Below, piece after piece: positions 1 through 64,000 of a stretch of DNA of 64,000 bases. The translations under genes were made by a program, and so were the position numbers. The notes under the pieces were generated by a model. That model worked only from the letters and a program-made list of their open reading frames with translations. It had not been told where the DNA came from and did not search any database. Each line of letters opens with the position of its first letter. Within the stretch, counting starts at the first letter, position 1. The stretch is from NCBI RefSeq assembly GCF_918797505.1, contig NC_092797.1, positions 48,520,157 through 48,584,156 of the forward strand. The letters run 5' to 3'. The stretch comes from Bemisia tabaci (taxonomy: Eukaryota > Arthropoda > Insecta > Hemiptera > Aleyrodidae).

Positions 1-1198
1 TTAAAACGAACATTTTATGATGGGGATTTTAGCAGCGTTCGAGTGCACTTACGGTGTTCTGCCTGAGGGCGGTTGTAATCCTCTCCTCCGCGGAGTGATG
101 ATCCTTGGGTTGCAGCCTTATAATTGCTACTTGTTTCGGGATTCCTTTTTACGAGACCGGTAACAACAAAAGTTGGCAACTTAAAAGTTCCCGCCGTCCG
201 GAACGCCTCAGCTTTTTTCGTCGTTCCGCTTTTAATTGCAGAGCTGGGACCCGATCCGCAACGCTGCTGTGTTACCGAATGGAGCAGTAAGTGGCAGAAA
301 TCAGGTTTTGAGGAAATGAACCTAGTACAGCGTCCTTGCAGAAAATTTCATTGTACTTTCGGGGGAAAAAAAGGAGAAAAAACAATAATCATCCGAGGGA
401 CTCAGAAATTGTTCTGATGATTAAAAATTGATAAATTTTACCCTCTACTGCAAAAAAAGGCTGTATTCATATCATGTTAGATAATTTTAAGGTAAAACAT
501 CGGTAGAAAAGAGTGCGATTTTTACTGAAGACAGCAAAAAAAACAGCTCTTTCACCAAAATATTGAATAATTTTCGCTCTAAATTTAGGGAAGGGCTTCA
601 TCAGTTTCTTGTCAGACAAGACAGTAGCCGTGATATCTCTTGTATGCTCGCATTACCACGTTTAAGACACATGCAACATGGTGCCATTTTACCAAAGACA
701 GCCGTACAGCAATAGTAAGTGCAGCTCTCTCGCGGAAAGATATGCTGTTTTGCTTGGAATGACGTACATTGTTTTAGACTCCATGCTATTTTTCAACTCT
801 AGTTCTTTTATAAGTCAATTAGACGAATATTGCTGTTTTAGTTTTCACTTCAGTTAGCTTAGTTGAATTTTAAAGGAAACTCGATTTCCAAAAATTCGAG
901 CGTTACTGCTATCTTCGGTAACACGGCAGTGCGATTTTCACGTGTTTTTTGCCGGATTTCGCGTCTAAATTCGGCAACTCCGCGCTAGAATATCATTTTC
1001 ACATTGAGACCGATTCCCGGCGAGAATTATTTTACTACCACTCGTAATCACTTTTTAAATCGGTCCGGGATTATTCGGATACCTGTTCCTCGCGGAGCAC
1101 GCGTCAATCCGTAATATTATAATTAAAACTTTAAGGATTTCCGCTTGATCTCGATTTCTTTGTAACTGTTTACTCAATTAAAACTCGGCGCCCTCCGC
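1..1198. other. Non-coding, no feature recognised
   Basis: AT-rich sequence with short open frames only (61 and 97 codons near 105-417), which overlap each other in different frames and show no recognisable domain. I see no convincing repeat or RNA gene here. Confidence 0.5.
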
Positions 1199-1203
1199 CG
1201 ACG

Positions 1204-1436
1204 CACAGTGGATCGCGTCAATTAGAGAGGTCGGACATGACATTTTTGACTACAACTACGAATTTCGGTGTTTATTTCGTCACATTTTACATTTCAAGGG
1301 GTGCTTTTGGAAGGCAATTTTACAAGGGAACCAATGGAACCACTTTTAGGACCTCAAAGTTTCGTATAAACGGAGTTATAAGCGCTTAAAGTTTCCAAAT
1401 TTTGTCCGACCTCCACCATTAACTGGATCCATTGTG
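1204..1436. mobile_element. Transib-like non-autonomous element, copy 1
   Basis: A 233-bp element with terminal inverted repeats of about 30 bp. The left end starts CACAGTGGATCG and the right end, read on the other strand, starts CACAATGGATCC. The subterminal block AGGTCGGACA is also inverted. It is flanked by a perfect 5-bp direct repeat CGACG (1199-1203 and 1437-1441). Known Transib elements have ends close to CACWATG and GC-rich 5-bp target duplications, so the class assignment follows from ends plus duplication. No transposase is encoded, so it would depend on one supplied elsewhere. A second copy of exactly the same length lies at 46810-47042. Confidence 0.8.
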
Positions 1437-1650
1437 CGACGCCCCGCGCCTTTCAGCTCGCCGAGTTTTGTTTTCTTGCGTCGATTTATTCATTTCTTGC
1501 ATATCATTTTCATATTTTATGGGGATCGCATCTTCTCTCCGGTACGGATTCTATTTTCTCCCCGTGTTGTCTTTTAATTAGTTTTCCTCCTCCTATGATC
1601 TTCCGGAAACGGTTTCTTTCCTTAGGAGCCTCATATAATTTACATTGTAA

Positions 1651-1898
1651 TTCGTCATTTCTTGCACGAAAGAACGTAGCTGCATCTCAAAATTGTAAAA
1701 TTTTCACGCGCAAATTATGGTTATAGCACAAAACTACTAAGCGTTTCTAATTTCGTAAATTTGTCTACTAATTACAACCAAAAATCAGTGAAATTTTAAA
1801 CCAAAATTCTGCAGTGATGTTGTTGTAAACACTTAATAGTTTGAGTGGATTTTCAATTTTAGAATGGACTTTCGTTCCTTCGTCTGGGAAACAACGAA
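1651..1898. mobile_element. MITE, GAAAGAACGTA-end family, copy 1
   Basis: A 248-bp element with ends in inverted orientation: left TTCGTCATTTCTTGCACG then AAAGAACGTAG, right CTTTCGTTCCTTCGTCTGG then ACAACGAA. Related copies with the same ends are at 43115-43364 and 44434-45060, and a left end only at 26235-26320. It has no coding capacity. I could not define a target duplication, so the superfamily is unknown. Confidence 0.65.
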
Positions 1899-2468
1899 CT
1901 GAGGGATGTTTAAAGGTATCTCCAACATAACATCATAAAAAAGACAGCTTTAAACACTCGAACATATTTCAGTGCAAATTCTTGCAGAAATAGATCATAG
2001 CAAAAGATGACAATGATATGTCCCTGCAAAAAAATGAAAAAAAAAATAGTAGAAAAGAATTTATGATTTGGACAAATTTTATAGGGTAGCACCTCATACC
2101 TTCGTAGGTGCGTCTGTATGTATATTTGTAAAAATAATCGTAAAATTAATGGATGTTAACAAAAATCTTTACGCAATCGTTAAAAATTCCTGCATTCTCT
2201 TGCAAATCGATACAAGATAAAATCTTCAATTTACTGTTTAATGACTCCTTCATAAGATTTAAAAATCATGACCCTGTTTCTCGAAAATACATTTATTTTA
2301 GTTGTTTATGAGAATGTGTGGTGTCAGGAACGCTAACTGTCATTGTTCCATGTTTGTTTTCGAAATTTTCACTCCAAATTTTTTAAAGGAGAGTGATGAA
2401 AAGGAATGGCATCTAAATGGATACTGGAAAATGCATCGTGAAAGCATCACAATGATAGGAGGCATTTT
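1899..2468. other. Non-coding, no feature recognised
   Basis: AT-rich sequence after the MITE. A 60-codon minus-strand frame (1910-2092) is rich in Phe and Ile because it reads A-rich DNA backwards; it is not a credible gene. Confidence 0.45.
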
Positions 2469-2544
2469 GTAAGCGTAATAATCTCGTGAGCCCTGTATTT
2501 CCCAACTCAGTAGAGAATCAAGAGCTCATGAGTTTCACGCTTAC
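2469..2544. repeat. Small imperfect foldback
   Basis: The left arm GTAAGCGTAATAATCTCGTG pairs with the right arm, whose complement reads GTAAGCGTGAAACTCATG, over a loop of about 30 bp. It vaguely resembles the GGGCTCATG foldback family at 10573, 18619, 35325 and 58277 but is too diverged to assign. Confidence 0.4.
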
Positions 2545-3444
2545 AGTATCTACTTCCACCCTCCAATCCTAGTGAGCGGTGCGACTCTATCATTCAGCAA
2601 TTTATCAAATTTATGCTAATAACCGGTCCCTCTGTCTTGGTGTGCTCTCGCGACTTAGCCTCAAACGATCGATGCGAAATTATGCGTTTGGTAGACTGTC
2701 ACAAAGAAATAAAGATTAGTCTCGGATGAAACCGCCCTTTTATTTTCTTTCCGCCTTGAATGGAGAAGGAAAACTTGAGCGACCAAGTTAGATCTCCTAT
2801 TTAAGCTTGACGGTGCTCTGAAGACTTCAGTTCATCAGGGCCCATCCACTATTTCAGTAAAAATTCAATTCCATTATCAGAAATTGTCAATGTTAACCTT
2901 TGAAGAACTCTAAAGTCGGATAGTAAAGATAAGGAAAGGTATTCTTAACTAAAACTTGTTTATTTCCAGAAATGGGTCTCTCTGAGCTAACGACATGAGT
3001 TTCACCGGCGTGTTGCTTTTCAGGGTTGTGTAGATTTGGATCGTTCAGATCGAAAACGACACAACTCTGGAAAACTCCTTCTATTGCAGATTAACTGTGT
3101 TTTTATAGTCAGATGCAACTTTTGTTTACCTATGGTTTGATTTTTCCAACCTTTTAATTCATTTCGAACCTCTCACAAGGTTAAAATCTGCAGATTGTGT
3201 TACATCAGGAGACAACTCATCTGGAGTCTCCTTTCACTTCTATTCTCGAGAGGAAAAGGCAAAAACTTCGGTATCTATGTATTTTACTTTTTCTATGACA
3301 GATTAAAAATATACACCAATAACTTTTCAGAATCATTAAGAAATACCGGATCAAATCACATTTTACGTCTTGTGTTTTGTTTTTTTTTTTATTCTCCTTA
3401 GAGTTAGGTTCTTTCCGAACCAGAAAACTCATTTGGTTTCGGTA
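2545..3444. other. Non-coding, no feature recognised
   Basis: AT-rich sequence. Open frames at 3195-3401 (+) and 3217-3492 (-) overlap on opposite strands, are under 92 codons and have low-complexity composition. Nothing else is seen. Confidence 0.45.
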
Positions 3445-3697
3445 TTTGGACCGCGTTGAGCAGAAAGGAACCAAGGAATCTGCCATTGCCAAATTTTACT
3501 GACCAATTTCATTTCTTACATCGAAAAGGTTATGTCGACTTTGTGAACAGTGAATTTTTTGCATAGTAAGAAGCAAAGTTCTTCAAATTTTCAAAGGAAT
3601 CTGCACAAACGTTCTCTTTTAGAAAATTAAACTTCCAATAGTTAAATTGTGCTGCAGCTGATGTGGCTTGATTTCTTTCAGCTAAACGTGGTCCATA
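3445..3697. mobile_element. MITE, GGACCGCGTT-end family, copy 1
   Basis: The left end TTTGGACCGCGTTGAGCAG followed by AAAGGAACCAAG is inverted at the right end, which contains CTTGATTTCTTTCAGC then TAAACGTGGTCC. It is about 250 bp and non-coding. A better preserved copy of similar size lies at 60091-60331. The flanking duplication is not clear. Confidence 0.6.
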
Positions 3698-3899
3698 TTT
3701 TTTATTATTATACATTCACAAGCTTGTAATTCCAAAAATAATGCAAATAACAATATAACAAGCCATCCATGCAAGCATTGATCGAACATCCTGGAAATAC
3801 TCGTCCTTTTAGAACGGAAGGCGCGGGATACAATAGTTTCGCCTCTTATGCAGGCCAAATTGCATAACCGATGAATTGAAGGATCATTAAATGTTAAAT

Positions 3900-3947
3900 G
3901 TTGCTACAGCTAATGTGCCTTGGTTAATTTCTGCTAAACGCGGTGCA
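3900..3947. mobile_element. MITE, GGACCGCGTT-end family, right end only
   Basis: This segment (GCTACAGCTAATGTGCCTTG, then TTTCTGCTAAACGCGGTGC) matches the right end of the element at 3445-3697, about 250 bp away in the same orientation. No left end was found, so it is a truncated copy or part of a local duplication. Confidence 0.45.
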
Positions 3948-4883
3948 CTTATGTCCTGTTAGGCCAAGAAGAAGGAACTCCAAGTAACATCCAAACTCTG
4001 TGCGCTCTTTTCGCTAAGCACATGAGTAACTTTTCAATGACAAAAAAGTCGATCAGCAGAGCGATATTTGTCAAAAGAAAAACAAACATCGAGGAGAGTG
4101 TAACGGGAGGAAATAAATCAAAGACACCAAGACAAAGCCGATAAAGTTTAATTTGTTACAGTGTGAAAAATAAGCTTTCATATATTCACCGCCCCAGGGA
4201 AGAGGGGGTGGCTTCGCGGAGAGCTGCTTTTTCGCTTTGCAGCGATATAAAAAGGGGCTTTGATTCCGCTTTTTTCCTGCGCTTTACAGAAGGAAATTAT
4301 ATAGTGTTATGATTAGCATATTAAGTGCGCGTCTTAAGTGCCGACAGATGTTTTAGCGGGAGCAACTGTTAATCCAACTTTTCGCTCATAAAAACTGCCC
4401 CTGCTCTTTTCTTTCCTCTTTTTTTTCGCTCGAAATTTATTGCTGACTTTATTTTAAAAGTGTGAAATATTTGCGCCTCGTTTTCTTTAATATCTTCCCG
4501 GAGAAAGGGTTGCTCCTTGGATTCTTGCGCTCCCCTTTGTTGAGAAAAAGTCGAGGTGTCTTAATGTGCGTCGTTGAGGAACTAGAGGGCATATCCATTC
4601 TTGAAACATATGCTACGTAATTTTTAACTTTTGCGTCCTCCTTTGATAACTAATGGGTCAGCTCTACGTGTCGCGAAATCGTATTTTATTTTTGTATCGT
4701 TAGTTTACGCATGTCACAGAATCGTATTTCGACTGAAATTAATCTCGACTTGAACTGGATAAGCGAAAAATTGTATGGTTGTAGGTAAAGACCCAATTTC
4801 AGAAAAAATTTCCTTTTTTCCAAAATATTAAAAATTTTGAAGAAAATCTCACAAAATGTGAAACGATGGCCATGCAGCAATAC
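3948..4883. other. Non-coding, no feature recognised
   Basis: AT-rich sequence with a slightly GC-richer patch near 4190-4230. Overlapping minus-strand frames at 4686-5011 run into the hAT-like element that follows and are not credible genes. Confidence 0.45.
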
Positions 4884-5029
4884 CGTCTAACCAGGGCCGA
4901 ATTAAGGAGATTGCCACATGGGCCAGGGGCCACGCCCCATGGCGGCAAATTTTTCAAGTTTTTTAAATGTAGGTATAAAAAAAAATCGGATTCAGAAAAA
5001 AAAATTATCAAATAGAAAAGGGGACAAAA

Positions 5030-5048
5030 TCTCTCTCTCTCTCTCTCT
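5030..5048. repeat. (CT)n microsatellite
   Basis: A run of about nine CT dinucleotides inside the hAT-like element. Confidence 0.9.
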
Positions 5049-5237
5049 GAGAGTATAGTAATTTCTTATTTTATCGTTTTTCGGTGATAAAAGTGACAGC
5101 ATCTTTAATTAGTCGAGTTAAGAGGCGAATTAAACACGGACTTTGGCCTGGAGCTCAGCGCAGAGAGGAATGATGATGAGGACTTGAGATGAAAAGCAGA
5201 AGCCCTCGGCACTGCGGTCGATATGTAACACATATTA

Positions 5238-5372
5238 GCGCCTACAAGACTGCATGAATACTTCACCCATTGCGTCAAACACAGTGCGCCGGTCAGGAGC
5301 AGTTGGCGTGAAACGCGTAGCGCCTACAAGACTGCAGGAATACTTCACGCATTGCGTCAAACACAGAGCGAT
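5238..5372. repeat. 82-bp tandem duplication with hairpin-core module
   Basis: The block starting GCGCCTACAAGACTGCA and continuing through TACTTCACGCATTGCG occurs at 5238 and again at 5320, a period of 82 bp. The same module (GGCGCCTACAA then TACTTCACGCATTGCG) makes up each arm of the hairpins at 15069-15142 and 30423-30498, but here it is in direct rather than inverted orientation. Its presence in otherwise different elements suggests exchange between them. Confidence 0.75.
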
Positions 5373-6052
5373 CAGCCGGGCGCAGCGGCGGAAGTTAAAA
5401 TTATTAAACCACATTAATGTTTGTCCTTTCAATTTTTTGGTTCATTTCTTATACACGGCGGACCTTGTTCACACAGAGATATGTTTACGGAACTTAACTT
5501 TCGCGCAAAGTTCCGTGAAATTTTGCTAATAGTGTTGACAGGGCGTTCGCAAAAAATGTACTCAACACGAGTAGGTAAACGCGGCTTATGCACCCCTCCC
5601 CCTCCGGCACGTTCACTTGATGGTTTTTATTGATGTTTCAAAACGAATGAGAAGGGGCGGCAAAAAACAGGCGGCTCATGGGCGGAAAGTAGGTAAATCC
5701 GGCCCTGCGAATAACTTATAATTTTGGCAAACGAGAGTTAGTAACTTTGCCGCATTCTACAGTACAACATACACAAGCTAATAATTTTAGATTTTTCCCA
5801 ATTCTATATAGGACCGCTGTAATGTATGAAAAATTTGCAAATCTAACCCAAAAATTAATAAGTGGCTAAGTTTTCTCTTCGTCCTGCAGATAGGCGGTAA
5901 TGCTCCTTAGCTATTGCTATTGGTAACCCTTTAAAAAATGTTGAGAATTTAGGAATTACAACCCAATTAAATTATGCGATTTTAAGTATCTGTGTCATCA
6001 TTCTCTCTTGCATTCAGACTGTTTGTAAAAGAGCCTCAATGGCAAGGCTAAG

Positions 6053-6462
6053 CACTGAAAAAAATCTCGGTGTATTTACTAAGAAAAGGGTAAAATTACC
6101 AAGAATTCAGGGTTTTATTTGATCCCCGTTTTTTCTTGGTAAAATTACCATTTATGGAATTGGTAATTTTGCCGAGAAATCTCGGTAAAATATTGAACTT
6201 TCTCTGTAATTTTACCGGACCTTGGTAAAAACGCCAATATTTTTTATCGGCTGTGGTAGAATTACTGAGATAAAATGGCAAAGTTACCGGGAATTGATTA
6301 ACAATAAAAGAGGTATTCTTACCTGAGAAAAAAAGTAAAAATATCGGTTTTTAGGTAAACTTACCAGTCTGTCTTGATAAAATTACCAATAATTGGTAAA
6401 AAAGTGAGATGGTAAAGGCACCAACGGACCTTGGTAAAAACGCCGAGAATTTTTTTTCAGTG
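6053..6462. mobile_element. MITE built from GGTAAAATTACC motifs, 15-bp flanking repeat
   Basis: A 410-bp element with inverted ends CACTGAAAAAAATCTCGG and CCGAGAATTTTTTTTCAGTG. The interior is a dense series of GGTAAAATTACC-like self-complementary motifs. The flanks AATGGCAAGGCTAAG (6038-6052) and AATGCCAAGGCTAAG (6463-6477) match at 14 of 15 positions, much longer than the usual 2-9 bp target duplication. Open frames inside it are by-products of the repeat. Confidence 0.7.
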
Positions 6463-6800
6463 AATGCCAAGGCTAAGGCTCTGCTGAGGAAAACTTTGAA
6501 TCTCCAGATTCCACACGTAGGAATCCTCCTCCGCCTCCTTCAATTAGTGCTCTCTCATCTTGTCAATGAGTGTACCGTGTAGGACCCCTCCGCGCGTTGG
6601 CTTCTGTCTCTGAATCGTGGCCCCGTTTAATCCCTTGATTTGCCCATTTTTCCGGCAAGTGTCCTCTCCAGGTGTGAACACTGATCGTAAACAGGGACTA
6701 AGAATCTTGCGAACACGACATTGAATAGTTCGTGTCCAACGGCCTTTACTCCGTTGCCAAATGGTTTACCAATCTGAAAACGACTCCTTCGCCCAAATAG
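6463..6800. other. Non-coding, no feature recognised
   Basis: Apart from the 15-bp flank repeat at its start, I see no repeat, RNA gene or coding signal in this stretch. Confidence 0.4.
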
Positions 6801-6940
6801 ACTTCATTTTGCAATTTGGAACTTCAATATCTGCCTTAGTTTAGAGACATCGTATGCACTATTAGCTTCCCCTATGCACGTGCTGTTTTTTTACAAATAA
6901 GCCGTAGATTGTATAATCGGATTGCAACATGTCGTCCAAT
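6801..6940. mobile_element. MITE, CATTTTGCAATT-end family, copy
   Basis: The left end ACTTCATTTTGCAATTTGG then AACTTCAATATCTGCC and the degraded right end ATTGCAACATGTCGTCCAAT match the family best seen at 57556-57700. The inner TTAGTTTAGAGACATCGTAT and GTATGCACTATTAGCTTCCC regions are also conserved in that copy. Confidence 0.65.
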
Positions 6941-7016
6941 TTATAGATTGAATCGATTGATTCATAGACTGTATTATATCAATTCCCCGAAGGACTCTGG
7001 TAGGATTGGGGATTTC

Positions 7017-7219
7017 ACTTTAGACGGAAAAAGGTGTTAGGGGTTATCCCCTAAAATTGGGGTACTACCCCAATTTGTTGGATGATAAAGGCTTTTCCAA
7101 TTGATTGTGGAAGTACCGCAACATTTGGTTTAGTAATCTAATTTATTGGTGTACTACCACGATTAATTGGAATTGTCCAAATATGGTCTTAATCCCTACC
7201 TTTTTTTTATCTGTGTGCA
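7017..7219. mobile_element. Small foldback element with GGGGT/ACCCC motifs
   Basis: The left end contains ACGGAAAAAGGTGTTAGGGG and the right end contains AATCCCTACCTTTTTTTTAT in inverse relation. The interior carries smaller self-complementary blocks (AATTGGGGTACTACCCCAATT; AACCAAATT-type). It is about 200 bp with no coding capacity. Boundaries are approximate. Confidence 0.5.
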
Positions 7220-7877
7220 TTGAAAGATAAGAAAAAATTTCGATTGTTGCAAAAAGTGCCCATTTGGAGGGTTTAAAAGAAGTCACATTTCACAATTACA
7301 GGACCAAAAAGTTCATATTTTTGGGAATTAAGTAACTTTGACCAAAATATTTGCCCTTCTTGATGAATTCAGTTTTTCCGCGTTCGGAACTTTTTCCCCC
7401 GAGTTGAGCACTTTTCGGAGCAAGCCATTCGAATCGATTTTTTCCCGTTGAGAAAATTCTCAGCCGACGCGACTTAAAAAAATGACAACATTGCACTGGT
7501 CCGTACCATGGACACCCATAGATAAGCATCTCGGGTCGCGGCAATCGGGGAATCCTTCGGGGCTACCGCATTCCCATTGACGCGCAATTACGGTCAAAAC
7601 GCTCGAAAAACACACACTAAAACACTGGACAGGAACTGTGTTTCCAATGTCCGACACTTGGGATATTGGTCGTGCGAGCCACGCTATCCCATCGATAAAC
7701 TTTCTTTAATTGGGAACCCCGATCCCCCCCTCCCGGGACCTGGACCCCGGGCCTTGCGACAACACTCTTTTGACCCTCCTGCCGCATTGCCGTTTTCCTC
7801 CATCAACGTTTCGATTCTGTGGAAGAAGTCTCATCGTTTTTTTTTTATTTTATCGTGTCTCAGAAATAAAGCTCTTT
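7220..7877. other. Non-coding, no feature recognised
   Basis: Mixed composition with a C-rich patch near 7720-7760. Overlapping open frames on both strands (7296-7961) are short and have no recognisable domain. Confidence 0.4.
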
Positions 7878-8256
7878 ACCGAAAAAAACTGTGGTAGTAT
7901 GAACCGAAGTTCGGTGTTCTTGTCATCCCAATCGATTCGGTTCGTGATATCGAACTTTTGATTTTTCAATGGAACTCTCGGTTTGTCAAATGGAACTTTC
8001 GATTTGTCAAATGGAACTTTCGGTTTGTCAAATCGAATTTTTACGGTAAATTGAACTGACGAAATAAGTTCGGTCATATATGCAGAACGTTCGGTTTGTC
8101 AAATCGAACTTTTGGTTAGTCAAATCGAACTTGTACGGAAAATTAAACTGAATATGCAGTACGTTTGGTTACACAAACCGAAGTTCAGCTCGTCAAACCG
8201 AATAGTTGGAATGACATGGAACACTGAGCGTTCGGTTCATATGAATTTTTTTTTCA
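7878..8256. mobile_element. Foldback element with internal 21-bp minisatellite
   Basis: The left end (GAAAAAAACTGTGG then TATGAACCGAA) is inverted at the right end (TTCGGTTCATATGAA then a T run). The interior is an array of related units with the core TTCGGTTTGTCAAAT, with three exact-period 21-bp units at 7971-8033. Units appear in both orientations, giving strong self-complementarity. Read on the minus strand the 21-bp unit encodes a seven-residue repeat (VPFDKPK-like) in a 75-codon frame; I consider that a by-product. Confidence 0.6.
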
Positions 8257-9807
8257 ATTATGTTCAAAAACTACCCGATTTGGAAAAACGTTGGTTTTCT
8301 TTAGCAGTGTCTCACGCGTCAATAAAAGCCAGAAAATATAAGGGAATTTGGTGTCATCAAGAAAAATCAGGAAAATCGGTTATGGATCAGGAAATGCCGA
8401 GTGCGTGAAACAATTTTTAACTTCATGCAGTTCATGGCTGGAAAAAATGACTAATTTTATTAAATTCATGAAATATGTTGGTTTTTAAAATCAAACAACT
8501 TGCGTCAAAATATTTTCCATTCATCGAAAATTTTAGGCTGAATTTGGTGATGGTCCGGAGATGAGCAGTTGGGCTTTTTTTCGAAACACGGTAGTCCAAT
8601 TCTTAAATTTCGTTTTACAATTATTGTTAGTTATCACTGTCAATTTTTGTCGAAGAAAAGTAACTTTTCTCTTCAGCGCAACTGGAGATCAGTCCATAAA
8701 CGAGTTCCCTCAACCTTCGTTAGCAAGTCACCCACTCCAAAAAAGGAGATAAAATTTGCCAATTTTTTATCTTTCTGTGAAATTTAGCGGGAGTAGAATG
8801 TTTTAAAAACATTTTGTTGACATGTTGGCAACGTTGTTTGTAGCTTTTAACTCCCACGAAAAAACAAAAGTTTGAGAGCTGATTCAGTGTTAATTGGGGG
8901 TCTCCTTATTCAGATTCCCCATAACCCCTCTCCCCCTCCCCCTACCGCTATCATACGATCTTCTGCGGTTTGTCCGATCAAATCTACCGCTGTTCTACAG
9001 TACCTTCCTCAACCTCAACCTCAAGGTTAGCGAAGAACCGTTACCCATGCTTTCAGAGAAAGTACCCGCGCAAACTGAATTATCTGGAGGGGCCAATTTG
9101 GTCAATCAAAATCAATCTAAAGTGGGATACTCATTGTCAGGGCTTGCTATCTTTGCGTGGTAAAATTCAAGTAACTTGTCTCCACTTGAACTGCACGTGG
9201 TGTTACTTTTGTGATAAAGCTCCTAAAAATATTTGAGTTTTCCAGATAGTCTGTTTTTCTTTTTAGATAATGATACATAGTACTCAATTACTTAGGAACT
9301 TTATTAGATAAGAAGTCATAACGACATGCCAATTCCTCTTCTTGTTTTCTTAGCTTTGAATCGTGTAAACCGTAATTTTGGACCTTAGTTTTTACTGCTT
9401 TCAGTGACATGCTACGGTGTCTCAACATTTGTAATTTTCGTTATCCGGTAAAATTTTACAACGACTTGTAAAAACTAAGAAATGTATGTGAAAGTGTACG
9501 TCTTTCATTCCTCCTCATTCTTTATTGTCCAGTTTTTTTAAAAAAAAAATTACTTCAAACCATCTATCTTCTCTCTTTTTCAAACCGTCTGAACACAATT
9601 AGTTGCACGTTCACCATGGTATTTTCGTTTCTGCTTATTTATTTTTTTCCGACCGAAACTGGGCACGCGAGAAGCCCAGATCTTCGTATTTTATTCATGT
9701 TTTTTCGTAACAACCAGCCCTTTTAACTCGTACTTTAACCCTTGTTTCTTTTGATACTTCTTTACAGTCGGTTTAAAACTGTACATGCTGCCCCTTCGAT
9801 ATTAACT
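8257..9807. other. Non-coding, no feature recognised
   Basis: About 1.5 kb of AT-rich DNA with a C-rich patch near 8925-8945. Several overlapping frames under 90 codons show no domain. Confidence 0.4.
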
Positions 9808-9891
9808 CTGTATTTTTTGTCTGTTGCAGGTGAGTGTCTTTTAAAATCATTTCCGCATGTCAAGAAAGCAGTACTTACACTTTTGGTAAGT
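9808..9891 (+). other. Candidate recursive splice site (ratchet point) 1
   Basis: A T-rich tract (TGTATTTTTTGTCTGTTG) ends in CAG at 9827-9829 and is joined directly to GTGAGT at 9830-9835, so a 3' and a 5' splice site abut with no exon between them. A branch-like TTAAC lies about 22 nt upstream. A second strong 5' motif, GTAAGT, starts at 9886, outlining a possible 56-nt cryptic exon (9830-9885). This layout is known for recursive splicing in long introns of Drosophila genes. The 56-nt segment is not a multiple of three and contains stops, so retention would break a message. Confidence 0.6.
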
Positions 9892-10572
9892 TTTTGTTGG
9901 TATTTTTTGTTTCACCATTAGTCCGGTAACAAGGATGAAAACAAGAGGTGCCTGCTGCAGTACAGACGTTTAAAAACATAAACTTTTTCAACCCCTAAAT
10001 AATTTTTTGGTACACTACTCTAGGAGTGGAGGGGCAATCGGCCACATCAACCAAGATTTTGATGTTCCATACAGTCCAAATACATTTGTCTCTTATACCG
10101 CGGCTTCGGTTTGTCTTTAAAAACATAAACATCTAAACAAACTTTCCACAATTTGCGAGTTCGGATGATTTCATAAAACCGCCACGCTTCTTTTCAGTAT
10201 TTAATTCGAGGGGCTTGGAGTACAAGGCGAAAAAGTGCGCAGTTTTTGCTATTTCGAGAAATACATGTTTGGAGCTTCGAAATTTTATGACTCCTCGTGA
10301 TGGAAAGGAAGTTCAGACTGACAAGATGCTTAAAAATTGGAATTTGGGAGCGAATTTATCACAGAATAAACATTAAGACTAGTCTCAATTGAAATTACTA
10401 ATACCTCAATTTTTACAAAAACTGCACTTATGCACCTTGTCCTCCAATCCCCTCATTTGTCTTTTTTCTCGTGGAACATTCAATACCTGATCGTTGGACG
10501 CATCGAAACGCTGCCTCTGAACGTACGTATCTGAAACTTTCGAGCCCGGGCTACTCGTCTCTAATCTGACCC
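9892..10572. other. Non-coding, presumed intronic
   Basis: AT-rich, with no repeat or coding signal recognised. It directly follows the candidate ratchet point. Confidence 0.4.
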
Positions 10573-10660
10573 AAGGGCGTATCTCAATTTTCTCCTGAGC
10601 CGTATTCTCCATATTACTCAATGTTTTTCGGGGCTCATGTGGGAATGGAGATACGCCTTT
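10573..10660. repeat. GGGCTCATG foldback family, copy 1
   Basis: The left arm AAGGGCGTATCTCAATTTTC then TGAGCC is inverted on the right as GGGGCTCATGTGGGAATGG then AGATACGCCTTT. Arms are about 32 bp. Related copies are at 18619-18708, 35325-35404 and 58277-58374. The conserved arms and variable loop suggest a very small MITE or a mobile hairpin. Confidence 0.6.
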
Positions 10661-10947
10661 CGGTGAGAAGAGCAACGTGTTCCCAGTTCGGAGACGGCGG
10701 CAATTTGTCGCGGACGGTTTCTCGCACTTTCATCTGGTGGCGGGTAATCTATCGCCGCGTTGGCCGCGCGGCGAGCGAGAGTCGAGTCGAGGGTAGAAAG
10801 TGTCGAACGTCGAATGTGAGGACGCGTCCAGCTCCATATTTCGTGCGCGCGTCCGAATAAATCAGGGAAGCGTAGCCCTTCCCGACGTCCACCACGTCCA
10901 TCCCGGATTCGCCGCCGACGTTGCCGAGATAGACTTGAAGCAACGTG

Positions 10948-11410
10948 TACAGGGTGATCCGAAAGTTCCGCACCACCCCCAATAACCCCTCAGTCTCACA
11001 ATAACAGCGGTGAGGCTCATAGTGTCCTTCTTATAATTTTCTTGTTTTTGCCGGTTGAAAATGCGGGTGTGATCCCTGCGAAACGTCCCGGGTTTTTTAT
11101 TTTATTTTATGTGTATTATTTGCGGCCTTAGTCCCGTTTTAAGTTGTTTCTTAATAACCCTAGGGTTCTTACCCCTAGAGAGGTGGATTCTCTCACAATT
11201 TTGGGGAGTCAAAATTCTTGGTGAATTCTCTCAAAATTTTGGGGAGTCACAAATTTTAGGTGAATTCTCTCAAAATATTTGGGAATCACAAAAGTCGTTT
11301 CCTTTAACGTAGGAGCATTCACAAAATTTCAAAATTTCCATCTTTTGTTCAAACTTTACAAGGGTGGTACCCTGTGCGCTAGTGGCGCGGGACTTTTGGA
11401 TCACCCTGTA
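10948..11410. mobile_element. MITE, TACAGGGTGATCC-end family, copy 1
   Basis: The left end TACAGGGTGATCCGAAAGTT and the right end ACTTTTGGATCACCCTGTA are near-perfect inverted repeats. TA at both outer edges could be a TA target duplication. The element is 463 bp and holds a 38-39 bp triplet repeat (11182-11296). Ends of this kind are common in insect genomes. A 3' half is at 36575-36687 and a related shorter element at 22098-22292. Confidence 0.7.
11182..11296. repeat. 38-39 bp unit repeated three times
   Basis: Units start at 11182, 11220 and 11259 with the shared core GGTGAATTCTCTCAAAATTT then GGGGAGTCAC. The array lies inside the TACAGGGTG-end MITE, and the third unit is the most diverged. 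Confidence 0.85.
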
Positions 11411-11999
11411 TATTCTTCAGAGTCGCATTCAAGTTATTTTTGGAGGTCAACATTCAGATTTGATTGATTAAAATTTAATTACGTTTTGCGATAATAAACT
11501 ACTACGCTATTTAAGATTTCCGATTTTTTCTTCTCTAGACGAGTCGCCAGGGGACGATGGTCATGAAAATCGTGTTACTTGACCTTAAAACGTGATTAGG
11601 GGTGTAGTTTTCATCTGACCGTCATTATCGATTAATCAATATCGGTGAAAAATTGAGAACAGTGATTCTAGACGTATTTTATGGTTTCAAAAGCTAATTT
11701 TTGATGAACGTGTTTTAATGACTGATCTATGGACTGGCATTTCGATTTTTCGAAAAAAATACTAATTTTGGCTAAAATCTACAAAATATTGCAGTGGTGG
11801 CATCGGTAAAATCTGAGCAGCCTTTATGAATAATGGGGCCCACCACGTAATTTGGATCAAAAATGGGATGAAAGAGGTCTCCCTTCATAAGTTCCCTCGA
11901 GAGGTGCATAATATTCCACATAAAGCCGTGAGGTTCATTCACGACTACCTCTTCTCCTAAATCCCTCCCGACTGGAACTTAACGCGTCACAAAGGCGCA
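11411..11999. other. Non-coding, no feature recognised
   Basis: AT-rich stretch between a MITE and a CpG-rich island. No repeats or coding signals recognised. Confidence 0.4.
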
Positions 12000-12560
12000 A
12001 CAGCGCGCCTCGGAGTGCAAATTGGAACTTATTGAATATCGTGCGATTGATATAATCGTATTGGCATGGAGTAATAACCTAACCTCACATTTCCGAAACG
12101 TCCGTCGCGGTGCATCCCGGGCGGCGATGATGAATTTACAACGCGCGGTTTAATCATTTAGCGCTCCCCGCCAGCCGCCAGCGCGCCGACGATGAGTCGA
12201 GTAATTTGCGCGCAATGGGAACGCCACGCTACCTGGCGGATTACGAACAAATAAAATATTGCGCTTACTACTTATTAAGCAATAATTTAATTGTCTAATA
12301 AATCCCGGCGCGTACAACCCGAGTGTTGTAAACATGTCAGCGATACAAAGTGAGAGGCTCCGGGTCCCTCTCGGAGGGTGACTCGCCCCCCGCGATCGAC
12401 AAGCGTGTCCCCCACCCCCGCCCGACGGGGGATCACCTCTTCTTTATGGCCCCGCTGCATTTTGACTCCTTGCCTTCGTGGCCCTTTTTGAGTTATGCTC
12501 GCGCTTTTTTCTCCCCGCCCCGCGCCGCCTGCCCCTGCGCGGGGCTTGTACACTTGAGAC
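12000..12560. promoter_or_regulatory. CpG-rich low-repeat island, candidate enhancer
   Basis: CpG-containing sequence (ACGCGCGGTTTAATC, GCGCGCAATGGG) is interspersed with TAAT and TTTAAT motifs such as AATAATTTAATTGTC. No MITE falls inside. Open frames at 12287-12721 on both strands are explained by high GC. The call is inference from composition and motif content; species conservation would decide it. Confidence 0.3.
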
Positions 12561-13300
12561 GCAGCAATATGATCCGTGATTCCCGGTCACACGCGCTGTG
12601 CCCCTTCAAATGCCTCCGTTTAATGGGATTCCTCGCCGAGGATCTGATACGAGCAGCGGGTAATCCGCAACAATCGCGAGTTTTTTTCAGGAGGAATATC
12701 TTAACATCGGAAACGTTATGAAGCCATACTGAAATTATAAGACAAAATTTTTTGCCTTTTATGTGGACTCCATGTGGAAGGTTTTATCCAGGGTGGCAAA
12801 ATTTCACGAAATTTAAAATCATAAAACTCTTAAATACAGGATAAATATTTGTGACCTTATCGGTTAATATAGGAAGTGCTACACAAACCAAAACAAATTT
12901 TGTTTTGATTTTTGTACAGTTTGCCCTGCATTCAGCACGAAAAACCGATGGAACAACCGGGAAACAATATTAAAAAAAAAAAAAAAAAATGGTACATGGT
13001 TTTTGTTAACTTCCGGTGTAGATTCATCTGACGGAACAGTGAGACGCTTTCTTGCTCTATGAAATGATGCGAGGTGCTGACGGAGGCAATAGAATCTGCG
13101 GTTCCCTATCCAGTTAATTGAGCGGCAAAATCAAAAGTTTCTTTCTCTCTCTTAAATCGTAATTATGACTCGACGTGATTAAAAGATGAACTAGCGGCCC
13201 CGTCCATTGTTGCCGCACTAGAAAATGGACACTATTATGTCTGACGCACTGAGAAACTTTTTCTGGAGTCCTTGTCCTACAGGTAATCCTAATAATTAGG
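12561..13300. other. Non-coding with an 18-bp poly(A) run
   Basis: An A run sits at 12972-12989. No flanking element was recognised and no coding signal is seen. Confidence 0.45.
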
Positions 13301-13430
13301 CTACATTTTGCAATTAGGAACTATAATTTCTGACGCAGTTTAGCACAAAGTATGTACAATTAGTTTCCCTATGCACATTTTCACAGATGAGTCAGATATT
13401 GTAGTTCCAAATTTAAAAATGTAGTTCAAT
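13301..13430. mobile_element. MITE, CATTTTGCAATT-end family, copy
   Basis: The left end CTACATTTTGCAATTAGG then AACTATAATTTCTGACGC, and the right end GTCAGATATTGTAGTTCC then AAATGTAGTTC, are inverted copies. It is about 130 bp and non-coding. Confidence 0.75.
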
Positions 13431-13786
13431 AGTATTTTCACATCGATCATTAGGTACGACAGGGATCATAATACACCAAATTTGGTCAAGAAATACTTTT
13501 AACGAACTTTGAAAGAACGTCCCGCATTGATGACTCTCGTTAACTTGTCCAGGGGTTTAGGACATTCATCCGGGACGTATTTTTTAAGTTATTTCAAAGC
13601 ACTATCTAAACGAATTTAGTAAAGCGCTGTAACAGAATGTGAATTTTGGAAATAAAAAAAAAAAAAATACGGTCGCTCACGTAATTTGTAATTCTCGAAA
13701 ACTGTGTCTGGGGGTTTCTGGATGGATCAGATTATTCAACGTATTAAAAAAGGAAAGACCTTTAGCGGTGGCGTAGCCAGATATTT

Positions 13787-13924
13787 GGACTGCAATGTCC
13801 AAGAAGGAACTACCATTTCTAATTAATTTAAGAAACAAGAAATGTGCTTTCGTTTCCTTACGTAGATGTGTGTTTTTATGTATAAGCCAGAAATCATAGT
13901 TCCTCATTGCAAAATGCGGTCCAC
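13787..13924. mobile_element. MITE, CATTTTGCAATT-end family, copy
   Basis: The right half (AGCCAGAAATCATAGTTCC then TCATTGCAAAATGCGGTCC) is well preserved. The left end (GGACTGCAATGTCCAAGAAG then GAACTACCATTTCT) is diverged. It overlaps an 88-codon minus-strand frame that is not a gene. Confidence 0.65.
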
Positions 13925-14332
13925 TTTTCATTTTAAGTCCCAAAATGAGAAATTCTTAAAAATCTCTAAAAATGACGTGTTTTCAGGGAAAAATTTTCGG
14001 GAATTTTATGCACTCCGTACAGGATAGGAATTGTGTACTTTGCATGACGTGGCATCGGTCGAAAGCACGCTAGACTAAGTGGCGAGGCAGTGGTCATCTT
14101 TGGCCGGGATCAGAGATTGATGAGAGAATAAACTGCAGCAAGCGGGCAGCACCGTTGATGAGCACCTGTTCCCAGTCAATGATACCGTCTTAAAAACCGA
14201 TCCGATATTATTTTCTAATTTGCCGCGCCTTTTTCCCACGCCTCGCGCACCACCATGACGTCAACGCGGGCTGACTGTCTCAACGCCTACCTCGCGCTCT
14301 GATTTTCCGGAAGGGTACCGATGGCGAAAGTA
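13925..14332. other. Non-coding, no feature recognised
   Basis: Mildly CpG-rich toward the end (14220-14310). No repeat or RNA gene recognised. Confidence 0.4.
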
Positions 14333-14551
14333 GGAAACCACGTATCTCCACAGCGGTGGCTCAAAATCTCTGCTCTTATATTATTTTCGAAGAGAAATAA
14401 GTCAACTATGTAGTTTGTAATTTCTTCGAAATATTCTGCTGGTAGAGAGGAAAAATCCAGGAAATTATCAAGAAACTGAGTTGACTATTTTTACATTACA
14501 AAAAAAATTAAGTATGACCGGAAATCTGCGCAAACGAAGATATGTGGTTCC
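14333..14551. mobile_element. MITE, GGAACCACATATC-end family, copy 1
   Basis: The left end GGAAACCACGTATCTCC and the right end GATATGTGGTTCC are inverted. The interior arms AAATAAGTCAACTATGTAG and GAGTTGACTA pair as well. Relatives are at 41633-41860, 44614-44876 and a left portion at 25337-25420. Confidence 0.65.
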
Positions 14552-14907
14552 ACATTCTAGCTATAAATATATAGTACAATAACACAAAACGGCGTAATAC
14601 CTTCCATGTTTTGTAGGAGAGGTAAATTTGAAATTTAAGCAATCGCGTTTCTTTTTTATAATTTCAGTCCATACAAAGGGTCGTTTACTTATGCATGAAT
14701 GACACAAAAAATGAAAAGACGCTCAATTCCATGATACAAAATTCACTAAAACTCTATACACCTCTTTGGTGTAACAGGACTTAATTATCTTTCAAGAAAT
14801 TCCCACCTTGTTATACCTGAACCGGATATACCTGAACCGGATAAACCTCTATATTTGCCTCTGCTAAAGGCTCTTAGATTTTTCCTGTGTACGATTAGTA
14901 TCTTGAT

Positions 14908-15300
14908 TTATTTTGCGAGGAAGGATCTATACTTTTAAAGGATGCCTGCCATTCCTAATACGTTCAATTTCGTATAATACTGTGCAACACCTCTGTTGTG
15001 AAATAGTTGCTTCAGGCGCCGCCGCGCCGCACAGCGGGCGGGCGAGCGGTCAGCGCGAAACGCGCATTGGCGCCTACAAACCTAACTGGATACTTCAAGC
15101 ATTGTGCAATGCGTGCAGTATCCACTTAGGTTTGTAGGCGCCAGTGAGCCTCTCGCGCTGGCAGCTGCAGCACGCCGCACCGTTCTGTTAGGCTTTAATA
15201 TTTATACTCGCATAGTCAGCGTTTTTTAACTCATGATGTTGATATGTTTGCACACTCTGCATTGATTCTTCTCGTTTAAATTGATGAGGAAAAAATGTGT
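14908..15300. mobile_element. Hairpin-core element, copy 1 (+ orientation)
   Basis: About 390 bp that reappears, inverted, at 30285-30700. Shared blocks include ATCTTGATTTATTTTGCGAGG (cut at 20 here: TCTTGATTTATTTTGCGAGG), GGATGCCTGCCATTCCTAA, GAAATAGTTGCTTCAG, a GC-rich GCCGCCGCGCCGC segment and TTTGCACACTCTGCATTGAT. The core is a 74-bp imperfect hairpin at 15069-15142. The outer ends are set only by where the two copies stop matching. A 3' half of a CACTGG element starts right after it. Confidence 0.65.
15069..15142. repeat. 74-bp imperfect hairpin
   Basis: GGCGCCTACAAACCTAACTG on the left pairs with the complement on the right, which ends TTAGGTTTGTAGGCGCC, with a few mismatches near the centre. 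It corresponds to the perfect 76-bp palindrome at 30423-30498. Confidence 0.85.
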
Positions 15301-15303
15301 ATC

Positions 15304-15406
15304 AAGCTAGATTCTGATTGAATCAAGAGTACTTTTTCTTGTCGATGTTTTTAAGAGTCTGGACTCTAGATCCATTGTGTTTTTTTTTTTTTTTTTTTTT
15401 CCAGTG
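15304..15406. mobile_element. CACTGG-end MITE, 3' half
   Basis: AAGCTAGATTCTGATTGAAT through GGACTCTAGATCCATTGTGT, a 21-base T run (15380-15400) and terminal CCAGTG match the 3' half of the elements at 24370, 36039 and 50263. The 5' half is absent, so this is a truncated copy abutting the hairpin-core element. Confidence 0.75.
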
Positions 15407-15539
15407 CGCCATTTGATCGGAAATCGATGGAAATTTTAGCGTGTATCCAGGCCTCTAATGTGATCGATTCGCATATCCGGGGCTTTTTTCTCCGAGTGTG
15501 CAGCAGTCAACAGACCCACGGAATCCGATCCGAACGTGA

Positions 15540-16160
15540 TGAGCAGGCACCACGATAAAACGGTCGATTATCTGTTTGATTAGGGCGCTAATTCGATGAT
15601 CCGGCCGAGGCCGTGCGGGGGTGGGCGGGGGGGGGGGGGCACGGAGCTAATGAGGTCGCGGGCCCGGAAGCGGGAAGTGGGAAGCGGGGCTCCGGTGCGC
15701 TGCGCCGGGACGCCGGGGCGGCCCCCGGGGAGCTGACATGCGTGTCACCTACCAACCAGGCGCCTGCTCCGCGCCGACCAATCCGCGGCGCCCGCCCAGC
15801 CGCCCTCCGGTCGCCCTGTCAACGGAATCCACCTATAATAAATTGTAAGAGACCCTGCGCTCCCGGAATATTAATAGCGCCCTCCCCCCCGTCCGCCCCC
15901 GCTCGCTCTAATTTTCGTCCCGAAATATAAACACCGACTCGGCGTGCATTATTATGCATGTGAAATAAAAATCGGGGGAGTTGATTACCCGGGGATCCGC
16001 GGAAAGTTTTAATCCCCCGCCGAGAAAAGAGTAGTTAAAAGTTTTAATGAAAAGCGTCATAACTTGACGCACGGGCCGCGGCGAACGCAATGCACCAAGA
16101 ACGGAGTTTCGGTTCGGACGAGGCGCGCATTCGCTTTCGGTGATTTATAACGGGGCTCAT
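15540..16160. promoter_or_regulatory. CpG-rich island with homeodomain-like motifs
   Basis: High GC with abundant CpG and a G run near 15628-15638, then AATATTAATAGCG, TATTATGCATG, GTTTTAATCCC and GAAAGTTTTAATG motifs. No MITE interrupts it. It may be an enhancer or promoter-proximal element, but no transcription start or initiator can be assigned. A 105-codon + frame here is explained by GC content. Confidence 0.35.
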
Positions 16161-16416
16161 TCGAGGCTCTGAATTTGCGTATTTTTAGTGGGAAAATGAA
16201 TCCCGAATCTAATCGGAGTTAGTACTTTACGTCGGATACAGCATTCAGATACCTAGGATCGGTAGTTGATAAACAACCAAACTTAACTTAATTCAACCTA
16301 ATCTAACATGACACTGTTGAAAATACTAATACTCTGGTCCAATATTGAAGATTATATCGACTCAACTTTGACGCTTATTTCTAGTGTAACTTGACTATAT
16401 CTATATGCATATTGCT

Positions 16417-16561
16417 CTAATTGAAGTATATCATATAATTAGGGACCTACTATCTATGGTTTATTTTAGAATAAATATACATGCCATTAACAGATTATGC
16501 AGTTAGGTGATATTTTAAATGAGCTGGAAATGGTAGTTCCTTCTAGTGAAGTGTAGCTCAA
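16417..16561. mobile_element. MITE, CATTTTGCAATT-end family, degraded copy
   Basis: AATTAGGGACCTACTATCTAT on the left (AATTAGGGACCTACTATC) and GAGCTGGAAATGGTAGTTCC on the right resemble the inner ends of this family. The outer ends are decayed. Confidence 0.4.
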
Positions 16562-17475
16562 TGGACTCGAATTGTTTTAAAATTACCCTAAATTACCACT
16601 TAATTTGTTTGACATACATCGTTTTTAAGTCAATGATTTGACTCCATATACGCACAAATTCAAAAAATATTAATTTATTTACTTTTTCCACTCTTTTTTG
16701 TACATATTTAAGCGTTTCTCCTACATAGGCACAATCCCCAACTATGATTGATCTTTTTAAGCAACATTTTAAGACATTTCAATGTTAAATATTAAACACC
16801 AATTGTTTTAAATTATAAATTACCAGAGGGCTACGACTTCTGACCTCTTCGCGGTCCAACCCTCTGAAGCGCCTCGCGCCTCAGGCGTTACGCGGTACAC
16901 ATGTCATACCATAGAATTTTATGCTTTTATAGGTATGATATGATATCAATATGATACTTTATCCTCCGACAAAAAGGGTACGGGTAGCGTCTGAAAAATC
17001 GATTCAACCGCTAATTGATTATCCCCTTGTCCTGTCGAATTTCGGGACGTATAGCATCTGCTTTGCACGCAGCTTCCGCCAAAAAATCGGCGTGACCCAG
17101 TGACCCAAATGAGTTGCACCCTTACAAGCGAACGACCACCCTTAAAAACACAGTCGACGCCTCTTGTAAAGGGCGAGGGGCGAGGATAATAAGAAGAACA
17201 TAAATAGGCGGCTTGAGGGGGTGAGACCTTGCATCCCCTCGAGTGACACCTCTGAGCTTCCCTATATCAGTGTAGCCACATTGGTATCCGAGTTTCGAAA
17301 ATATTTCAACCTGCGTGACGCGTGCATTTTCTAAAGGTAAATAAATTATTTTAAAATATTTAATCTCAAATTTCTTGTTTCTTCAAGATGAATCTAGAGA
17401 AGAAGTCAGCGAACATTCTGATATCGAACAAGTTTTGCTAAATGGGTTTATTGCACGCAAAAGAAACATAAGCCA
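16562..17475. other. Non-coding, no feature recognised
   Basis: AT-rich with a GC-richer patch at 16825-16900. No recognised repeat or gene. Confidence 0.4.
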
Positions 17476-17733
17476 ACTTTGCCATACTAAGGAAAAACGC
17501 CGTATGAACCTTTAGACGTTGCCATATTGCCTTTGATGAAATGCAAAATTTCAGGGAAATCTGAGAATATTTTTCCTCCAATCTCTTCGAGAATTTTATT
17601 TGTGATCAGATCTAAATGTTCTGAAAATTTCAAGAGGAAATATTCATGATTATCGTTAAAAATAAACATTTTACTGGAGGAAATTTGGCAACCCTCGAAT
17701 GTTCATACGATGTTTTTCCTGAGCACGGCAGAA
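17476..17733. mobile_element. MITE, CTGCCGTGCTAAGG-end family, copy 1
   Basis: The left end (GCCATACTAAGGAAAAACG then CCGTATGAACC) and right end (GTTCATACGATGTTTTTCC then TGAGCACGGCAG) are inverted over about 38 bp, and GTTGCCATATT pairs with AATTTGGCAAC. It is about 258 bp. Other copies are at 28658, 31039 and 34868 with nearly equal length. Confidence 0.75.
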
Positions 17734-17813
17734 CTGAACTGACATTCCACGAGTGAAATCGCACAAAAATCACGTTAGGGACATCAAAAAAGTCTGAATG
17801 CCACTCCTTATCA

Positions 17814-17916
17814 CGCAATCTCCGTAATTTGTAACACGATTTTTTCAAATTTTACCGCGTCAGCATCAGGTCTTTTTTCTTAGTAATAAAGCGTGTTACA
17901 AACTACACGGATTGCG
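17814..17916. repeat. Foldback, about 24-bp arms
   Basis: CGCAATCTCCGTAATTTG then TAACACG on the left pairs with CGTGTTACAAACTACACGG then ATTGCG on the right, over a loop of roughly 50 bp. Confidence 0.6.
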
Positions 17917-18618
17917 CGCTGAGGACCAGATTTTAGAATTACCTGATGTGTCAATCGTAATTTTTGTGCAATTTTACCTTTAGAGAGTCTAATTATTTTG
18001 CTCTATCTCTTACAACAGAGCCATTACCAATTTTTTTTTTAAATTTTCGGCAAAAAAGAATCAATTACGCACGTCTAGTTGCCTACCTGTAAAATGAAAA
18101 AGGAGCAAAAACATGAAACAAAAAAAAAGGAAGCCTTAACATTTTCATATCAGTATCTAGGGGTGTGAGTGTTAACCGCAACAGATGCCTTGGTTTGGCA
18201 ACATTCATGTCGCGTCACTTACGGAACTAATCTCAAATTACTTTTCCCCATACATTAAACTTTGCCACCCCTTCTTCTCCTCTTCACAGGGATTCTCCTG
18301 CAATCTCTGTTGAATTTGGTATGCGTTATTATTCCCCAGGGGCCGTCGGCAATTCTTCCTCTGAGGAGTGGATTTTAACATTGTAGCCGATTGAAGGAGT
18401 AAAAAAAGACGGAAAGAAATGTAGGAGACCCCGTAAAACACGTCATAAAAACGTAACTTCCCTTTAAAAAAGAGTTTTGACTAAATTTAATAGCTTAGAT
18501 GGGATTGCGCGCTACCGATTGACTACGTACCTTGCGTCGGGAACATTGTCGCTTGAGAGGAAAATATTGACTTGCATCGGAAATAAACGACTCGGAGGAT
18601 ATCGTTATTCCTCTGGCG
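17917..18618. other. Non-coding, no feature recognised
   Basis: AT-rich sequence; a 67-codon minus-strand frame at 18238-18441 has no domain. Nothing further recognised. Confidence 0.4.
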
Positions 18619-18708
18619 TAAGGACGTATCTCAATTTCCACGCGAGTCACGGTCTCTGTGTAACTCTATGACTTTCAGGGCTCATGTTGAAATAGGTTTA
18701 CGCTCTTA
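18619..18708. repeat. GGGCTCATG foldback family, copy 2
   Basis: The left arm AAGGACGTATCTCAATTTCC then ACGCGAGTC and the right arm CAGGGCTCATGTTGAAATAG then GTTTACGCTCTT are the same arms as at 10573-10660. A flanking GAGGAGCGACGA is shared with the copy at 58277-58374, so the mobile unit may extend beyond the arms. Confidence 0.55.
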
Positions 18709-19058
18709 CTTTTGAGGAGCGACGATATAGGGAACTTTCACAGCTTATACTGTAAGTCGTCAATGCAGTCTCATAGAACAGAGACAATGATGTTTTTACA
18801 TTTTTATGGTAATTTAGGGCTCAAACCCCCTCGTAATGTATCCTCAAAATTTTATTCTCATTATTACAATGCTTAAAATGTGAAAAAATGGCAATTTTTT
18901 CCAAAGGAACTTCTTTTAAAAAAGCTATCATGCTCTAGGTTTGAATCGCAAAACCTGCAACACATTGTAACAATAAGTTATGAGAGCTGTAGTGTTCGTT
19001 AAATCTATCTCTACTTACTAACAGTAAGTTACTGTGTTCTACTTGTTTTGACCGCCCA

Positions 19059-19114
<56 letters not shown>

Positions 19115-19967
19115 CTTTAGCAGTGCATGGCAGATTAGGTTCACTAAAACACAGAATTTTTCAGCAGAATACCTATTCCCACTATTCTAATAGTTTGGAT
19201 CCCTTTCATATAAAACATCCCTACATATATGTGATCCAAGAATTGTAAGTCTTGCTCAGAGAGCCGGTAAAAAGTTCAAGTAGCTTGTATCTAATCTCTC
19301 TTGTATCGTTCCTTGAGCTACGAACTTATAACGATATAATTCGGCTATATGATTTGAAATTTTGGAGTGATAATTTGTGGCTGCGTAGAAGACTGTATGG
19401 TCGTACAAAACTCATTCCAAAGGTGGGTACGAATATCTCAATTGTAAGTTTTTCGGCAGTAAGGCTCCTCCTTTGGACGGTCTCACTAATATTTTTGTAA
19501 ATACTACTGATGGATCGCATTACTTTTTCACCGTAAAAACACGACTTTGTGACACGCGCAACCAACTCATTAAGCAACTTGCAGCATATCCCGGCACATC
19601 CGCCGACGAGGACGACATCCAAGGACTTTAATCGTGTACAGAGGCTTTTATGTATTACCAGAGGGCGATGCGGCGTGAGTAGTTGGGTGACACTACTTTA
19701 TGGAAGCATGCGCACCGCGCTGGTATTGTACATGCGTACAAGCTACACCGCTTACCACTTCCCGACGTCCCAATAGCCCAGCCTCTACCTACCATACAGT
19801 CTTCCCATATTTATCATCCTTCTTCATTCCTCTTCAGTTCACTCACACCAGCATAATTCAGCTCTGGAGGCTCAGCTGCCATATCATCCAAGAAATTAAT
19901 GTAAATCCTTGTCTACTAATTCATTTTGCTCAGAAATATTCTTCTGAAAAAGGATCATCCATGGTTT
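18709..19967. other. Non-coding with a 53-bp poly(A) run
   Basis: An uninterrupted A run occupies 19060-19112. It creates poly-Lys and poly-Phe frames on the two strands that should be ignored. I found no SINE or retrogene body upstream of it and no target duplication. Confidence 0.6.
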
Positions 19968-20134
19968 CAGAGGCGTGGTGTGCTTTGAGATGCGTCGATT
20001 GATCAGTCATTTAAACTTATGGAAAGGGATTGATGAACGAACAGAATGTTCGCAAGGAGCACCTTAATAATCGATTCTTTACCACAGCTTCAAATGGAGA
20101 AACATCGATAATCGATAGTTCACGCCTCGACACT
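19968..20134. mobile_element. hAT-like hairpin MITE, copy 1
   Basis: A 167-bp element of the family defined at 49892. The left end is CAGAGGCGTGGTGTGC and the right end ACGCCTCGACACTG, both mutated. TCATTTAAACTTATGG and CCACAGCTTCAAATGG are the inner arms. It is flanked by CATGGTTT (19960-19967) and CATGGTTC (20135-20142), 7 of 8 identical, consistent with an 8-bp hAT duplication. Confidence 0.75.
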
Positions 20135-20281
20135 GCATGGTTCTTGTTCATAGTCGTTCCTGAAACACCTTCTTTCCTAGGGCGGTCCTATTTGGTTTAA
20201 GGAATCCCTCACACTAGCATCATAAAAAGGACAATTTTGTTCCCAATATCGAGTGAAATTCAAGAATGTAACTTTGGAAAT

Positions 20282-20310
20282 GGATCCTTGCGAGGGATTA
20301 CAATGATTTG
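20282..20310. repeat. End fragment shared with foldback at 53872
   Basis: GGATCCTTGCGAGGGATTAC then AATGATTTGC matches the arm of the foldback at 53872-54024. No inverted partner was found downstream. Confidence 0.45.
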
Positions 20311-21656
20311 CCTCCGGAAAGAGTACAAAATTCGGAAAATTTTTTCATGATTTTGACGAATTTTAAGGTCCTTAAAAATTAACAAAACTCGTAAAACATT
20401 TTCGTTCGAATTTTTGACTTTCCGGACTGGTAGATGGTTGCAATCCTGTTCAAGAAACCTTTTTCCAAAGTTTTTCTCGCTGAATTTTTCCGAGGTCTTA
20501 AAAATTACTCTTTAGCAGGTTTTATAATAAAGATCACCTTGTATGTATAGCTCCCTTAATAACAACTTAAATCATGTGCGGCTTCTTGGTAAAAGAGGCT
20601 GCTTATGGGACTTCGGTAAATACGACCTTCGTAAACGATCGTATTACATATTGGGGTAAATCGTTAAATCTTCAACGTTTTATTTCAACGCGTTTTGTAT
20701 TGCTCGTTTGAATAATAGTGGGGAGCATACTAAAAAATTTTCCGCGTAACATATTCTCAAGTGCAGCTGAAAAGTGGCAACGCCCAAAACCACTACTTGC
20801 TTACAGTGATTTATTTTTCATATAACTTAATCCTTCATATTGATTTCGCTGGGGCTCTCCCCGTAGCTCCTCTCATTACATCTCCACCTCCCGTCAATAT
20901 GCTGGAATCTATTGTTTGTAATTAATGGAGGGTCCATTTATTTGCCCATCGTACATTTATCCTGCGTTTACCGTGCGGTTCCGCCTGTCGTAATGTTGGT
21001 GGGAAGTCGCCACTTGACAGATTCCATTTTTGAAGCTTTTTCTTGGCAATTTAATAAACCCTTTTTCAAAGTCATAATCATTTTTTAATCGTCAACCTCT
21101 ACAGCTCTCTCTTGCCGCACAGAAAAATTGCAATGGTAGCGGCTACCAGGCTGTCCAACTGTACAGTTGGAAATGTCCGTGGTTTTAGTTACACTCGTTT
21201 AATTTCTTAAGGATCCACCAAATATTTGTGGTTAAAAAACTGAAACCTTAGGTGCTTGGAGTCATCTCAGCGAGTGTCCTGCTGACCTATACCCACGTTA
21301 TCCTCTACATTTATACCAATAATGTAGTTATGACTTGCGAGTAGCTGGCGTATTGGATTTTCAACCACGAATTTGGAGTGCATTCCCAGCCGTCCGTGAC
21401 TAGTTTTTCTACAGATTTAGAGTTTTTCATCGAATTAAACTTGGTGAATGTATGTGAGAGATTCGATCAGTTTAGCTGTGAGTAAATTTTACCAAAATGC
21501 ATGAAATTTATGCAAATTCGAGTTACTTTGTGCTTTACTTCCCGTATCATCCCGCAATGAAAGTTACTTCTCCTAACTGTGTATGTGCGATCTCGAAGAA
21601 ATCTAGTGGCGCAACTTCTGGTACACTGCAGGTAGTGTTAACCATATCTCTAGTCT
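20311..21656. other. Non-coding, no feature recognised
   Basis: AT-rich with no recognised repeats. A moderately CpG-containing stretch at 20870-21010 is a weak candidate regulatory segment. Confidence 0.35.
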
Positions 21657-21852
21657 GTTGGAGTTTTTAGCCAATGTGCGTTAAAAATTCAGCATAAAGC
21701 TGAAAATCTTAATACAGAGTTCGAGCAAAGTTTTTCCTCAAAGAGATACACATCTCTTTAAAGGAAAACTGCTCGAACGAGCTTTTTCCGTCTGTGCTGA
21801 GATTTTCAGCTTTATGCTGAATTTTTAACGCACGTTGGCTAAAAACTCCAAC
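21657..21852. repeat. 196-bp foldback with long arms
   Basis: GTTGGAGTTTTTAGCCAATG then TGCGTTAAAAATTCAGC on the left pairs with the complementary arm ending TTGGCTAAAAACTCCAAC. Inner segments AAGCTGAAAATCT and TTCGAGCA also pair, so nearly the full length folds. A 77-codon minus-strand frame runs through the right arm (21709-21942) but matches nothing I recognise. Confidence 0.8.
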
Positions 21853-22097
21853 GTACTGTCGTACGAGTGCGTCTACCGCAATCAGTTTGTATATCTCTAG
21901 TAGATCTATTAGAAGTGTGTTTAACACCTTCTTTATAGTCAAAGAATAATCTTTCGAAGAAAAGGAATTTTAAACCTTTGAACAAAAGGGAGGCTTGTCG
22001 ACAATTTTACGAAGAATGGGAGAACGGCTCAATAAGTTTTTCAAGTACAAAAAGTCCATCGGTTTATCAAAACTTCAATTCTGCACTTACTGCTCTA

Positions 22098-22292
22098 TAT
22101 AGGGTGATTCATAAGTACCTCTTGCACACGGCTTGTAACTTTCAAACAAATGGAAATAGAGACATGAAATTCGGTGAGCTAGGCAAAAAAGCGACTTTTA
22201 GGACCCCCTAAAATTTTGAAGGGATCCTCCAGAAAAGAAGGAAGAGCTCTTGGGATTATATGGATGGTTAAGAACTTTTGGATCACCCTGTA
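22098..22292. mobile_element. MITE, CAGGGTGATCC-end family, short relative
   Basis: The left end TATAGGGTGATTCATAAGT and right end ACTTTTGGATCACCCTGTA are inverted and match the ends at 10948-11410. The 195-bp interior differs. Confidence 0.6.
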
Positions 22293-24369
22293 TGATTACT
22301 CTGTAGTTTAGTCATCTCATTTTCACCGTATAAGGTACATTCTGTCCCTTATCATCGACGGTTCAAATTCCTGGATACGTCATCATCCCCGTGTGTCCAA
22401 CGGCTCGAGCGAAGTAAGTAGCTCGAGGAGGAGATGAATGATCGGCTCTTTTGTAGACGAGCCTGTTCGTGGGCTGTAATTACCGGCGCGACACGTTTCT
22501 CGTGACGCCTTAAATTGTCGCGATCCCTCACGGAGTCATGGAGCTGCTACTCTTTTCGACTCTCTGGCTCGGGGGCCCGGACCGGAACAAAGCCAGGGAG
22601 CTCGCGCGTTCCGTGTTCGATCCTCGCGCATTCGTCACCTCTTGTCACGCAGCCGACATCGCGCACGCGCGCTTCTACGCGCAAACTCGCCGATGAATCG
22701 TTGCCAGGTTTTAAACCTTCAGGGCTTCTTGCACAGGGAGCACCAGGAAACCCAGGGAATGGAATTTTATGCGAACACACACGGAGTATAATTTTTAGGG
22801 AAAATAGAATGAAAGTTAGGACATTGGACGTTGACTCTGGAATTTTCGCCTCTAAAGTTCATCTATTTGAACCAAAAAAAAAATATATATATTCCCACAA
22901 GTAACCCGAATAATCAAATTTAAAAACACAAAACAATGGGCAACGAAGGTTAATAACAAACAAACAAAAAGTGTGGAACGTTATTCGGGGTAGTTTCGAC
23001 CCCTTTCTCGACTAGGAACCCCTTACAAACCTCTTTACTTTAGACCCCTAACATCTTGAGGATAATTATGATCTATGCAAAATTTTCCCTCTATAGTGAG
23101 AAAAATGACGGTATCGGTTAAGCATACAATCAGTTCCCGGGAAATTTCCCGGTGGCTCTTCAAAGTGTGAGTGATAACCGTGTTAGGGTGGGTAGGGGTG
23201 TGTGTGTGTGTACAATTTTTTGTTAAAGTTTCGTGAGAAACTATATTTTAGAAGCAAAATCCTAGAAACACTCCTGGCGACTTAAGTGACATATCAGTAA
23301 AAAATGTCGAGCGTAAGCTTTGATCATGTTACCCAAGGGACAGCTTTATCATGAAATTTGTCTTTTCTTTTTTACACGCGCGTTCCTCAAAAATAATTTC
23401 GGGCCCATCGAATGTTTCCGCCTTTATTCAAGAAATCTTGCACTCCACGATACTATTTTCACCGTATCGGTATATTTCTTCGACGTAATCCTCGCGAGAG
23501 CTTTTTTCAAGCTCATGTTTCGCCGTTCGCAAAGTTGCGTCGGTAAGTGAAAGTTCAGAGTCCGTTGCCAGGCAAGAATGCTACTGATCGATCGATGCCC
23601 GCTTTTCGATTTGGGGAACGGAAAATCAACGTCGAGGTGGCAACCTGGTGGTTGATTAATCATGAGTAATGGAGACAGACATTTTGACTGCAACGAGACA
23701 AGATGGACACGTGTCAACTGCAGTGTCGCCACTTGTGCAAGATGCAGATGCACTTTCCAAAATCAGTATGCGTCGTGAACGTAATGTGTTTTACTGCAAC
23801 TTCTGGAGACTTTGGGAAGCAAGGACGTTGGGAAGGCTGAACGATTGCCGACTGATTTCAACGATTAAGTGAACGTGTGAAGAATCAAAACTTGCATAAA
23901 AAAATTATCGGATTGAATGAAAACCAAAAAGCTCATACGTAAATTTTAGTTTGTCGCTTTATTGAATGCTGGTGCTTTTTTTTAGCTAAGGTCAACTCGC
24001 AATTTCTTATATCGATTTATATACCCTTCCCAAATAATGACAGTATTCTGGTCATTTAGCACCACTAGACCAGGCGAAAAAGCTGATGGAAAACCAATAG
24101 AGTGGATCTTTTTCTTTTGATTAGTTTTATTTCTGTCACATAATTTCTTGACGCACTGATTATAGGTTTCGAAAAATTATAACTTTGGAAAAAGGATCTG
24201 AGAAATGCGAGATTAATTTCGAATTTAAAGTATTTTTAGTATATACTAGAGGGTCATCAATCAAAATAATCCGGGAATTGTCAAAGGTTTTGTTGAAAAT
24301 TAAGAAATCTCCTTCCTGAAGCCAATGAACACACTGGTTCAGGTCGAAGACAGACTATTCCCAGACTTA
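22293..24369. other. Non-coding, mostly featureless
   Basis: Two kb with no strong repeats. A CpG-richer part at 22480-22700 carries opposite-strand frames (129 and 77 codons), a sign of composition rather than genes. A short (TG)n run lies at 23199-23211. Confidence 0.4.
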
Positions 24370-24597
24370 CACTGGGGAAAAAAAACATATTGGATGTAGA
24401 GTCCAGACTCTTAAGAGCATCGAAAAGAAAAAGTACTCTTCATTCAATCAGAATCTAGCTTAAATCAAGAACCAAGCCTCTTAATTTAAGCGGATTTCGT
24501 TTTGATTCAAGCAAAAATCCGATTGAATCAAGAGTGTTTTTTCTTGTCAATGTTTTCAAGAATCTTGACTCTAGATCCAATGTGTTTTTTTCCAGTG
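24370..24597. mobile_element. CACTGG-end MITE, copy 1
   Basis: A 228-bp element with inverted ends CACTGGGGAAAAAAAACATA and GTGTTTTTTTCCAGTG, then TAGAGTCCAGACTCTTAAG and its counterpart. The interior AAGCCTCTTAATTTAAGCGG is nearly self-complementary. TA flanks both sides (24368-24369, 24598-24599), consistent with a Tc1/mariner-type TA duplication. Other copies are at 36039, 50263, 56099 and 15304 (half). Confidence 0.8.
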
Positions 24598-25254
24598 TAC
24601 TGTTGAAATTGCAATAAATATAAATGAAGCTAATTTCAGAGACACAGTGGCAACAAAGCCACTAGTGTCTTTCTTGTTGACCGTCTCGCATTCAACATTT
24701 GAGAGTCTCACATTTACATCTCTTGAGGCGAGACTCTCGACCACTCGCTTTGCTGAGCTTTTAAACGTTATTTAATTTCTGAGCTCCTTATTTATTTGAG
24801 CTGCAAACACGAACCGTCGAACACGCACCTCTTCGCGTGGCAGCATGACTCCCCCCTCCCCCCGTAAAAAATCTCCCTTCCGCGCATTTTGGGCTTCCCC
24901 GTTGCGTATAGACATCGATAGCTTGCGCATAGATATCATTGGTTCAGTCGACGTTTTCTCGGAAATTCTCCCTAGATTTTTGCAAAATATTCAACACAAG
25001 AATTTTTACTTTCGGGCCACTGGATTTTCGCTAGCAGCTGGAAACAGCAGCGCAACCTTTGCACCATCTTGTCGCTCGGCTGACAAAAAGGCGTAACCAC
25101 ATTATAAGATGAGGCCAAGAATGTATTGAAATATAGGGTTGACTAAGGTTCATTGCAAATTGTTGTTACGTCCTTATGTCCAGAAAAAGTCGCGATGATG
25201 TAGTGGCGCTCACTAGGTTTTGAATATCCACCCTTCCGTTGATACCCTACTAGA
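24598..25254. other. Non-coding, no feature recognised
   Basis: Mixed composition, no recognised repeat. An 83-codon + frame at 24845-25096 has no domain. Confidence 0.35.
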
Positions 25255-25336
25255 ATATCCGCGCAAGTGCGAGTGGACGTGTATTTTGGAAGTCATGAGT
25301 TCGAATCCTGGAAAAACATGCAATATCGATGGCCGA

Positions 25337-25420
25337 AGAGAAAAACCACGTATTTTCGTTTGCGACGTTGCAGACTTTCTCTCATATTTTATTGTTTTCT
25401 CGGAAAACTGGACGTATTTC
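25337..25420. mobile_element. MITE, GGAACCACATATC-end family, left portion
   Basis: AAACCACGTATTTTCGTTTG then CGACGTTGCAGACTTTCTC and a downstream CGGAAAACTGGACG match the left sides of the elements at 41633 and 44614. No right end was found. Confidence 0.5.
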
Positions 25421-25544
25421 TGCTAAACGGAACCAGAGACACGTGGGGAAGAAGGGATGTGCTCGTTAGTTCTCGGGCCGTAAGAATGAACGGGAATTAT
25501 AAAGTGCCAGTGCCAAAGATCGTTTTGTAATTTATGGACCATTT

Positions 25545-25699
25545 GGCGGATCCAGCAAATCGGCAACATTGTCTTTCCTCCATTTAAACCTACGGAAATG
25601 TATCGATTCTTGGAGGGGCTAGGTGCTCCGACAAGAGTCGATCTTTTAGTATAGGTTTAAATTGAGAAAATTCGGTGTTGCCAAATTGCTGGATCCGCC
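25545..25699. mobile_element. 155-bp foldback MITE, GGCGGATCCAGCAA ends
   Basis: The left end GGCGGATCCAGCAAATCGGC then AACATTG and the right end CAAATTGCTGGATCCGCC are inverted. CCATTTAAACCTACGG and TATAGGTTTAAATTG are the inner arms, with a central ATGTATCGATTCTTGG/AGTCGATC region. The inner TTTAAACCTA and ATCGAT blocks resemble the hAT-like hairpin family at 49892, hinting at a distant relationship. A degraded relative may lie at 34430-34590. Confidence 0.7.
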
Positions 25700-26230
25700 T
25701 CTGTACCCCTATGAGCCGCACGAACTTTCCTCCCGCGAAAATCATCCCGACCACGACCGATCGTGTGATGCGTGACTGGTGGTAAAGGGTTCGGGGGTTG
25801 GCGGAAGACGCCCGGAAAAGCGGCGGCGGTGGTCTGTAGGTCAAGTGCCTCTTGGCGGGGCTGCGCGGACTCGGATAATCTGGGCGCGGTGCCCGTGCGG
25901 CACGTAGCGGGCCAGGGCCCGGAGCCCGCCCTGAATCCTAATTAGAGTATTGACCCATTTCCCGCTTCCCATTTCGGAAACGGGATCGGGGCTCATATTT
26001 CGGCCCGGGCTGTCCCCACATCCCGCCGTTTTATTTTCCCCGCCCCCACCCCCGGGGCCCGGGTCCTCACGTCGCCGCCGCCGGCGTCGCGGACGGGGTT
26101 GCCGACGCCGACGCTTTATGGCCGCTTGAACTTGACCGGAGTCGGCGTCGCGACGCCGCCACCGCGCCGTGCACGCGGAAGAACTTCGCCGCCACCCGCC
26201 GACACGCCGCGCGCCCCATATTTCGGCGTT
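25700..26230. promoter_or_regulatory. CpG-rich island
   Basis: Very GC-rich with frequent CpG and runs such as CCCCGCCCCCACCCC. It includes CCTAATTAGAG. The 146-codon minus-strand frame overlapping it (26116-26556) results from GC richness plus a repeat end. The function is unknown; promoter or enhancer is inference. Confidence 0.3.
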
Positions 26231-26234
26231 CCTT

Positions 26235-26320
26235 TCACGAAAGAACGTAACTTCATTTCAACGTTGCCGAATTTTCTCCCGCAAATTGCGTTCACACGAG
26301 GAGAAGTTTCTGAATATACA
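26235..26320. mobile_element. MITE, GAAAGAACGTA-end family, left end only
   Basis: TTTCACGAAAGAACGTAACTT followed by TTTCAACGTTGCCGAATTTT (first 20 bases TTTCACGAAAGAACGTAACT) matches the left ends at 43115 and 44434. The matching right end is absent. Related short segments (GGAGGCGCAGGAATATGCG and GGAGGCGCAGAAATACGCA) recur at 26348 and 26511. Confidence 0.5.
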
Positions 26321-26689
26321 ATTGTACAAGATTCTCCTGGAGACTTGGAGGCGCAGGAATATGCGATACAACTATTAATGGTTCCAGGTGATGCTGAAAG
26401 TGTTGTGGCGTTTTGAAGGAGAAACAGTAACAAAACGAAAATCAAAGCAGGGTGCCTTTCGGTCAAATGAGAGGTGCAAAGATGAAATACATCATCATTA
26501 ATTAACGTGGAGGCGCAGAAATACGCAATGCAATGGTTCCAATAGGTCAGTTGCACTGGACATAGAATCTTGTTTTAGTGCTTGCTTTTGGCAGATCAGT
26601 TAAAAATATAAAAAGATCCGTTCGAATTACAACTTCCTATGTTCAATATTAACCGAAAAATGACGTTTTGAAAAAGTCGGTTTACGATG

Positions 26690-26837
26690 TCACCCGTCAC
26701 GGTAGTAGCACCCTTGGTGCCTTCCACCTCACTGTCATCGATCAGTGAGACACACATTTGCACCGGTTCCTCAAACTTAAAACTCGAAAGAAAGCAAGGC
26801 GGAGGAAACTAAGGGTGTCACCACTGCGGCGGGTGGC
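26690..26837. repeat. Foldback, about 35-bp imperfect arms
   Basis: CACCCGTCACGGTAGTAGC then ACCCTTGGTG on the left pairs with CTAAGGGTGTCACCACTGC then GGCGGGTG on the right. It is 148 bp and non-coding. Confidence 0.55.
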
Positions 26838-28657
26838 CATAACCGAATAATTCAAACGCCTTATCTCGGTTGATATTGAACGTAGAAAGTTGCGGTTTGG
26901 ACAGATCTGCAGATTATTTTTAGCTTTTCAACAAGAATTAAGCATCAAAATACTATTCTGTGACCAGCGCAACTGATCCATTCCAGGCGATGCTTGAAGT
27001 ATCGTTGCTTATGGAGAAACATAGAGTATAAAGCACGTCGTCAGAACGATTTGCAACAATGAGAACCTGGTGAGTTTCATTTCATGATGCAGAAATTCTC
27101 GACTTCCAAGTAGAAATAGTAAAAATTATGATACGGCCATTTGTGAATGTTTAGTTCGCTCTCATAGCAGAGACAAAGCCGCAGAGAGAAACACTTTTTG
27201 AAGGAAAACAGAAGAAATCCGGGAGGTTTTCAAAGGGATAACAAAACAGTGCAATTTAAAAATCTAAGTGGGGAATAAAAGCAGACTGCCACAACTGATA
27301 CCCGGAAAGAAGAATCAACATTTATCCCTCGGAGGAAGACCGATAAATAAAAATGAGGCAGAAATCAGTTAAGAGCGATGCTAAATCGCTCGTGGGGTCT
27401 TACGGGCGGTCAAACGGTCAGAGACACAGACAAGTAAATTATAATGTATTCGAGTCAAAATTGAATAACAGTTGAGCGAAAGCGCGCCATATTTTATCCC
27501 AATTGCCTTCTGGAGATCGTAAAGTCCGGCAGACCCATAATAATAACAGCGGACTCGTAAAAATCACACGGTTTCCCCGCCTTAATGGTCAGCGGCTAAC
27601 CCCCGCGCCCTTGCGGTTCGCCGCCCCCTAACCCCTAATGTTGCAGTTCCATTAAAAAAAGCTCTCGCCGCCGGCGTGTGTAGCCGAGCGTCCAGATGCT
27701 TTTTCGACACTTTTTTATCTGATTTCTCTCTTTATTAGAAGGCTCTCCGGTTAAAAGCTTCGCCCTTGTCACGGGCCTTCACGCCTTTACGGTCAAAAGC
27801 ATCAGTGATCAAGCGTACTTTCCCGTGCTCGCTGTTATCGTTGAGGACCCCTTATTTACCGTCCCGATTTTGGGGTGAAAATGTTTCCCCCGATAAGCTG
27901 CGTCTTTTTTGTCGCGATCATTCTATTTGGAGGAGTGGTTCGCGAGTGCTGATTTAAAGCACTTCGACACAGCCCTTTGGAGGTAATAATTGAAACGGCT
28001 CTTTTAGTTTTGTTAGTCCTGAATTTTTTATATTAGGAGTTGTTTTTTAGATCTTCAAGCTGCTTCAACATTGTGGATCCGTTTTTTTTGTTGTTTATGA
28101 AAATTTAGCAACTGAGATGTGAGATGTTCGCGCACGTGTACCGAATTCGAAGGTTTTATAGTCTCAGTAACTTATTGGAGTATAAACATCGGCAGGAAGC
28201 ATGGGGTACAAGCTTCTCAATGTCGATTTTGGGTGTATTGCGGTGTAAATGTTCAGTTACTCTCTTTCGACTTTCGTCTTCCCGATCATTGTGTTGACTG
28301 GACCACATTTTTTAACTAAGAACTTAGTTAGGAAGCTAGGAACTAGGAACTTAAAAGTTATTAGGAATCTACCTGGTTTAGAAACAACGTTTATGTATCT
28401 TCAGTTCCCGTATGCGTATCAGCGTTTTTACGGATGATCCAGAAATAGTAATTTCTAGCTGTAAAACGCAATCCAATTAGTTGTTGACACCCAACTAAAT
28501 CTAACTAACCACTTAAACTAACACAGGGATCATCGGGAGGAAAAAAGCAAAAAATAATTAACCTCTCTGTTTCATTTTTCCCAAATCTCGGATCGTATCT
28601 AAAACATCAACAAATCAACAGTTAAGCTAACCAGTATCGAAAGCTCACGGAGTTATT
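26838..28657. other. Non-coding, mostly featureless
   Basis: About 1.8 kb. A segment near 26950-27012 resembles 26348-26430 (TTCCAGGCGATGCT against TTCCAGGTGATGCT), an old dispersed repeat. A CpG-richer part at 27580-27680 is present. No gene recognised. Confidence 0.4.
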
Positions 28658-28910
28658 CTGCCGTGCTAAGGAAAAACGCCGTATGATCATTCGAGAGTTG
28701 CCAAACTCCCTTCGATAAAATGCTCATTTTTGAGGGAAGTTATGAATATGTTTCCTTGAAATTTTCAGGAACTTTAGTTGAGGTTACGAGCAAAATTATC
28801 TGAAAAATTGGAAAGAAAATATTCATAGGTGTACCAGGAAATCCGTATTTTACCAAAGGAAATTTGGCAACGCCTGGAGGTTCATACGGCGTTTTCCCTT
28901 AGCATGGCAG
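28658..28910. mobile_element. MITE, CTGCCGTGCTAAGG-end family, copy 2
   Basis: The ends CTGCCGTGCTAAGGAAAAAC and GTTTTCCCTTAGCATGGCAG are strong inverted repeats, continuing through GCCGTATGA and TCATACGGC. It is 253 bp. TATT flanks both sides but may be partly element sequence, so the duplication length is unresolved. Confidence 0.8.
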
Positions 28911-28939
28911 TATTCCTGTAAATTAATGAGCCATAAATC

Positions 28940-29360
28940 GGCGACTCCGGTTGGTTTTCAGCGAAATTCCAATCGCGGCGGCCGGCGAAAGCTGAGCCAA
29001 AGGATCCGCGAAACCCGTCTCCCGTCCCGGAGCGAAGCTTTTGCCTCAAAGCTCACCGCGATCCTCATAATTCCTCGGTGAATTAGAACCGAATAATTAT
29101 TCTCGCGTTTCCGCATATCGCCGCACCACCGTGACGCCGCACACAGACGCAACTATACACGGCTGCGCTCGTGTGTGGAGCCGCTCCGCTGTGCCCAGAA
29201 ATGACTAATTAATTACCCAAGTGTTTATATACTCTTAATAATCCGCGTGCGAAATAACCCCTCGTGACCAATAACCATTATCATTAAACACCGAAATAAT
29301 TGCTTTTAATGGCCGCCCGGCTCGCAGCTAATTACTTTGCATTCACTTGTCAAATCTAAT
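28940..29360. promoter_or_regulatory. Candidate conserved enhancer, homeodomain-rich
   Basis: This CpG-containing, MITE-free block holds a cluster of TAAT motifs: GAATAATTATTCTCG, TGACTAATTAATTACC, ATTATCATTAAAC, AATTGCTTTTAATGG and AGCTAATTACTTTG. Such clusters are typical of Hox or other homeodomain-bound enhancers in developmental genes. This is inference from motifs alone. Confidence 0.35.
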
Positions 29361-29972
29361 CAATTTTGCTAATATATTATCCATATTTGCAACGCTCATT
29401 TGAATAAAAATGTCGGCGAACGTCTTGTCTTGTCTCGCATCGGGCTCTAGCCGTCCGACTGGTTCGCGCAGTGCTGGTACCGTTCTTGCAGTTGGTAACA
29501 CTCCATTTAAACACTTTTTAAATAATCGATTTTCTATGACGAAGCGGTATCGACTCATATTGGTTGTTTTATATAGATGTAAATGAAGTGTTAGCCACTT
29601 GGTAAATTCGTCAGAAGTTTCATTTCAAATGGCTCTAACTTCATATGGACCGAAAAGGTCAGAAAAAAAGCTTAGACATATTTATGAAAGAAATCCATCT
29701 GTTAGGATAAATCAATGCTAGGTATGTTGTTTTCAAAGTTACTAGAAATTCGTCCATTTTTGGATTTCCTGCCAGGTGCGCTCTAATATTTATTCGTTTC
29801 AGTAACCCAATATTGAAATATTATAACTAGTGTTCCGATTGAATTCACACTAAGGCACCTTAATCTTCAAAATGAAGGGCGAATTTCAAATGCCACACAG
29901 AAAAAAGTCCATTAAATGAAGTGAATACCTATTAAAGTGTCACCAAGAATACATGAATTCATTCAAAACCCA
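29361..29972. other. Non-coding, no feature recognised
   Basis: AT-rich, no recognised repeat, up to the edge of the element at 29973. Confidence 0.4.
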
Positions 29973-30284
29973 ACCCTGGTAAAAATTGGCGATAGGAGCT
30001 GCGTTTCAAAATACCATAGGAGTTCTTATAGCCGACTAAAGAAGGCTATTGAAAATCATATAGCTGGCTGTAGAAAGCGGAGCAAATCACATAGCCGGGC
30101 TATGTGCCAGGCTATAAAAAAGTACACAGTCGGGCTATAGTTCCTATCGCTGGGCTTTACGCTTTATCGCCATTGGCTATAAAAGGCTATAAGAAATTGT
30201 GTAGAAATTCGTGTGCTTTGGAAATCATTAAGTTTCATACGGAACTACCTTAATATTTACAAAACACACATTATATTTTTCTTT

Positions 30285-30700
30285 AAAACATATTTTTTCC
30301 ATCAATTAAAATAAGAATAATCCATACAGAGTGTGCAAACATTTCAAAATCATGAGTTAAAAAACGCCGACTCCGCGAGATTAAATATTAGAGCCTAACA
30401 CAAAGCGGAGCGGCGACGCACTGGCGCCTACAAACCTAACAGGGATACTTCACGCATTGCGCAATGCGTGAAGTATCCCTGTTAGGTTTGTAGGCGCCAA
30501 TGCGCGTTTCGCGCTCTCTGCCCGCCCGCCGCGCCGCAGCGTGCCACGGCGTCTGAAGCAACTATTTCACACCAGAGGTATTGCACAGTATCGTAAGAAA
30601 TTGAAGGCGCTCCAACATATTAAGAATGACAGGCATCCTTCAAAAGTACGGAACATTCCTCGCAAAGTAAATCAAGATACTACGGCACAAAAAGAGAGCG
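30285..30700. mobile_element. Hairpin-core element, copy 2 (- orientation, nested)
   Basis: It matches 14908-15300 in the opposite orientation: GAGTGTGCAAACATTTCAA, CATGAGTTAAAAAACGC, the hairpin, GAAGCAACTATTTCAC, GACAGGCATCCTT and GCAAAGTAAATCAAGATAC. Boundaries are where similarity to copy 1 ends. It lies inside the ACCCTGGTAAAAATTG element and is therefore younger than it. Confidence 0.7.
30423..30498. repeat. 76-bp perfect palindrome
   Basis: The 38-base arm starting GGCGCCTACAAACC and ending CACGCATTGC is followed at once by its exact reverse complement with no spacer. I checked the two halves base by base. Perfect identity suggests recent formation or gene-conversion-like homogenisation. 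Confidence 0.95.
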
Positions 30701-31038
30701 GTGGTCCAAAAACTAACTAAGTCCGAGTATCCGTACTTAGTAACGTTTAGCATATACTTTATCGTCTGGCTGTTGCATAGTCGCCATCGGCTATAAAAGG
30801 CTATAAGAAATTGTACAGCCGGCTTTAGGTCTATAGTATTTTGGAACACACATTCTACTGGCAATTTTTACCAGGGTAGTATTAGTAGAGGTGATAGATT
30901 ACGTCAATAAATTGAATACAATAAATTCAGTTGATTGTTTCTTAAAAACTTTTCTATCCTTTTTCTAGGATTTGAAAATAGAGGATTTTCCAGTGCTGAG
31001 CATTTTCTATTGGTATAAGTTATCATAAAATTGATCAC

Positions 31039-31293
31039 ACTGCCGTGCTAAGGGAAGACGCCGTATGGATATTCGAGAGTTGCCAAATTTCCTCGCGGAA
31101 AAAATGATTTTTTGAGGAAAGTTCCGAACATTTTCCCTTGAAATTTTAGGCTACTTCAGATAAAATTAGGACCAAAATTCTCTGCGAAACTGGACGGAAA
31201 ATATTTGTAAAATTTCCCGAAAATTCGTGATTATTAAAAGAAAATTTGGCAACGTCTGAAGGCTCATACGGCGTTCTTCCTTAGCACGGCAGT
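31039..31293. mobile_element. MITE, CTGCCGTGCTAAGG-end family, copy 3
   Basis: The ends ACTGCCGTGCTAAGGGAAG and CTTCCTTAGCACGGCAGT are inverted, and CGCCGTATG pairs with CATACGGCG. It is 255 bp. Confidence 0.8.
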
Positions 31294-31404
31294 ACAGACC
31301 TCAGCATATTCTTCATTTCGATTTACTGTGACCGGGACGGTTAATGTATTTAAATTTAATATACGTCAGCGCATGGACAGTTAAAGCGTTGTCGAATAAA
31401 TATA

Positions 31405-31500
31405 ATCGATAAATAAAATTTTGAAGATAGGGGTTTATCGATCAAGATCGTTCGATAACAATTCAAAAATCGACCTGCTAGTCCGGTTCTCCACACACGA
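31405..31500. repeat. Dispersed ATCGAT-rich repeat, copy 1
   Basis: TTTGAAGATAGGGGTTTATC then GATCAAGATCGTTCGATAAC and AAAAATCGACC are shared with 35650-35745, where the text reads GAGAAGATAGGGATTAATC then GATCGGGATTATTCGATAAC. Boundaries are uncertain. Confidence 0.5.
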
Positions 31501-32252
31501 GACACTACTGCTGTTGCCAGATTGTGAGGCCCCTTACCGGGCGCTTGGGATAAATAATCAATTTTATAACAAATTATGCAACCTGACTCACGGAGGGTGT
31601 GAGCTAACGAATAGTTGAGGCGCTCGGTGCAAAATAATTTACATGCGACTTAATTAAAACATTAACATATAATAGGCGGTCGTTCATAATTGTCGCTGAT
31701 GTGTAGCATCAATGTTCAAGTCTTACCTTTTTGTTCGTTCACTTCTAGCTTAGAAATTGATATTGATACTCACGCTATAGGATGAAAGAGCGGTTTATGC
31801 GTTGAAATAGTTGTATCACGCATTTTAGCTCAGCATTATATCCGAAAGACAAGTGACTTTTGTCGTAATCTTCGTGTTTTAATGATTATTGCGACAAAAT
31901 GTCTAGTAACTTTTACCCGATTTATCCCGCAAAAATATATTTTGATAAAATCATTCAGAAAAGTTGGAAAAGTTAGAACACCACTGTCACGCGAACCTCT
32001 GAATAACTGAAAACGGTAGTGAGAAATCAAGTTCGCCTTCAATTCTATGGATACAATTTGCGCGGCTTATGAGTTGGAATAGTTGTATCACGCATGTTAA
32101 TGAAGTTCGATGTCCGAATCATAATGCAATTCCCGGCTTTAAAAATTTGAAAGCAAATTCGTGCGTATGATGGCACAAACCCAAAGTCCATAGAAAAATA
32201 TCGAAAAATTGTAGTCATATAATTTATTTTCATATGATTTTTAATCAAACAT
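31501..32252. other. Non-coding, presumed intronic
   Basis: AT-rich sequence leading to ratchet point 2. A local repeat of GAATAGTTGTATCACGCAT is present (31805-31823 as GAAATAGTTG... and 32076-32094), about 270 bp apart. Confidence 0.4.
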
Positions 32253-32328
32253 GTCTTCTCTTTGTTTCAGGTAAGCACACTTTTTATGGTCTGAAAGTTT
32301 TTACGCTGTGCCACTTCTAGTTGTAAGT
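32253..32328 (+). other. Candidate recursive splice site (ratchet point) 2
   Basis: A strong pyrimidine tract TCTTCTCTTTGTTTCAG ends at 32270 and is joined directly to GTAAGC (32271-32276). A branch-like TTTTTAATC lies about 30 nt upstream. Another 5' motif, GTAAGT, starts at 32323, giving a 52-nt cryptic exon (32271-32322). Of the three sites this has the best 3' splice signal. The segment length is not a multiple of three. Confidence 0.65.
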
Positions 32329-34429
32329 GTTGCTTTTACATTTTCTTTTCTTTTTTTTTTTTGGTGATCAGGTTTTCTTCCAACAGTGAAGCGTGTGTAG
32401 GAGATGAACGCAAAAAGAAAAGTTAAAATACGGCGTTTTTTTCATTTGACGCAAACTATGAGACGCCGGCACCGTGATATTTTTATAAGCGCATTAGAGC
32501 TTTCAAATGCTTTTCTTGATCTGCCCCTATTACATGAGTTGGATCTTTTCCCGCCACTATTAAGTTTAAGTCTTGCGCACCAGAGTTCGCTAGCATCTTT
32601 AGAGGGGAATCTCAAGGCGGAAGTGGCGCCGAAAGTGTCGCCGAGGGCCGTCAAAGCGAACAAATGAACGAGGCGCGATCCGTATTACCATATAGATGAT
32701 GAGACGAGACCCGAGCAAGATGTAGTGGTTGCTCCGGCTCCTAACGATGATTTATAGAGTGTATTGGAAGTGCCAGTCCCGCGGCCAGTGCAGCGGGGGT
32801 TGCCTAATCCTGAATAACGGGGCGCTTCCCATCGGCTTGGCCAGCTTTTCCGTTTTTCTCGGGAACCATGTCGGTGGTTGCCGATTTTTCCTGAAATCGG
32901 AAAACGAGTTCTCGCATCCGAAATGAGAACAGAAAAAGGAAATTGGGGAAATAACTGAGGATAATTGCATCGATTGAGAAGGAGAATGAAGGCTTGGATA
33001 GTGGTCGATGTTCGACCATTTAACCACTGATTATTGGATTAGGATGACAAATTCTTGAAAATTTAGGAAAAAGCGGGAAAATCGGTAAATTTTACTCTAA
33101 CGTGAAAAGTCAAGAAAGTTTGCCTCCAAGCCACAAACCATGTTTCTTCGAAAGGTTGAACTTGAACAATTTTTTCGGCAGAGTATAAATGTCCCTCAAA
33201 ATACTCGTATTTCTTGTGAATAGCGCTCATACGTCCAAAATCTTGGAAAAGTCTGGAAAAGTTAGTAACTTTGGTTTTCAAAAATCTTGAAAAGTCAGGG
33301 GGAAATAAGGAAGCTTAAAATTTAAGATAACTCGTCACTCTGTGGTATGCTATACTATAACAATAACTATAAAAGGGATTATTCTCGGTTCGCCCAAAAA
33401 TGCCCATATTTTTATTCGGTCTAATCTAATTAATTGCTCAGACTATTGGTGAAATTCTTCAATGAAAGAGATTTGACACTGGAAAATCCTTATCAAAGTT
33501 GTTGAATTCAGAGAACTGTGGTCTCTAGAACAGTGGCCAATGTGGGTTAAATTGTAGAAAGTTTAAAGCTATCACTTACCAAATTTTCAGCGCTATTTGA
33601 GAAAATGCCCCTTGTTTCTTGTATTATTCCAATTTTCCACGGAAAATCCGAATTTTCATCCAAAAGTCATTGACCAATGTTATTTATTAACAAGTATTTT
33701 ATCGGTTCCAACCACTGTTTTTCAGGACTATCAATTTTTGGAAAATTTCCTCACAATCATAATAAATCAAAACTAAACAAAAAAAAACCTTTGTATGACA
33801 CTGTTTTTGCATCAAAGCGGTGACATTTGTAGAATCCCAGTCTAATATTTCTCATCCTACCATGCTCAGTTTACGTATATTTTAGAGATTTTTTTTAAAA
33901 TTGTATGGTCATAGCACCGGCTTGTATCCGATGGAGGCTCGTTAGAATAGTTAATCCGCGTGAGTAATGTATCAGGGCGGAACTAGTCATTACACCAACT
34001 GTCTCAATTAGCGAAATATAATTTCTCATCATCCATCTAAGTTCATTGCATCTACATTTTCCAGTGGAGGGACCAATCAGCTAGAACACACGGCTTGAAC
34101 TGATGCACTGCTAATTACTTGCTTCAATTAGTTTGTTTTTCAAATCAACTCATGATCGGCAGTTTCTTTGAAGGAATTTTAGTTCATAATTCATTAGTAT
34201 CAGGGGATCTCACTTTGCTGAGTGGGCAATCAGTGCGGCAATGATAAATGAGAGAAAAAACTCAAAAGAAAAGGTTTTTATTTGCAATCTTATGGAAAAA
34301 TGTGCGAGCACATAAGTCAGACTAATAAATTAAGACCATACAATCTGACAACTCTCCATATTATTTACAATTCTCAGATTTATTATTTGATTATTATTTA
34401 AAATTTCTGAACTTTCAAGCTTTTCCAAA
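32329..34429. other. Non-coding, presumed intronic
   Basis: Two kb with no MITE recognised. The 87-codon + frame at 32404-32667 is opposed by a 73-codon minus frame and has no domain I know. A weakly repeated CTTGAAAA/GGAAAA composition at 33040-33300 is noted only. Confidence 0.4.
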
Positions 34430-34590
34430 AAAAATACCGATTGGTGGAAACTGGCAATACAATTTTCCCTCCATTTGAATCCCTTAAAAATAAACGATTC
34501 TACGGGAGGGAGACAGCCTCGATAAATATCGATTGTTTTACATACACTTAAATGAACGAAGCCCAGTGTTGTTAATTTTTGAGAATGACT
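34430..34590. mobile_element. Possible degraded relative of the 25545 foldback
   Basis: GGCAATACAATTTTCCCTCC, CATTTGAATCCCTT, AACGATTCTACGGGAGG, ATATCGATTG and CACTTAAATGAACG occur in the same order and spacing as parts of 25545-25699. The ends are decayed. Confidence 0.35.
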
Positions 34591-34867
34591 ACCACACTGT
34601 CTAAACTGCACGTTTTCTGTTAACATGCTCCTGCCTTAAAACAGTGTCAACTGTCATCCTTATTTCCCTCAACTTCGTATAGTAATTTCAGTAGGATTAT
34701 CGTTCATTAACGTGAATTAATCCGGAAAACCACCTGAATACGTTTTTCTTCACAGGCATTAATTTTACGACACTTTTCTTGCAGCGGTGTTACCCTCCGT
34801 AATTCAAAGAGGGACGGATGTAAGATAATTTCCTCCCGAGTAACTAAGATCACGGCGGTCGGATCTA

Positions 34868-35122
34868 CTCTGTCGTGCTAAATTAAAACGACGCATGCAT
34901 ATTCATCCGTTGCCAAATTTTCATCGACACAATATGTATCTTGGCGGGAAGTTATGGCTGATTTTCCTCAAAATTTTCACATACCTCAAATTAAATTGCG
35001 ATTGAAATTCCCTGAAAAATCGGGAGAAAAATATTTACGAATTTCCCTAGAAATTCGTATTTTGCATAATGAAATTTAGCAACGTCTGAAAGTTCATAGG
35101 ACGTTTTCCCTTACCATTCGGT
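34868..35122. mobile_element. MITE, CTGCCGTGCTAAGG-end family, copy 4
   Basis: The most diverged copy: left CTCTGTCGTGCTAAATTAAA then ACGACGCATGC, right CATAGGACGTTTTCCCTTAC. GTTGCCAAATTTTC and TTAGCAACG inner blocks are retained. It is 255 bp, the same length as the other copies. Confidence 0.65.
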
Positions 35123-35324
35123 TACGTTTAAAGGCGATCCGAGGGACCGCCTTAGTGTATGACATCATTTTTCTTCCCTTATTAGTAGGTTGTCAGTTTT
35201 TATATGGGGTCGCTAAATAAGTTAAGTCCATAAGTTAGCGGTCTAATTTCAGGGAGCAACACATAAAAGTGAGAGTGTTAAGTAAATTACCGTCCGCCAT
35301 CAGAGGGGCCGCCGATTCGTCACC

Positions 35325-35404
35325 CACACTTTAAGATGAGCCCTGGTGACCATATGACTCCATGTTCTCTAGGGCTCACGTAAAAAAGGAGTCTCAACCT
35401 TACG
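35325..35404. repeat. GGGCTCATG foldback family, copy 3 (diverged)
   Basis: AAGATGAGCCCTGG on the left and CTAGGGCTCACG then AAGGAGTCTCAACCTTACG on the right keep the inner arms; the outer arm is poorly paired. Confidence 0.4.
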
Positions 35405-35649
35405 TCAGCGCAGCGGCGAATTTTATTATATCGCGTCTCCGATGAACCGGCAAAGGGTGGCACGAAGAGAGAGACAGAGAAGGGTGGGAAATGGGAAAGA
35501 TAGGGGAGGGAGAAACAGAGAGAGAGCTCTTGCTTTGGATGATGGCAAGCTTCACCGTAAGCTTCATTAGCCGTTTATTGTCGTCAAACTTCAACTATAC
35601 GTTTCAGATTTTCGTCCCCGCTCCCGGGGCTCGATTGTTGAATCGATAT

Positions 35650-35745
35650 CGAATGACCTTGATCGATATATATCATTGAGAAGATAGGGATTAATCGATC
35701 GGGATTATTCGATAACGATTTAATAATCGACCCGTTGCCGGGGTG
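35650..35745. repeat. Dispersed ATCGAT-rich repeat, copy 2
   Basis: Matches 31405-31500 in the same orientation. ATCGATAT and ATATCGAT blocks make it partly self-complementary. Confidence 0.5.
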
Positions 35746-35899
35746 AAAAGTTGGGATTCCGTCTCCGTTTAATGACTCATTACCATTTGTAAGGAGTGAG
35801 CTTTGAGACCGCACCGAAAAGTCAGGCGTCTCTCTGTAATATTTGCTAGTTATGAGCTTTCAAGCTGCATTTCGCAGTGCATTTTCCTCCGTAGCTTAT

Positions 35900-36285
35900 T
35901 TGGACCACGATTTGCGATTATGAACCGATGTTTTTGACTCATTCATGAAAGCACCTGTTCGAATTAAGAGGGAACATATCGGGACGTTTGTTATTTCTAA
36001 GAAGAGCCAGAAATAGTGGTTCCTAATTGAAAATTGTACACTGGAAAAAAACACATGGTATCTAGAGTCCAGACTCTTGAAAAAATTGACAAGAAAAAAT
36101 ACTCTTGATTCAATCGGATTTTTGCTTGAATCAAAACGAAATCCGCTTAAATTAAGAGGCTTGGTTCTTGATTTAAGCTAGATTCTGATTGAATCAAGAG
36201 TACTTTTTCTTGTCGATGTTTTTAAGAGTCTGGAGCTGGACTCTAGATCCAATGTGTTTTTTTTCCCCAGTGTAGTTAATTTTGT
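35900..36285. mobile_element. MITE, CATTTTGCAATT-end family, split by a CACTGG element
   Basis: The left end TTGGACCACGATTTGCGATT then ATGAACCGATG and the right part AGAGCCAGAAATAGTGGTTCC then AATTGAAAATTG (shown in pieces of 20 or fewer: AGCCAGAAATAGTGGTTCC) are this family. The right terminus is cut at TA by the CACTGG element at 36039-36272 and resumes as TAGTTAATTTT. The insertion shows the CACTGG copy is younger. Confidence 0.7.
36039..36272. mobile_element. CACTGG-end MITE, copy 2 (nested)
   Basis: Inverted ends CACTGGAAAAAAACACAT and TGTGTTTTTTTTCCCCAGTG, with TA on both sides (36037-36038 and 36273-36274). The interior matches the copy at 24370 in inverted orientation. It includes a small duplication GAGTCTGGAGCTGGACTC near the right arm. 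Confidence 0.85.
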
Positions 36286-36574
36286 CCCCAGACAATCCGA
36301 ATAAAGGAGTGAATTATGAAAAAGAGTCTACTTCCTGAACCTGAAGAGTCCTCGTGTGCCTTAGACGTCGCATATCAAAGATAACGGGTTCTTTTTCAGG
36401 ATAACTAATCGTATTTATTCTAGATGGAACTATTTGTGAAAGAATGAAATCGTGCACACGATTTGTGTCTCTTATAGTTCCTTTTGGTTCAATTCATTAG
36501 AAGATAGTTCTCTTCAGTGTTGACACGGCTAACTGAAAATTAGTGCCGAAAGGTGCCATGATGCCAAAAACAAT

Positions 36575-36687
36575 TTCCTTTGATCTAGGAGCACTCACAA
36601 AATTTCATGTCTCTATCTGAATGTGTTCAATAGTCGCAGGGTTAATGCCTGGTGCTAGCGGTGCGGGACTTATGGATTAGCCTGTAT
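36575..36687. mobile_element. MITE, TACAGGGTGATCC-end family, 3' half
   Basis: TTTCCTTTGATCTAGGAGC, CACTCACAAAATTTC and GCTAGCGGTGCGGGACTTAT followed by GGATTAGCCTGTA match 11295-11410 step by step. The left half is missing. Confidence 0.65.
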
Positions 36688-38655
36688 AACTTAATTTTCT
36701 CTCGGGCTCATCTCTAAGTTCAAGTACGCTATTTTGTCTGGCAAGCGGTGTGCAGTACCCATTCGAAGCATGGAGCAAGAGTGTGCTTTAACAACAGTAT
36801 CTAAACCATGATTCGAGAGGGGCAATCTGAGTTATGATCCAGATAAAGTCGCGACAAGGTGAAATTAGGGTGGCACGCGGGGAGGGTCAAGAGGGAGGGG
36901 GGTCAAGGGTGGGGGCGGGAAGGACGGGATTATGAATACTAAGGAGTCCGTCTCGTCTTCGATCGGGATGATAAGAGCCACGAAGGGGGTGGGGGGGTGG
37001 GGCCGGGGATCCAGTGACGTAACCAAGTAGCAGAAATGGCAAGGTTAACAATGACAAATGATGTCACTGCGGAGTGGCGGGTGCCCACGGGCCTTGGACT
37101 CGGCTGCACGGCGCGATATTACGGCGGATCATTTATCAAGATAATGGAAGCTAACTCGGTTAAATTTGGCCGGATCAGGCCCGGCAGCAGGACGGAACGC
37201 CGGTCTTCCGTCGCATCGTCGTGTGATGGCTCTCACGCCAAGATGAAGGCCCTTTTTTCTCGAAAATGAGAATGAAACTTAGGTTCGGGTGGGAAATCAT
37301 CGAATATTTTGTGTATCACATCAAACTGAAAAAAAAGTTACGGGCTATATAGACATACCGTCAGTTCTGGGCCTAGAGGCCGGGGCGGCTGGAGTCGCAT
37401 GCAGCTTCGACTGCTTTAGGCGTAACTAAGATTTTTGTCCTGCTACTATTTCTTAACCTATGAGCCTGACGCATCAAAATGGTTTTTTTTTTCTTTTTTT
37501 AACAAAAAAAAAAAAAATACTTCGAGCAAGCATTACTTTCTTCTAAAATTTCGGCATGAAAAATAGCGAGAAAAATCAATCTATGATGAAATAAATATAT
37601 GTCAGAAACAGTATAAACTGCAGAGCAGTTTTTTTAAACGTTTATCTAAAATCAACACAATTACTACCGTTTTTATGCAAATTTTCATCAAATCTTTAAT
37701 AATCCTCATCAAATTAAAAAAATAAATAAAATAAATCAGTATTTAATTTTTTTCAAATTATGTCGAATTCTATCCAAATATTGATATCCAAATATGATCC
37801 AAATATGATAACAAAATGCCCAAATTTGATCCGTCTATATTCTCATCAAATTTCGTGTAAATTTCTAATAAGGCCATCTCCCCCATATGTTCATCAAATT
37901 TCACGTCAAACGCTGATCACCGCCTAGATGACCATCTGGCCGAAACCCACCCCATGTTAGGGTAGTAGCGCGAAACGGATGGAAATCGAAACCCCCGACT
38001 TTGGTTTACCACAGCCGGTGGAACAAGACGCTTAAATTGTCATATCTTCGATAAGATTCGCCACTTTTTCTCCCGGAAAAACTACAGAAAAAAAATCGCT
38101 GATCACCCCACCTCTGATCATTCAACGAACATACGGCGTTTGAACCAATCAAAAGCCCCCGAACTTCAAACAAATGAGTAAGCCCCAACCCAAGTCCGAA
38201 AAAGCGGAAAAATCCCAGGGAAAACGAGGGAAGCGTGTAAACACGAAGGCATCGTCTTGATGCTGGCGAGGCTATTTCGGCGGGATTAGCGTGGCTGTTA
38301 AAACAAACGGAAGACGGCCGAAGGGCGGGCGGGCGCGGGCGAATAGACGTCGGGAGAAATTAAGAGCGTAATTCGGAGGGGGCCAAGGAATAATAACATG
38401 TTTAGGGGAAGGGAGGCTGGTCAGTATGGTTCATTAGTCCTCGCTTAGGAGTCACGCCGAGGCCGCCAACGGCCGGGGTTGGAGGATTAGTGATGAAGGG
38501 ATGAGGGATGCCCGCGCCCGGGGGTGCGCAGGGGAGGGGTCCCGTGACGCGGTCAATCGACGCCCTCCCTCTTTCGGACCGTCACATGTCAACCTGTAGA
38601 TTGCTCGTTTCCAGTTCGCGTTCAGCACCGTGTTCGTCTTTTTTCTTCTACCTCG
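36688..38655. other. Non-coding with G-rich and CpG-rich patches
   Basis: A strongly G-rich + strand segment at 36870-37010 has several GGG and GGGG runs that could form G-quadruplexes. A second CpG-rich patch lies at 38280-38580. 37480-37740 is very AT-rich. No gene recognised. Confidence 0.4.
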
Positions 38656-38684
38656 TTTTTTTTTTTTTTTTTTTTTTTTTTTTT
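38656..38684. repeat. 29-bp poly(T) run
   Basis: An uninterrupted T run followed by GGGGGC and more T runs. It explains poly-Phe and poly-Lys frames here. Confidence 0.9.
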
Positions 38685-39976
38685 GGGGGCTTTTTTGGCT
38701 TTTTTTTGCTCTGATTTTCAATCGCGCTGCTTTTGAAGAAAAGTGATTGATCCAAAACTATCACTGACTTTTTTTTCACAGACTTTTTTATTTGTAAGCC
38801 ACGGTTTACCAAAGAAAAGGGTGTATTCCGCGCCAAACATTTCCTTAGAAGATTGCGCAGAACGTATTTCAGAAATTAGAAATTTAAAAAAATGTATCAT
38901 GTCCAGAACTCTTTCATTATTTTGATCCTTTACCTTGGTCCATAATTGAGAGCAATGTCTAAACCTCACCAACCAATCACAGTGTGGCCCATTGTTTTTG
39001 TAGCAAAAGGATTGGGTTTACAATAATATCACCGTTTTTTAAACGTCTAGTATTCTTTTTCAGACAAACACTGAAATATGGTAGTATTAGCGCTTCGGCG
39101 GAAGAAAATAATAATCAGAATAAAATTAAAATAAAGTGAATAATTAAAGTAAAATATAATGGAAAAGAAAGCAAAACACTCGTTCTTTAGTTCATTGCAT
39201 CAGAAAAGTATTCTTACTGCGTAGGAGTGAATGAAAGCAGCCCTATAAAATCCAAACGTGTTTGCACTCTGCAAAAGCGCGGTCAGCCAAGAGACGAGCC
39301 AAAATCATACACTTTAACCGTAATTTAAGTAATACACCTAAGTGTATACCTATGAATAAAATGATCCAAGACTTTTCAATGTCCAAGCACGTAAAATAAA
39401 GCAGAGAATGTGCTCGTCCGCATCGGAAAGAGGCCTCTGAGAAGGTCAAGGGCTTGGAAAAATTATCGGTAAGTACGAGAAAGAAGAAAAGAGGTGGGGG
39501 TTTAAAGAGTAAAAAAGTGTTCTAACAATGCAGACGATGCTGGTTTTTTCTCAGAAAGATCTCGCAGAGAAAGAGCCGGAGCAGAGCTACACAAAAAACT
39601 CGACTCGTGTGGACTGAGCCGGAGGAGCGCATCGCCTATGACTGAAAAATAACATTTGCCTTCAAACGAGGGCGTATGCAATTTGGCCGTCTTCGGAGTT
39701 AATTGATTTACCTACTCGCGATTTTGTCACTCGCGACGAGTTCGCTTGTGTTTTGACTCATACTATGCAAATTGATCGGCAATGAGATCAATTATTCAAT
39801 TTCTTTTGCTAATATTAATTCTGGTATGCTCCTCTAATTTTCAGTTATTAAGATTCGTCGTTTCATTTTGTGATACAGCAGGTGCTTTTCATCGTTTTAA
39901 GCTTTTAATTTAATATTTTGTCTCCAAATACTACGTTGAAAAGCAACACTGCGCAAATAAAACGTGTGATCATCCA
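38685..39976. other. Non-coding, no feature recognised
   Basis: AT-rich. A lone strong 5' splice-like motif GTAAGTA occurs near 39471 with no 3' site beside it. Confidence 0.4.
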
Positions 39977-40362
39977 CACTGTAAAAAATGGTTCAAAAAT
40001 GTTTTTAACTGAAAAAAAAATTGCATGTGGTGCCATGTTCATTCTTTTCATTTGACAAATAACGTATTTAATTCAAGAGTTTTTTGTAAGTATTTTTGCT
40101 TTCAAATGAAGTTTCTTTCAATTTAAAGAAATGTAACATTCTCCTCGATGAAAAATTCAATTTTTTATTATTTAATAAAAAACCCATCAAATTGAAAAAA
40201 AGTTCTTGCGCTGAACAAATATCCTTTTGTAAAAAAATGTTCTGAAACTCAAAAAAAGTTGTTGATCTAGAATAATGTTCTTCAAATCTGAGAATTTTTT
40301 TCTCTCTAAATTGATAAATGTTCTTCATTCATTTTCTTCAGTGTGAACCATTTTCTTCGGTG
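39977..40362. mobile_element. MITE, CACTGTAAAAAATGGTTCA ends
   Basis: The left end CACTGTAAAAAATGGTTCA is inverted at the right end TGAACCATTTTCTTCGGTG. It is 386 bp, very AT-rich, with GTTCTT and AAAGAA-type internal motifs. The end belongs to the CACTG-A-run group also seen at 6053, 24370 and 49195. Minus-strand frame 40068-40328 is low complexity. Confidence 0.65.
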
Positions 40363-41632
40363 AAAGACAAGTCGCACTAAATGAAGTCTATGCCAAGGTA
40401 TATGAGCCGCTGTATGAAACAACGTCAACCAACATTGATATCTCTATCAATAATGAAAGTCTAAAACAGACATTGGGATATATTACATTATTTTTTGCTT
40501 TTAACCATCTGAACAAAACATTACGACTAATGTGACAGACTTAGAAGGAATATTCTTTTCAAATCAGGAGAAAATTAAAAAAGGAAAGCGAGTGGCAAAA
40601 TGATAAACGAGAAAATTCGCGGCCCGAAGGAACCTTTGATCGCAACCAATGCCCAACTTTATGACCTCCGCTGACCTTTTTCTTTATCCCTTATAGTCTT
40701 GCAGTGACTAAACGGCATAACTACAACGTAACAAAGCGAACCCTGCCATATTTACATCTCCTGGCCCTCTAGAGGTTCTTGCGTTAAATTCAGATAAGTC
40801 ATCTCGCTGGCGATGTATCGAGTTCGTTTAATATTTGAAAGCTCCACATGTTGGCGAATCCTAATATATTTTTCATCGAAATCTGTAGCCAACATGTCTC
40901 TTTCACAGTGTCTTGAGCCCCAGGGTGGAAGTCCAGCCCCGCAACAAATTTGCCAGACTGTGCAATTAAATTTAGATGTTTTATATGTGTTTAAATGGGG
41001 GAAAGAGCTGAAAAATCAGCACTATCTGGCAGCTATGACGCGCAATTAAAGCCTCATCTATCGGTGTCGGCGACTAAAAAGTGAGCGAAAAAACACAAAA
41101 AAATAATAACGAGGAGGGAATAACGGAGATAAAAATTGGATAGGGATGGGCGGTCAAGGAGAGTCGCCCCTACGCGGAGGGGAGAGAAAACCAGGGGCGG
41201 AAGGCTAAAGCTGAGTGAAAAACGATGTCTGTAAAATTGCATTCGCTATGATAAATGTATTCTGTCTTTTTTCCTTGCTGATTGCACCAATAATGTCGGA
41301 GGCGATATAAAAAATACGCCAGGATTTGTTTGTTGGACCAAAACATAAGAAAAATTCCAACCTTGTCCCGCCACCCCTGCGCCCTGCGCCACCCTCTGAT
41401 CCTGTTCCTGGGCTGCCGACACGAAGGGTTGATCAATGATTTGCCTGTTCCTTCCACCTCCCGCACGATCTATTCCGCTGTTTTGCTTTGCTCCTTCCGC
41501 CGCTCCTGTTGCAACATGGAACCGAGTATCCGGGACACAAAGAAGTTTGCAGAAAGTGATCAAAATAGTTATATACTGTATTGCGCAAATAAAAATGGCC
41601 AAGAGGTCTTATACTCGTCAATGGCTATAGTG
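40363..41632. other. Non-coding, no feature recognised
   Basis: Overlapping frames on both strands at 41170-41725 (up to 131 codons) have no domain and oppose each other. They result from a locally GC-balanced stretch. Confidence 0.4.
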
Positions 41633-41860
41633 CAAAACTGCGTACCTCCGTTTGGGACGTTGCAGACCTCCGATCATTCTTCATCTTTACTTTTTCGTGA
41701 AAAACTAGTCAACTTAATTTCTTGAATTTCTCGATTTTCCTTCCCTACCAGCAGAATGTTTCGTAGAAGCTTCAAGCTATGTAGTTGACTCGTTTCTCTT
41801 CGAAAAAATAAAGTAGAAACAGAGACTTTGAAACATTGCAACGAAGATACGGGGTTTCAC
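41633..41860. mobile_element. MITE, GGAACCACATATC-end family, copy 2
   Basis: Diverged ends: left AAAACTGCGTACCTCCGTTTG then GGACGTTGCAGACC (first piece AAAACTGCGTACCTCCGTTT), right AACATTGCAACGAAGATACG then GGGTTTC. Inner arms AAACTAGTCAACTTAATTTC and GTAGTTGACTCGTTTC pair. Compare 14333-14551. Confidence 0.55.
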
Positions 41861-43114
41861 CTTTTTAGCCATCAACGTATACACCTTTGCTAATGATTAC
41901 CGCATCGGATTTCCTTTTGAAACAACAGAAGTTCTCGGTATCCCCGCGAGATGCTTATCATGATAAGAAACATCGATGAAATGTGACTATCCATACGATA
42001 AGTGACGTAAGTCAATGAAGTCAGAAATTATGGGCAATTTTGTCGAATGAGGTCGGAAATTCGGATTTTGTTGTTTTAAGGGTTCGTTGTTCTCTTCACT
42101 ATCAGCTCAGCTAGTTTTCCAGAAAATCTGTCCCGGTAAATCTTATTTCTGGAGATAACTTTTATTTTACAACATATACTCGCATGTTAGGAAAAACATT
42201 TCAAAAGACAGCTCCTCAACCTTAAATTTTTTATGCCTACAATTTGTATATCATTTAAATGTTAATCCATATTTTCTGTCTGTTTATCTCGTTTACCCCA
42301 ATTTGTGTAGGGGAAGAGGAAAAATTAGCACATAGCCGCAGCTAGATTTAAAAATCGAAGCTCCTTTTTTTTCGGGCTAGGTTCGGCAACGAACGTCTAG
42401 CGCTCGATAGTTTATATTGCCCGACATCAATTTTGAATTTATTGGTCTCATACATCAGCGCGATTCTCGTTCAGGGTGTGCTTCGCGTTCGCCTCGGATC
42501 TCCGATCAACCGGTGCGCGCCACAATTTTTTTCCGCCAGAATGCGCTCGCGTTTAAATCGAATTAAAGCTCTCGCGCTCCGATTCCGGACAAATTGGTGC
42601 CGCAGCCGGTAAACGCTCCAGCTATGTGTTTGATTAAACTCCATTAGTTATAGAATGCAAGAAGATCGGGGAAAAACATATTTTACCCGGTCTTAATTTC
42701 AATTGCTCCTTAGCAGTTCCTTGTAGAGGGGAAACAGGCGTACTTGTATTCCTGGAATCTTTAAAAATGTATCGCTGTGCTTATTTTTTTAGAAGGAAAC
42801 TAACCAAAATATATCCCCGAAATTCTATTTGAAAATTATGATGAATAGGTGAAAAATATTCACTAATGTCAAGAGGAATTGCCGGTAAGTTTTCTTTTAA
42901 AGAATAATACCTAAGTGGAGATTTGCAACGCCGCGATCGGATGAACGATTTTTTTTATTACAGCCATGTTAGACATATGACTTCATCATGGGTTGATGGA
43001 GGACGGGAGCGGAGGAATGCACTGATTAGAGTCCGGTCCGGATAAAAATTACTCAAGGAGAAAATTGTATCGACTTTCGTCTCGAGAACGCAGTTCATTG
43101 CAAAGTTTCAGGAT
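41861..43114. other. Non-coding, no feature recognised
   Basis: AT-rich, with a CpG-containing part at 42460-42620. A lone GTAAGT occurs near 42892. Confidence 0.4.
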
Positions 43115-43364
43115 TTGTCGCTTCCCCTACAAAAGAACGTAACAACATTTCAATGTTGCTAAATGTCATTTATCAAATCGCAATTTTAGTTGAAGAATCT
43201 TGGACATTTCGAACTAAATTTCTCTAATTTTTCATTTGATCTCGTGCACGGACACAGTTTTGGACAAAACTAGCACTGGCGCATTCTTGTAAAAAATCGA
43301 ATTGTTTTAGTCAATTTTGCAACCTTGGAATGAAGTTACGTTCTTTCGTCCGGGAAACGACGAA
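43115..43364. mobile_element. MITE, GAAAGAACGTA-end family, copy 2
   Basis: The left end TTGTCGCTTCCCCTACAAAAG then AACGTAAC (first piece TTGTCGCTTCCCCTACAAAA) and right end GTTACGTTCTTTCGTCCGG then GAAACGACGAA are inverted. AATGTTGCTAAA and TTTTGCAACC are inner arms. It is 250 bp, like the copy at 1651. Confidence 0.75.
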
Positions 43365-43919
43365 AAGGCAAGTTTTATGTGCAGACAGGAGCGATTTTTT
43401 TTTTTGAATGCAGAATTTACCTCCATGATCAATCTTTATAGATTGACAAGTGACGTCAATATCATTGTCAGATCATCTCAGTTGGAAGACTTGACTTGGA
43501 CAGCGTAGCTTAGCGCATTCCAAAGGAAAAGAAAAAGAGAAGAAGTAACAACCGTAACTCAATTTTCCCCGTCTATAACCATCCCTGGAACCCCTTACAC
43601 TTCGCCAATCAAACAACTCCATAGCCGAAAAACAGACAGAGCCCTCAAACGAATGTGAGCGAGGAAAAGCGAGCGCAGAAGACGAGAAAACAGCGCGGAA
43701 GAGTGGGGCACCAAATTGCGGGCTCAGAATCGGGAAGATACACTCGAAAGTGCAGTCGGAAAGAAGTTCGTACAAACGCGATTGTCAGATCCGGTGGAAT
43801 TTTCCGGAATTTCCGATGATAATGCGGAATTTTCTGTAGCAATTCGGAAATTTCAACCGAGATCGCGAGGCGATGCCAAGGCGGGGGAGTTGTTAAAGTT
43901 GTCTTCATGGTGGCGTCGT
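43365..43919. other. Non-coding, no feature recognised
   Basis: Opposite-strand frames of 87, 100 and 70 codons overlap here; none has a recognisable domain. Confidence 0.35.
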
Positions 43920-44110
43920 GTTCGGTAATGAAAAGTGCGGTTTAATTCTCGTGATTAGATTACGGCGAGCTTCAAGATCCTCATTACAAGTTAATCCCCT
44001 CGTTGCGTCTTAACAACCCCGTGCCCTCCGCCCCCGCTCTCTTGTCAATCCTAGAATTGTTCAAGTTCCGCTTGCATAATAAGTTCCGCCCGGAAGTTTG
44101 ACTGTTTTCA
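43920..44110. promoter_or_regulatory. Short homeodomain-motif cluster
   Basis: GGTTTAATTCTCGTGATTAG then ATTACGG, CATTACAAGTTAATCCCC and CTTGCATAATAAG lie together in CpG-containing sequence. GGATTA/TAATCC sites are bound by bicoid/Otx-class homeodomains. This is weak motif-only evidence. Confidence 0.25.
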
Positions 44111-44433
44111 ACTTCGGCCGAGAGCTTGCTAATCGCCTGGAGTGATTATTGTCCGAAAAGTGGATTACCGGGACTTGAAGCCAAATCCTCTGCCATGAAA
44201 AGTTTTACTACTGAATCAGTTTTTTTTTTCTTCTTTTTTTTGCTTCTCCCATGTTTTACGTTGTCTTTGCTCCTCAAGTTCGTATGTGATCGTAACCTCA
44301 AACTTTCTCGTCTATCTCTGCGACGATTGTTACTGTCCGCGCAAGAAACAGAACGTAGAATTTCCAGGTGATTTTGATGATTTTGTTCTCAAGTAATTTC
44401 TCTGAAATCCCTGCGTTTTGTGGCATTAGACTT

Positions 44434-45060
44434 TTCGTTGTTTCTCTTATGAAAGAACGTAGGTAACTTCATTTGAATGTTGCCAACTTTCCCCTCGCAA
44501 ATTGCATTTACACCTGGGGAATCTTGGGAATTTGTTTTTGAAAATTCTACTGATTTTTCTGCTGATCTCGAGAAAACTGCGAACAACTTAAATTAGAACA
44601 TAATTCTTCCGCACATATCGACGGTGTAAATTGACAATCACATAACTCGGTTTGCGACGTCGCAGACTTCCTGTCACTCTTTATTTTTTAAACGGAAAAC
44701 TACTGAACGGCAATTCTTTAAAACTGCCGTGATTTTTCTTCTCTGTGTGAAGAAATTTCTGCAAAAACTTCAAGGAATGACGCCAATTTGTTCTCCTTTA
44801 AAAAAATAACATAGAGGCGGAGATTTTCAGATACCGCAATAGAGATATGTGATTGCGGCCTTACACCGTCGATATGTCAAGAAAACATTTTTGAGGTTTA
44901 GATAGAAAAAATAAGTAAAGAAATTTCGCCAAATTTTGCATGAAGTCAGGAGAAAAATCAACGAGGAAGTCCCAGCAGTCTTCCAGGAAAAATTTGATCG
45001 CAAGTGAAAATTTTTCTTCATTGAAATAAAGTTCCATTCTTTCGCTCGGGACACAACGAA
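44434..45060. mobile_element. MITE, GAAAGAACGTA-end family, copy 3, with nested element
   Basis: The left end TTCGTTGTTTCTCTTATG then AAAGAACGTAGG and right end CATTCTTTCGCTCGGG then ACACAACGAA are inverted. It is 627 bp because a 263-bp element of another family (44614-44876) sits inside. The remaining 364 bp is still longer than the two simple copies. Confidence 0.7.
44614..44876. mobile_element. MITE, GGAACCACATATC-related, nested copy
   Basis: The ends CATATCGACGGTGTAA and TTACACCGTCGATATG are perfect 16-bp inverted repeats, followed by AATCACATA and TATGTGATT. Inside, GGTTTGCGACGTCGCAGAC matches 25337 and 41633. It lies within the GAAAGAACGTA-end MITE. Confidence 0.75.
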
Positions 45061-45663
45061 TTGTAGACACAACGATCAAAATCTGTACTGTTTAATCCGG
45101 TATCAATTCAACTCTTAATCTTCCGCGATCACACTTTAAATCAAATCGATGCTCATAAAGGAAAGAAACTTCATGAAGAACGACCCCGAACGCGACCCTT
45201 GCTCAGGGTTATCTTGCGGGGCGAGTGAATTGGCCCTGCAACAAAGTTGGCACAGGATCCTGCGCGGCGGTATCATGCAGGTTGGAGAGCATCTTAATGA
45301 CTGCGGAATAATGTTTGCAAAGGGAGCTGCTCAATAAGTAATGTTTATGTAGCCCTCTGGTAGTCAATAAACCATCTCACCTCGTAAACTCGACCATAAG
45401 TTAGCTTGGGGGAGCGAGCCGAGGCTGGGGGCCGACTATCTCCTCCTCGGATCTCAACTCGCGCTTTCGTACTCCCTAAATTTTCCCAAGCCAACCTCCG
45501 CGCGTCTTACTCCAGTTTCTCAGGACGAAATTGAATTTCAGCGCTTTCCCTTATGATGTTGCGCTTCTCTGTATTTGATGGTTTGTTTGGAAAGAAACGC
45601 GCTGTCGTTTTGTGGTCTCCTCTTAATCTTTATGTCTGCAGCAGTATTATTTTTGAGACCCAC
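45061..45663. other. Non-coding, no feature recognised
   Basis: Mixed composition, no recognised repeat or gene. Confidence 0.35.
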
Positions 45664-45831
45664 ATGTAAAAAAACCGTCAACTATATGGATCGAACACTA
45701 AAGGTTCATATGGAATACTAAACGTTTCGGTCTGAGTAACCGAAGTTTTCTGTCGGAGGTACAAATAATTTAGTTGTGTAGACCGAAAACTTATATGACC
45801 GTACAGTTCCATAAAAACAGATTTTTTTTCT
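45664..45831. mobile_element. Possible foldback related to 7878-8256
   Basis: GGTTCATATGGAATACTAAAC, TTTCGGTCTGAGTAACCGAAG and GACCGAAAACTTATATGACC (quoted up to 20 bases: TTTCGGTCTGAGTAACCGAA) form paired blocks with TTCGGT motifs like those at 7878. The ends are poorly defined. Confidence 0.35.
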
Positions 45832-46050
45832 CTCCTCGCGCGGCAGCGTGTCCGAAAAATTGCCTTACTATCGCCGTCGTGTAAGATGATATACTCATTT
45901 ATCTAAGACATAGTTTTGAATGTGGAAGTTTAAGATAATGTGTACAGCTTTATTAAGGCAAAAAAAATTGAAAAAAAAACTAAAATTGTTTTTCATCGAG
46001 CTTTAGTGCGTAAGGATTGTATGATTCTGGAAAAAACATGGCTCAGAATT

Positions 46051-46423
46051 GGACTACATTTTGCAATTGGGAACAACAACTTTTGGCTCAGGTTAGAAAC
46101 ATACGTATATGAGGCCTTATATGTAACAATGGTGGATGTGAGAAATCACATTTTCGAAACACGCTTAAAAAACTGTTTTGTTCACACAGAAATTTAATAT
46201 GTTTGGCTCTGGCATAATGTACAGATCTCGAAGATCACATCTCAAGTATTTTCTCAAAATTTTCTCGATGCCAAAACAGTTTTTTGAATGTGTTTCGAAA
46301 AGGTCATTTTTCACATCCGCCATTGTTACATATAAGTCCTCATATACCATTAGTTTTTCTACGCATACAAGTGTTTTAAAGGAGGAGCCACAAATTTTAA
46401 GTCCTATTCGCAAAATGTAGTCC
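46051..46423. mobile_element. 373-bp foldback with CATTTTGC ends
   Basis: The outer ends GGACTACATTTTGCAATTGG and GCAAAATGTAGTCC are those of the CATTTTGCAATT family, but the arms continue inward for over 130 bp: TATATGAGGCCTTATATG, AATGGTGGATGTGAG and TTCGAAACACGCTTAAAAAA each have an inverted partner in 46270-46400. The loop is only about 90 bp. If transcribed it would form a long hairpin. Frames on both strands (80-85 codons) are by-products. Confidence 0.8.
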
Positions 46424-46429
46424 TATTCG

Positions 46430-46800
46430 CGCTCTACAATTTCGAGAGTTGGATCGTGAAACCGAAGCTCCGCGGTGCTCAACGCGCCGTATCGCGGGAC
46501 GACGCAACCCGCGGCGCAGACGGCCGTCCGCCAGCCATCAACCGCAACTAGTCGCGAGGATATAATGAAGCTGGAATGGGACTTGTTCCATATGTGCTGA
46601 ATATCATTACGCTCGCACATACCCGCACATTGACGACATCGCTCGGCCGTTTCTCTATCGAATGCTCGCGTTTTTATTGCCGCGACGTGCCGCCCTTCCC
46701 CGCCCCCCACTCCCCCCCGGGGCCCGGCGGGGGGAGTGGGGGGCGGGTCTCGGCCGTCGTGCGAGGCTACCATCCGCGCCATAAAATGGTGGATGGCTCC
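46430..46800. promoter_or_regulatory. CpG-rich island with 17-bp G/C hairpin
   Basis: Dense CpG including CTCAACGCGCCGTATCGCGG. At 46701-46717 and 46729-46745 an exact 17-bp inverted repeat of C-rich and G-rich strands forms a strong stem with an 11-bp loop; the G-rich arm could also fold as a quadruplex. Opposing 134- and 106-codon frames are due to composition. Confidence 0.4.
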
Positions 46801-46809
46801 ACCACGCCG

Positions 46810-47042
46810 CACGGTGGACCGAGTCAATTCGAGAGCTGGGCCATAACATTTTTGATTGAAACTTCAGATTTCGGTGTTTTATTCGTCAAATTTTAAATGT
46901 TAAGGAGTGCTTCTGAAAGAGAATTTCACGAGAAAATCAATGGAGCCGCTTTTAGAACCTCAAAGTTTTGTATAAAAGTAGTTATAAGCTTTTGGAGTTT
47001 TCAAATTTTGTCCGACCTCTCTTGTTGACTCGATCCACCGTG
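46810..47042. mobile_element. Transib-like non-autonomous element, copy 2
   Basis: 233 bp, the same length as copy 1 at 1204. Ends: left CACGGTGGACCGAGTCAATT, right (other strand) CACGGTGGATCGAGTCAAC. Inner AGGTCGGACAAAATT is conserved. The 5-bp flanks CGCCG (46805-46809 and 47043-47047) are identical. Interior similarity to copy 1 is clear (TCAAAGTTTTGTATAAA against TCAAAGTTTCGTATAAA). Confidence 0.8.
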
Positions 47043-47413
47043 CGCCGCCGCTCCTCCGACCGTGCCACGAAACGTCTTCCTTCTCGAGAAAAGCAGGTCT
47101 GGTTTTTTTTTCTCCGGCTCCCCTCCTCCCTCCTGGGAGGTATAAGTGAGGGGGCGGGGGGGATTGAAACTATCGGAGTCGTTAATTTAATTATCGACGT
47201 CGTGGACCTGTTTGCAGGAGGCTTTCTCCGTGGCGAAATCCTGTGTCTTTCGAAATTGGGCTTGATAAATAGGGCATCGGGCAGTGTGCTCACAATCAGG
47301 GAAAATGACCCAGAAATCATTATTCTGTAGGATACAGAATTGTATAGGTTTCTTTTAACTTTGCAAAATTTCCTCATGGAAATTGTGTTTTAACTAGGTA
47401 ACTGTTGCGTATC

Positions 47414-47416
<3 letters not shown>
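47043..47416. other. Non-coding, no feature recognised
   Basis: Opposing 120- and 131-codon frames overlap here and extend into the Transib-like element; neither has a recognisable domain. Confidence 0.35.

Positions 47417-47471
<55 letters not shown>
47417..47471. repeat. 55-bp poly(T) run
   Basis: An uninterrupted T run. No retroposed body or target duplication was recognised beside it. Confidence 0.95.
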
Positions 47472-47476
<5 letters not shown>

Positions 47477-47919
47477 GATTTCTTTATACTGGTTGGCTTA
47501 AAAAGAGTATGACATATTTTAGCAGAAGAATGGTGCATTCTATCATGAGTCTACTTGTTTTTTGATTCAGTGATGCTGGAGGGTGAAGATAACCAGATAT
47601 TTGGTCGCTTTTACCGTATACTTCTGGTGAATGCTAATCAGGAAAATTTTAACCAGAGTTGCAAAGAATCATTGCAACTGTGTGAGTCAATTTCGCAATC
47701 TAGGTTAGGAAACGACAAAATAGGGAAAAGGGGCTAAACTTGAGAAGTTTCTTTTTTTCTATATTGGAGCGGATGCTTCTTTACACGATCTTCTCATGCT
47801 CAGTCATGCTATATAATAAAATAGAAAATCAGAATATTCAATGAAATAAAAGTGTACAGCGCCGAGAGTTACACATTTCACAATGCAGCCCTGGATGGAC
47901 CTCATCCTTCCTTTTGCGC

Positions 47920-48075
47920 ACGGAGAAAAAAGTTCTGTTCGTATTAAACACCAAACTTTCGCGGTTCAGATAACCAAAGTTGTCGGACACAGAGACCTAA
48001 CTTTAGTTCAGAATCAAAATTCTGTCCCGATGACGCAAAAATTCGGTTAGCTAAACCGAATAATTTTAGAGTCCA
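47920..48075. mobile_element. Possible degraded MITE, CACGGAGAAAAAAG end
   Basis: CACGGAGAAAAAAGTTCTG begins a stretch with TTCGGTTAGCTAAACCGAA and AACCAAAGTTGTCGG motifs. The end resembles the 54869 element (CACCGAGAAAAG). No right terminus was found. Confidence 0.3.
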
Positions 48076-48274
48076 ATATGTCTAAATTTTGCCCCTGCAA
48101 CTGAAATTTTTTCTTCAATACAACCCATCCATAACGTAGGCTCAAACCTCCTTTTTCCCTAGAGCGTTACGAATTTCATGAACGATCCCTTCAAGTTTGA
48201 CTTCTTCAGTTCTCCTGAAGTTTGGTATTTCAATTCATGCTTGATTCTAGCGAAAAGCACCCTCATTTGTCATG

Positions 48275-48438
48275 CAGTGGCGAGTGGTGAATGATCGTTT
48301 GTCGATATTTCCCCATCTGAAGCTACGGTATAGAATCCATTATTAAGGTGTTCGTTGTGAACAACTTGTTAATCGATTATTTTCCATAAGTTTAAATGAC
48401 AGACCAATCGATATATCGTAAGGCTTGCCACGCCACTG
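48275..48438. mobile_element. hAT-like hairpin MITE, copy 2
   Basis: Left CAGTGGCGAGTGGTGAATG, right GGCTTGCCACGCCACTG, inner ATAAGTTTAAATGACAG and ACCAATCGATATATCG. A possible 8-bp duplication TCATTTGT (48263-48270) and TCATTCGT (48439-48446) would need four extra bases at the left end, so it is uncertain here. Confidence 0.7.
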
Positions 48439-49194
48439 TCATTCGTAGCTCCTCGATCGGCAAGAGAAATGCAGGCTTATGCGGTTCGAATTATGGAGCG
48501 AGGGAGAGTGTGGAGGGATAGGGGATGAGGCCATGGAAAGAGGTAATGGAGTAAATCTTGAGAAACATGTAAATTGAGGGACGAAGTACGGGACTCAGAG
48601 GGACGGGGATGAAAATGACGATGATGTTCAAATCGTGCGAGGAATTTTTTCTTCTCCACTCCTTTGCCTGCCGTGTTGTTTCGTCCTCAGAGAAGAGAAT
48701 GAGAATTATTTTCCATCAAAGATTTCCGCGAGCTTTCCTACTATTATTCTCCGAGCCTCCTTTATGCGTTTTGAACTCCTTCAGGTTCTCCCTTTACACT
48801 TCGTTTGGCGTTTTTTACGTCCCTGAAAAATGGAATACATAGACACCTAAAGTGCGAAAAAAACTTTAAACTGAGGTACTAAGAACCATTTATTTTACCT
48901 TTATATTTTTCGTCATTTTTCTCACAAATGAAGAAAAAAGGAATCATGAACGGTAATGGTTTATCAGTAGTTTTTTCACCCCAGGGAGTCCAGAGGATCG
49001 TTATTTTTTTTAGGAAGGAGGGTATAGACCTGGGTTACGGGTATGTCACGAGAAGGAGGTGTAGGAAGTTGACATGATCAGATTTTTAGCGTTACCTATT
49101 TTATGATCGACCACTAGTGGCAAGGTCAAAACATTTTCATTTGAGGGGGGCGGTGACGCCTTCTTTTATAAAGTTGTCATGAGGGACTGTCCAA
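48439..49194. other. Non-coding, no feature recognised
   Basis: Mixed composition with no recognised repeat or gene. Confidence 0.35.
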
Positions 49195-49408
49195 CACTGA
49201 AAAAAAAGTATGGTAACATCTACTATGAGTCCACTTGATTTTTTACGGAGTGATACTTCTTAGTGAAAAACACTAGAATTTCGGTAGTATTCCCCAGAAC
49301 TTCGGTGATCCCACTATATGGTAAACGCTACCCTATAGTCTGGTGTAGACTACCATACTCGTACCACTGTGTCAGAGCACGGTAAAATCCACCATATTTT
49401 TTTCAGTG
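49195..49408. mobile_element. MITE, CACTGAAAAAAAAGTATGG ends
   Basis: Left CACTGAAAAAAAAGTATGGT, right ACCATATTTTTTTCAGTG. It is 214 bp with internal TGGTAGTATT/ACTACCATA-type pairs. The outermost bases are like those at 6053 but the interior is unrelated. No target duplication was seen. Confidence 0.7.
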
Positions 49409-49891
49409 AAGGGCAAACATTTTCTGAAAATCACGAAAATTGGACAGAAAATTTTGCAGTCATGGGAACTTTATGGCATGTACCGCTGACGGCCACTCAG
49501 GAAGGCCGTATTTTAACATACTCTGCCCGCCCCCAGCTTTGCGAACCAATGGAATCCCGGTTCCCAGTTGTCGCGACTCTTGGGAAACTACGAGGCGACT
49601 CGTCATGGACGACGAAGGCCCGTCCTGTCGTAAAGAAGCCATCAAAAAGACTCCTGATTTCAGGTAGCCATTAATGCCGTTGTTTTTTCTTCTCCTCCTC
49701 CTCGAGCGGGGCCCCGATGTGAATTTCAATTGGTTTCGAAACAATTGCCGGATGAGTCGGGAGAATCGTAAATCAAGGACCGCTCCTGCGTTTTGAAGCG
49801 CTGCCAACTCGAGAACGAGAAGTCGAGGGATATGAAAATGAGGACGGCCACGGGTGTCGTCATCCCACTGACGGCTGACGTCGCCGACGTT

Positions 49892-50056
49892 CAGTGGCGT
49901 GGCGTGCTTTGCGATATATCGATTGATATGTCATTTAAACCTATGGAAAAGGATCGATAATCAGGGTGTTCGCAGCGAACACCTTAATAATCGATTCTTT
50001 ACCATAGGTTTAAATGGTATATCAATCGATATATCGCAAAGCACGCCACGCCACTG
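49892..50056. mobile_element. hAT-like hairpin MITE, copy 3 (best preserved)
   Basis: 165 bp. The end CAGTGGCGTGGCGTGCTTTG is perfectly inverted at the right end, and pairing continues through GCGATATATCGATTGATAT and CATTTAAACCTATGG with few mismatches. Flanks CCGACGTT (49884-49891) and CCGACGTT (50057-50064) are an exact 8-bp duplication, the hAT hallmark; CAGTGGCG-type ends fit too. It looks the most recent insertion of the four. Confidence 0.9.
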
Positions 50057-50262
50057 CCGACGTTGAGTCGGGGTTGCCACCAGCCACCATCCGGGGGAAC
50101 CGAGTTCTTCTTGAAGAAGGTGCACGATCAAAGCTTCCTCAGGAGTCGAGGATTTTCGATTTGGAACCTACCAACACCAGGGGTTAACGAATATGATATT
50201 TTGAACAAATTGTCCCGACAAAAACTTCTTGAACACGTGACGGTTGCGTGTGAAAATAGGAA

Positions 50263-50492
50263 CACTGGAAAAAAAACACATTGGATCTAGAGTCCAGACT
50301 CTTCAAAAAATCGACAAGAAAAAATGCTCTTGATTCAGTCGGATTTTTGCTTAAATCAAGAATCAAGCCTCTTAATTTAAGCGGAATTCGTTTTGATTTA
50401 TAAGCAAAAATCTGATTGAATCAAGAGTATTTTTTCTCGTCAATGTTTTCAAGAGTCTGGACTCTAGATCCAATGTGTTTTTTTTTCCAGTG
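50263..50492. mobile_element. CACTGG-end MITE, copy 3
   Basis: Left CACTGGAAAAAAAACACATT then GGATCTAGAGTCC, right GGACTCTAGATCCAATGTG then TTTTTTTTTCCAGTG. It is 230 bp. AA, not TA, flanks both sides. The arms are almost perfect, suggesting a fairly recent copy. Confidence 0.85.
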
Positions 50493-53089
50493 AATATCCC
50501 AAAACCGGTGTTTTCATATAGAGAAGCAGGGAAAATCGCGTCTTTACTTACAGAGACATAAAAATGAAATATTTTTGAAATTTCTGAGGAAAGATGAGTT
50601 TTTAAAATGGGAAAGCTAAGCACTTTCTACATCCTTGGCTCTCACGAAAAATTTTCCGAGAAACATTAGAGTACGATTTTTTTGGTCCAAAATCAACTTG
50701 AGAGGTCATGAAAAATTCTTTGAAGAGACCGCTAGGCAAGATATACGAATTAAAGCACTGGAAGCTTCTCCTTCAATATTTCACGTAGAGCACGATATCC
50801 GCAATGAAATTCCCTCCCACCCAAGTTATTGTAGTTTTTATTCAGCAATGCAAAATATCCCGAAAAATTCTAATTTTCCGCTCACATGAAAAACTGAGTC
50901 TACTGGAATCTAATCGTACACCACAGCGGCTTTGACAGGATCTCAATAAGGAGGTTTACTTGAAAAAACAAAAAACAAGGGATTACATCGTATTTCTCCA
51001 AAAGCTTTACGTAACCACTATGCTTCATCCGCGAATTCTCCGTTTTCGCACCGGAACTTTATTAGTGGATGTCGAAAAAAATGTGGCAGCATTTGCTCCA
51101 AGCTCTTGTCTGCCAGACTGCTTGCTTGGCATGGTGGCACATTTGAATCGCGAATCATCTGATTACATTGATTCCAAGGGCTTCTTCAGTCGTCGCAATG
51201 CACAATGAAAACATAATTTTCGATGAAGATTAACCTCGCAAAATAACAGAAAAATGAATTATGTACCTTACTTCTTTTAAGAGTTCTTGAAAGCATGTGA
51301 ATTCTGCCGCTCGAAACAAAAACCAGGTGACAGTTTTAGAGCAAGAATCCTAAACATCCTAAGGGCCATCACAGGTAGCTTATCAGTCTTGTTTCTCTCA
51401 TTCGATAGATGGTCCAAGAATAAGAGGTCTCACCCAAAAACTAAGACCAGAAAACTACTGTGAATATTCTGCAAAATCTCAGCAGTAAAAGATGGCGTGT
51501 AGGGAGTTTGTATATTACCCATCCTTAGTCTCGTCTCTCTGTTGTGGAGCTTGCTCTTGACTAAACGCTGCTCTAAAAATTAGAAAAAAGTATTAGATGT
51601 TCAGCACGGATTTCAGCGAGTTACAGGAAAGCACACCGAAGGTATCTCACTCATAACTCATCGAAAAAAGCTGGGGAATAAAATTAATCTAAGAGTAATT
51701 AAGATAATAATTCAAAGAGCAGCTGAATCACGGGAAGGTCTGTAACTAAATCAGCCGTGACAGGACTTGGAGGGGAGGGGGAGGGGGACCAGGGTCCTCC
51801 AGGGTGGGGAAGGGATGATGATAACATATTTCACGCTGAGGTATGCATATCTCAGAGCGAGCGTCCTCAGGGAAAAATAAACCCCGACACGAAAGGAATC
51901 AAGGAAGAAAATTTAGATCATGATATTTTTTCTGCAACTCCCAAATCATTCTTCGCGCAGCTTATTTTTAAAATGTAAAATGTATTTACATTTTCTCTCC
52001 TCCTTTTTTTCTCGACTCTCCGATGCGACGGTGAAAAAAATCTTTTCCAGCCCCGATTTTCCCTATTTTATATTTCTTTAATTTATTTTATTATCAACAC
52101 AGGGCCGTGAGTTATTTATTTTGGCAGTTTAAATTAAAAATATACCCTTGACTTGACTTATGTAATTTGTACTTGTGTCTTTTCCACCCCCGCCATCCCT
52201 CCCCGGAACCCTTCTCCCTACCCTTCGCCGCCACCTCGCGCTCTCTCAGTCTATCTCTGAAACCCTCAACCTTTGCATATTAATTATTTTTGCTCACTTT
52301 CAATCCTTTTGAGTTTATCTTTGGTCTCTCCCTCGAAAATGAATTTAAATTATTACATTAATGCTGGATTTGTAGGAAATCTTTCTTCAAGTGCTCATTG
52401 AGGTAGGCACGATTTGATCTGATGTTTGTTATGTCGAGGGGAAATTGAAACCGTGCGTAAGGATAATAATCGGTAACTATTTGGAGGAAGGATTTTCGGA
52501 ATATCTGTTTTGATTCATAATCCGTGTGCAATGCTCCAACCCTCTTCAGTGTATCCATACCTCGCGATTTGACTTTAAAGATTTACTAGGCGAATTCCAG
52601 TGGGGACGTTTTCTGACCTAAAATTTAGAGGAAGTAGAATTGACATGATAGAATTATGAAAGATGTGCTGTGATGCAGTAATGCATATCGGTATTCTGCC
52701 TTCAATTTGCAAAGTAGGCCAGAAAAGCACCCTCTCTTCAGAAATATAATTATCAATCCGAGGATTTTCGTCCTCGAAACTTGCTTCGAAGCGCATTTTC
52801 CGGTGCTCTCCCAGCCAATTTTGATGCTGGTCAGTAGGCGACGTATACGATGCTGATCTGCGAACGTATATTTCGCCTTACTCAATTTGATTGCCTCATT
52901 AGAATTTCGATTGTGATCCCTGGTGGGGCCTCTGGTCTACTGTTGCTTGTTTGTATATTTATCGCCATAATGCCGAAAAACGGGTGAAAAATGGAAAACT
53001 TGGGTTAACAATAAAAAAATAAAAATAAAAAAAAGCTGTTTAACCAGGGTTAAAAATATTTTTAATCAAAAGTTATCGCGCAATCGCCG
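50493..53089. other. Non-coding, mostly featureless
   Basis: The longest MITE-free stretch here, 2.6 kb. Frames up to 86 codons show no domain. A G-rich patch lies at 51764-51812 and a C-rich one at 52180-52215. It could hide exons too short to recognise by eye. Confidence 0.35.
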
Positions 53090-53520
53090 TCCATATCAGT
53101 TTGCTGACGCCACATCAACTTTCCATCATTCCACCAATTGACGTCAGTATACCTGACGTCAATGCGCCCGTGTATGTCTCATGAGCGGGCCGAAGCACAG
53201 AACGTATTATTAGTCGATGATAGTTTACCTAACCGTGATTCATCGTAAATCGGATCAATTATCGGACGAACCAATAGGATACGTAAGTCCGCCTCCCCTA
53301 CCCCCTTAATCTGACAACGATGTTTCATCACGTCCTCCTCCCTCTCCCCCGGGTCCCCTCCCCGGTGATTCCATAAACCTCGGCCCGAGGCATCCGAGCT
53401 TGTGCTTGAAGTCATTCATGCTGAAACCTTCCGGTCAATCTAATTTGTTGTGTCGCACCGATCCAATTACCTCTGATAATTGATCATGACGATTAATTAG
53501 TAATCAGCTGCGTCAGGCGT
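53090..53520. promoter_or_regulatory. CpG-containing block with homeodomain-like motifs
   Basis: Contains TATTATTAGTCG, TTGACGTCAGTATACC then TGACGTCAATG (two TGACGTCA CRE-type palindromes about 20 bp apart), CTGATAATTGATC, ACGATTAATTAGTAATC and CCAATTACC. It is MITE-free. The enhancer call is inference. Confidence 0.35.
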
Positions 53521-53742
53521 CCACCGCCAGCCGCGCCGTGTCCACGAGGAAAAGAAAGGGGAAAATAGAGGTACTTTTCCTGAGATTGAGTCAAGGTTAA
53601 CCGAGGGCCGCATCCATAGTCGTTCCTTTGCTCACTTCCTAAGGAAAACCTCTTATAGTTTACATTTCGATTAAGAGAGTTTTAAGGAGGTCGTTTACAT
53701 ATCATCATTTGGAAGACTACTCTCAGGAGCCTGTAGGCAAAT

Positions 53743-53872
53743 GGACTACATTTTGCAATTAGGAACTACAATTTCAGCCTAGCCGTGAAAACACTCATGT
53801 GCATAGGAAAACTGAAGATACATAGGTCGTTTCTAAACTGAGCCAGATATTGTAGTTCCAAATTGTAAAATG
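53743..53872. mobile_element. MITE, CATTTTGCAATT-end family, copy
   Basis: Left GGACTACATTTTGCAATTAG then GAACTACAATTTC, right GAGCCAGATATTGTAGTTCC then AAATTGTAAAATG. It is followed without spacing by the foldback at 53872. Confidence 0.8.
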
Positions 53873-54024
53873 ATCCTCGCAAGGGATTACGATGATTTGC
53901 AAGTTCAAAATATGAAAAGACGAAGAGAAAGATTCTACTTTTTTGACAACTTGAAATTTTTAAAATAAATGCTTTTTTTGTATTTTTTGCAGTGGGCAAA
54001 TCATTTTGATTCCTCGCAAGGACC
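53872..54024. repeat. Foldback, GATCCTCGCAAGG ends
   Basis: Left GATCCTCGCAAGGGATTACG then ATGATTTGC; right GCAAATCATTTTGATTCCTC then GCAAGGACC. It is about 153 bp and shares its arm with 20282-20310. Confidence 0.65.
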
Positions 54025-54868
54025 TATTTTCAAAAATTTACGGCTAAATTTTACTCCAGGTTCCTAAAAGCTGTCCCTTACATGATTTGCTAAGAACCCT
54101 TTTAAACCTCCCATAATAACGATTTACCGTATGAGGTTTTCTTAAAGGAGCTGTTTAAGGAGCAACTATGAAGGAATGATAGGAGGAACGACTCTGATAC
54201 AGTGGCAATCATTACACAATCGGACAGCCTCTAAATTCTTATATATACGTATCTCTGGTCTTAAACAAGAAAATTTGTCGCCGTGCAGATATTACCGCAA
54301 TACCCCCACCTCAGCTCAAATTTCAATAACACACTCCAAATTGCTTCCTCTTATCTTTTTAAGTAATTGAGGTCCGCTCAACCTACCCTCCAACTTGCGG
54401 AAGGGTTGAGGGCAACGCGACGCCGCGATGAACTGAGCTTTAATTCAGTGCAGATAAAACGCTTCTCATACGAGCATTGTAATGCCTTCCTAAGCGACAC
54501 ACCGTTGCCAAATTCTACGACAATTAACCTTCTGCGTCTGCTTCCATAGCTCATTTGAACTGGTTGTTCAATCGCTGATCTCTGAAAGAAAAGGAAGGTC
54601 GGAAATCATGATTTGGACGAAAATTATTACTGACATCAGACGTCTATTAGCGTCTTTTTCAATGGCTGATATCAAATTCGGAATGGAAGCGCGATTATTG
54701 GACGTAAGAAGCTGGTGTTTGGAATGTTTTTTTTTAAAAAAAAAGTCTTACATGTTTAAAATTTTAAACCGGCAAAAGATGATTCCAAATACAACTAATT
54801 CAATACCCGTTCTTTCAGAGTATTCCATCAATGACATTGTGTAACATTTTTGCGGGTTTGCTGTCCTA

Positions 54869-55108
54869 CACCGAGAAAAGTCTATGGCTTATAAACCAAT
54901 CAGTGGTTCATATGGAACGCCACTAATAGTAGTAAAGGAAATATATAATAATCGCATATGTGCCTTAGTGGTGGTACACAATACCTTGGTATGGTCTTTA
55001 TACCTTCGTATGGTTCACAAACCGTGAATCTTTAGTTCATTCGCCACTATTAGTGGTGTTCCTTATGAACTAGTAATTGGTTTTTAAAGTCATAGATTTT
55101 TCTCCGTG
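54869..55108. mobile_element. TA-flanked foldback MITE, CACCGAGAAAA ends
   Basis: Left CACCGAGAAAAGTCTATGG, right CATAGATTTTTCTCCGTG, with TA on both sides (54867-54868, 55109-55110). Arms continue through AAACCAAT, GTTCATATGGAACGCCAC and CACTAATAGT with counterparts on the right. It is 240 bp, consistent with Tc1/mariner-type MITEs. Confidence 0.8.
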
Positions 55109-55379
55109 TAATCCCTCCTCGGGGAGAAAAAGTATGAAATTCAAAAAAACCCTCAGAAAATAGGGGTATGGGGGGTTTTTTTTTTAAAAAAAATCTATAT
55201 TTTTGTTTTCTGGTAGAGGAAGGGGTAGAAATCACCCCCAAACGTCCCAGAAATTCTGTTTGTATTTAGCCTGGGTTTCGAATTTACTTGTGTGTTGATA
55301 CGCTAAATTATTCGCGATATTTCTGTACATCATCCTCATTTGCTTACCTTATTAGCTCCTCCCTCCGAGATACCCTTGA

Positions 55380-55830
55380 ATTTCGTGGCGTTAATCCGGT
55401 GAGAGCGGCAACGGATCCGCGCGGGAGCAAAATTCGAAAGATATTTGGCCGCTTATAATTGGCCCCTGGGCGCCGGCAATAATATCCTTAAACGGCGGCG
55501 ACTGCTCGCGGGTTTCCAACCCCGTCTTCCCTCGCCGCCCCCCCCCCCCGGTCCCGCGCGGGTACAAGACCGCGAATTTTGTCGCAACCACATTTCACTC
55601 GCCCGATTATAACGCCGATAACGCCCGAGCGCGTTATTGTTTCACCCGCAACCCGAGCCGGACTTGTTCCGACTTCCGAGTTCTGGATGCCGCAGGTCGC
55701 GTTGCCGGGAATCGTCGTGTTCGGCGATTTTAATGTCGTTGGTCCCGTGCTTTAGGGTCGATTATTCATTTTAATTACGTCGGATTTACATGGATCTACA
55801 AGGAAACCGCCAACTTTCGCCGTTCAAGAT
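55380..55830. promoter_or_regulatory. CpG-rich island, candidate enhancer
   Basis: Dense CpG plus GCTTATAATTGG, GGCAATAATATCC, CGATTATAACGCC, GCGCGTTATTG and TTCATTTTAATTACG motifs, with a C run near 55538-55547. TTTAT/TTATAA-type sites are typical of posterior Hox or caudal factors. It is MITE-free. The regulatory role is inference. Confidence 0.35.
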
Positions 55831-56098
55831 GCGGACTTCGAGTCAAAGATTGCAGAGCATCCGAGAGTTTGGAGTTTCATTGAGAAAATAGTTATTGTTA
55901 CGCCAAATTCAATTTGTTTCACTAGAAAGAAGTCGGTGCGTGTCAATTTTCGTCTATTTTAAATGTATGTTTGAGAATCCTACTAAGGTTGTAAAGAGGT
56001 GGTGAAACAGTCCTGGTTCCATACTATTTGGCAGGGGAAACAAGGCAAAAATATTCCCAAAATTTAAATTACAGTCAACAACTCTGACAAAATAGTCG

Positions 56099-56308
56099 CT
56101 TGGATCTAGAGTCCAGACTCTTAAAAACATTGACAAGAAAAAAACTCTTGATTCAATCGGACTTTTTGCTCGAATCAAAAGGAAATCTGCCTAAATCAGG
56201 GGCTCGGATCTTCAATTTAAGGAAAAATCGGATTGAGTCAAGAGTATTTTTTCTTGTCAATGTTATTAAGAGTCTGGACTCTAGATCCAAGCAACTTTTT
56301 TCCCAGTG
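56099..56308. mobile_element. CACTGG-end MITE, copy 4 (degraded left end)
   Basis: CTTGGATCTAGAGTCCAGAC and GTCTGGACTCTAGATCCAAG are intact inner arms, and the right terminus TTTTTTCCCAGTG remains. The left terminal CACTGG is lost. The interior has a deletion relative to 24370. Confidence 0.75.
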
Positions 56309-56402
56309 AATTTTTGAGCCTCAATGAGTATCAGTAAAAGACAGGGGGAGATTGTTCAGCTCAGGCAGATGAATTGGCATTTTTAGTGTTTTCCCTTGGT
56401 TC

Positions 56403-56580
56403 CAGTTGCAAAGGTTGAACGATCGATTGTCGATATTCCTCAATTTGAGGCCATGGTAAAGAATATGTTACCAAGGTGTCTGTTTCGAGCACGGCCCTGT
56501 TTATCGATCCTTTTTCCACAGGTTTAAATGGCAGATCAATCGATGTATCGCAAAACAGGGTACACCACTGCTTGGTTGTA
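56403..56580. mobile_element. hAT-like hairpin MITE, copy 4
   Basis: 178 bp. Left CAGTTGCAAAGGTTGAACG, right ACAGGGTACACCACTG; inner CACAGGTTTAAATGGCAG and ATCAATCGATGTATCGC. Flanks CTTGGTTC (56395-56402) and CTTGGTTG (56581-56588) agree at 7 of 8 positions. Confidence 0.75.
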
Positions 56581-56588
56581 ACGTTATA

Positions 56589-57317
56589 ATGTTGTTATTG
56601 TTTGCAAATTAGCTTCCTCTCCTCCCCAAAAGTCAATTCCCATTCGTAAATGCCACTCAAACCTCACTCCAAGTCGATAATTTCCCTTCCTTTCATGAAG
56701 GAAAAGAAAAAACCAGTATACATCTAAGCATGGTTTTTTTTACACCGCATCATACCAAAACAACCTGTAAGAGACAGTTCAATTTTCCTCACCCCACCAT
56801 TCCATTTTTTCTAAACGGCCCGTCGACTAAATGTCGCAGATCAACCCACGGATGAATTAGACGGAGAATCCCGAGTGTTAGGGGATGAAGACGGGGGGGG
56901 GGAGGCCGCTTACCCTAAATATCGCGGTCTGATGGAGCAGGAGCCTCCCCAATTAGAGAGACAAAAGGACAAGAGGGGTCGCCGCCGCAGTTTGCAAAGC
57001 AGCTTCTTCAAGCGAGGAAAGATCATTATTTAAGATGAACATTGATTCGGGCCCTCTTCCCGCTAAATTACAGCCACCCTCACACATAACCTCGAAAAAA
57101 ATGAGTCCGAGACTCTTTACCGTAATTGCCGCTACCTGTTAACACCTAATATTTCCCGCCCCGACTCTCGTGTTTTTTCCCTCCCCTAACACTTGTACTT
57201 TCCCGTTACTTCTTACCCTCTGCACCCGTGAAGCGAGTTTTTTTCTAACGCGCTCAACGCCTTGTTTTTTTCTTGTTTTATTCCTTTGATTTGTCAGAAC
57301 CGCAGGCCTATCATCAG
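56589..57317. other. Non-coding, no feature recognised
   Basis: Mixed composition with a G run near 56893-56902. Minus frame 57139-57342 has no domain. Confidence 0.35.
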
Positions 57318-57558
57318 AATTGATAGATAAAGCAATAGACAAAGAGGATGACGGGAAAATAGAGTGATCCTATTCGCTGCAACGGGTGGTTGTTATCGAC
57401 CAAAGAGGGAAAATGAAGGACTAACTAAAGGCTCTCTTGTGAGTTGCCGTTAGTTAGTCTATTTCTTACCTCCTTTGTCCATTGCAACCACCCGCTTCCA
57501 CCAATAAGATCCCTTCATTTTCTCTTGCCTTTCTTTTTCTATTGTTTGTCTATCAATT
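57318..57558. repeat. 241-bp foldback with ~110-bp arms
   Basis: Left AATTGATAGATAAAGCAATAG, GGGTGGTTGTTATCG and ACTAACTAA; right TTAGTTAGTC, GCAACCACCCGC and CTATTGTTTGTCTATCAATT (each quoted to 20 bases or fewer). Arms have scattered mismatches and a loop of about 20 bp. Its right end overlaps the start of the MITE at 57556. Confidence 0.75.
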
Positions 57559-57700
57559 GGACTACATTTTGCAATTTGGAACTATAAAGGCTGACCCATC
57601 TTAAAAAACACGTATGTGCATAGGGAAACTAATGGCACATATACGTTGTCTTTAAACTAGGCCAGAATTTATAGTTCCAAATTGCAAAATGCAGTCCAAT
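57556..57700. mobile_element. MITE, CATTTTGCAATT-end family, best copy
   Basis: Left ATTGGACTACATTTTGCAAT then TTGGAACTATAA; right TTATAGTTCCAAATTGC then AAAATGCAGTCCAAT. It is 145 bp with about 32-bp arms. It begins exactly where the foldback at 57318 ends. Confidence 0.85.
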
Positions 57701-58276
57701 TTCAATAATCAGCCCGCTGACGGCTTGAACAATAATTAGCTAGACTGCATTTTACGTGGAATTCCTCTCCACTGAAAACAATTTATCGTGGATTTCACCA
57801 TACTTCGACACAATAACACTATCAATTATGCTATGGTTTAATAACCAGACTTTTGGTAGCATTCAACACCTTGCAGCACATTTCAAACATAAGTTTGATA
57901 AGTACTATCTAGCCCCTGGTTGGATGATGCACTTAAAGTTTTACTGTGTCAAAAATCAAGTGAAGTTCGAGAAGTCGATTGAATTACTCAAAGAACTTGC
58001 CATTCTTTTTCCCAGTGGCATTTCTTATTTTTCCCCCAAAATTGAGCAAGATCCTTGAATTTTCCATTTATTTGAATTTTCAACGGACTACCAAGAATAT
58101 ATTCACAAACTACTGGATCAATACCATAGTATTTTGGCTACCAGGAGAGGTGACACGCTCATTCTCAGCCAATTTTTTTTTTTCGAATTTGCGAATCTTT
58201 GGGATTATTATTATTATCGAATTGGGATTATTATTGCGGAAGTATCATCGGAGTGGGATTTGGAAGGCGTAACGAC
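57701..58276. other. Non-coding, 100-codon frame not supported
   Basis: The + strand frame 57756-58058 has amino-acid variety closer to real protein than most here but no domain I recognise and no splice context. A sequence search could test whether it is a decayed gene fragment. Confidence 0.35.
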
Positions 58277-58374
58277 AAGGGTGTATCTTCATCTCTACAT
58301 GAGCCCTTTTTTCCATATAAGTCCATGCACTCCGGGGCTCATGAGGAAATAAATATACGCCCTTTTGACAGAGG
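58277..58374. repeat. GGGCTCATG foldback family, copy 4
   Basis: Left AAGGGTGTATCTTCATCTC then ACATGAGCCC; right GGGGCTCATGAGGAAATAAA then TATACGCCCTT. A GAGGAGCGACGA motif follows, as at 18619. Confidence 0.6.
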
Positions 58375-58479
58375 AGCGACGAAAAGAGTCGTCGCATGTG
58401 TTTTGAAAATACAATCGTTATGACAATAGGAATGCGAATGAATTCAGAAATTTGTTATACATATTGAACACGGAAAATG

Positions 58480-58720
58480 TGATTCCGGGGAAATATAAAT
58501 GGAAATGGCAATATCCTCTCCGAGGAAGCGAAACAGAGGCGCTATAAAACGGTGGGCTCATTAAATTTTCATTGGTTTCGAGCGGGAAAGCGGGGCGGTA
58601 TTTATGATTAGCCCGAGTGACAGTAAAAAATCGTTTCTCACAGCGCCGATTTACGTGCTGGTTCGATCGAGAATCGTTGCATACGGAAACCAGCGTTTGC
58701 GGAAGTGAACTTGAATGCAG
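58480..58720. promoter_or_regulatory. CpG-containing low-repeat block
   Basis: AATATAAATGG, GGCGCTATAAAACGG, CTCATTAAATTTTCATTGG and TATTTATGATTAGCC motifs in moderately CpG-rich sequence. GCTATAAAACG is TATA-like, but no transcription start can be shown. Confidence 0.25.
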
Positions 58721-60090
58721 TGTTGTCAGATTCCAAAATTTATCAATTTATACGATGCTGTTAATGTCAGAGTTCGGCAAGACTCAATAATTGCTCTAGA
58801 TGAATATTCAATTGCTTTTATCGCTTATTTTAGCTCATAAGATGGTAAAAATTTCCTTGTATTTCTGTCCTCACTTTTTTTCAACACGTCCAGTATGACG
58901 TCTGATTAATATTCCCCGTACACTGGAGTTTTTTTTTTGAAACCACTGAAATGATTGTTGTCTCGGTGGAATTACACTAGACGCACATACACTATTTTTT
59001 CAAAGAGTTTTCCACTCCGGGAAATACTCAATTAACGTTCCTGACGATCCAATGGGAAAATTGTTTTGCGTATCCCCAGAGGCTTTATTTCAAACGCAGT
59101 TTCAGATCACTTGGTTTAATCATTGAGACACGTTCGCTTATAAACTATCTTCTTTACCAATCAAATTAAAGTGAAGCATCTTTACCAAATGGGATGAGAT
59201 CATATTAACGCCATGGCAGTTCGCCTTCAATTTCAGAGTAGGCAACACAAAGCTCCCGCGTGGTCGAATAGTGGTATCGTCGTAGAAATGGCACTCTTGC
59301 TCCAAATACTTACAAAAAATAGCTTCTTACCACATCGGAAGAGGGTAATTAAACGGCATGCCATATTCACTGACAAAATTATAACTTAGTGAGTTAATTT
59401 TGTGAATCATTTTATTTTTTCGCACGGAAAACCGACAACCTCGCCGTTATAAAAATGGTTGACACAGCCACTTTTCCGCAATCGGTATTGTCATCCGGCG
59501 AGGAGCTGCACAGCGGGGGGTGTGCGAGGGGAGGAGGAGGGGGGGTGTTATTGCTTAAAAATTGACAAAGTCGCAAGGGAGCGCGAACCGCAAGAGCGGC
59601 GGTGCCAGGGGTGGCGCGGGGATAACAAGGACGAGATTTAAGTTGGTAACGATCAATGATAACATGTTTAAATAATACAGCGATTTATTTGAGTGGAAAT
59701 ATGGTCTCGTTTTAAATTTTGACAAATGATGAAGCTATGACGCGGGGGTTTGCGTAAATCTTCGGAGACCCGAGGAGGGTAAAAAACAAGACCGCTGCCT
59801 CTGTCTTACCCTCCGCGGCCGGTTTTTTTCTTCTTCTCTTCTCTTTTTTTCTCGTGCCTTTCCCTTCCCTGTCTTCGCTGCGGCTGAAGCGCGCGGCTTA
59901 TGCCGAAGACGCATTGTTCCGCGGCTGAAATTGTTGAATGGACCGCATTCGAATTTAAATTGTTTCGCCCGGCGGTCCTGCGCTGGCATTCCACGATTCG
60001 CTGAACCGGGAAATGGTCTTGGTCAATGCTCTTGATTTCAGCCTATGATGGGCTGCGGGGTTTTTTTTAGAAGTATTTTGGTGAACACTA
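58721..60090. other. Non-coding, no feature recognised
   Basis: AT-rich; a G-rich patch lies at 59513-59547 and opposing frames at 59735-59994 are compositional. Confidence 0.35.
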
Positions 60091-60331
60091 TTTGGACCGC
60101 GTTTAGCAGAAAGGAACCAAGATAATACCAACTTTTAAGGGGCAATTTAATTTTTTACAAGAGACTTTAAAGTGGATCCTTCAAATATTTAAGGAATTTG
60201 CTTACCCTTCAGAAAATGTATGTTTGCGCAAATATCCGCACATCCGTTTTCATGTAAAACATTAAAATTGCCCAAATAAATCTGGTAATAGCTAATGGAT
60301 GGCTTGGTTCCTTTCTTCGTAAAGCGGTCTA
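60091..60331. mobile_element. MITE, GGACCGCGTT-end family, copy 2
   Basis: Left TTTGGACCGCGTTTAGCAG then AAAGGAACCAAG; right CTTGGTTCCTTTCTTCG then TAAAGCGGTCTATTT. It is 241 bp, followed closely by a 40-bp tandem array. Confidence 0.7.
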
Positions 60332-60384
60332 TTTATGTGCGAAATCTTCGAAAATCGAAAACTTCGGTCATGCTGAAAAATATT

Positions 60385-60612
60385 CACCTTTTTGGGCAGC
60401 AATTTCAGTTCTCTGAAAAAACACGCACTTTGTTTCGGAGTAATTTCGATTTTTTGAAGATGACGCACCTTTTTGAGCAGCAATCTCACTGCCCTGCAAA
60501 ATAAGTAGTGTTTAAGCAGCAATCTCAATGCATCGAAAAATATTAACTTTTTTGAGCGGCAATCTCGATGCTCTAAAATATAAGCACCTTTTTGTGTAGC
60601 AATCTCGACAGA
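60385..60612. repeat. ~40-bp minisatellite, about 5.7 units
   Basis: Units start near 60385, 60425, 60466, 60506, 60545 and 60585 with the core CACCTTTTTGAGCAGCAATC then TCNNTGCNCTNAAAA. The second unit is the most diverged. Two apparent open frames (60292-60528) on opposite strands result from the array. Confidence 0.85.
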
Positions 60613-61260
60613 CCTAAGAAGCGAATCCTGGAGACGAGGTTAGACGGCTCGATGGAACTGAGTATTGTTGAGCGACGACGTTGGACGGTGCGCTCGGCGG
60701 TCGGGTCCGGCGGGCAGCGCGTCGAATCGGGCACAAGTTATTCGGGGCCGGGAGCCGGGGGAACCGGGTGAAATTGTCCCGCACACGTGACACTCCGTCA
60801 ATGCATCAGTCAACAGCCGACACACTCCGTAAATTACACACTCTTTTTTACTCCTCTCTATTTTCCCCGAGATTCCTCCATTCCGACCCTGGTAATAACG
60901 CCCCGGAGCCGACGTTGTCATCATCACCGACCAACGTTCTCAACAGTCACGGCATTTCATCAGTGAAATGACGCCGAGCTTTTTGAAAGCGAAGGGGCTG
61001 CTTTTAAATTGAATGGCAGAATTCTACTGAATGTCGAGTTCACACGCTGTAAATGAGAACTGATGATGGGAGTCATCAACAATATCGGTGCTCAACAGTT
61101 GGAATATTGTTACTTTGAGTTTTTATCGGAATTTGGACCAAATTCATTCCAATAGCCAGGTCAAACTTATCATGGTTGCGTCTCCAACTCTCATCCATCG
61201 CATCTTGTCGTGGGACTTGTAAGGCACCACTTAATATTTCACTAATGACGTAGATGATAT
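60613..61260. other. Non-coding, no feature recognised
   Basis: GC-richer at 60650-60780, where opposing 95- and 96-codon frames overlap. No domain recognised. Confidence 0.35.
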
Positions 61261-61399
61261 GAACCAAATTTTGCGATTAAGAACTACAATTTCTGGCTCA
61301 TAAAAGAAACAACATATTTGCCATTAGTTTTCCTATGTAGATAGGTGATTTTATGAATGAGCCAGAAATTCTAGTTCCTTAATGCAAAATAAAGTCAAT
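61261..61399. mobile_element. MITE, CATTTTGCAATT-end family, copy
   Basis: Left AACCAAATTTTGCGATTAAG then AACTACAATTTCTGGCTCAT; right ATGAGCCAGAAATTCTAGTT then CCTTAATGCAAAAT. Inner arms are nearly perfect. Confidence 0.75.
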
Positions 61400-62295
61400 A
61401 TGGTCCCGCAGTTTTCCTGTCTAAAAGGAGAGAGAAGAGAAAAATAACACAACTTTCAATTTAGATACCGCTTTTGTGTCAGTGATTTTCTTCTTAAAAT
61501 ATTGTCAAAAATGAAAGAAAAAAGGATTCTAAGTCTTCAGGCCGTATGCTCATCCTTCGGAGGAAAGGAAAAATAAAGAAGAAAAAAATACCGCGACAAG
61601 TGAAGCTATATGAGCCACAATAAGAACTTGACAACAATGTCAATATATAGAGGCACATCACACATTAATTCCTTCGTCATGCCATCATTTTGCCTCGGGC
61701 AGTCACGGCCCCCCTCCCCCTCCTGGGGGGCGCAATTTCCCGCGGTTAGCCCGCTCCCGCTTTTCAAATAGTGTTTTTTTTTTTTTATTTCTTTTTCATT
61801 AAACCTCTTTTGATTTTCGACACAACATAAGTACTGTAAGCTCTGACACTCCTCGCCTTTCACATTCTGTTTTCGAGTCCTTCGTTCGAGTCTCGTTTGA
61901 TGGACAGGTGTAGATATGAAGTTCCCGGGGTGGGAGGGTGGCGGCAATAAACTAAATTGACAATGATAAAAAATTAAGCGTATCTGATATGGATGACAGT
62001 TTTATAAGGACATAATCGAATGACTCGGAGTTGGAGAGAATGCTCTGGAGGATTTTCACTTTTCTTCGGGTCGCGTTTGAGGGTTAAGGTGGAGTGGAAA
62101 AGAAGATACTCGTTTCTCCGCGCCATTTTTGCTATCTTAGAGCTTGAATATAACAGATATTATCATGATTTTTCAAGATATTTTTACCGAAAAAATATAT
62201 TTTATAGACCTTATCCTGATACTACTTGACATTACTTTTGGCAGTCAATGCTCAAATTCGCTTGATGATGACTCATGGCCGAAAAGTTGAGCAGT
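61400..62295. other. Non-coding, no feature recognised
   Basis: AT-rich with a C-rich patch at 61710-61725. No recognised repeat or gene. Confidence 0.35.
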
Positions 62296-62431
62296 TTGAC
62301 TTCATTTTGCATTTAGGAACCACAATATTTAGACCATTCATAAAAACATTTAGCTACATACGGAAACTAATGGCTCACATTACGTTAGTTCCAAAATGAG
62401 CTAGAGAGATTCAGAGGTCTCAATTACAAAC
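62296..62431. mobile_element. MITE, CATTTTGCAATT-end family, left-preserved copy
   Basis: Left TGACTTCATTTTGCATTTAG then GAACCACAATATTTAGACC is clear, and GGAAACTAATGGCTCACATT matches the middle. The right end is scrambled. Confidence 0.6.
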
Positions 62432-62535
62432 GGTGTAGTTCTTTTTGGTGCAAGTAATTTTGAGCTCCGTGATCATGCTGAATTTGAGTTTTCCTTAATG
62501 TTTTTGTTAACTATGTTTTTTGAGCTGAAAACAAT

Positions 62536-63190
62536 GACGGCGCAGAGATACAACTATTCGCACTCGATGGATGTCCATGTTGTATCCGCAAAATTGAAGG
62601 CGCGATGATGCGAAGCGTGAACTCGCAATGCTTCGAATCCCGTATCAATCAGATTCGGGAGGAAAGTTTAAAAATGAGACCCGATTACGTCTCTCCTATC
62701 TTCGACTGTGTTACTCATGTAGCCCTGGCAGCTCCACCACAAAGGAGACACACGGTACCAACAAAAAAATGGAAATAGATCAAGTTTAAGGACGCGCGCG
62801 TCGTTGACGGCGTAGAGATGCAACTATTCGTACTTGATGGATGTCTGTGATGCATCTGCAAAATTGAAGGCGCGATGGCGTGAGGCGCGAACTCGCAATG
62901 ATCCGCTGCATGCTTCCAATATTTTGTCAATCCAATTCGGGAAGAAAAGTTGAAAATAAGGCCATATTACATGTCTCCTATCTTCGGTTGTGTTGGTCGT
63001 GTAGGCACCACTAAAAATGAGACAAACGGAACCAACATAATTGGGAAATAGAGCAGGTTAAAGGACGCGCGTTGTTGACGGCGCAGAGATACAACTATTC
63101 GTACTTGATGGATGTCCGTGATGCATCTTTAAAATTGAAGGCGCGATGGCGAGATGCGCGAATTCGCATAATACTCCGCTACACATCCTA
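62536..63190. repeat. ~270-bp tandem repeat, about 2.4 units
   Basis: Units start at GACGGCGCAGAGATACAAC (62536), GACGGCGTAGAGATGCAAC (62806) and again at 63077, periods of 270 and 271 bp. Shared blocks include ACTTGATGGATGTC, AAATTGAAGGCGCGATGG and TCTCCTATCTTCG. The last unit breaks off near 63190. Minus-strand frames (62715-62930 and 63058-63312) repeat the same peptide because of the array. Confidence 0.9.
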
Positions 63191-63417
63191 TGGAAATGTT
63201 TCACATATTTGCACTGGTTATATACCTCATGTACGGATGAAATCAGGGTGAAGAGACCGTGGTATGCACCACCAAATAGCAATTGAAAATACTCTAGAAT
63301 CGCGCGGTTCAAATTTATGGTCCGGTCAAGATATGAGATTCGCCTTTTGTCTCTCGGACATGTATATTTGTGTTATAAAATGTAATCAATGCAAAAGGTG
63401 TATTAACCAAAATTTTC

Positions 63418-63505
63418 ATAATTCTTATGTTGCAGGTAAGGACCTTTCAAGTCACTATTCTCTCAAGTATTCATGAGTGTTATATCCACGCTGCGGAAGG
63501 TAAGG
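63418..63505 (+). other. Candidate recursive splice site (ratchet point) 3
   Basis: An AT/T-rich tract ending CTTATGTTGCAG (to 63435) joins directly to GTAAGG (63436-63441). A branch-like TATTAACC lies about 30 nt upstream. A second 5' motif GTAAGG starts at 63500, giving a 64-nt cryptic exon (63436-63499). Its pyrimidine tract is weaker than at ratchet point 2. The length is not a multiple of three. Confidence 0.5.
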
Positions 63506-64000
63506 TTTGAAATCCTTTGTAAAAGTAAATATTTTAGCGGCACGATGTGTTTAACAAATCAACTCAAATTTTCTCAACTTTTCACCGACGGTGCATTTCC
63601 TTTCATTGATAAAGCAAAACCAAATCCACCATAGATTGATTTACGCCCGCTTGTCATTCAAAATTGAGGCGCAGAGTGAAATCGGGAAATTCACCGTTCC
63701 GTCCGGGAGAAAAACAGGACTATATTGCCAACAATTGGACAGCAATTGCGTTACGGCTGATTTTGAAGTTTCCCCCGTACAAAGCGACTTTGAATAATAC
63801 ATCAACCCTGTACCGCTGCAAATGGAATCGCGCACTCACCCACACATGCCCAGCCGCACACGCGTCAACCCACGCTTGCGGGACACATATTTGTTCTGAA
63901 TTCACCGCAATTGACAAAAATCGGGATTGATTGGGCCTCCTTCCCTCCGCCTTTCCGCCTTTTTTTACTCTCCAAATAATCCGGGCGCGAACGTAAGCCA
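63506..64000. other. Non-coding, presumed intronic
   Basis: Short overlapping frames on both strands near 63591-63930 have no domain. CpG content rises toward the end of the window. Confidence 0.35.

What the first reader, a model, noticed from the sequence alone, without database searches (positions are those of the whole stretch)
9808..63505. Three + strand ratchet points with cryptic exons: the window looks like a giant recursively spliced intron
At 9829/9830, 32270/32271 and 63435/63436 a 3' splice site abuts a 5' splice site (CAG|GTGAGT, CAG|GTAAGC, CAG|GTAAGG). CAG|GTRAG alone would turn up by chance about twice per strand in 64 kb, so the motif is not proof. What stands out is that all three I found on the + strand also have a T-rich tract, a branch-like TTAAY, and a GTAAG motif at +52 to +64, the architecture of cryptic exons that help recursive splicing in Drosophila. 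No exon is seen in the window. Spacing is about 22 and 31 kb.
Basis: partly seen in the sequence, partly recalled or inferred. Interest (0 to 1): 0.85.

Follow-up and report, generated by a model that had tools for sequence, protein, structure and literature searches.

The report
Recursive-splicing ratchet points in whitefly
In a whitefly genome, a stretch of DNA just ahead of the coding part of a developmental control gene carries three well-formed relay splice sites (a fourth lies just outside), so it is probably a giant intron removed in several steps, as known from fruit flies.

Summary
The three + strand tandem splice sites are exactly as described. The AG|GT motif alone is weak evidence: the window's best one is on the minus strand (6322), but it lies in a high-copy repeat. 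The full architecture is not chance. In 3 of 3 a TTAAY branch motif lies 24-29 nt upstream, and a weaker donor 52-64 nt downstream encloses an exon not a multiple of three. They are the top three of the 324 AGGT sites scored on both strands; shuffled sequence gives 0.005-0.008 such sites per strand. In 240 kb of flanks the same score finds three more + sites of 29 or more (nearest at -21599) and none on minus. The host is the whitefly Bemisia tabaci. Downstream on + lies trachealess (trh), a bHLH-PAS gene: first coding exon at 70.4 kb, bHLH exon at 92.2 kb. Best reading: these are Drosophila-type ratchet points with cryptic RS-exons in a giant 5' intron of trh. No upstream exon, transcript or conservation was seen, so the gene assignment is inferred. 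New member of a known kind.

The parts
9802..9806 (+). RP1 candidate branch site TTAAC
9810..9835 (+). Ratchet point 1: gtattttttgtctgttgcag|GTGAGT, junction 9829/9830
   Evidence: acceptor 10.4, donor 12.6 bits (recalled matrices)
9830..9885 (+). Putative cryptic RS-exon 1, 56 nt, open in one frame, closed by donor TTG|GTAAGT
   Evidence: donor 8.7 bits
32241..32245 (+). RP2 candidate branch site TTAAT
32251..32276 (+). Ratchet point 2: atgtcttctctttgtttcag|GTAAGC, junction 32270/32271
   Evidence: acceptor 10.8, donor 11.6 bits; 32200-32400 gives one match in the genome
32271..32322 (+). Putative cryptic RS-exon 2, 52 nt, stops in all three frames, closed by donor GTT|GTAAGT
   Evidence: donor 6.2 bits
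63403..63407 (+). RP3 candidate branch site TTAAC
63416..63441 (+). Ratchet point 3: tcataattcttatgttgcag|GTAAGG, junction 63435/63436
   Evidence: acceptor 9.1, donor 11.9 bits
63436..63499 (+). Putative cryptic RS-exon 3, 64 nt, open in one frame, closed by donor AAG|GTAAGG, nearly as strong as the RP donor
   Evidence: donor 11.3 bits

Best explanation
The window is the interior of a giant 5' intron of the Bemisia tabaci trachealess gene, transcribed from + from a promoter upstream of the window (beyond -21.6 kb if the fourth site belongs to the same intron). 9829/9830, 32270/32271 and 63435/63436 are ratchet points. At each, a 52-64 nt cryptic exon is recognised by its acceptor and end donor, the growing 5' exon is joined to the acceptor, and the regenerated stronger donor is then used instead of the exon's own donor, so successive segments of 22-31 kb are removed and nothing remains in the mRNA. 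The last segment would end at the acceptor candidate 70345, before trh's start codon, or at the bHLH exon (92181). Shown: sequence elements, their joint non-randomness, the + strand excess in the flanks, and trh on the same strand downstream. Inferred: the upstream exon, transcription, donor competition and recursive removal.
For: Architecture: of + acceptors of 9 or more bits, 3 of 53 are followed by a donor of 6.5 or more, expected 0.03; TTAAY in 3 of 3; for donors of 6.2, 8.7, 11.3 bits the chance at +45 to +70 of a random + position is 0.041, 0.006, 0.002; RP donor stronger than exon donor in 3 of 3 (12.6>8.7, 11.6>6.2, 11.9>11.3); lengths 56, 52, 64, none a multiple of 3. Combined scores 34.0, 29.9, 34.5 are the top three of 324 AGGT sites on both strands; best minus 28.3, best reversed or complemented 23.3; 600 shuffled strands per block size give 0.008 and 0.005 sites of 29.8 or more per strand, never two. 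Out-of-sample: in the flanks the same score finds + sites at -21599 (33.0), -125306 (31.0), -101648 (29.3); the best minus sites of the 304 kb (28.3, 27.5) are copies of one repeat. The -21599 site has CTAAT upstream and a 50-nt exon with stops in all frames and a weaker donor. Gene: trh exons on + from 70.4 to 130.0 kb, last exon 70% identical to the best database protein and 59% to Lygus hesperus 'Protein trachealess'. Literature: RS-exons of about 50 nt, generally out of frame, with weaker donors (PMC8605326); RP enrichment on the sense strand of introns over 50 kb in fly, mosquito, bee, beetle, sea urchin (PMC2773006 Table 2).
Against: No RNA data, no upstream exon, no relative for conservation. 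trh's start-codon exon lies in GC-rich DNA with a TATAAA upstream, so it may have its own promoter, and no transcript is shown to begin further upstream. A two-exon methyltransferase gene on + (LOC109032255, -17358 to -15120) lies between the -21599 site and the window, so it would have to be nested if all sites share one intron. Reversed sequence of 264 kb also gives one site above 29.8 (31.4, donor at +107), and one shuffled site reached 32.5. Site 3 misses an 80% motif cut, and its exon donor nearly equals the RP donor. Strand asymmetry is mixed: donors of 8 or more bits are fewer on + (17 vs 35, p 0.018, one of five thresholds), but GTAAGT plus GTGAGT hexamers are more numerous on + (26 vs 15).
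Confidence: 0.74

Rival explanations
1. Real ratchet points, but of another + strand transcript (a long non-coding RNA or an unrecognised gene), not of trh.
For: No upstream trh exon was found; trh's coding start may have its own promoter; + sites at -101648 and -125306 may belong to something further upstream.
Against: trh is the next coding gene recognised downstream on the same strand. The methyltransferase gene is compact and ends at -15120, so it cannot own the window. Non-coding genes cannot be excluded.
Confidence: 0.13
2. Ordinary short or alternative non-coding exons that begin with GTRAG and are kept in mature RNA.
For: Acceptor, 52-64 nt and a donor each; site 3's exon donor nearly equals the RP donor. 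A 5'-UTR location would tolerate the stops.
Against: The RP donor is the stronger one in 3 of 3, which favours skipping in Drosophila (PMC8605326); the fourth site shows the same.
Confidence: 0.08
3. Chance matches in T-rich insect DNA.
For: Motif alone is nearly as frequent on minus and in reversed sequence; reversed 264 kb gives one site above 29.8.
Against: Full architecture 3 observed against 0.005-0.008 per shuffled strand; + excess recurs in the flanks.
Confidence: 0.04
4. Sites brought in by a repeated element, as the minus site 6322 was.
For: The repeat holding 6322 gave 40 scored matches (1799 candidates) and itself carries a tandem motif with a donor at +35.
Against: None of the three + sites overlaps a within-window repeat (the same test also gave 0 for the two minus sites, so it is insensitive); 32200-32400 matches only itself. 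9829 and 63435 were not searched genome-wide.
Confidence: 0.01

Closest known systems
Drosophila intronic ratchet points with cryptic RS-exons (kuz, Bx, Ubx; PMC8605326 passages read; Joseph 2018 and Duff 2015 recalled)
   Same: Strong acceptor abutting strong donor, exon of about 50 nt closed by a weaker donor, not a multiple of 3, several in one long exon-less stretch of a developmental gene
   Different: Whitefly, not fly; segments 22-31 kb instead of 9-15 kb (PMC6110457); not shown to be spliced
RP-site enrichment in large introns of mosquito, bee, beetle, sea urchin (PMC2773006, passages and Methods read)
   Same: Same tandem site outside drosophilids, sense-strand excess
   Different: A motif count; no RS-exon analysis in what I read; no hemipteran among its species
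Recursive splicing of very large introns in the migratory locust (one sentence in review PMC9962485; original not read)
   Same: Non-drosophilid insect with giant introns
   Different: There linked to piRNAs; no comparison with the sites here possible
Vertebrate RS-exons (as described in PMC8605326)
   Same: Two competing donors at one exon
   Different: Vertebrate large introns show ratios of only 0.9-1.5 (PMC2773006 Table 2)

Membership tests
Intronic ratchet point | Strong acceptor abutting strong donor at AG|GT | tested here: met
   site 3 is below an 80% cut
Intronic ratchet point | Sense-strand excess over the complement | tested here: inconclusive
   Motif alone 3 vs 2 in the window. 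In 264 kb 6 vs 3, of which 2 and 2 are copies of one repeat by their shared motif and donor at +35. Full score 29 or more in 304 kb: 6 vs 0
Drosophila-type cryptic RS-exon | Donor about 50 nt downstream, weaker than the RP donor | tested here: met
   +56, +52, +64; weaker in 3 of 3, by only 0.6 bits at site 3
Drosophila-type cryptic RS-exon | Generally out of frame | tested here: met
   56, 52, 64 nt; exon 2 has stops in all frames; two in three by chance each
Recursive splicing | Lies in one very long intron of a gene on that strand | tested here: inconclusive
   trh coding exons downstream on +; upstream exon not found
Recursive splicing | Exon-to-RP split reads, sawtooth nascent reads | not testable with these tools
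   No RNA data at hand
Recursive splicing | Conserved AG|GT core between species | not testable with these tools
   the genome has no relatives held here

The most novel reading that the evidence does not exclude
A hemipteran uses the complete Drosophila-type device (ratchet points plus cryptic, out-of-frame RS-exons) at roughly even 22-31 kb steps to remove a 5' intron of more than 90 kb of trachealess, with a methyltransferase gene nested in sense inside it; the exon-definition route of recursive splicing would then be old among insects rather than a fly specialisation.
Probability: 0.55. Interest if true: 0.52.

Novelty: new member of a known kind. Interest (0 to 1): 0.45.

Why it matters
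The RS-exon mechanism has been worked out in Drosophila; outside flies I found a motif count (PMC2773006) and a review's mention of locust. Full-architecture sites in a whitefly, ahead of a named developmental gene and with exact junctions, can be tested in existing kinds of RNA-seq data, and suggest that scoring branch site and RS-exon donor together finds ratchet points from sequence alone with few false positives.

Tried and rejected
Tandem motif as sole criterion: rejected. Position near repeats as an argument against the minus sites: rejected as first drafted. 6322 lies 77 nt from a palindromic stretch and 18086 109 nt from an inverted repeat, but the overlap test gave 0 for + and minus alike; the genome-wide copies are the real argument for 6322, and 18086 stays unexplained.

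Coding exons in the window: 300 of 390 ORFs of 55 aa or more (longest first of the 384 passing a complexity filter) and 109 of 109 exon-like stretches scanned; 7 single weak Pfam matches of 6 families at E of 0.01 or less (best Rsc14 6.6e-4), about 4 expected by chance, none followed up. No Rfam family, no tRNA. One window ORF gave no homologue.

Flanks: 150 of 505 ORFs of 75 aa or more scanned, 20 of them again singly: methyltransferase on + (L010), KASH on minus (L019), and one P53 match of 2.8e-4 not located.

Host by repeat patterns or plasmid similarity: nothing. Likelihood ratios from published RP densities not used: matrices differ, and the mosquito complement value was my stand-in.

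Papers: PMC8605326, PMC13149111, PMC6156852, PMC9962485 (passages), PMC6110457 (passages, Results parts 1-2 of 3), PMC2773006 (passages, Methods), PMC13105047 (abstract, outline, passages); the rest seen as listings. PMC6709686 and PMC4529404 are not held.

Full report
OBSERVATION. The three tandem sites are exact and are the only CAG|GTRAG sites on +; minus has one, at 6322. Scoring every AGGT with recalled insect-like matrices ranks them first on + (19.3, 18.6, 17.2; next 14.3); minus has 21.1 (6322) and 17.1 (18086).

MOTIF ALONE. Markov sequence gives 0.04 sites of 17 or more per strand and local shuffles 0.05-0.07, against 3 on + and 2 on minus. Reversed sequence gives 2 and complemented 0, though these hold more AGGT (274 and 247 against 151 and 173). 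At an 80% cut + has 2, minus 1, reversed 0 or 3 by matrix, complemented 0; 63435 misses it. So the motif is not strand-specific.

WHOLE ARCHITECTURE. TTAAY lies 24, 26 and 29 nt upstream in 3 of 3 + sites (background 0.09), 0 of 2 minus sites. The best downstream donors are at +56 (8.7 bits), +52 (6.2), +64 (11.3), with chances of 0.006, 0.041 and 0.002 at +45 to +70 of a random + position. Summing motif, branch (YTRAY, background 0.24-0.25) and best donor at +25 to +110 gives 34.0, 29.9 and 34.5; next + 22.4, best minus 28.3, best reversed or complemented 23.3. Of 600 shuffled strands per block size, 5 and 3 held one site of 29.8 or more and none two; the highest shuffled score was 32.5, and 28 or more occurs at 0.012-0.027 per strand. 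The score was composed after reading the finding, from parts described beforehand for Drosophila.

OUT-OF-SAMPLE TEST. At its eleventh try the genome tool placed the window at C5:48520157-48584156 of a 610 Mb genome. In 100 kb on either side plus 40 kb more upstream, the score finds + sites at -21599 (33.0; junction at L009:8401/8402), -125306 (31.0) and -101648 (29.3). No minus site exceeds 28.3 in the 304 kb. Reversed sequence of 264 kb gives one (31.4, donor at +107) and complemented none. The -21599 site has CTAAT upstream, a 50-nt exon with stops in all frames, and a donor of 6.2 bits. Spacing from it: 31.4, 22.4, 31.2 kb.

THE MINUS SITE. 6322 shares its motif and a donor at +35 with sites at -16728, 66282 (+) and 105226 (minus), and its region has 40 scored matches in the genome, 39 of them elsewhere at 93-96% identity, from 1799 candidates: a repeat that happens to carry a tandem splice-like motif. 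18086 stays unexplained.

HOST AND GENES. A + strand methyltransferase exon at -17358 to -16906 is 99% identical to XP_018899842.1 of Bemisia tabaci; its second exon at -15386 to -15120 completes the 239-aa protein, so this compact gene ends before the window. Downstream on +: start-codon exon of trachealess from 70402, bHLH exon 92181-92416, PAS exons between 111.7 and 126.4 kb, a short exon near 127.4 kb, last exon 128.9-130.0 kb. The last exon has 174 database relatives, among them Lygus hesperus 'Protein trachealess' and NPAS1/3-named proteins. Its reading frame shifts once in the assembly; whether that is an error was not resolved. The 70.4 kb exon lies in GC-rich DNA with a TATAAA near 69840 and an acceptor candidate at 70345 (9.2 bits); both a local promoter and an upstream exon are possible. 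A KASH-domain ORF lies on minus at about 142.2 kb.

READING. The window is 5' of trh's first coding exon, on trh's strand, and holds no recognised coding exon. The sites fit ratchet points with cryptic RS-exons (PMC8605326): about 50 nt, generally out of frame, ratchet donor the stronger (12.6>8.7, 11.6>6.2, 11.9>11.3). Exon 1 and exon 3 are open in one frame each, exon 2 in none. Site 3, with nearly equal donors, is the likeliest to be included at times. The inferred intron runs from an unseen 5' exon to 70345 or 92181.

STRAND ASYMMETRY is mixed. Donors of 8 or more bits 17 on + against 35 (p 0.018; other thresholds 0.08 to 1.0), acceptors of 9 or more bits 50 against 36 (p 0.16), but GTAAGT plus GTGAGT 26 against 15. 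I give it little weight.

LITERATURE. Searches showed Drosophila and mammalian work, one multi-species motif count (PMC2773006), a background sentence on insects (PMC6156852) and one on locust (PMC9962485). No listed paper held 'trachealess' with 'recursive splicing', and the one holding 'Bemisia' with it was that review. Most subscription papers are not held.

LIMITS. No RNA, no related genome, recalled matrices and queries. The gene assignment is by position.

Noticed in passing
window 6322, minus strand; also -16728 and 66282 (+), 105226 (minus): A high-copy repeat (40 scored genome matches, 1799 candidates) carries a near-perfect tandem splice motif with a donor at +35, a possible source of new splice sites or false ratchet calls.
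   Followed up: partly
window 18086, minus strand: Tandem site of 17.1 bits, 109 nt from an inverted repeat 17753-17845/17885-17977.
   Followed up: no
window 9767, + strand: Acceptor of 11.6 bits 62 nt upstream of ratchet point 1; would permit conventional exons of 62 or 118 nt.
   Followed up: no
L031:4694 and L033:8352 (-125306 and -101648): Two further + strand sites with full architecture, 31.0 and 29.3; same intron or another gene unknown.
   Followed up: no
L009:8401 and window 32270: The exon ends of the -21599 site and of site 2 share the stretch TAGTT|GTAAGT, perhaps a shared origin.
   Followed up: no
L010:2642-4880: Two-exon methyltransferase gene LOC109032255; only 3 relatives of its first exon were found in the protein search, one bacterial-style (UbiE) by name, so its origin may be worth a look.
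   Followed up: partly
L018:4948-6023: Last coding exon of trachealess, with one reading-frame shift in the assembly.
   Followed up: partly
window 24379-24568, 36045-36234, 50270-50459, 56089-56278, 15304-15388: Dispersed palindromic repeat family in both orientations.
   Followed up: no
window 62525-63168: Three copies of a 103-nt repeat at 270-nt spacing, ending 267 nt upstream of ratchet point 3.
   Followed up: no
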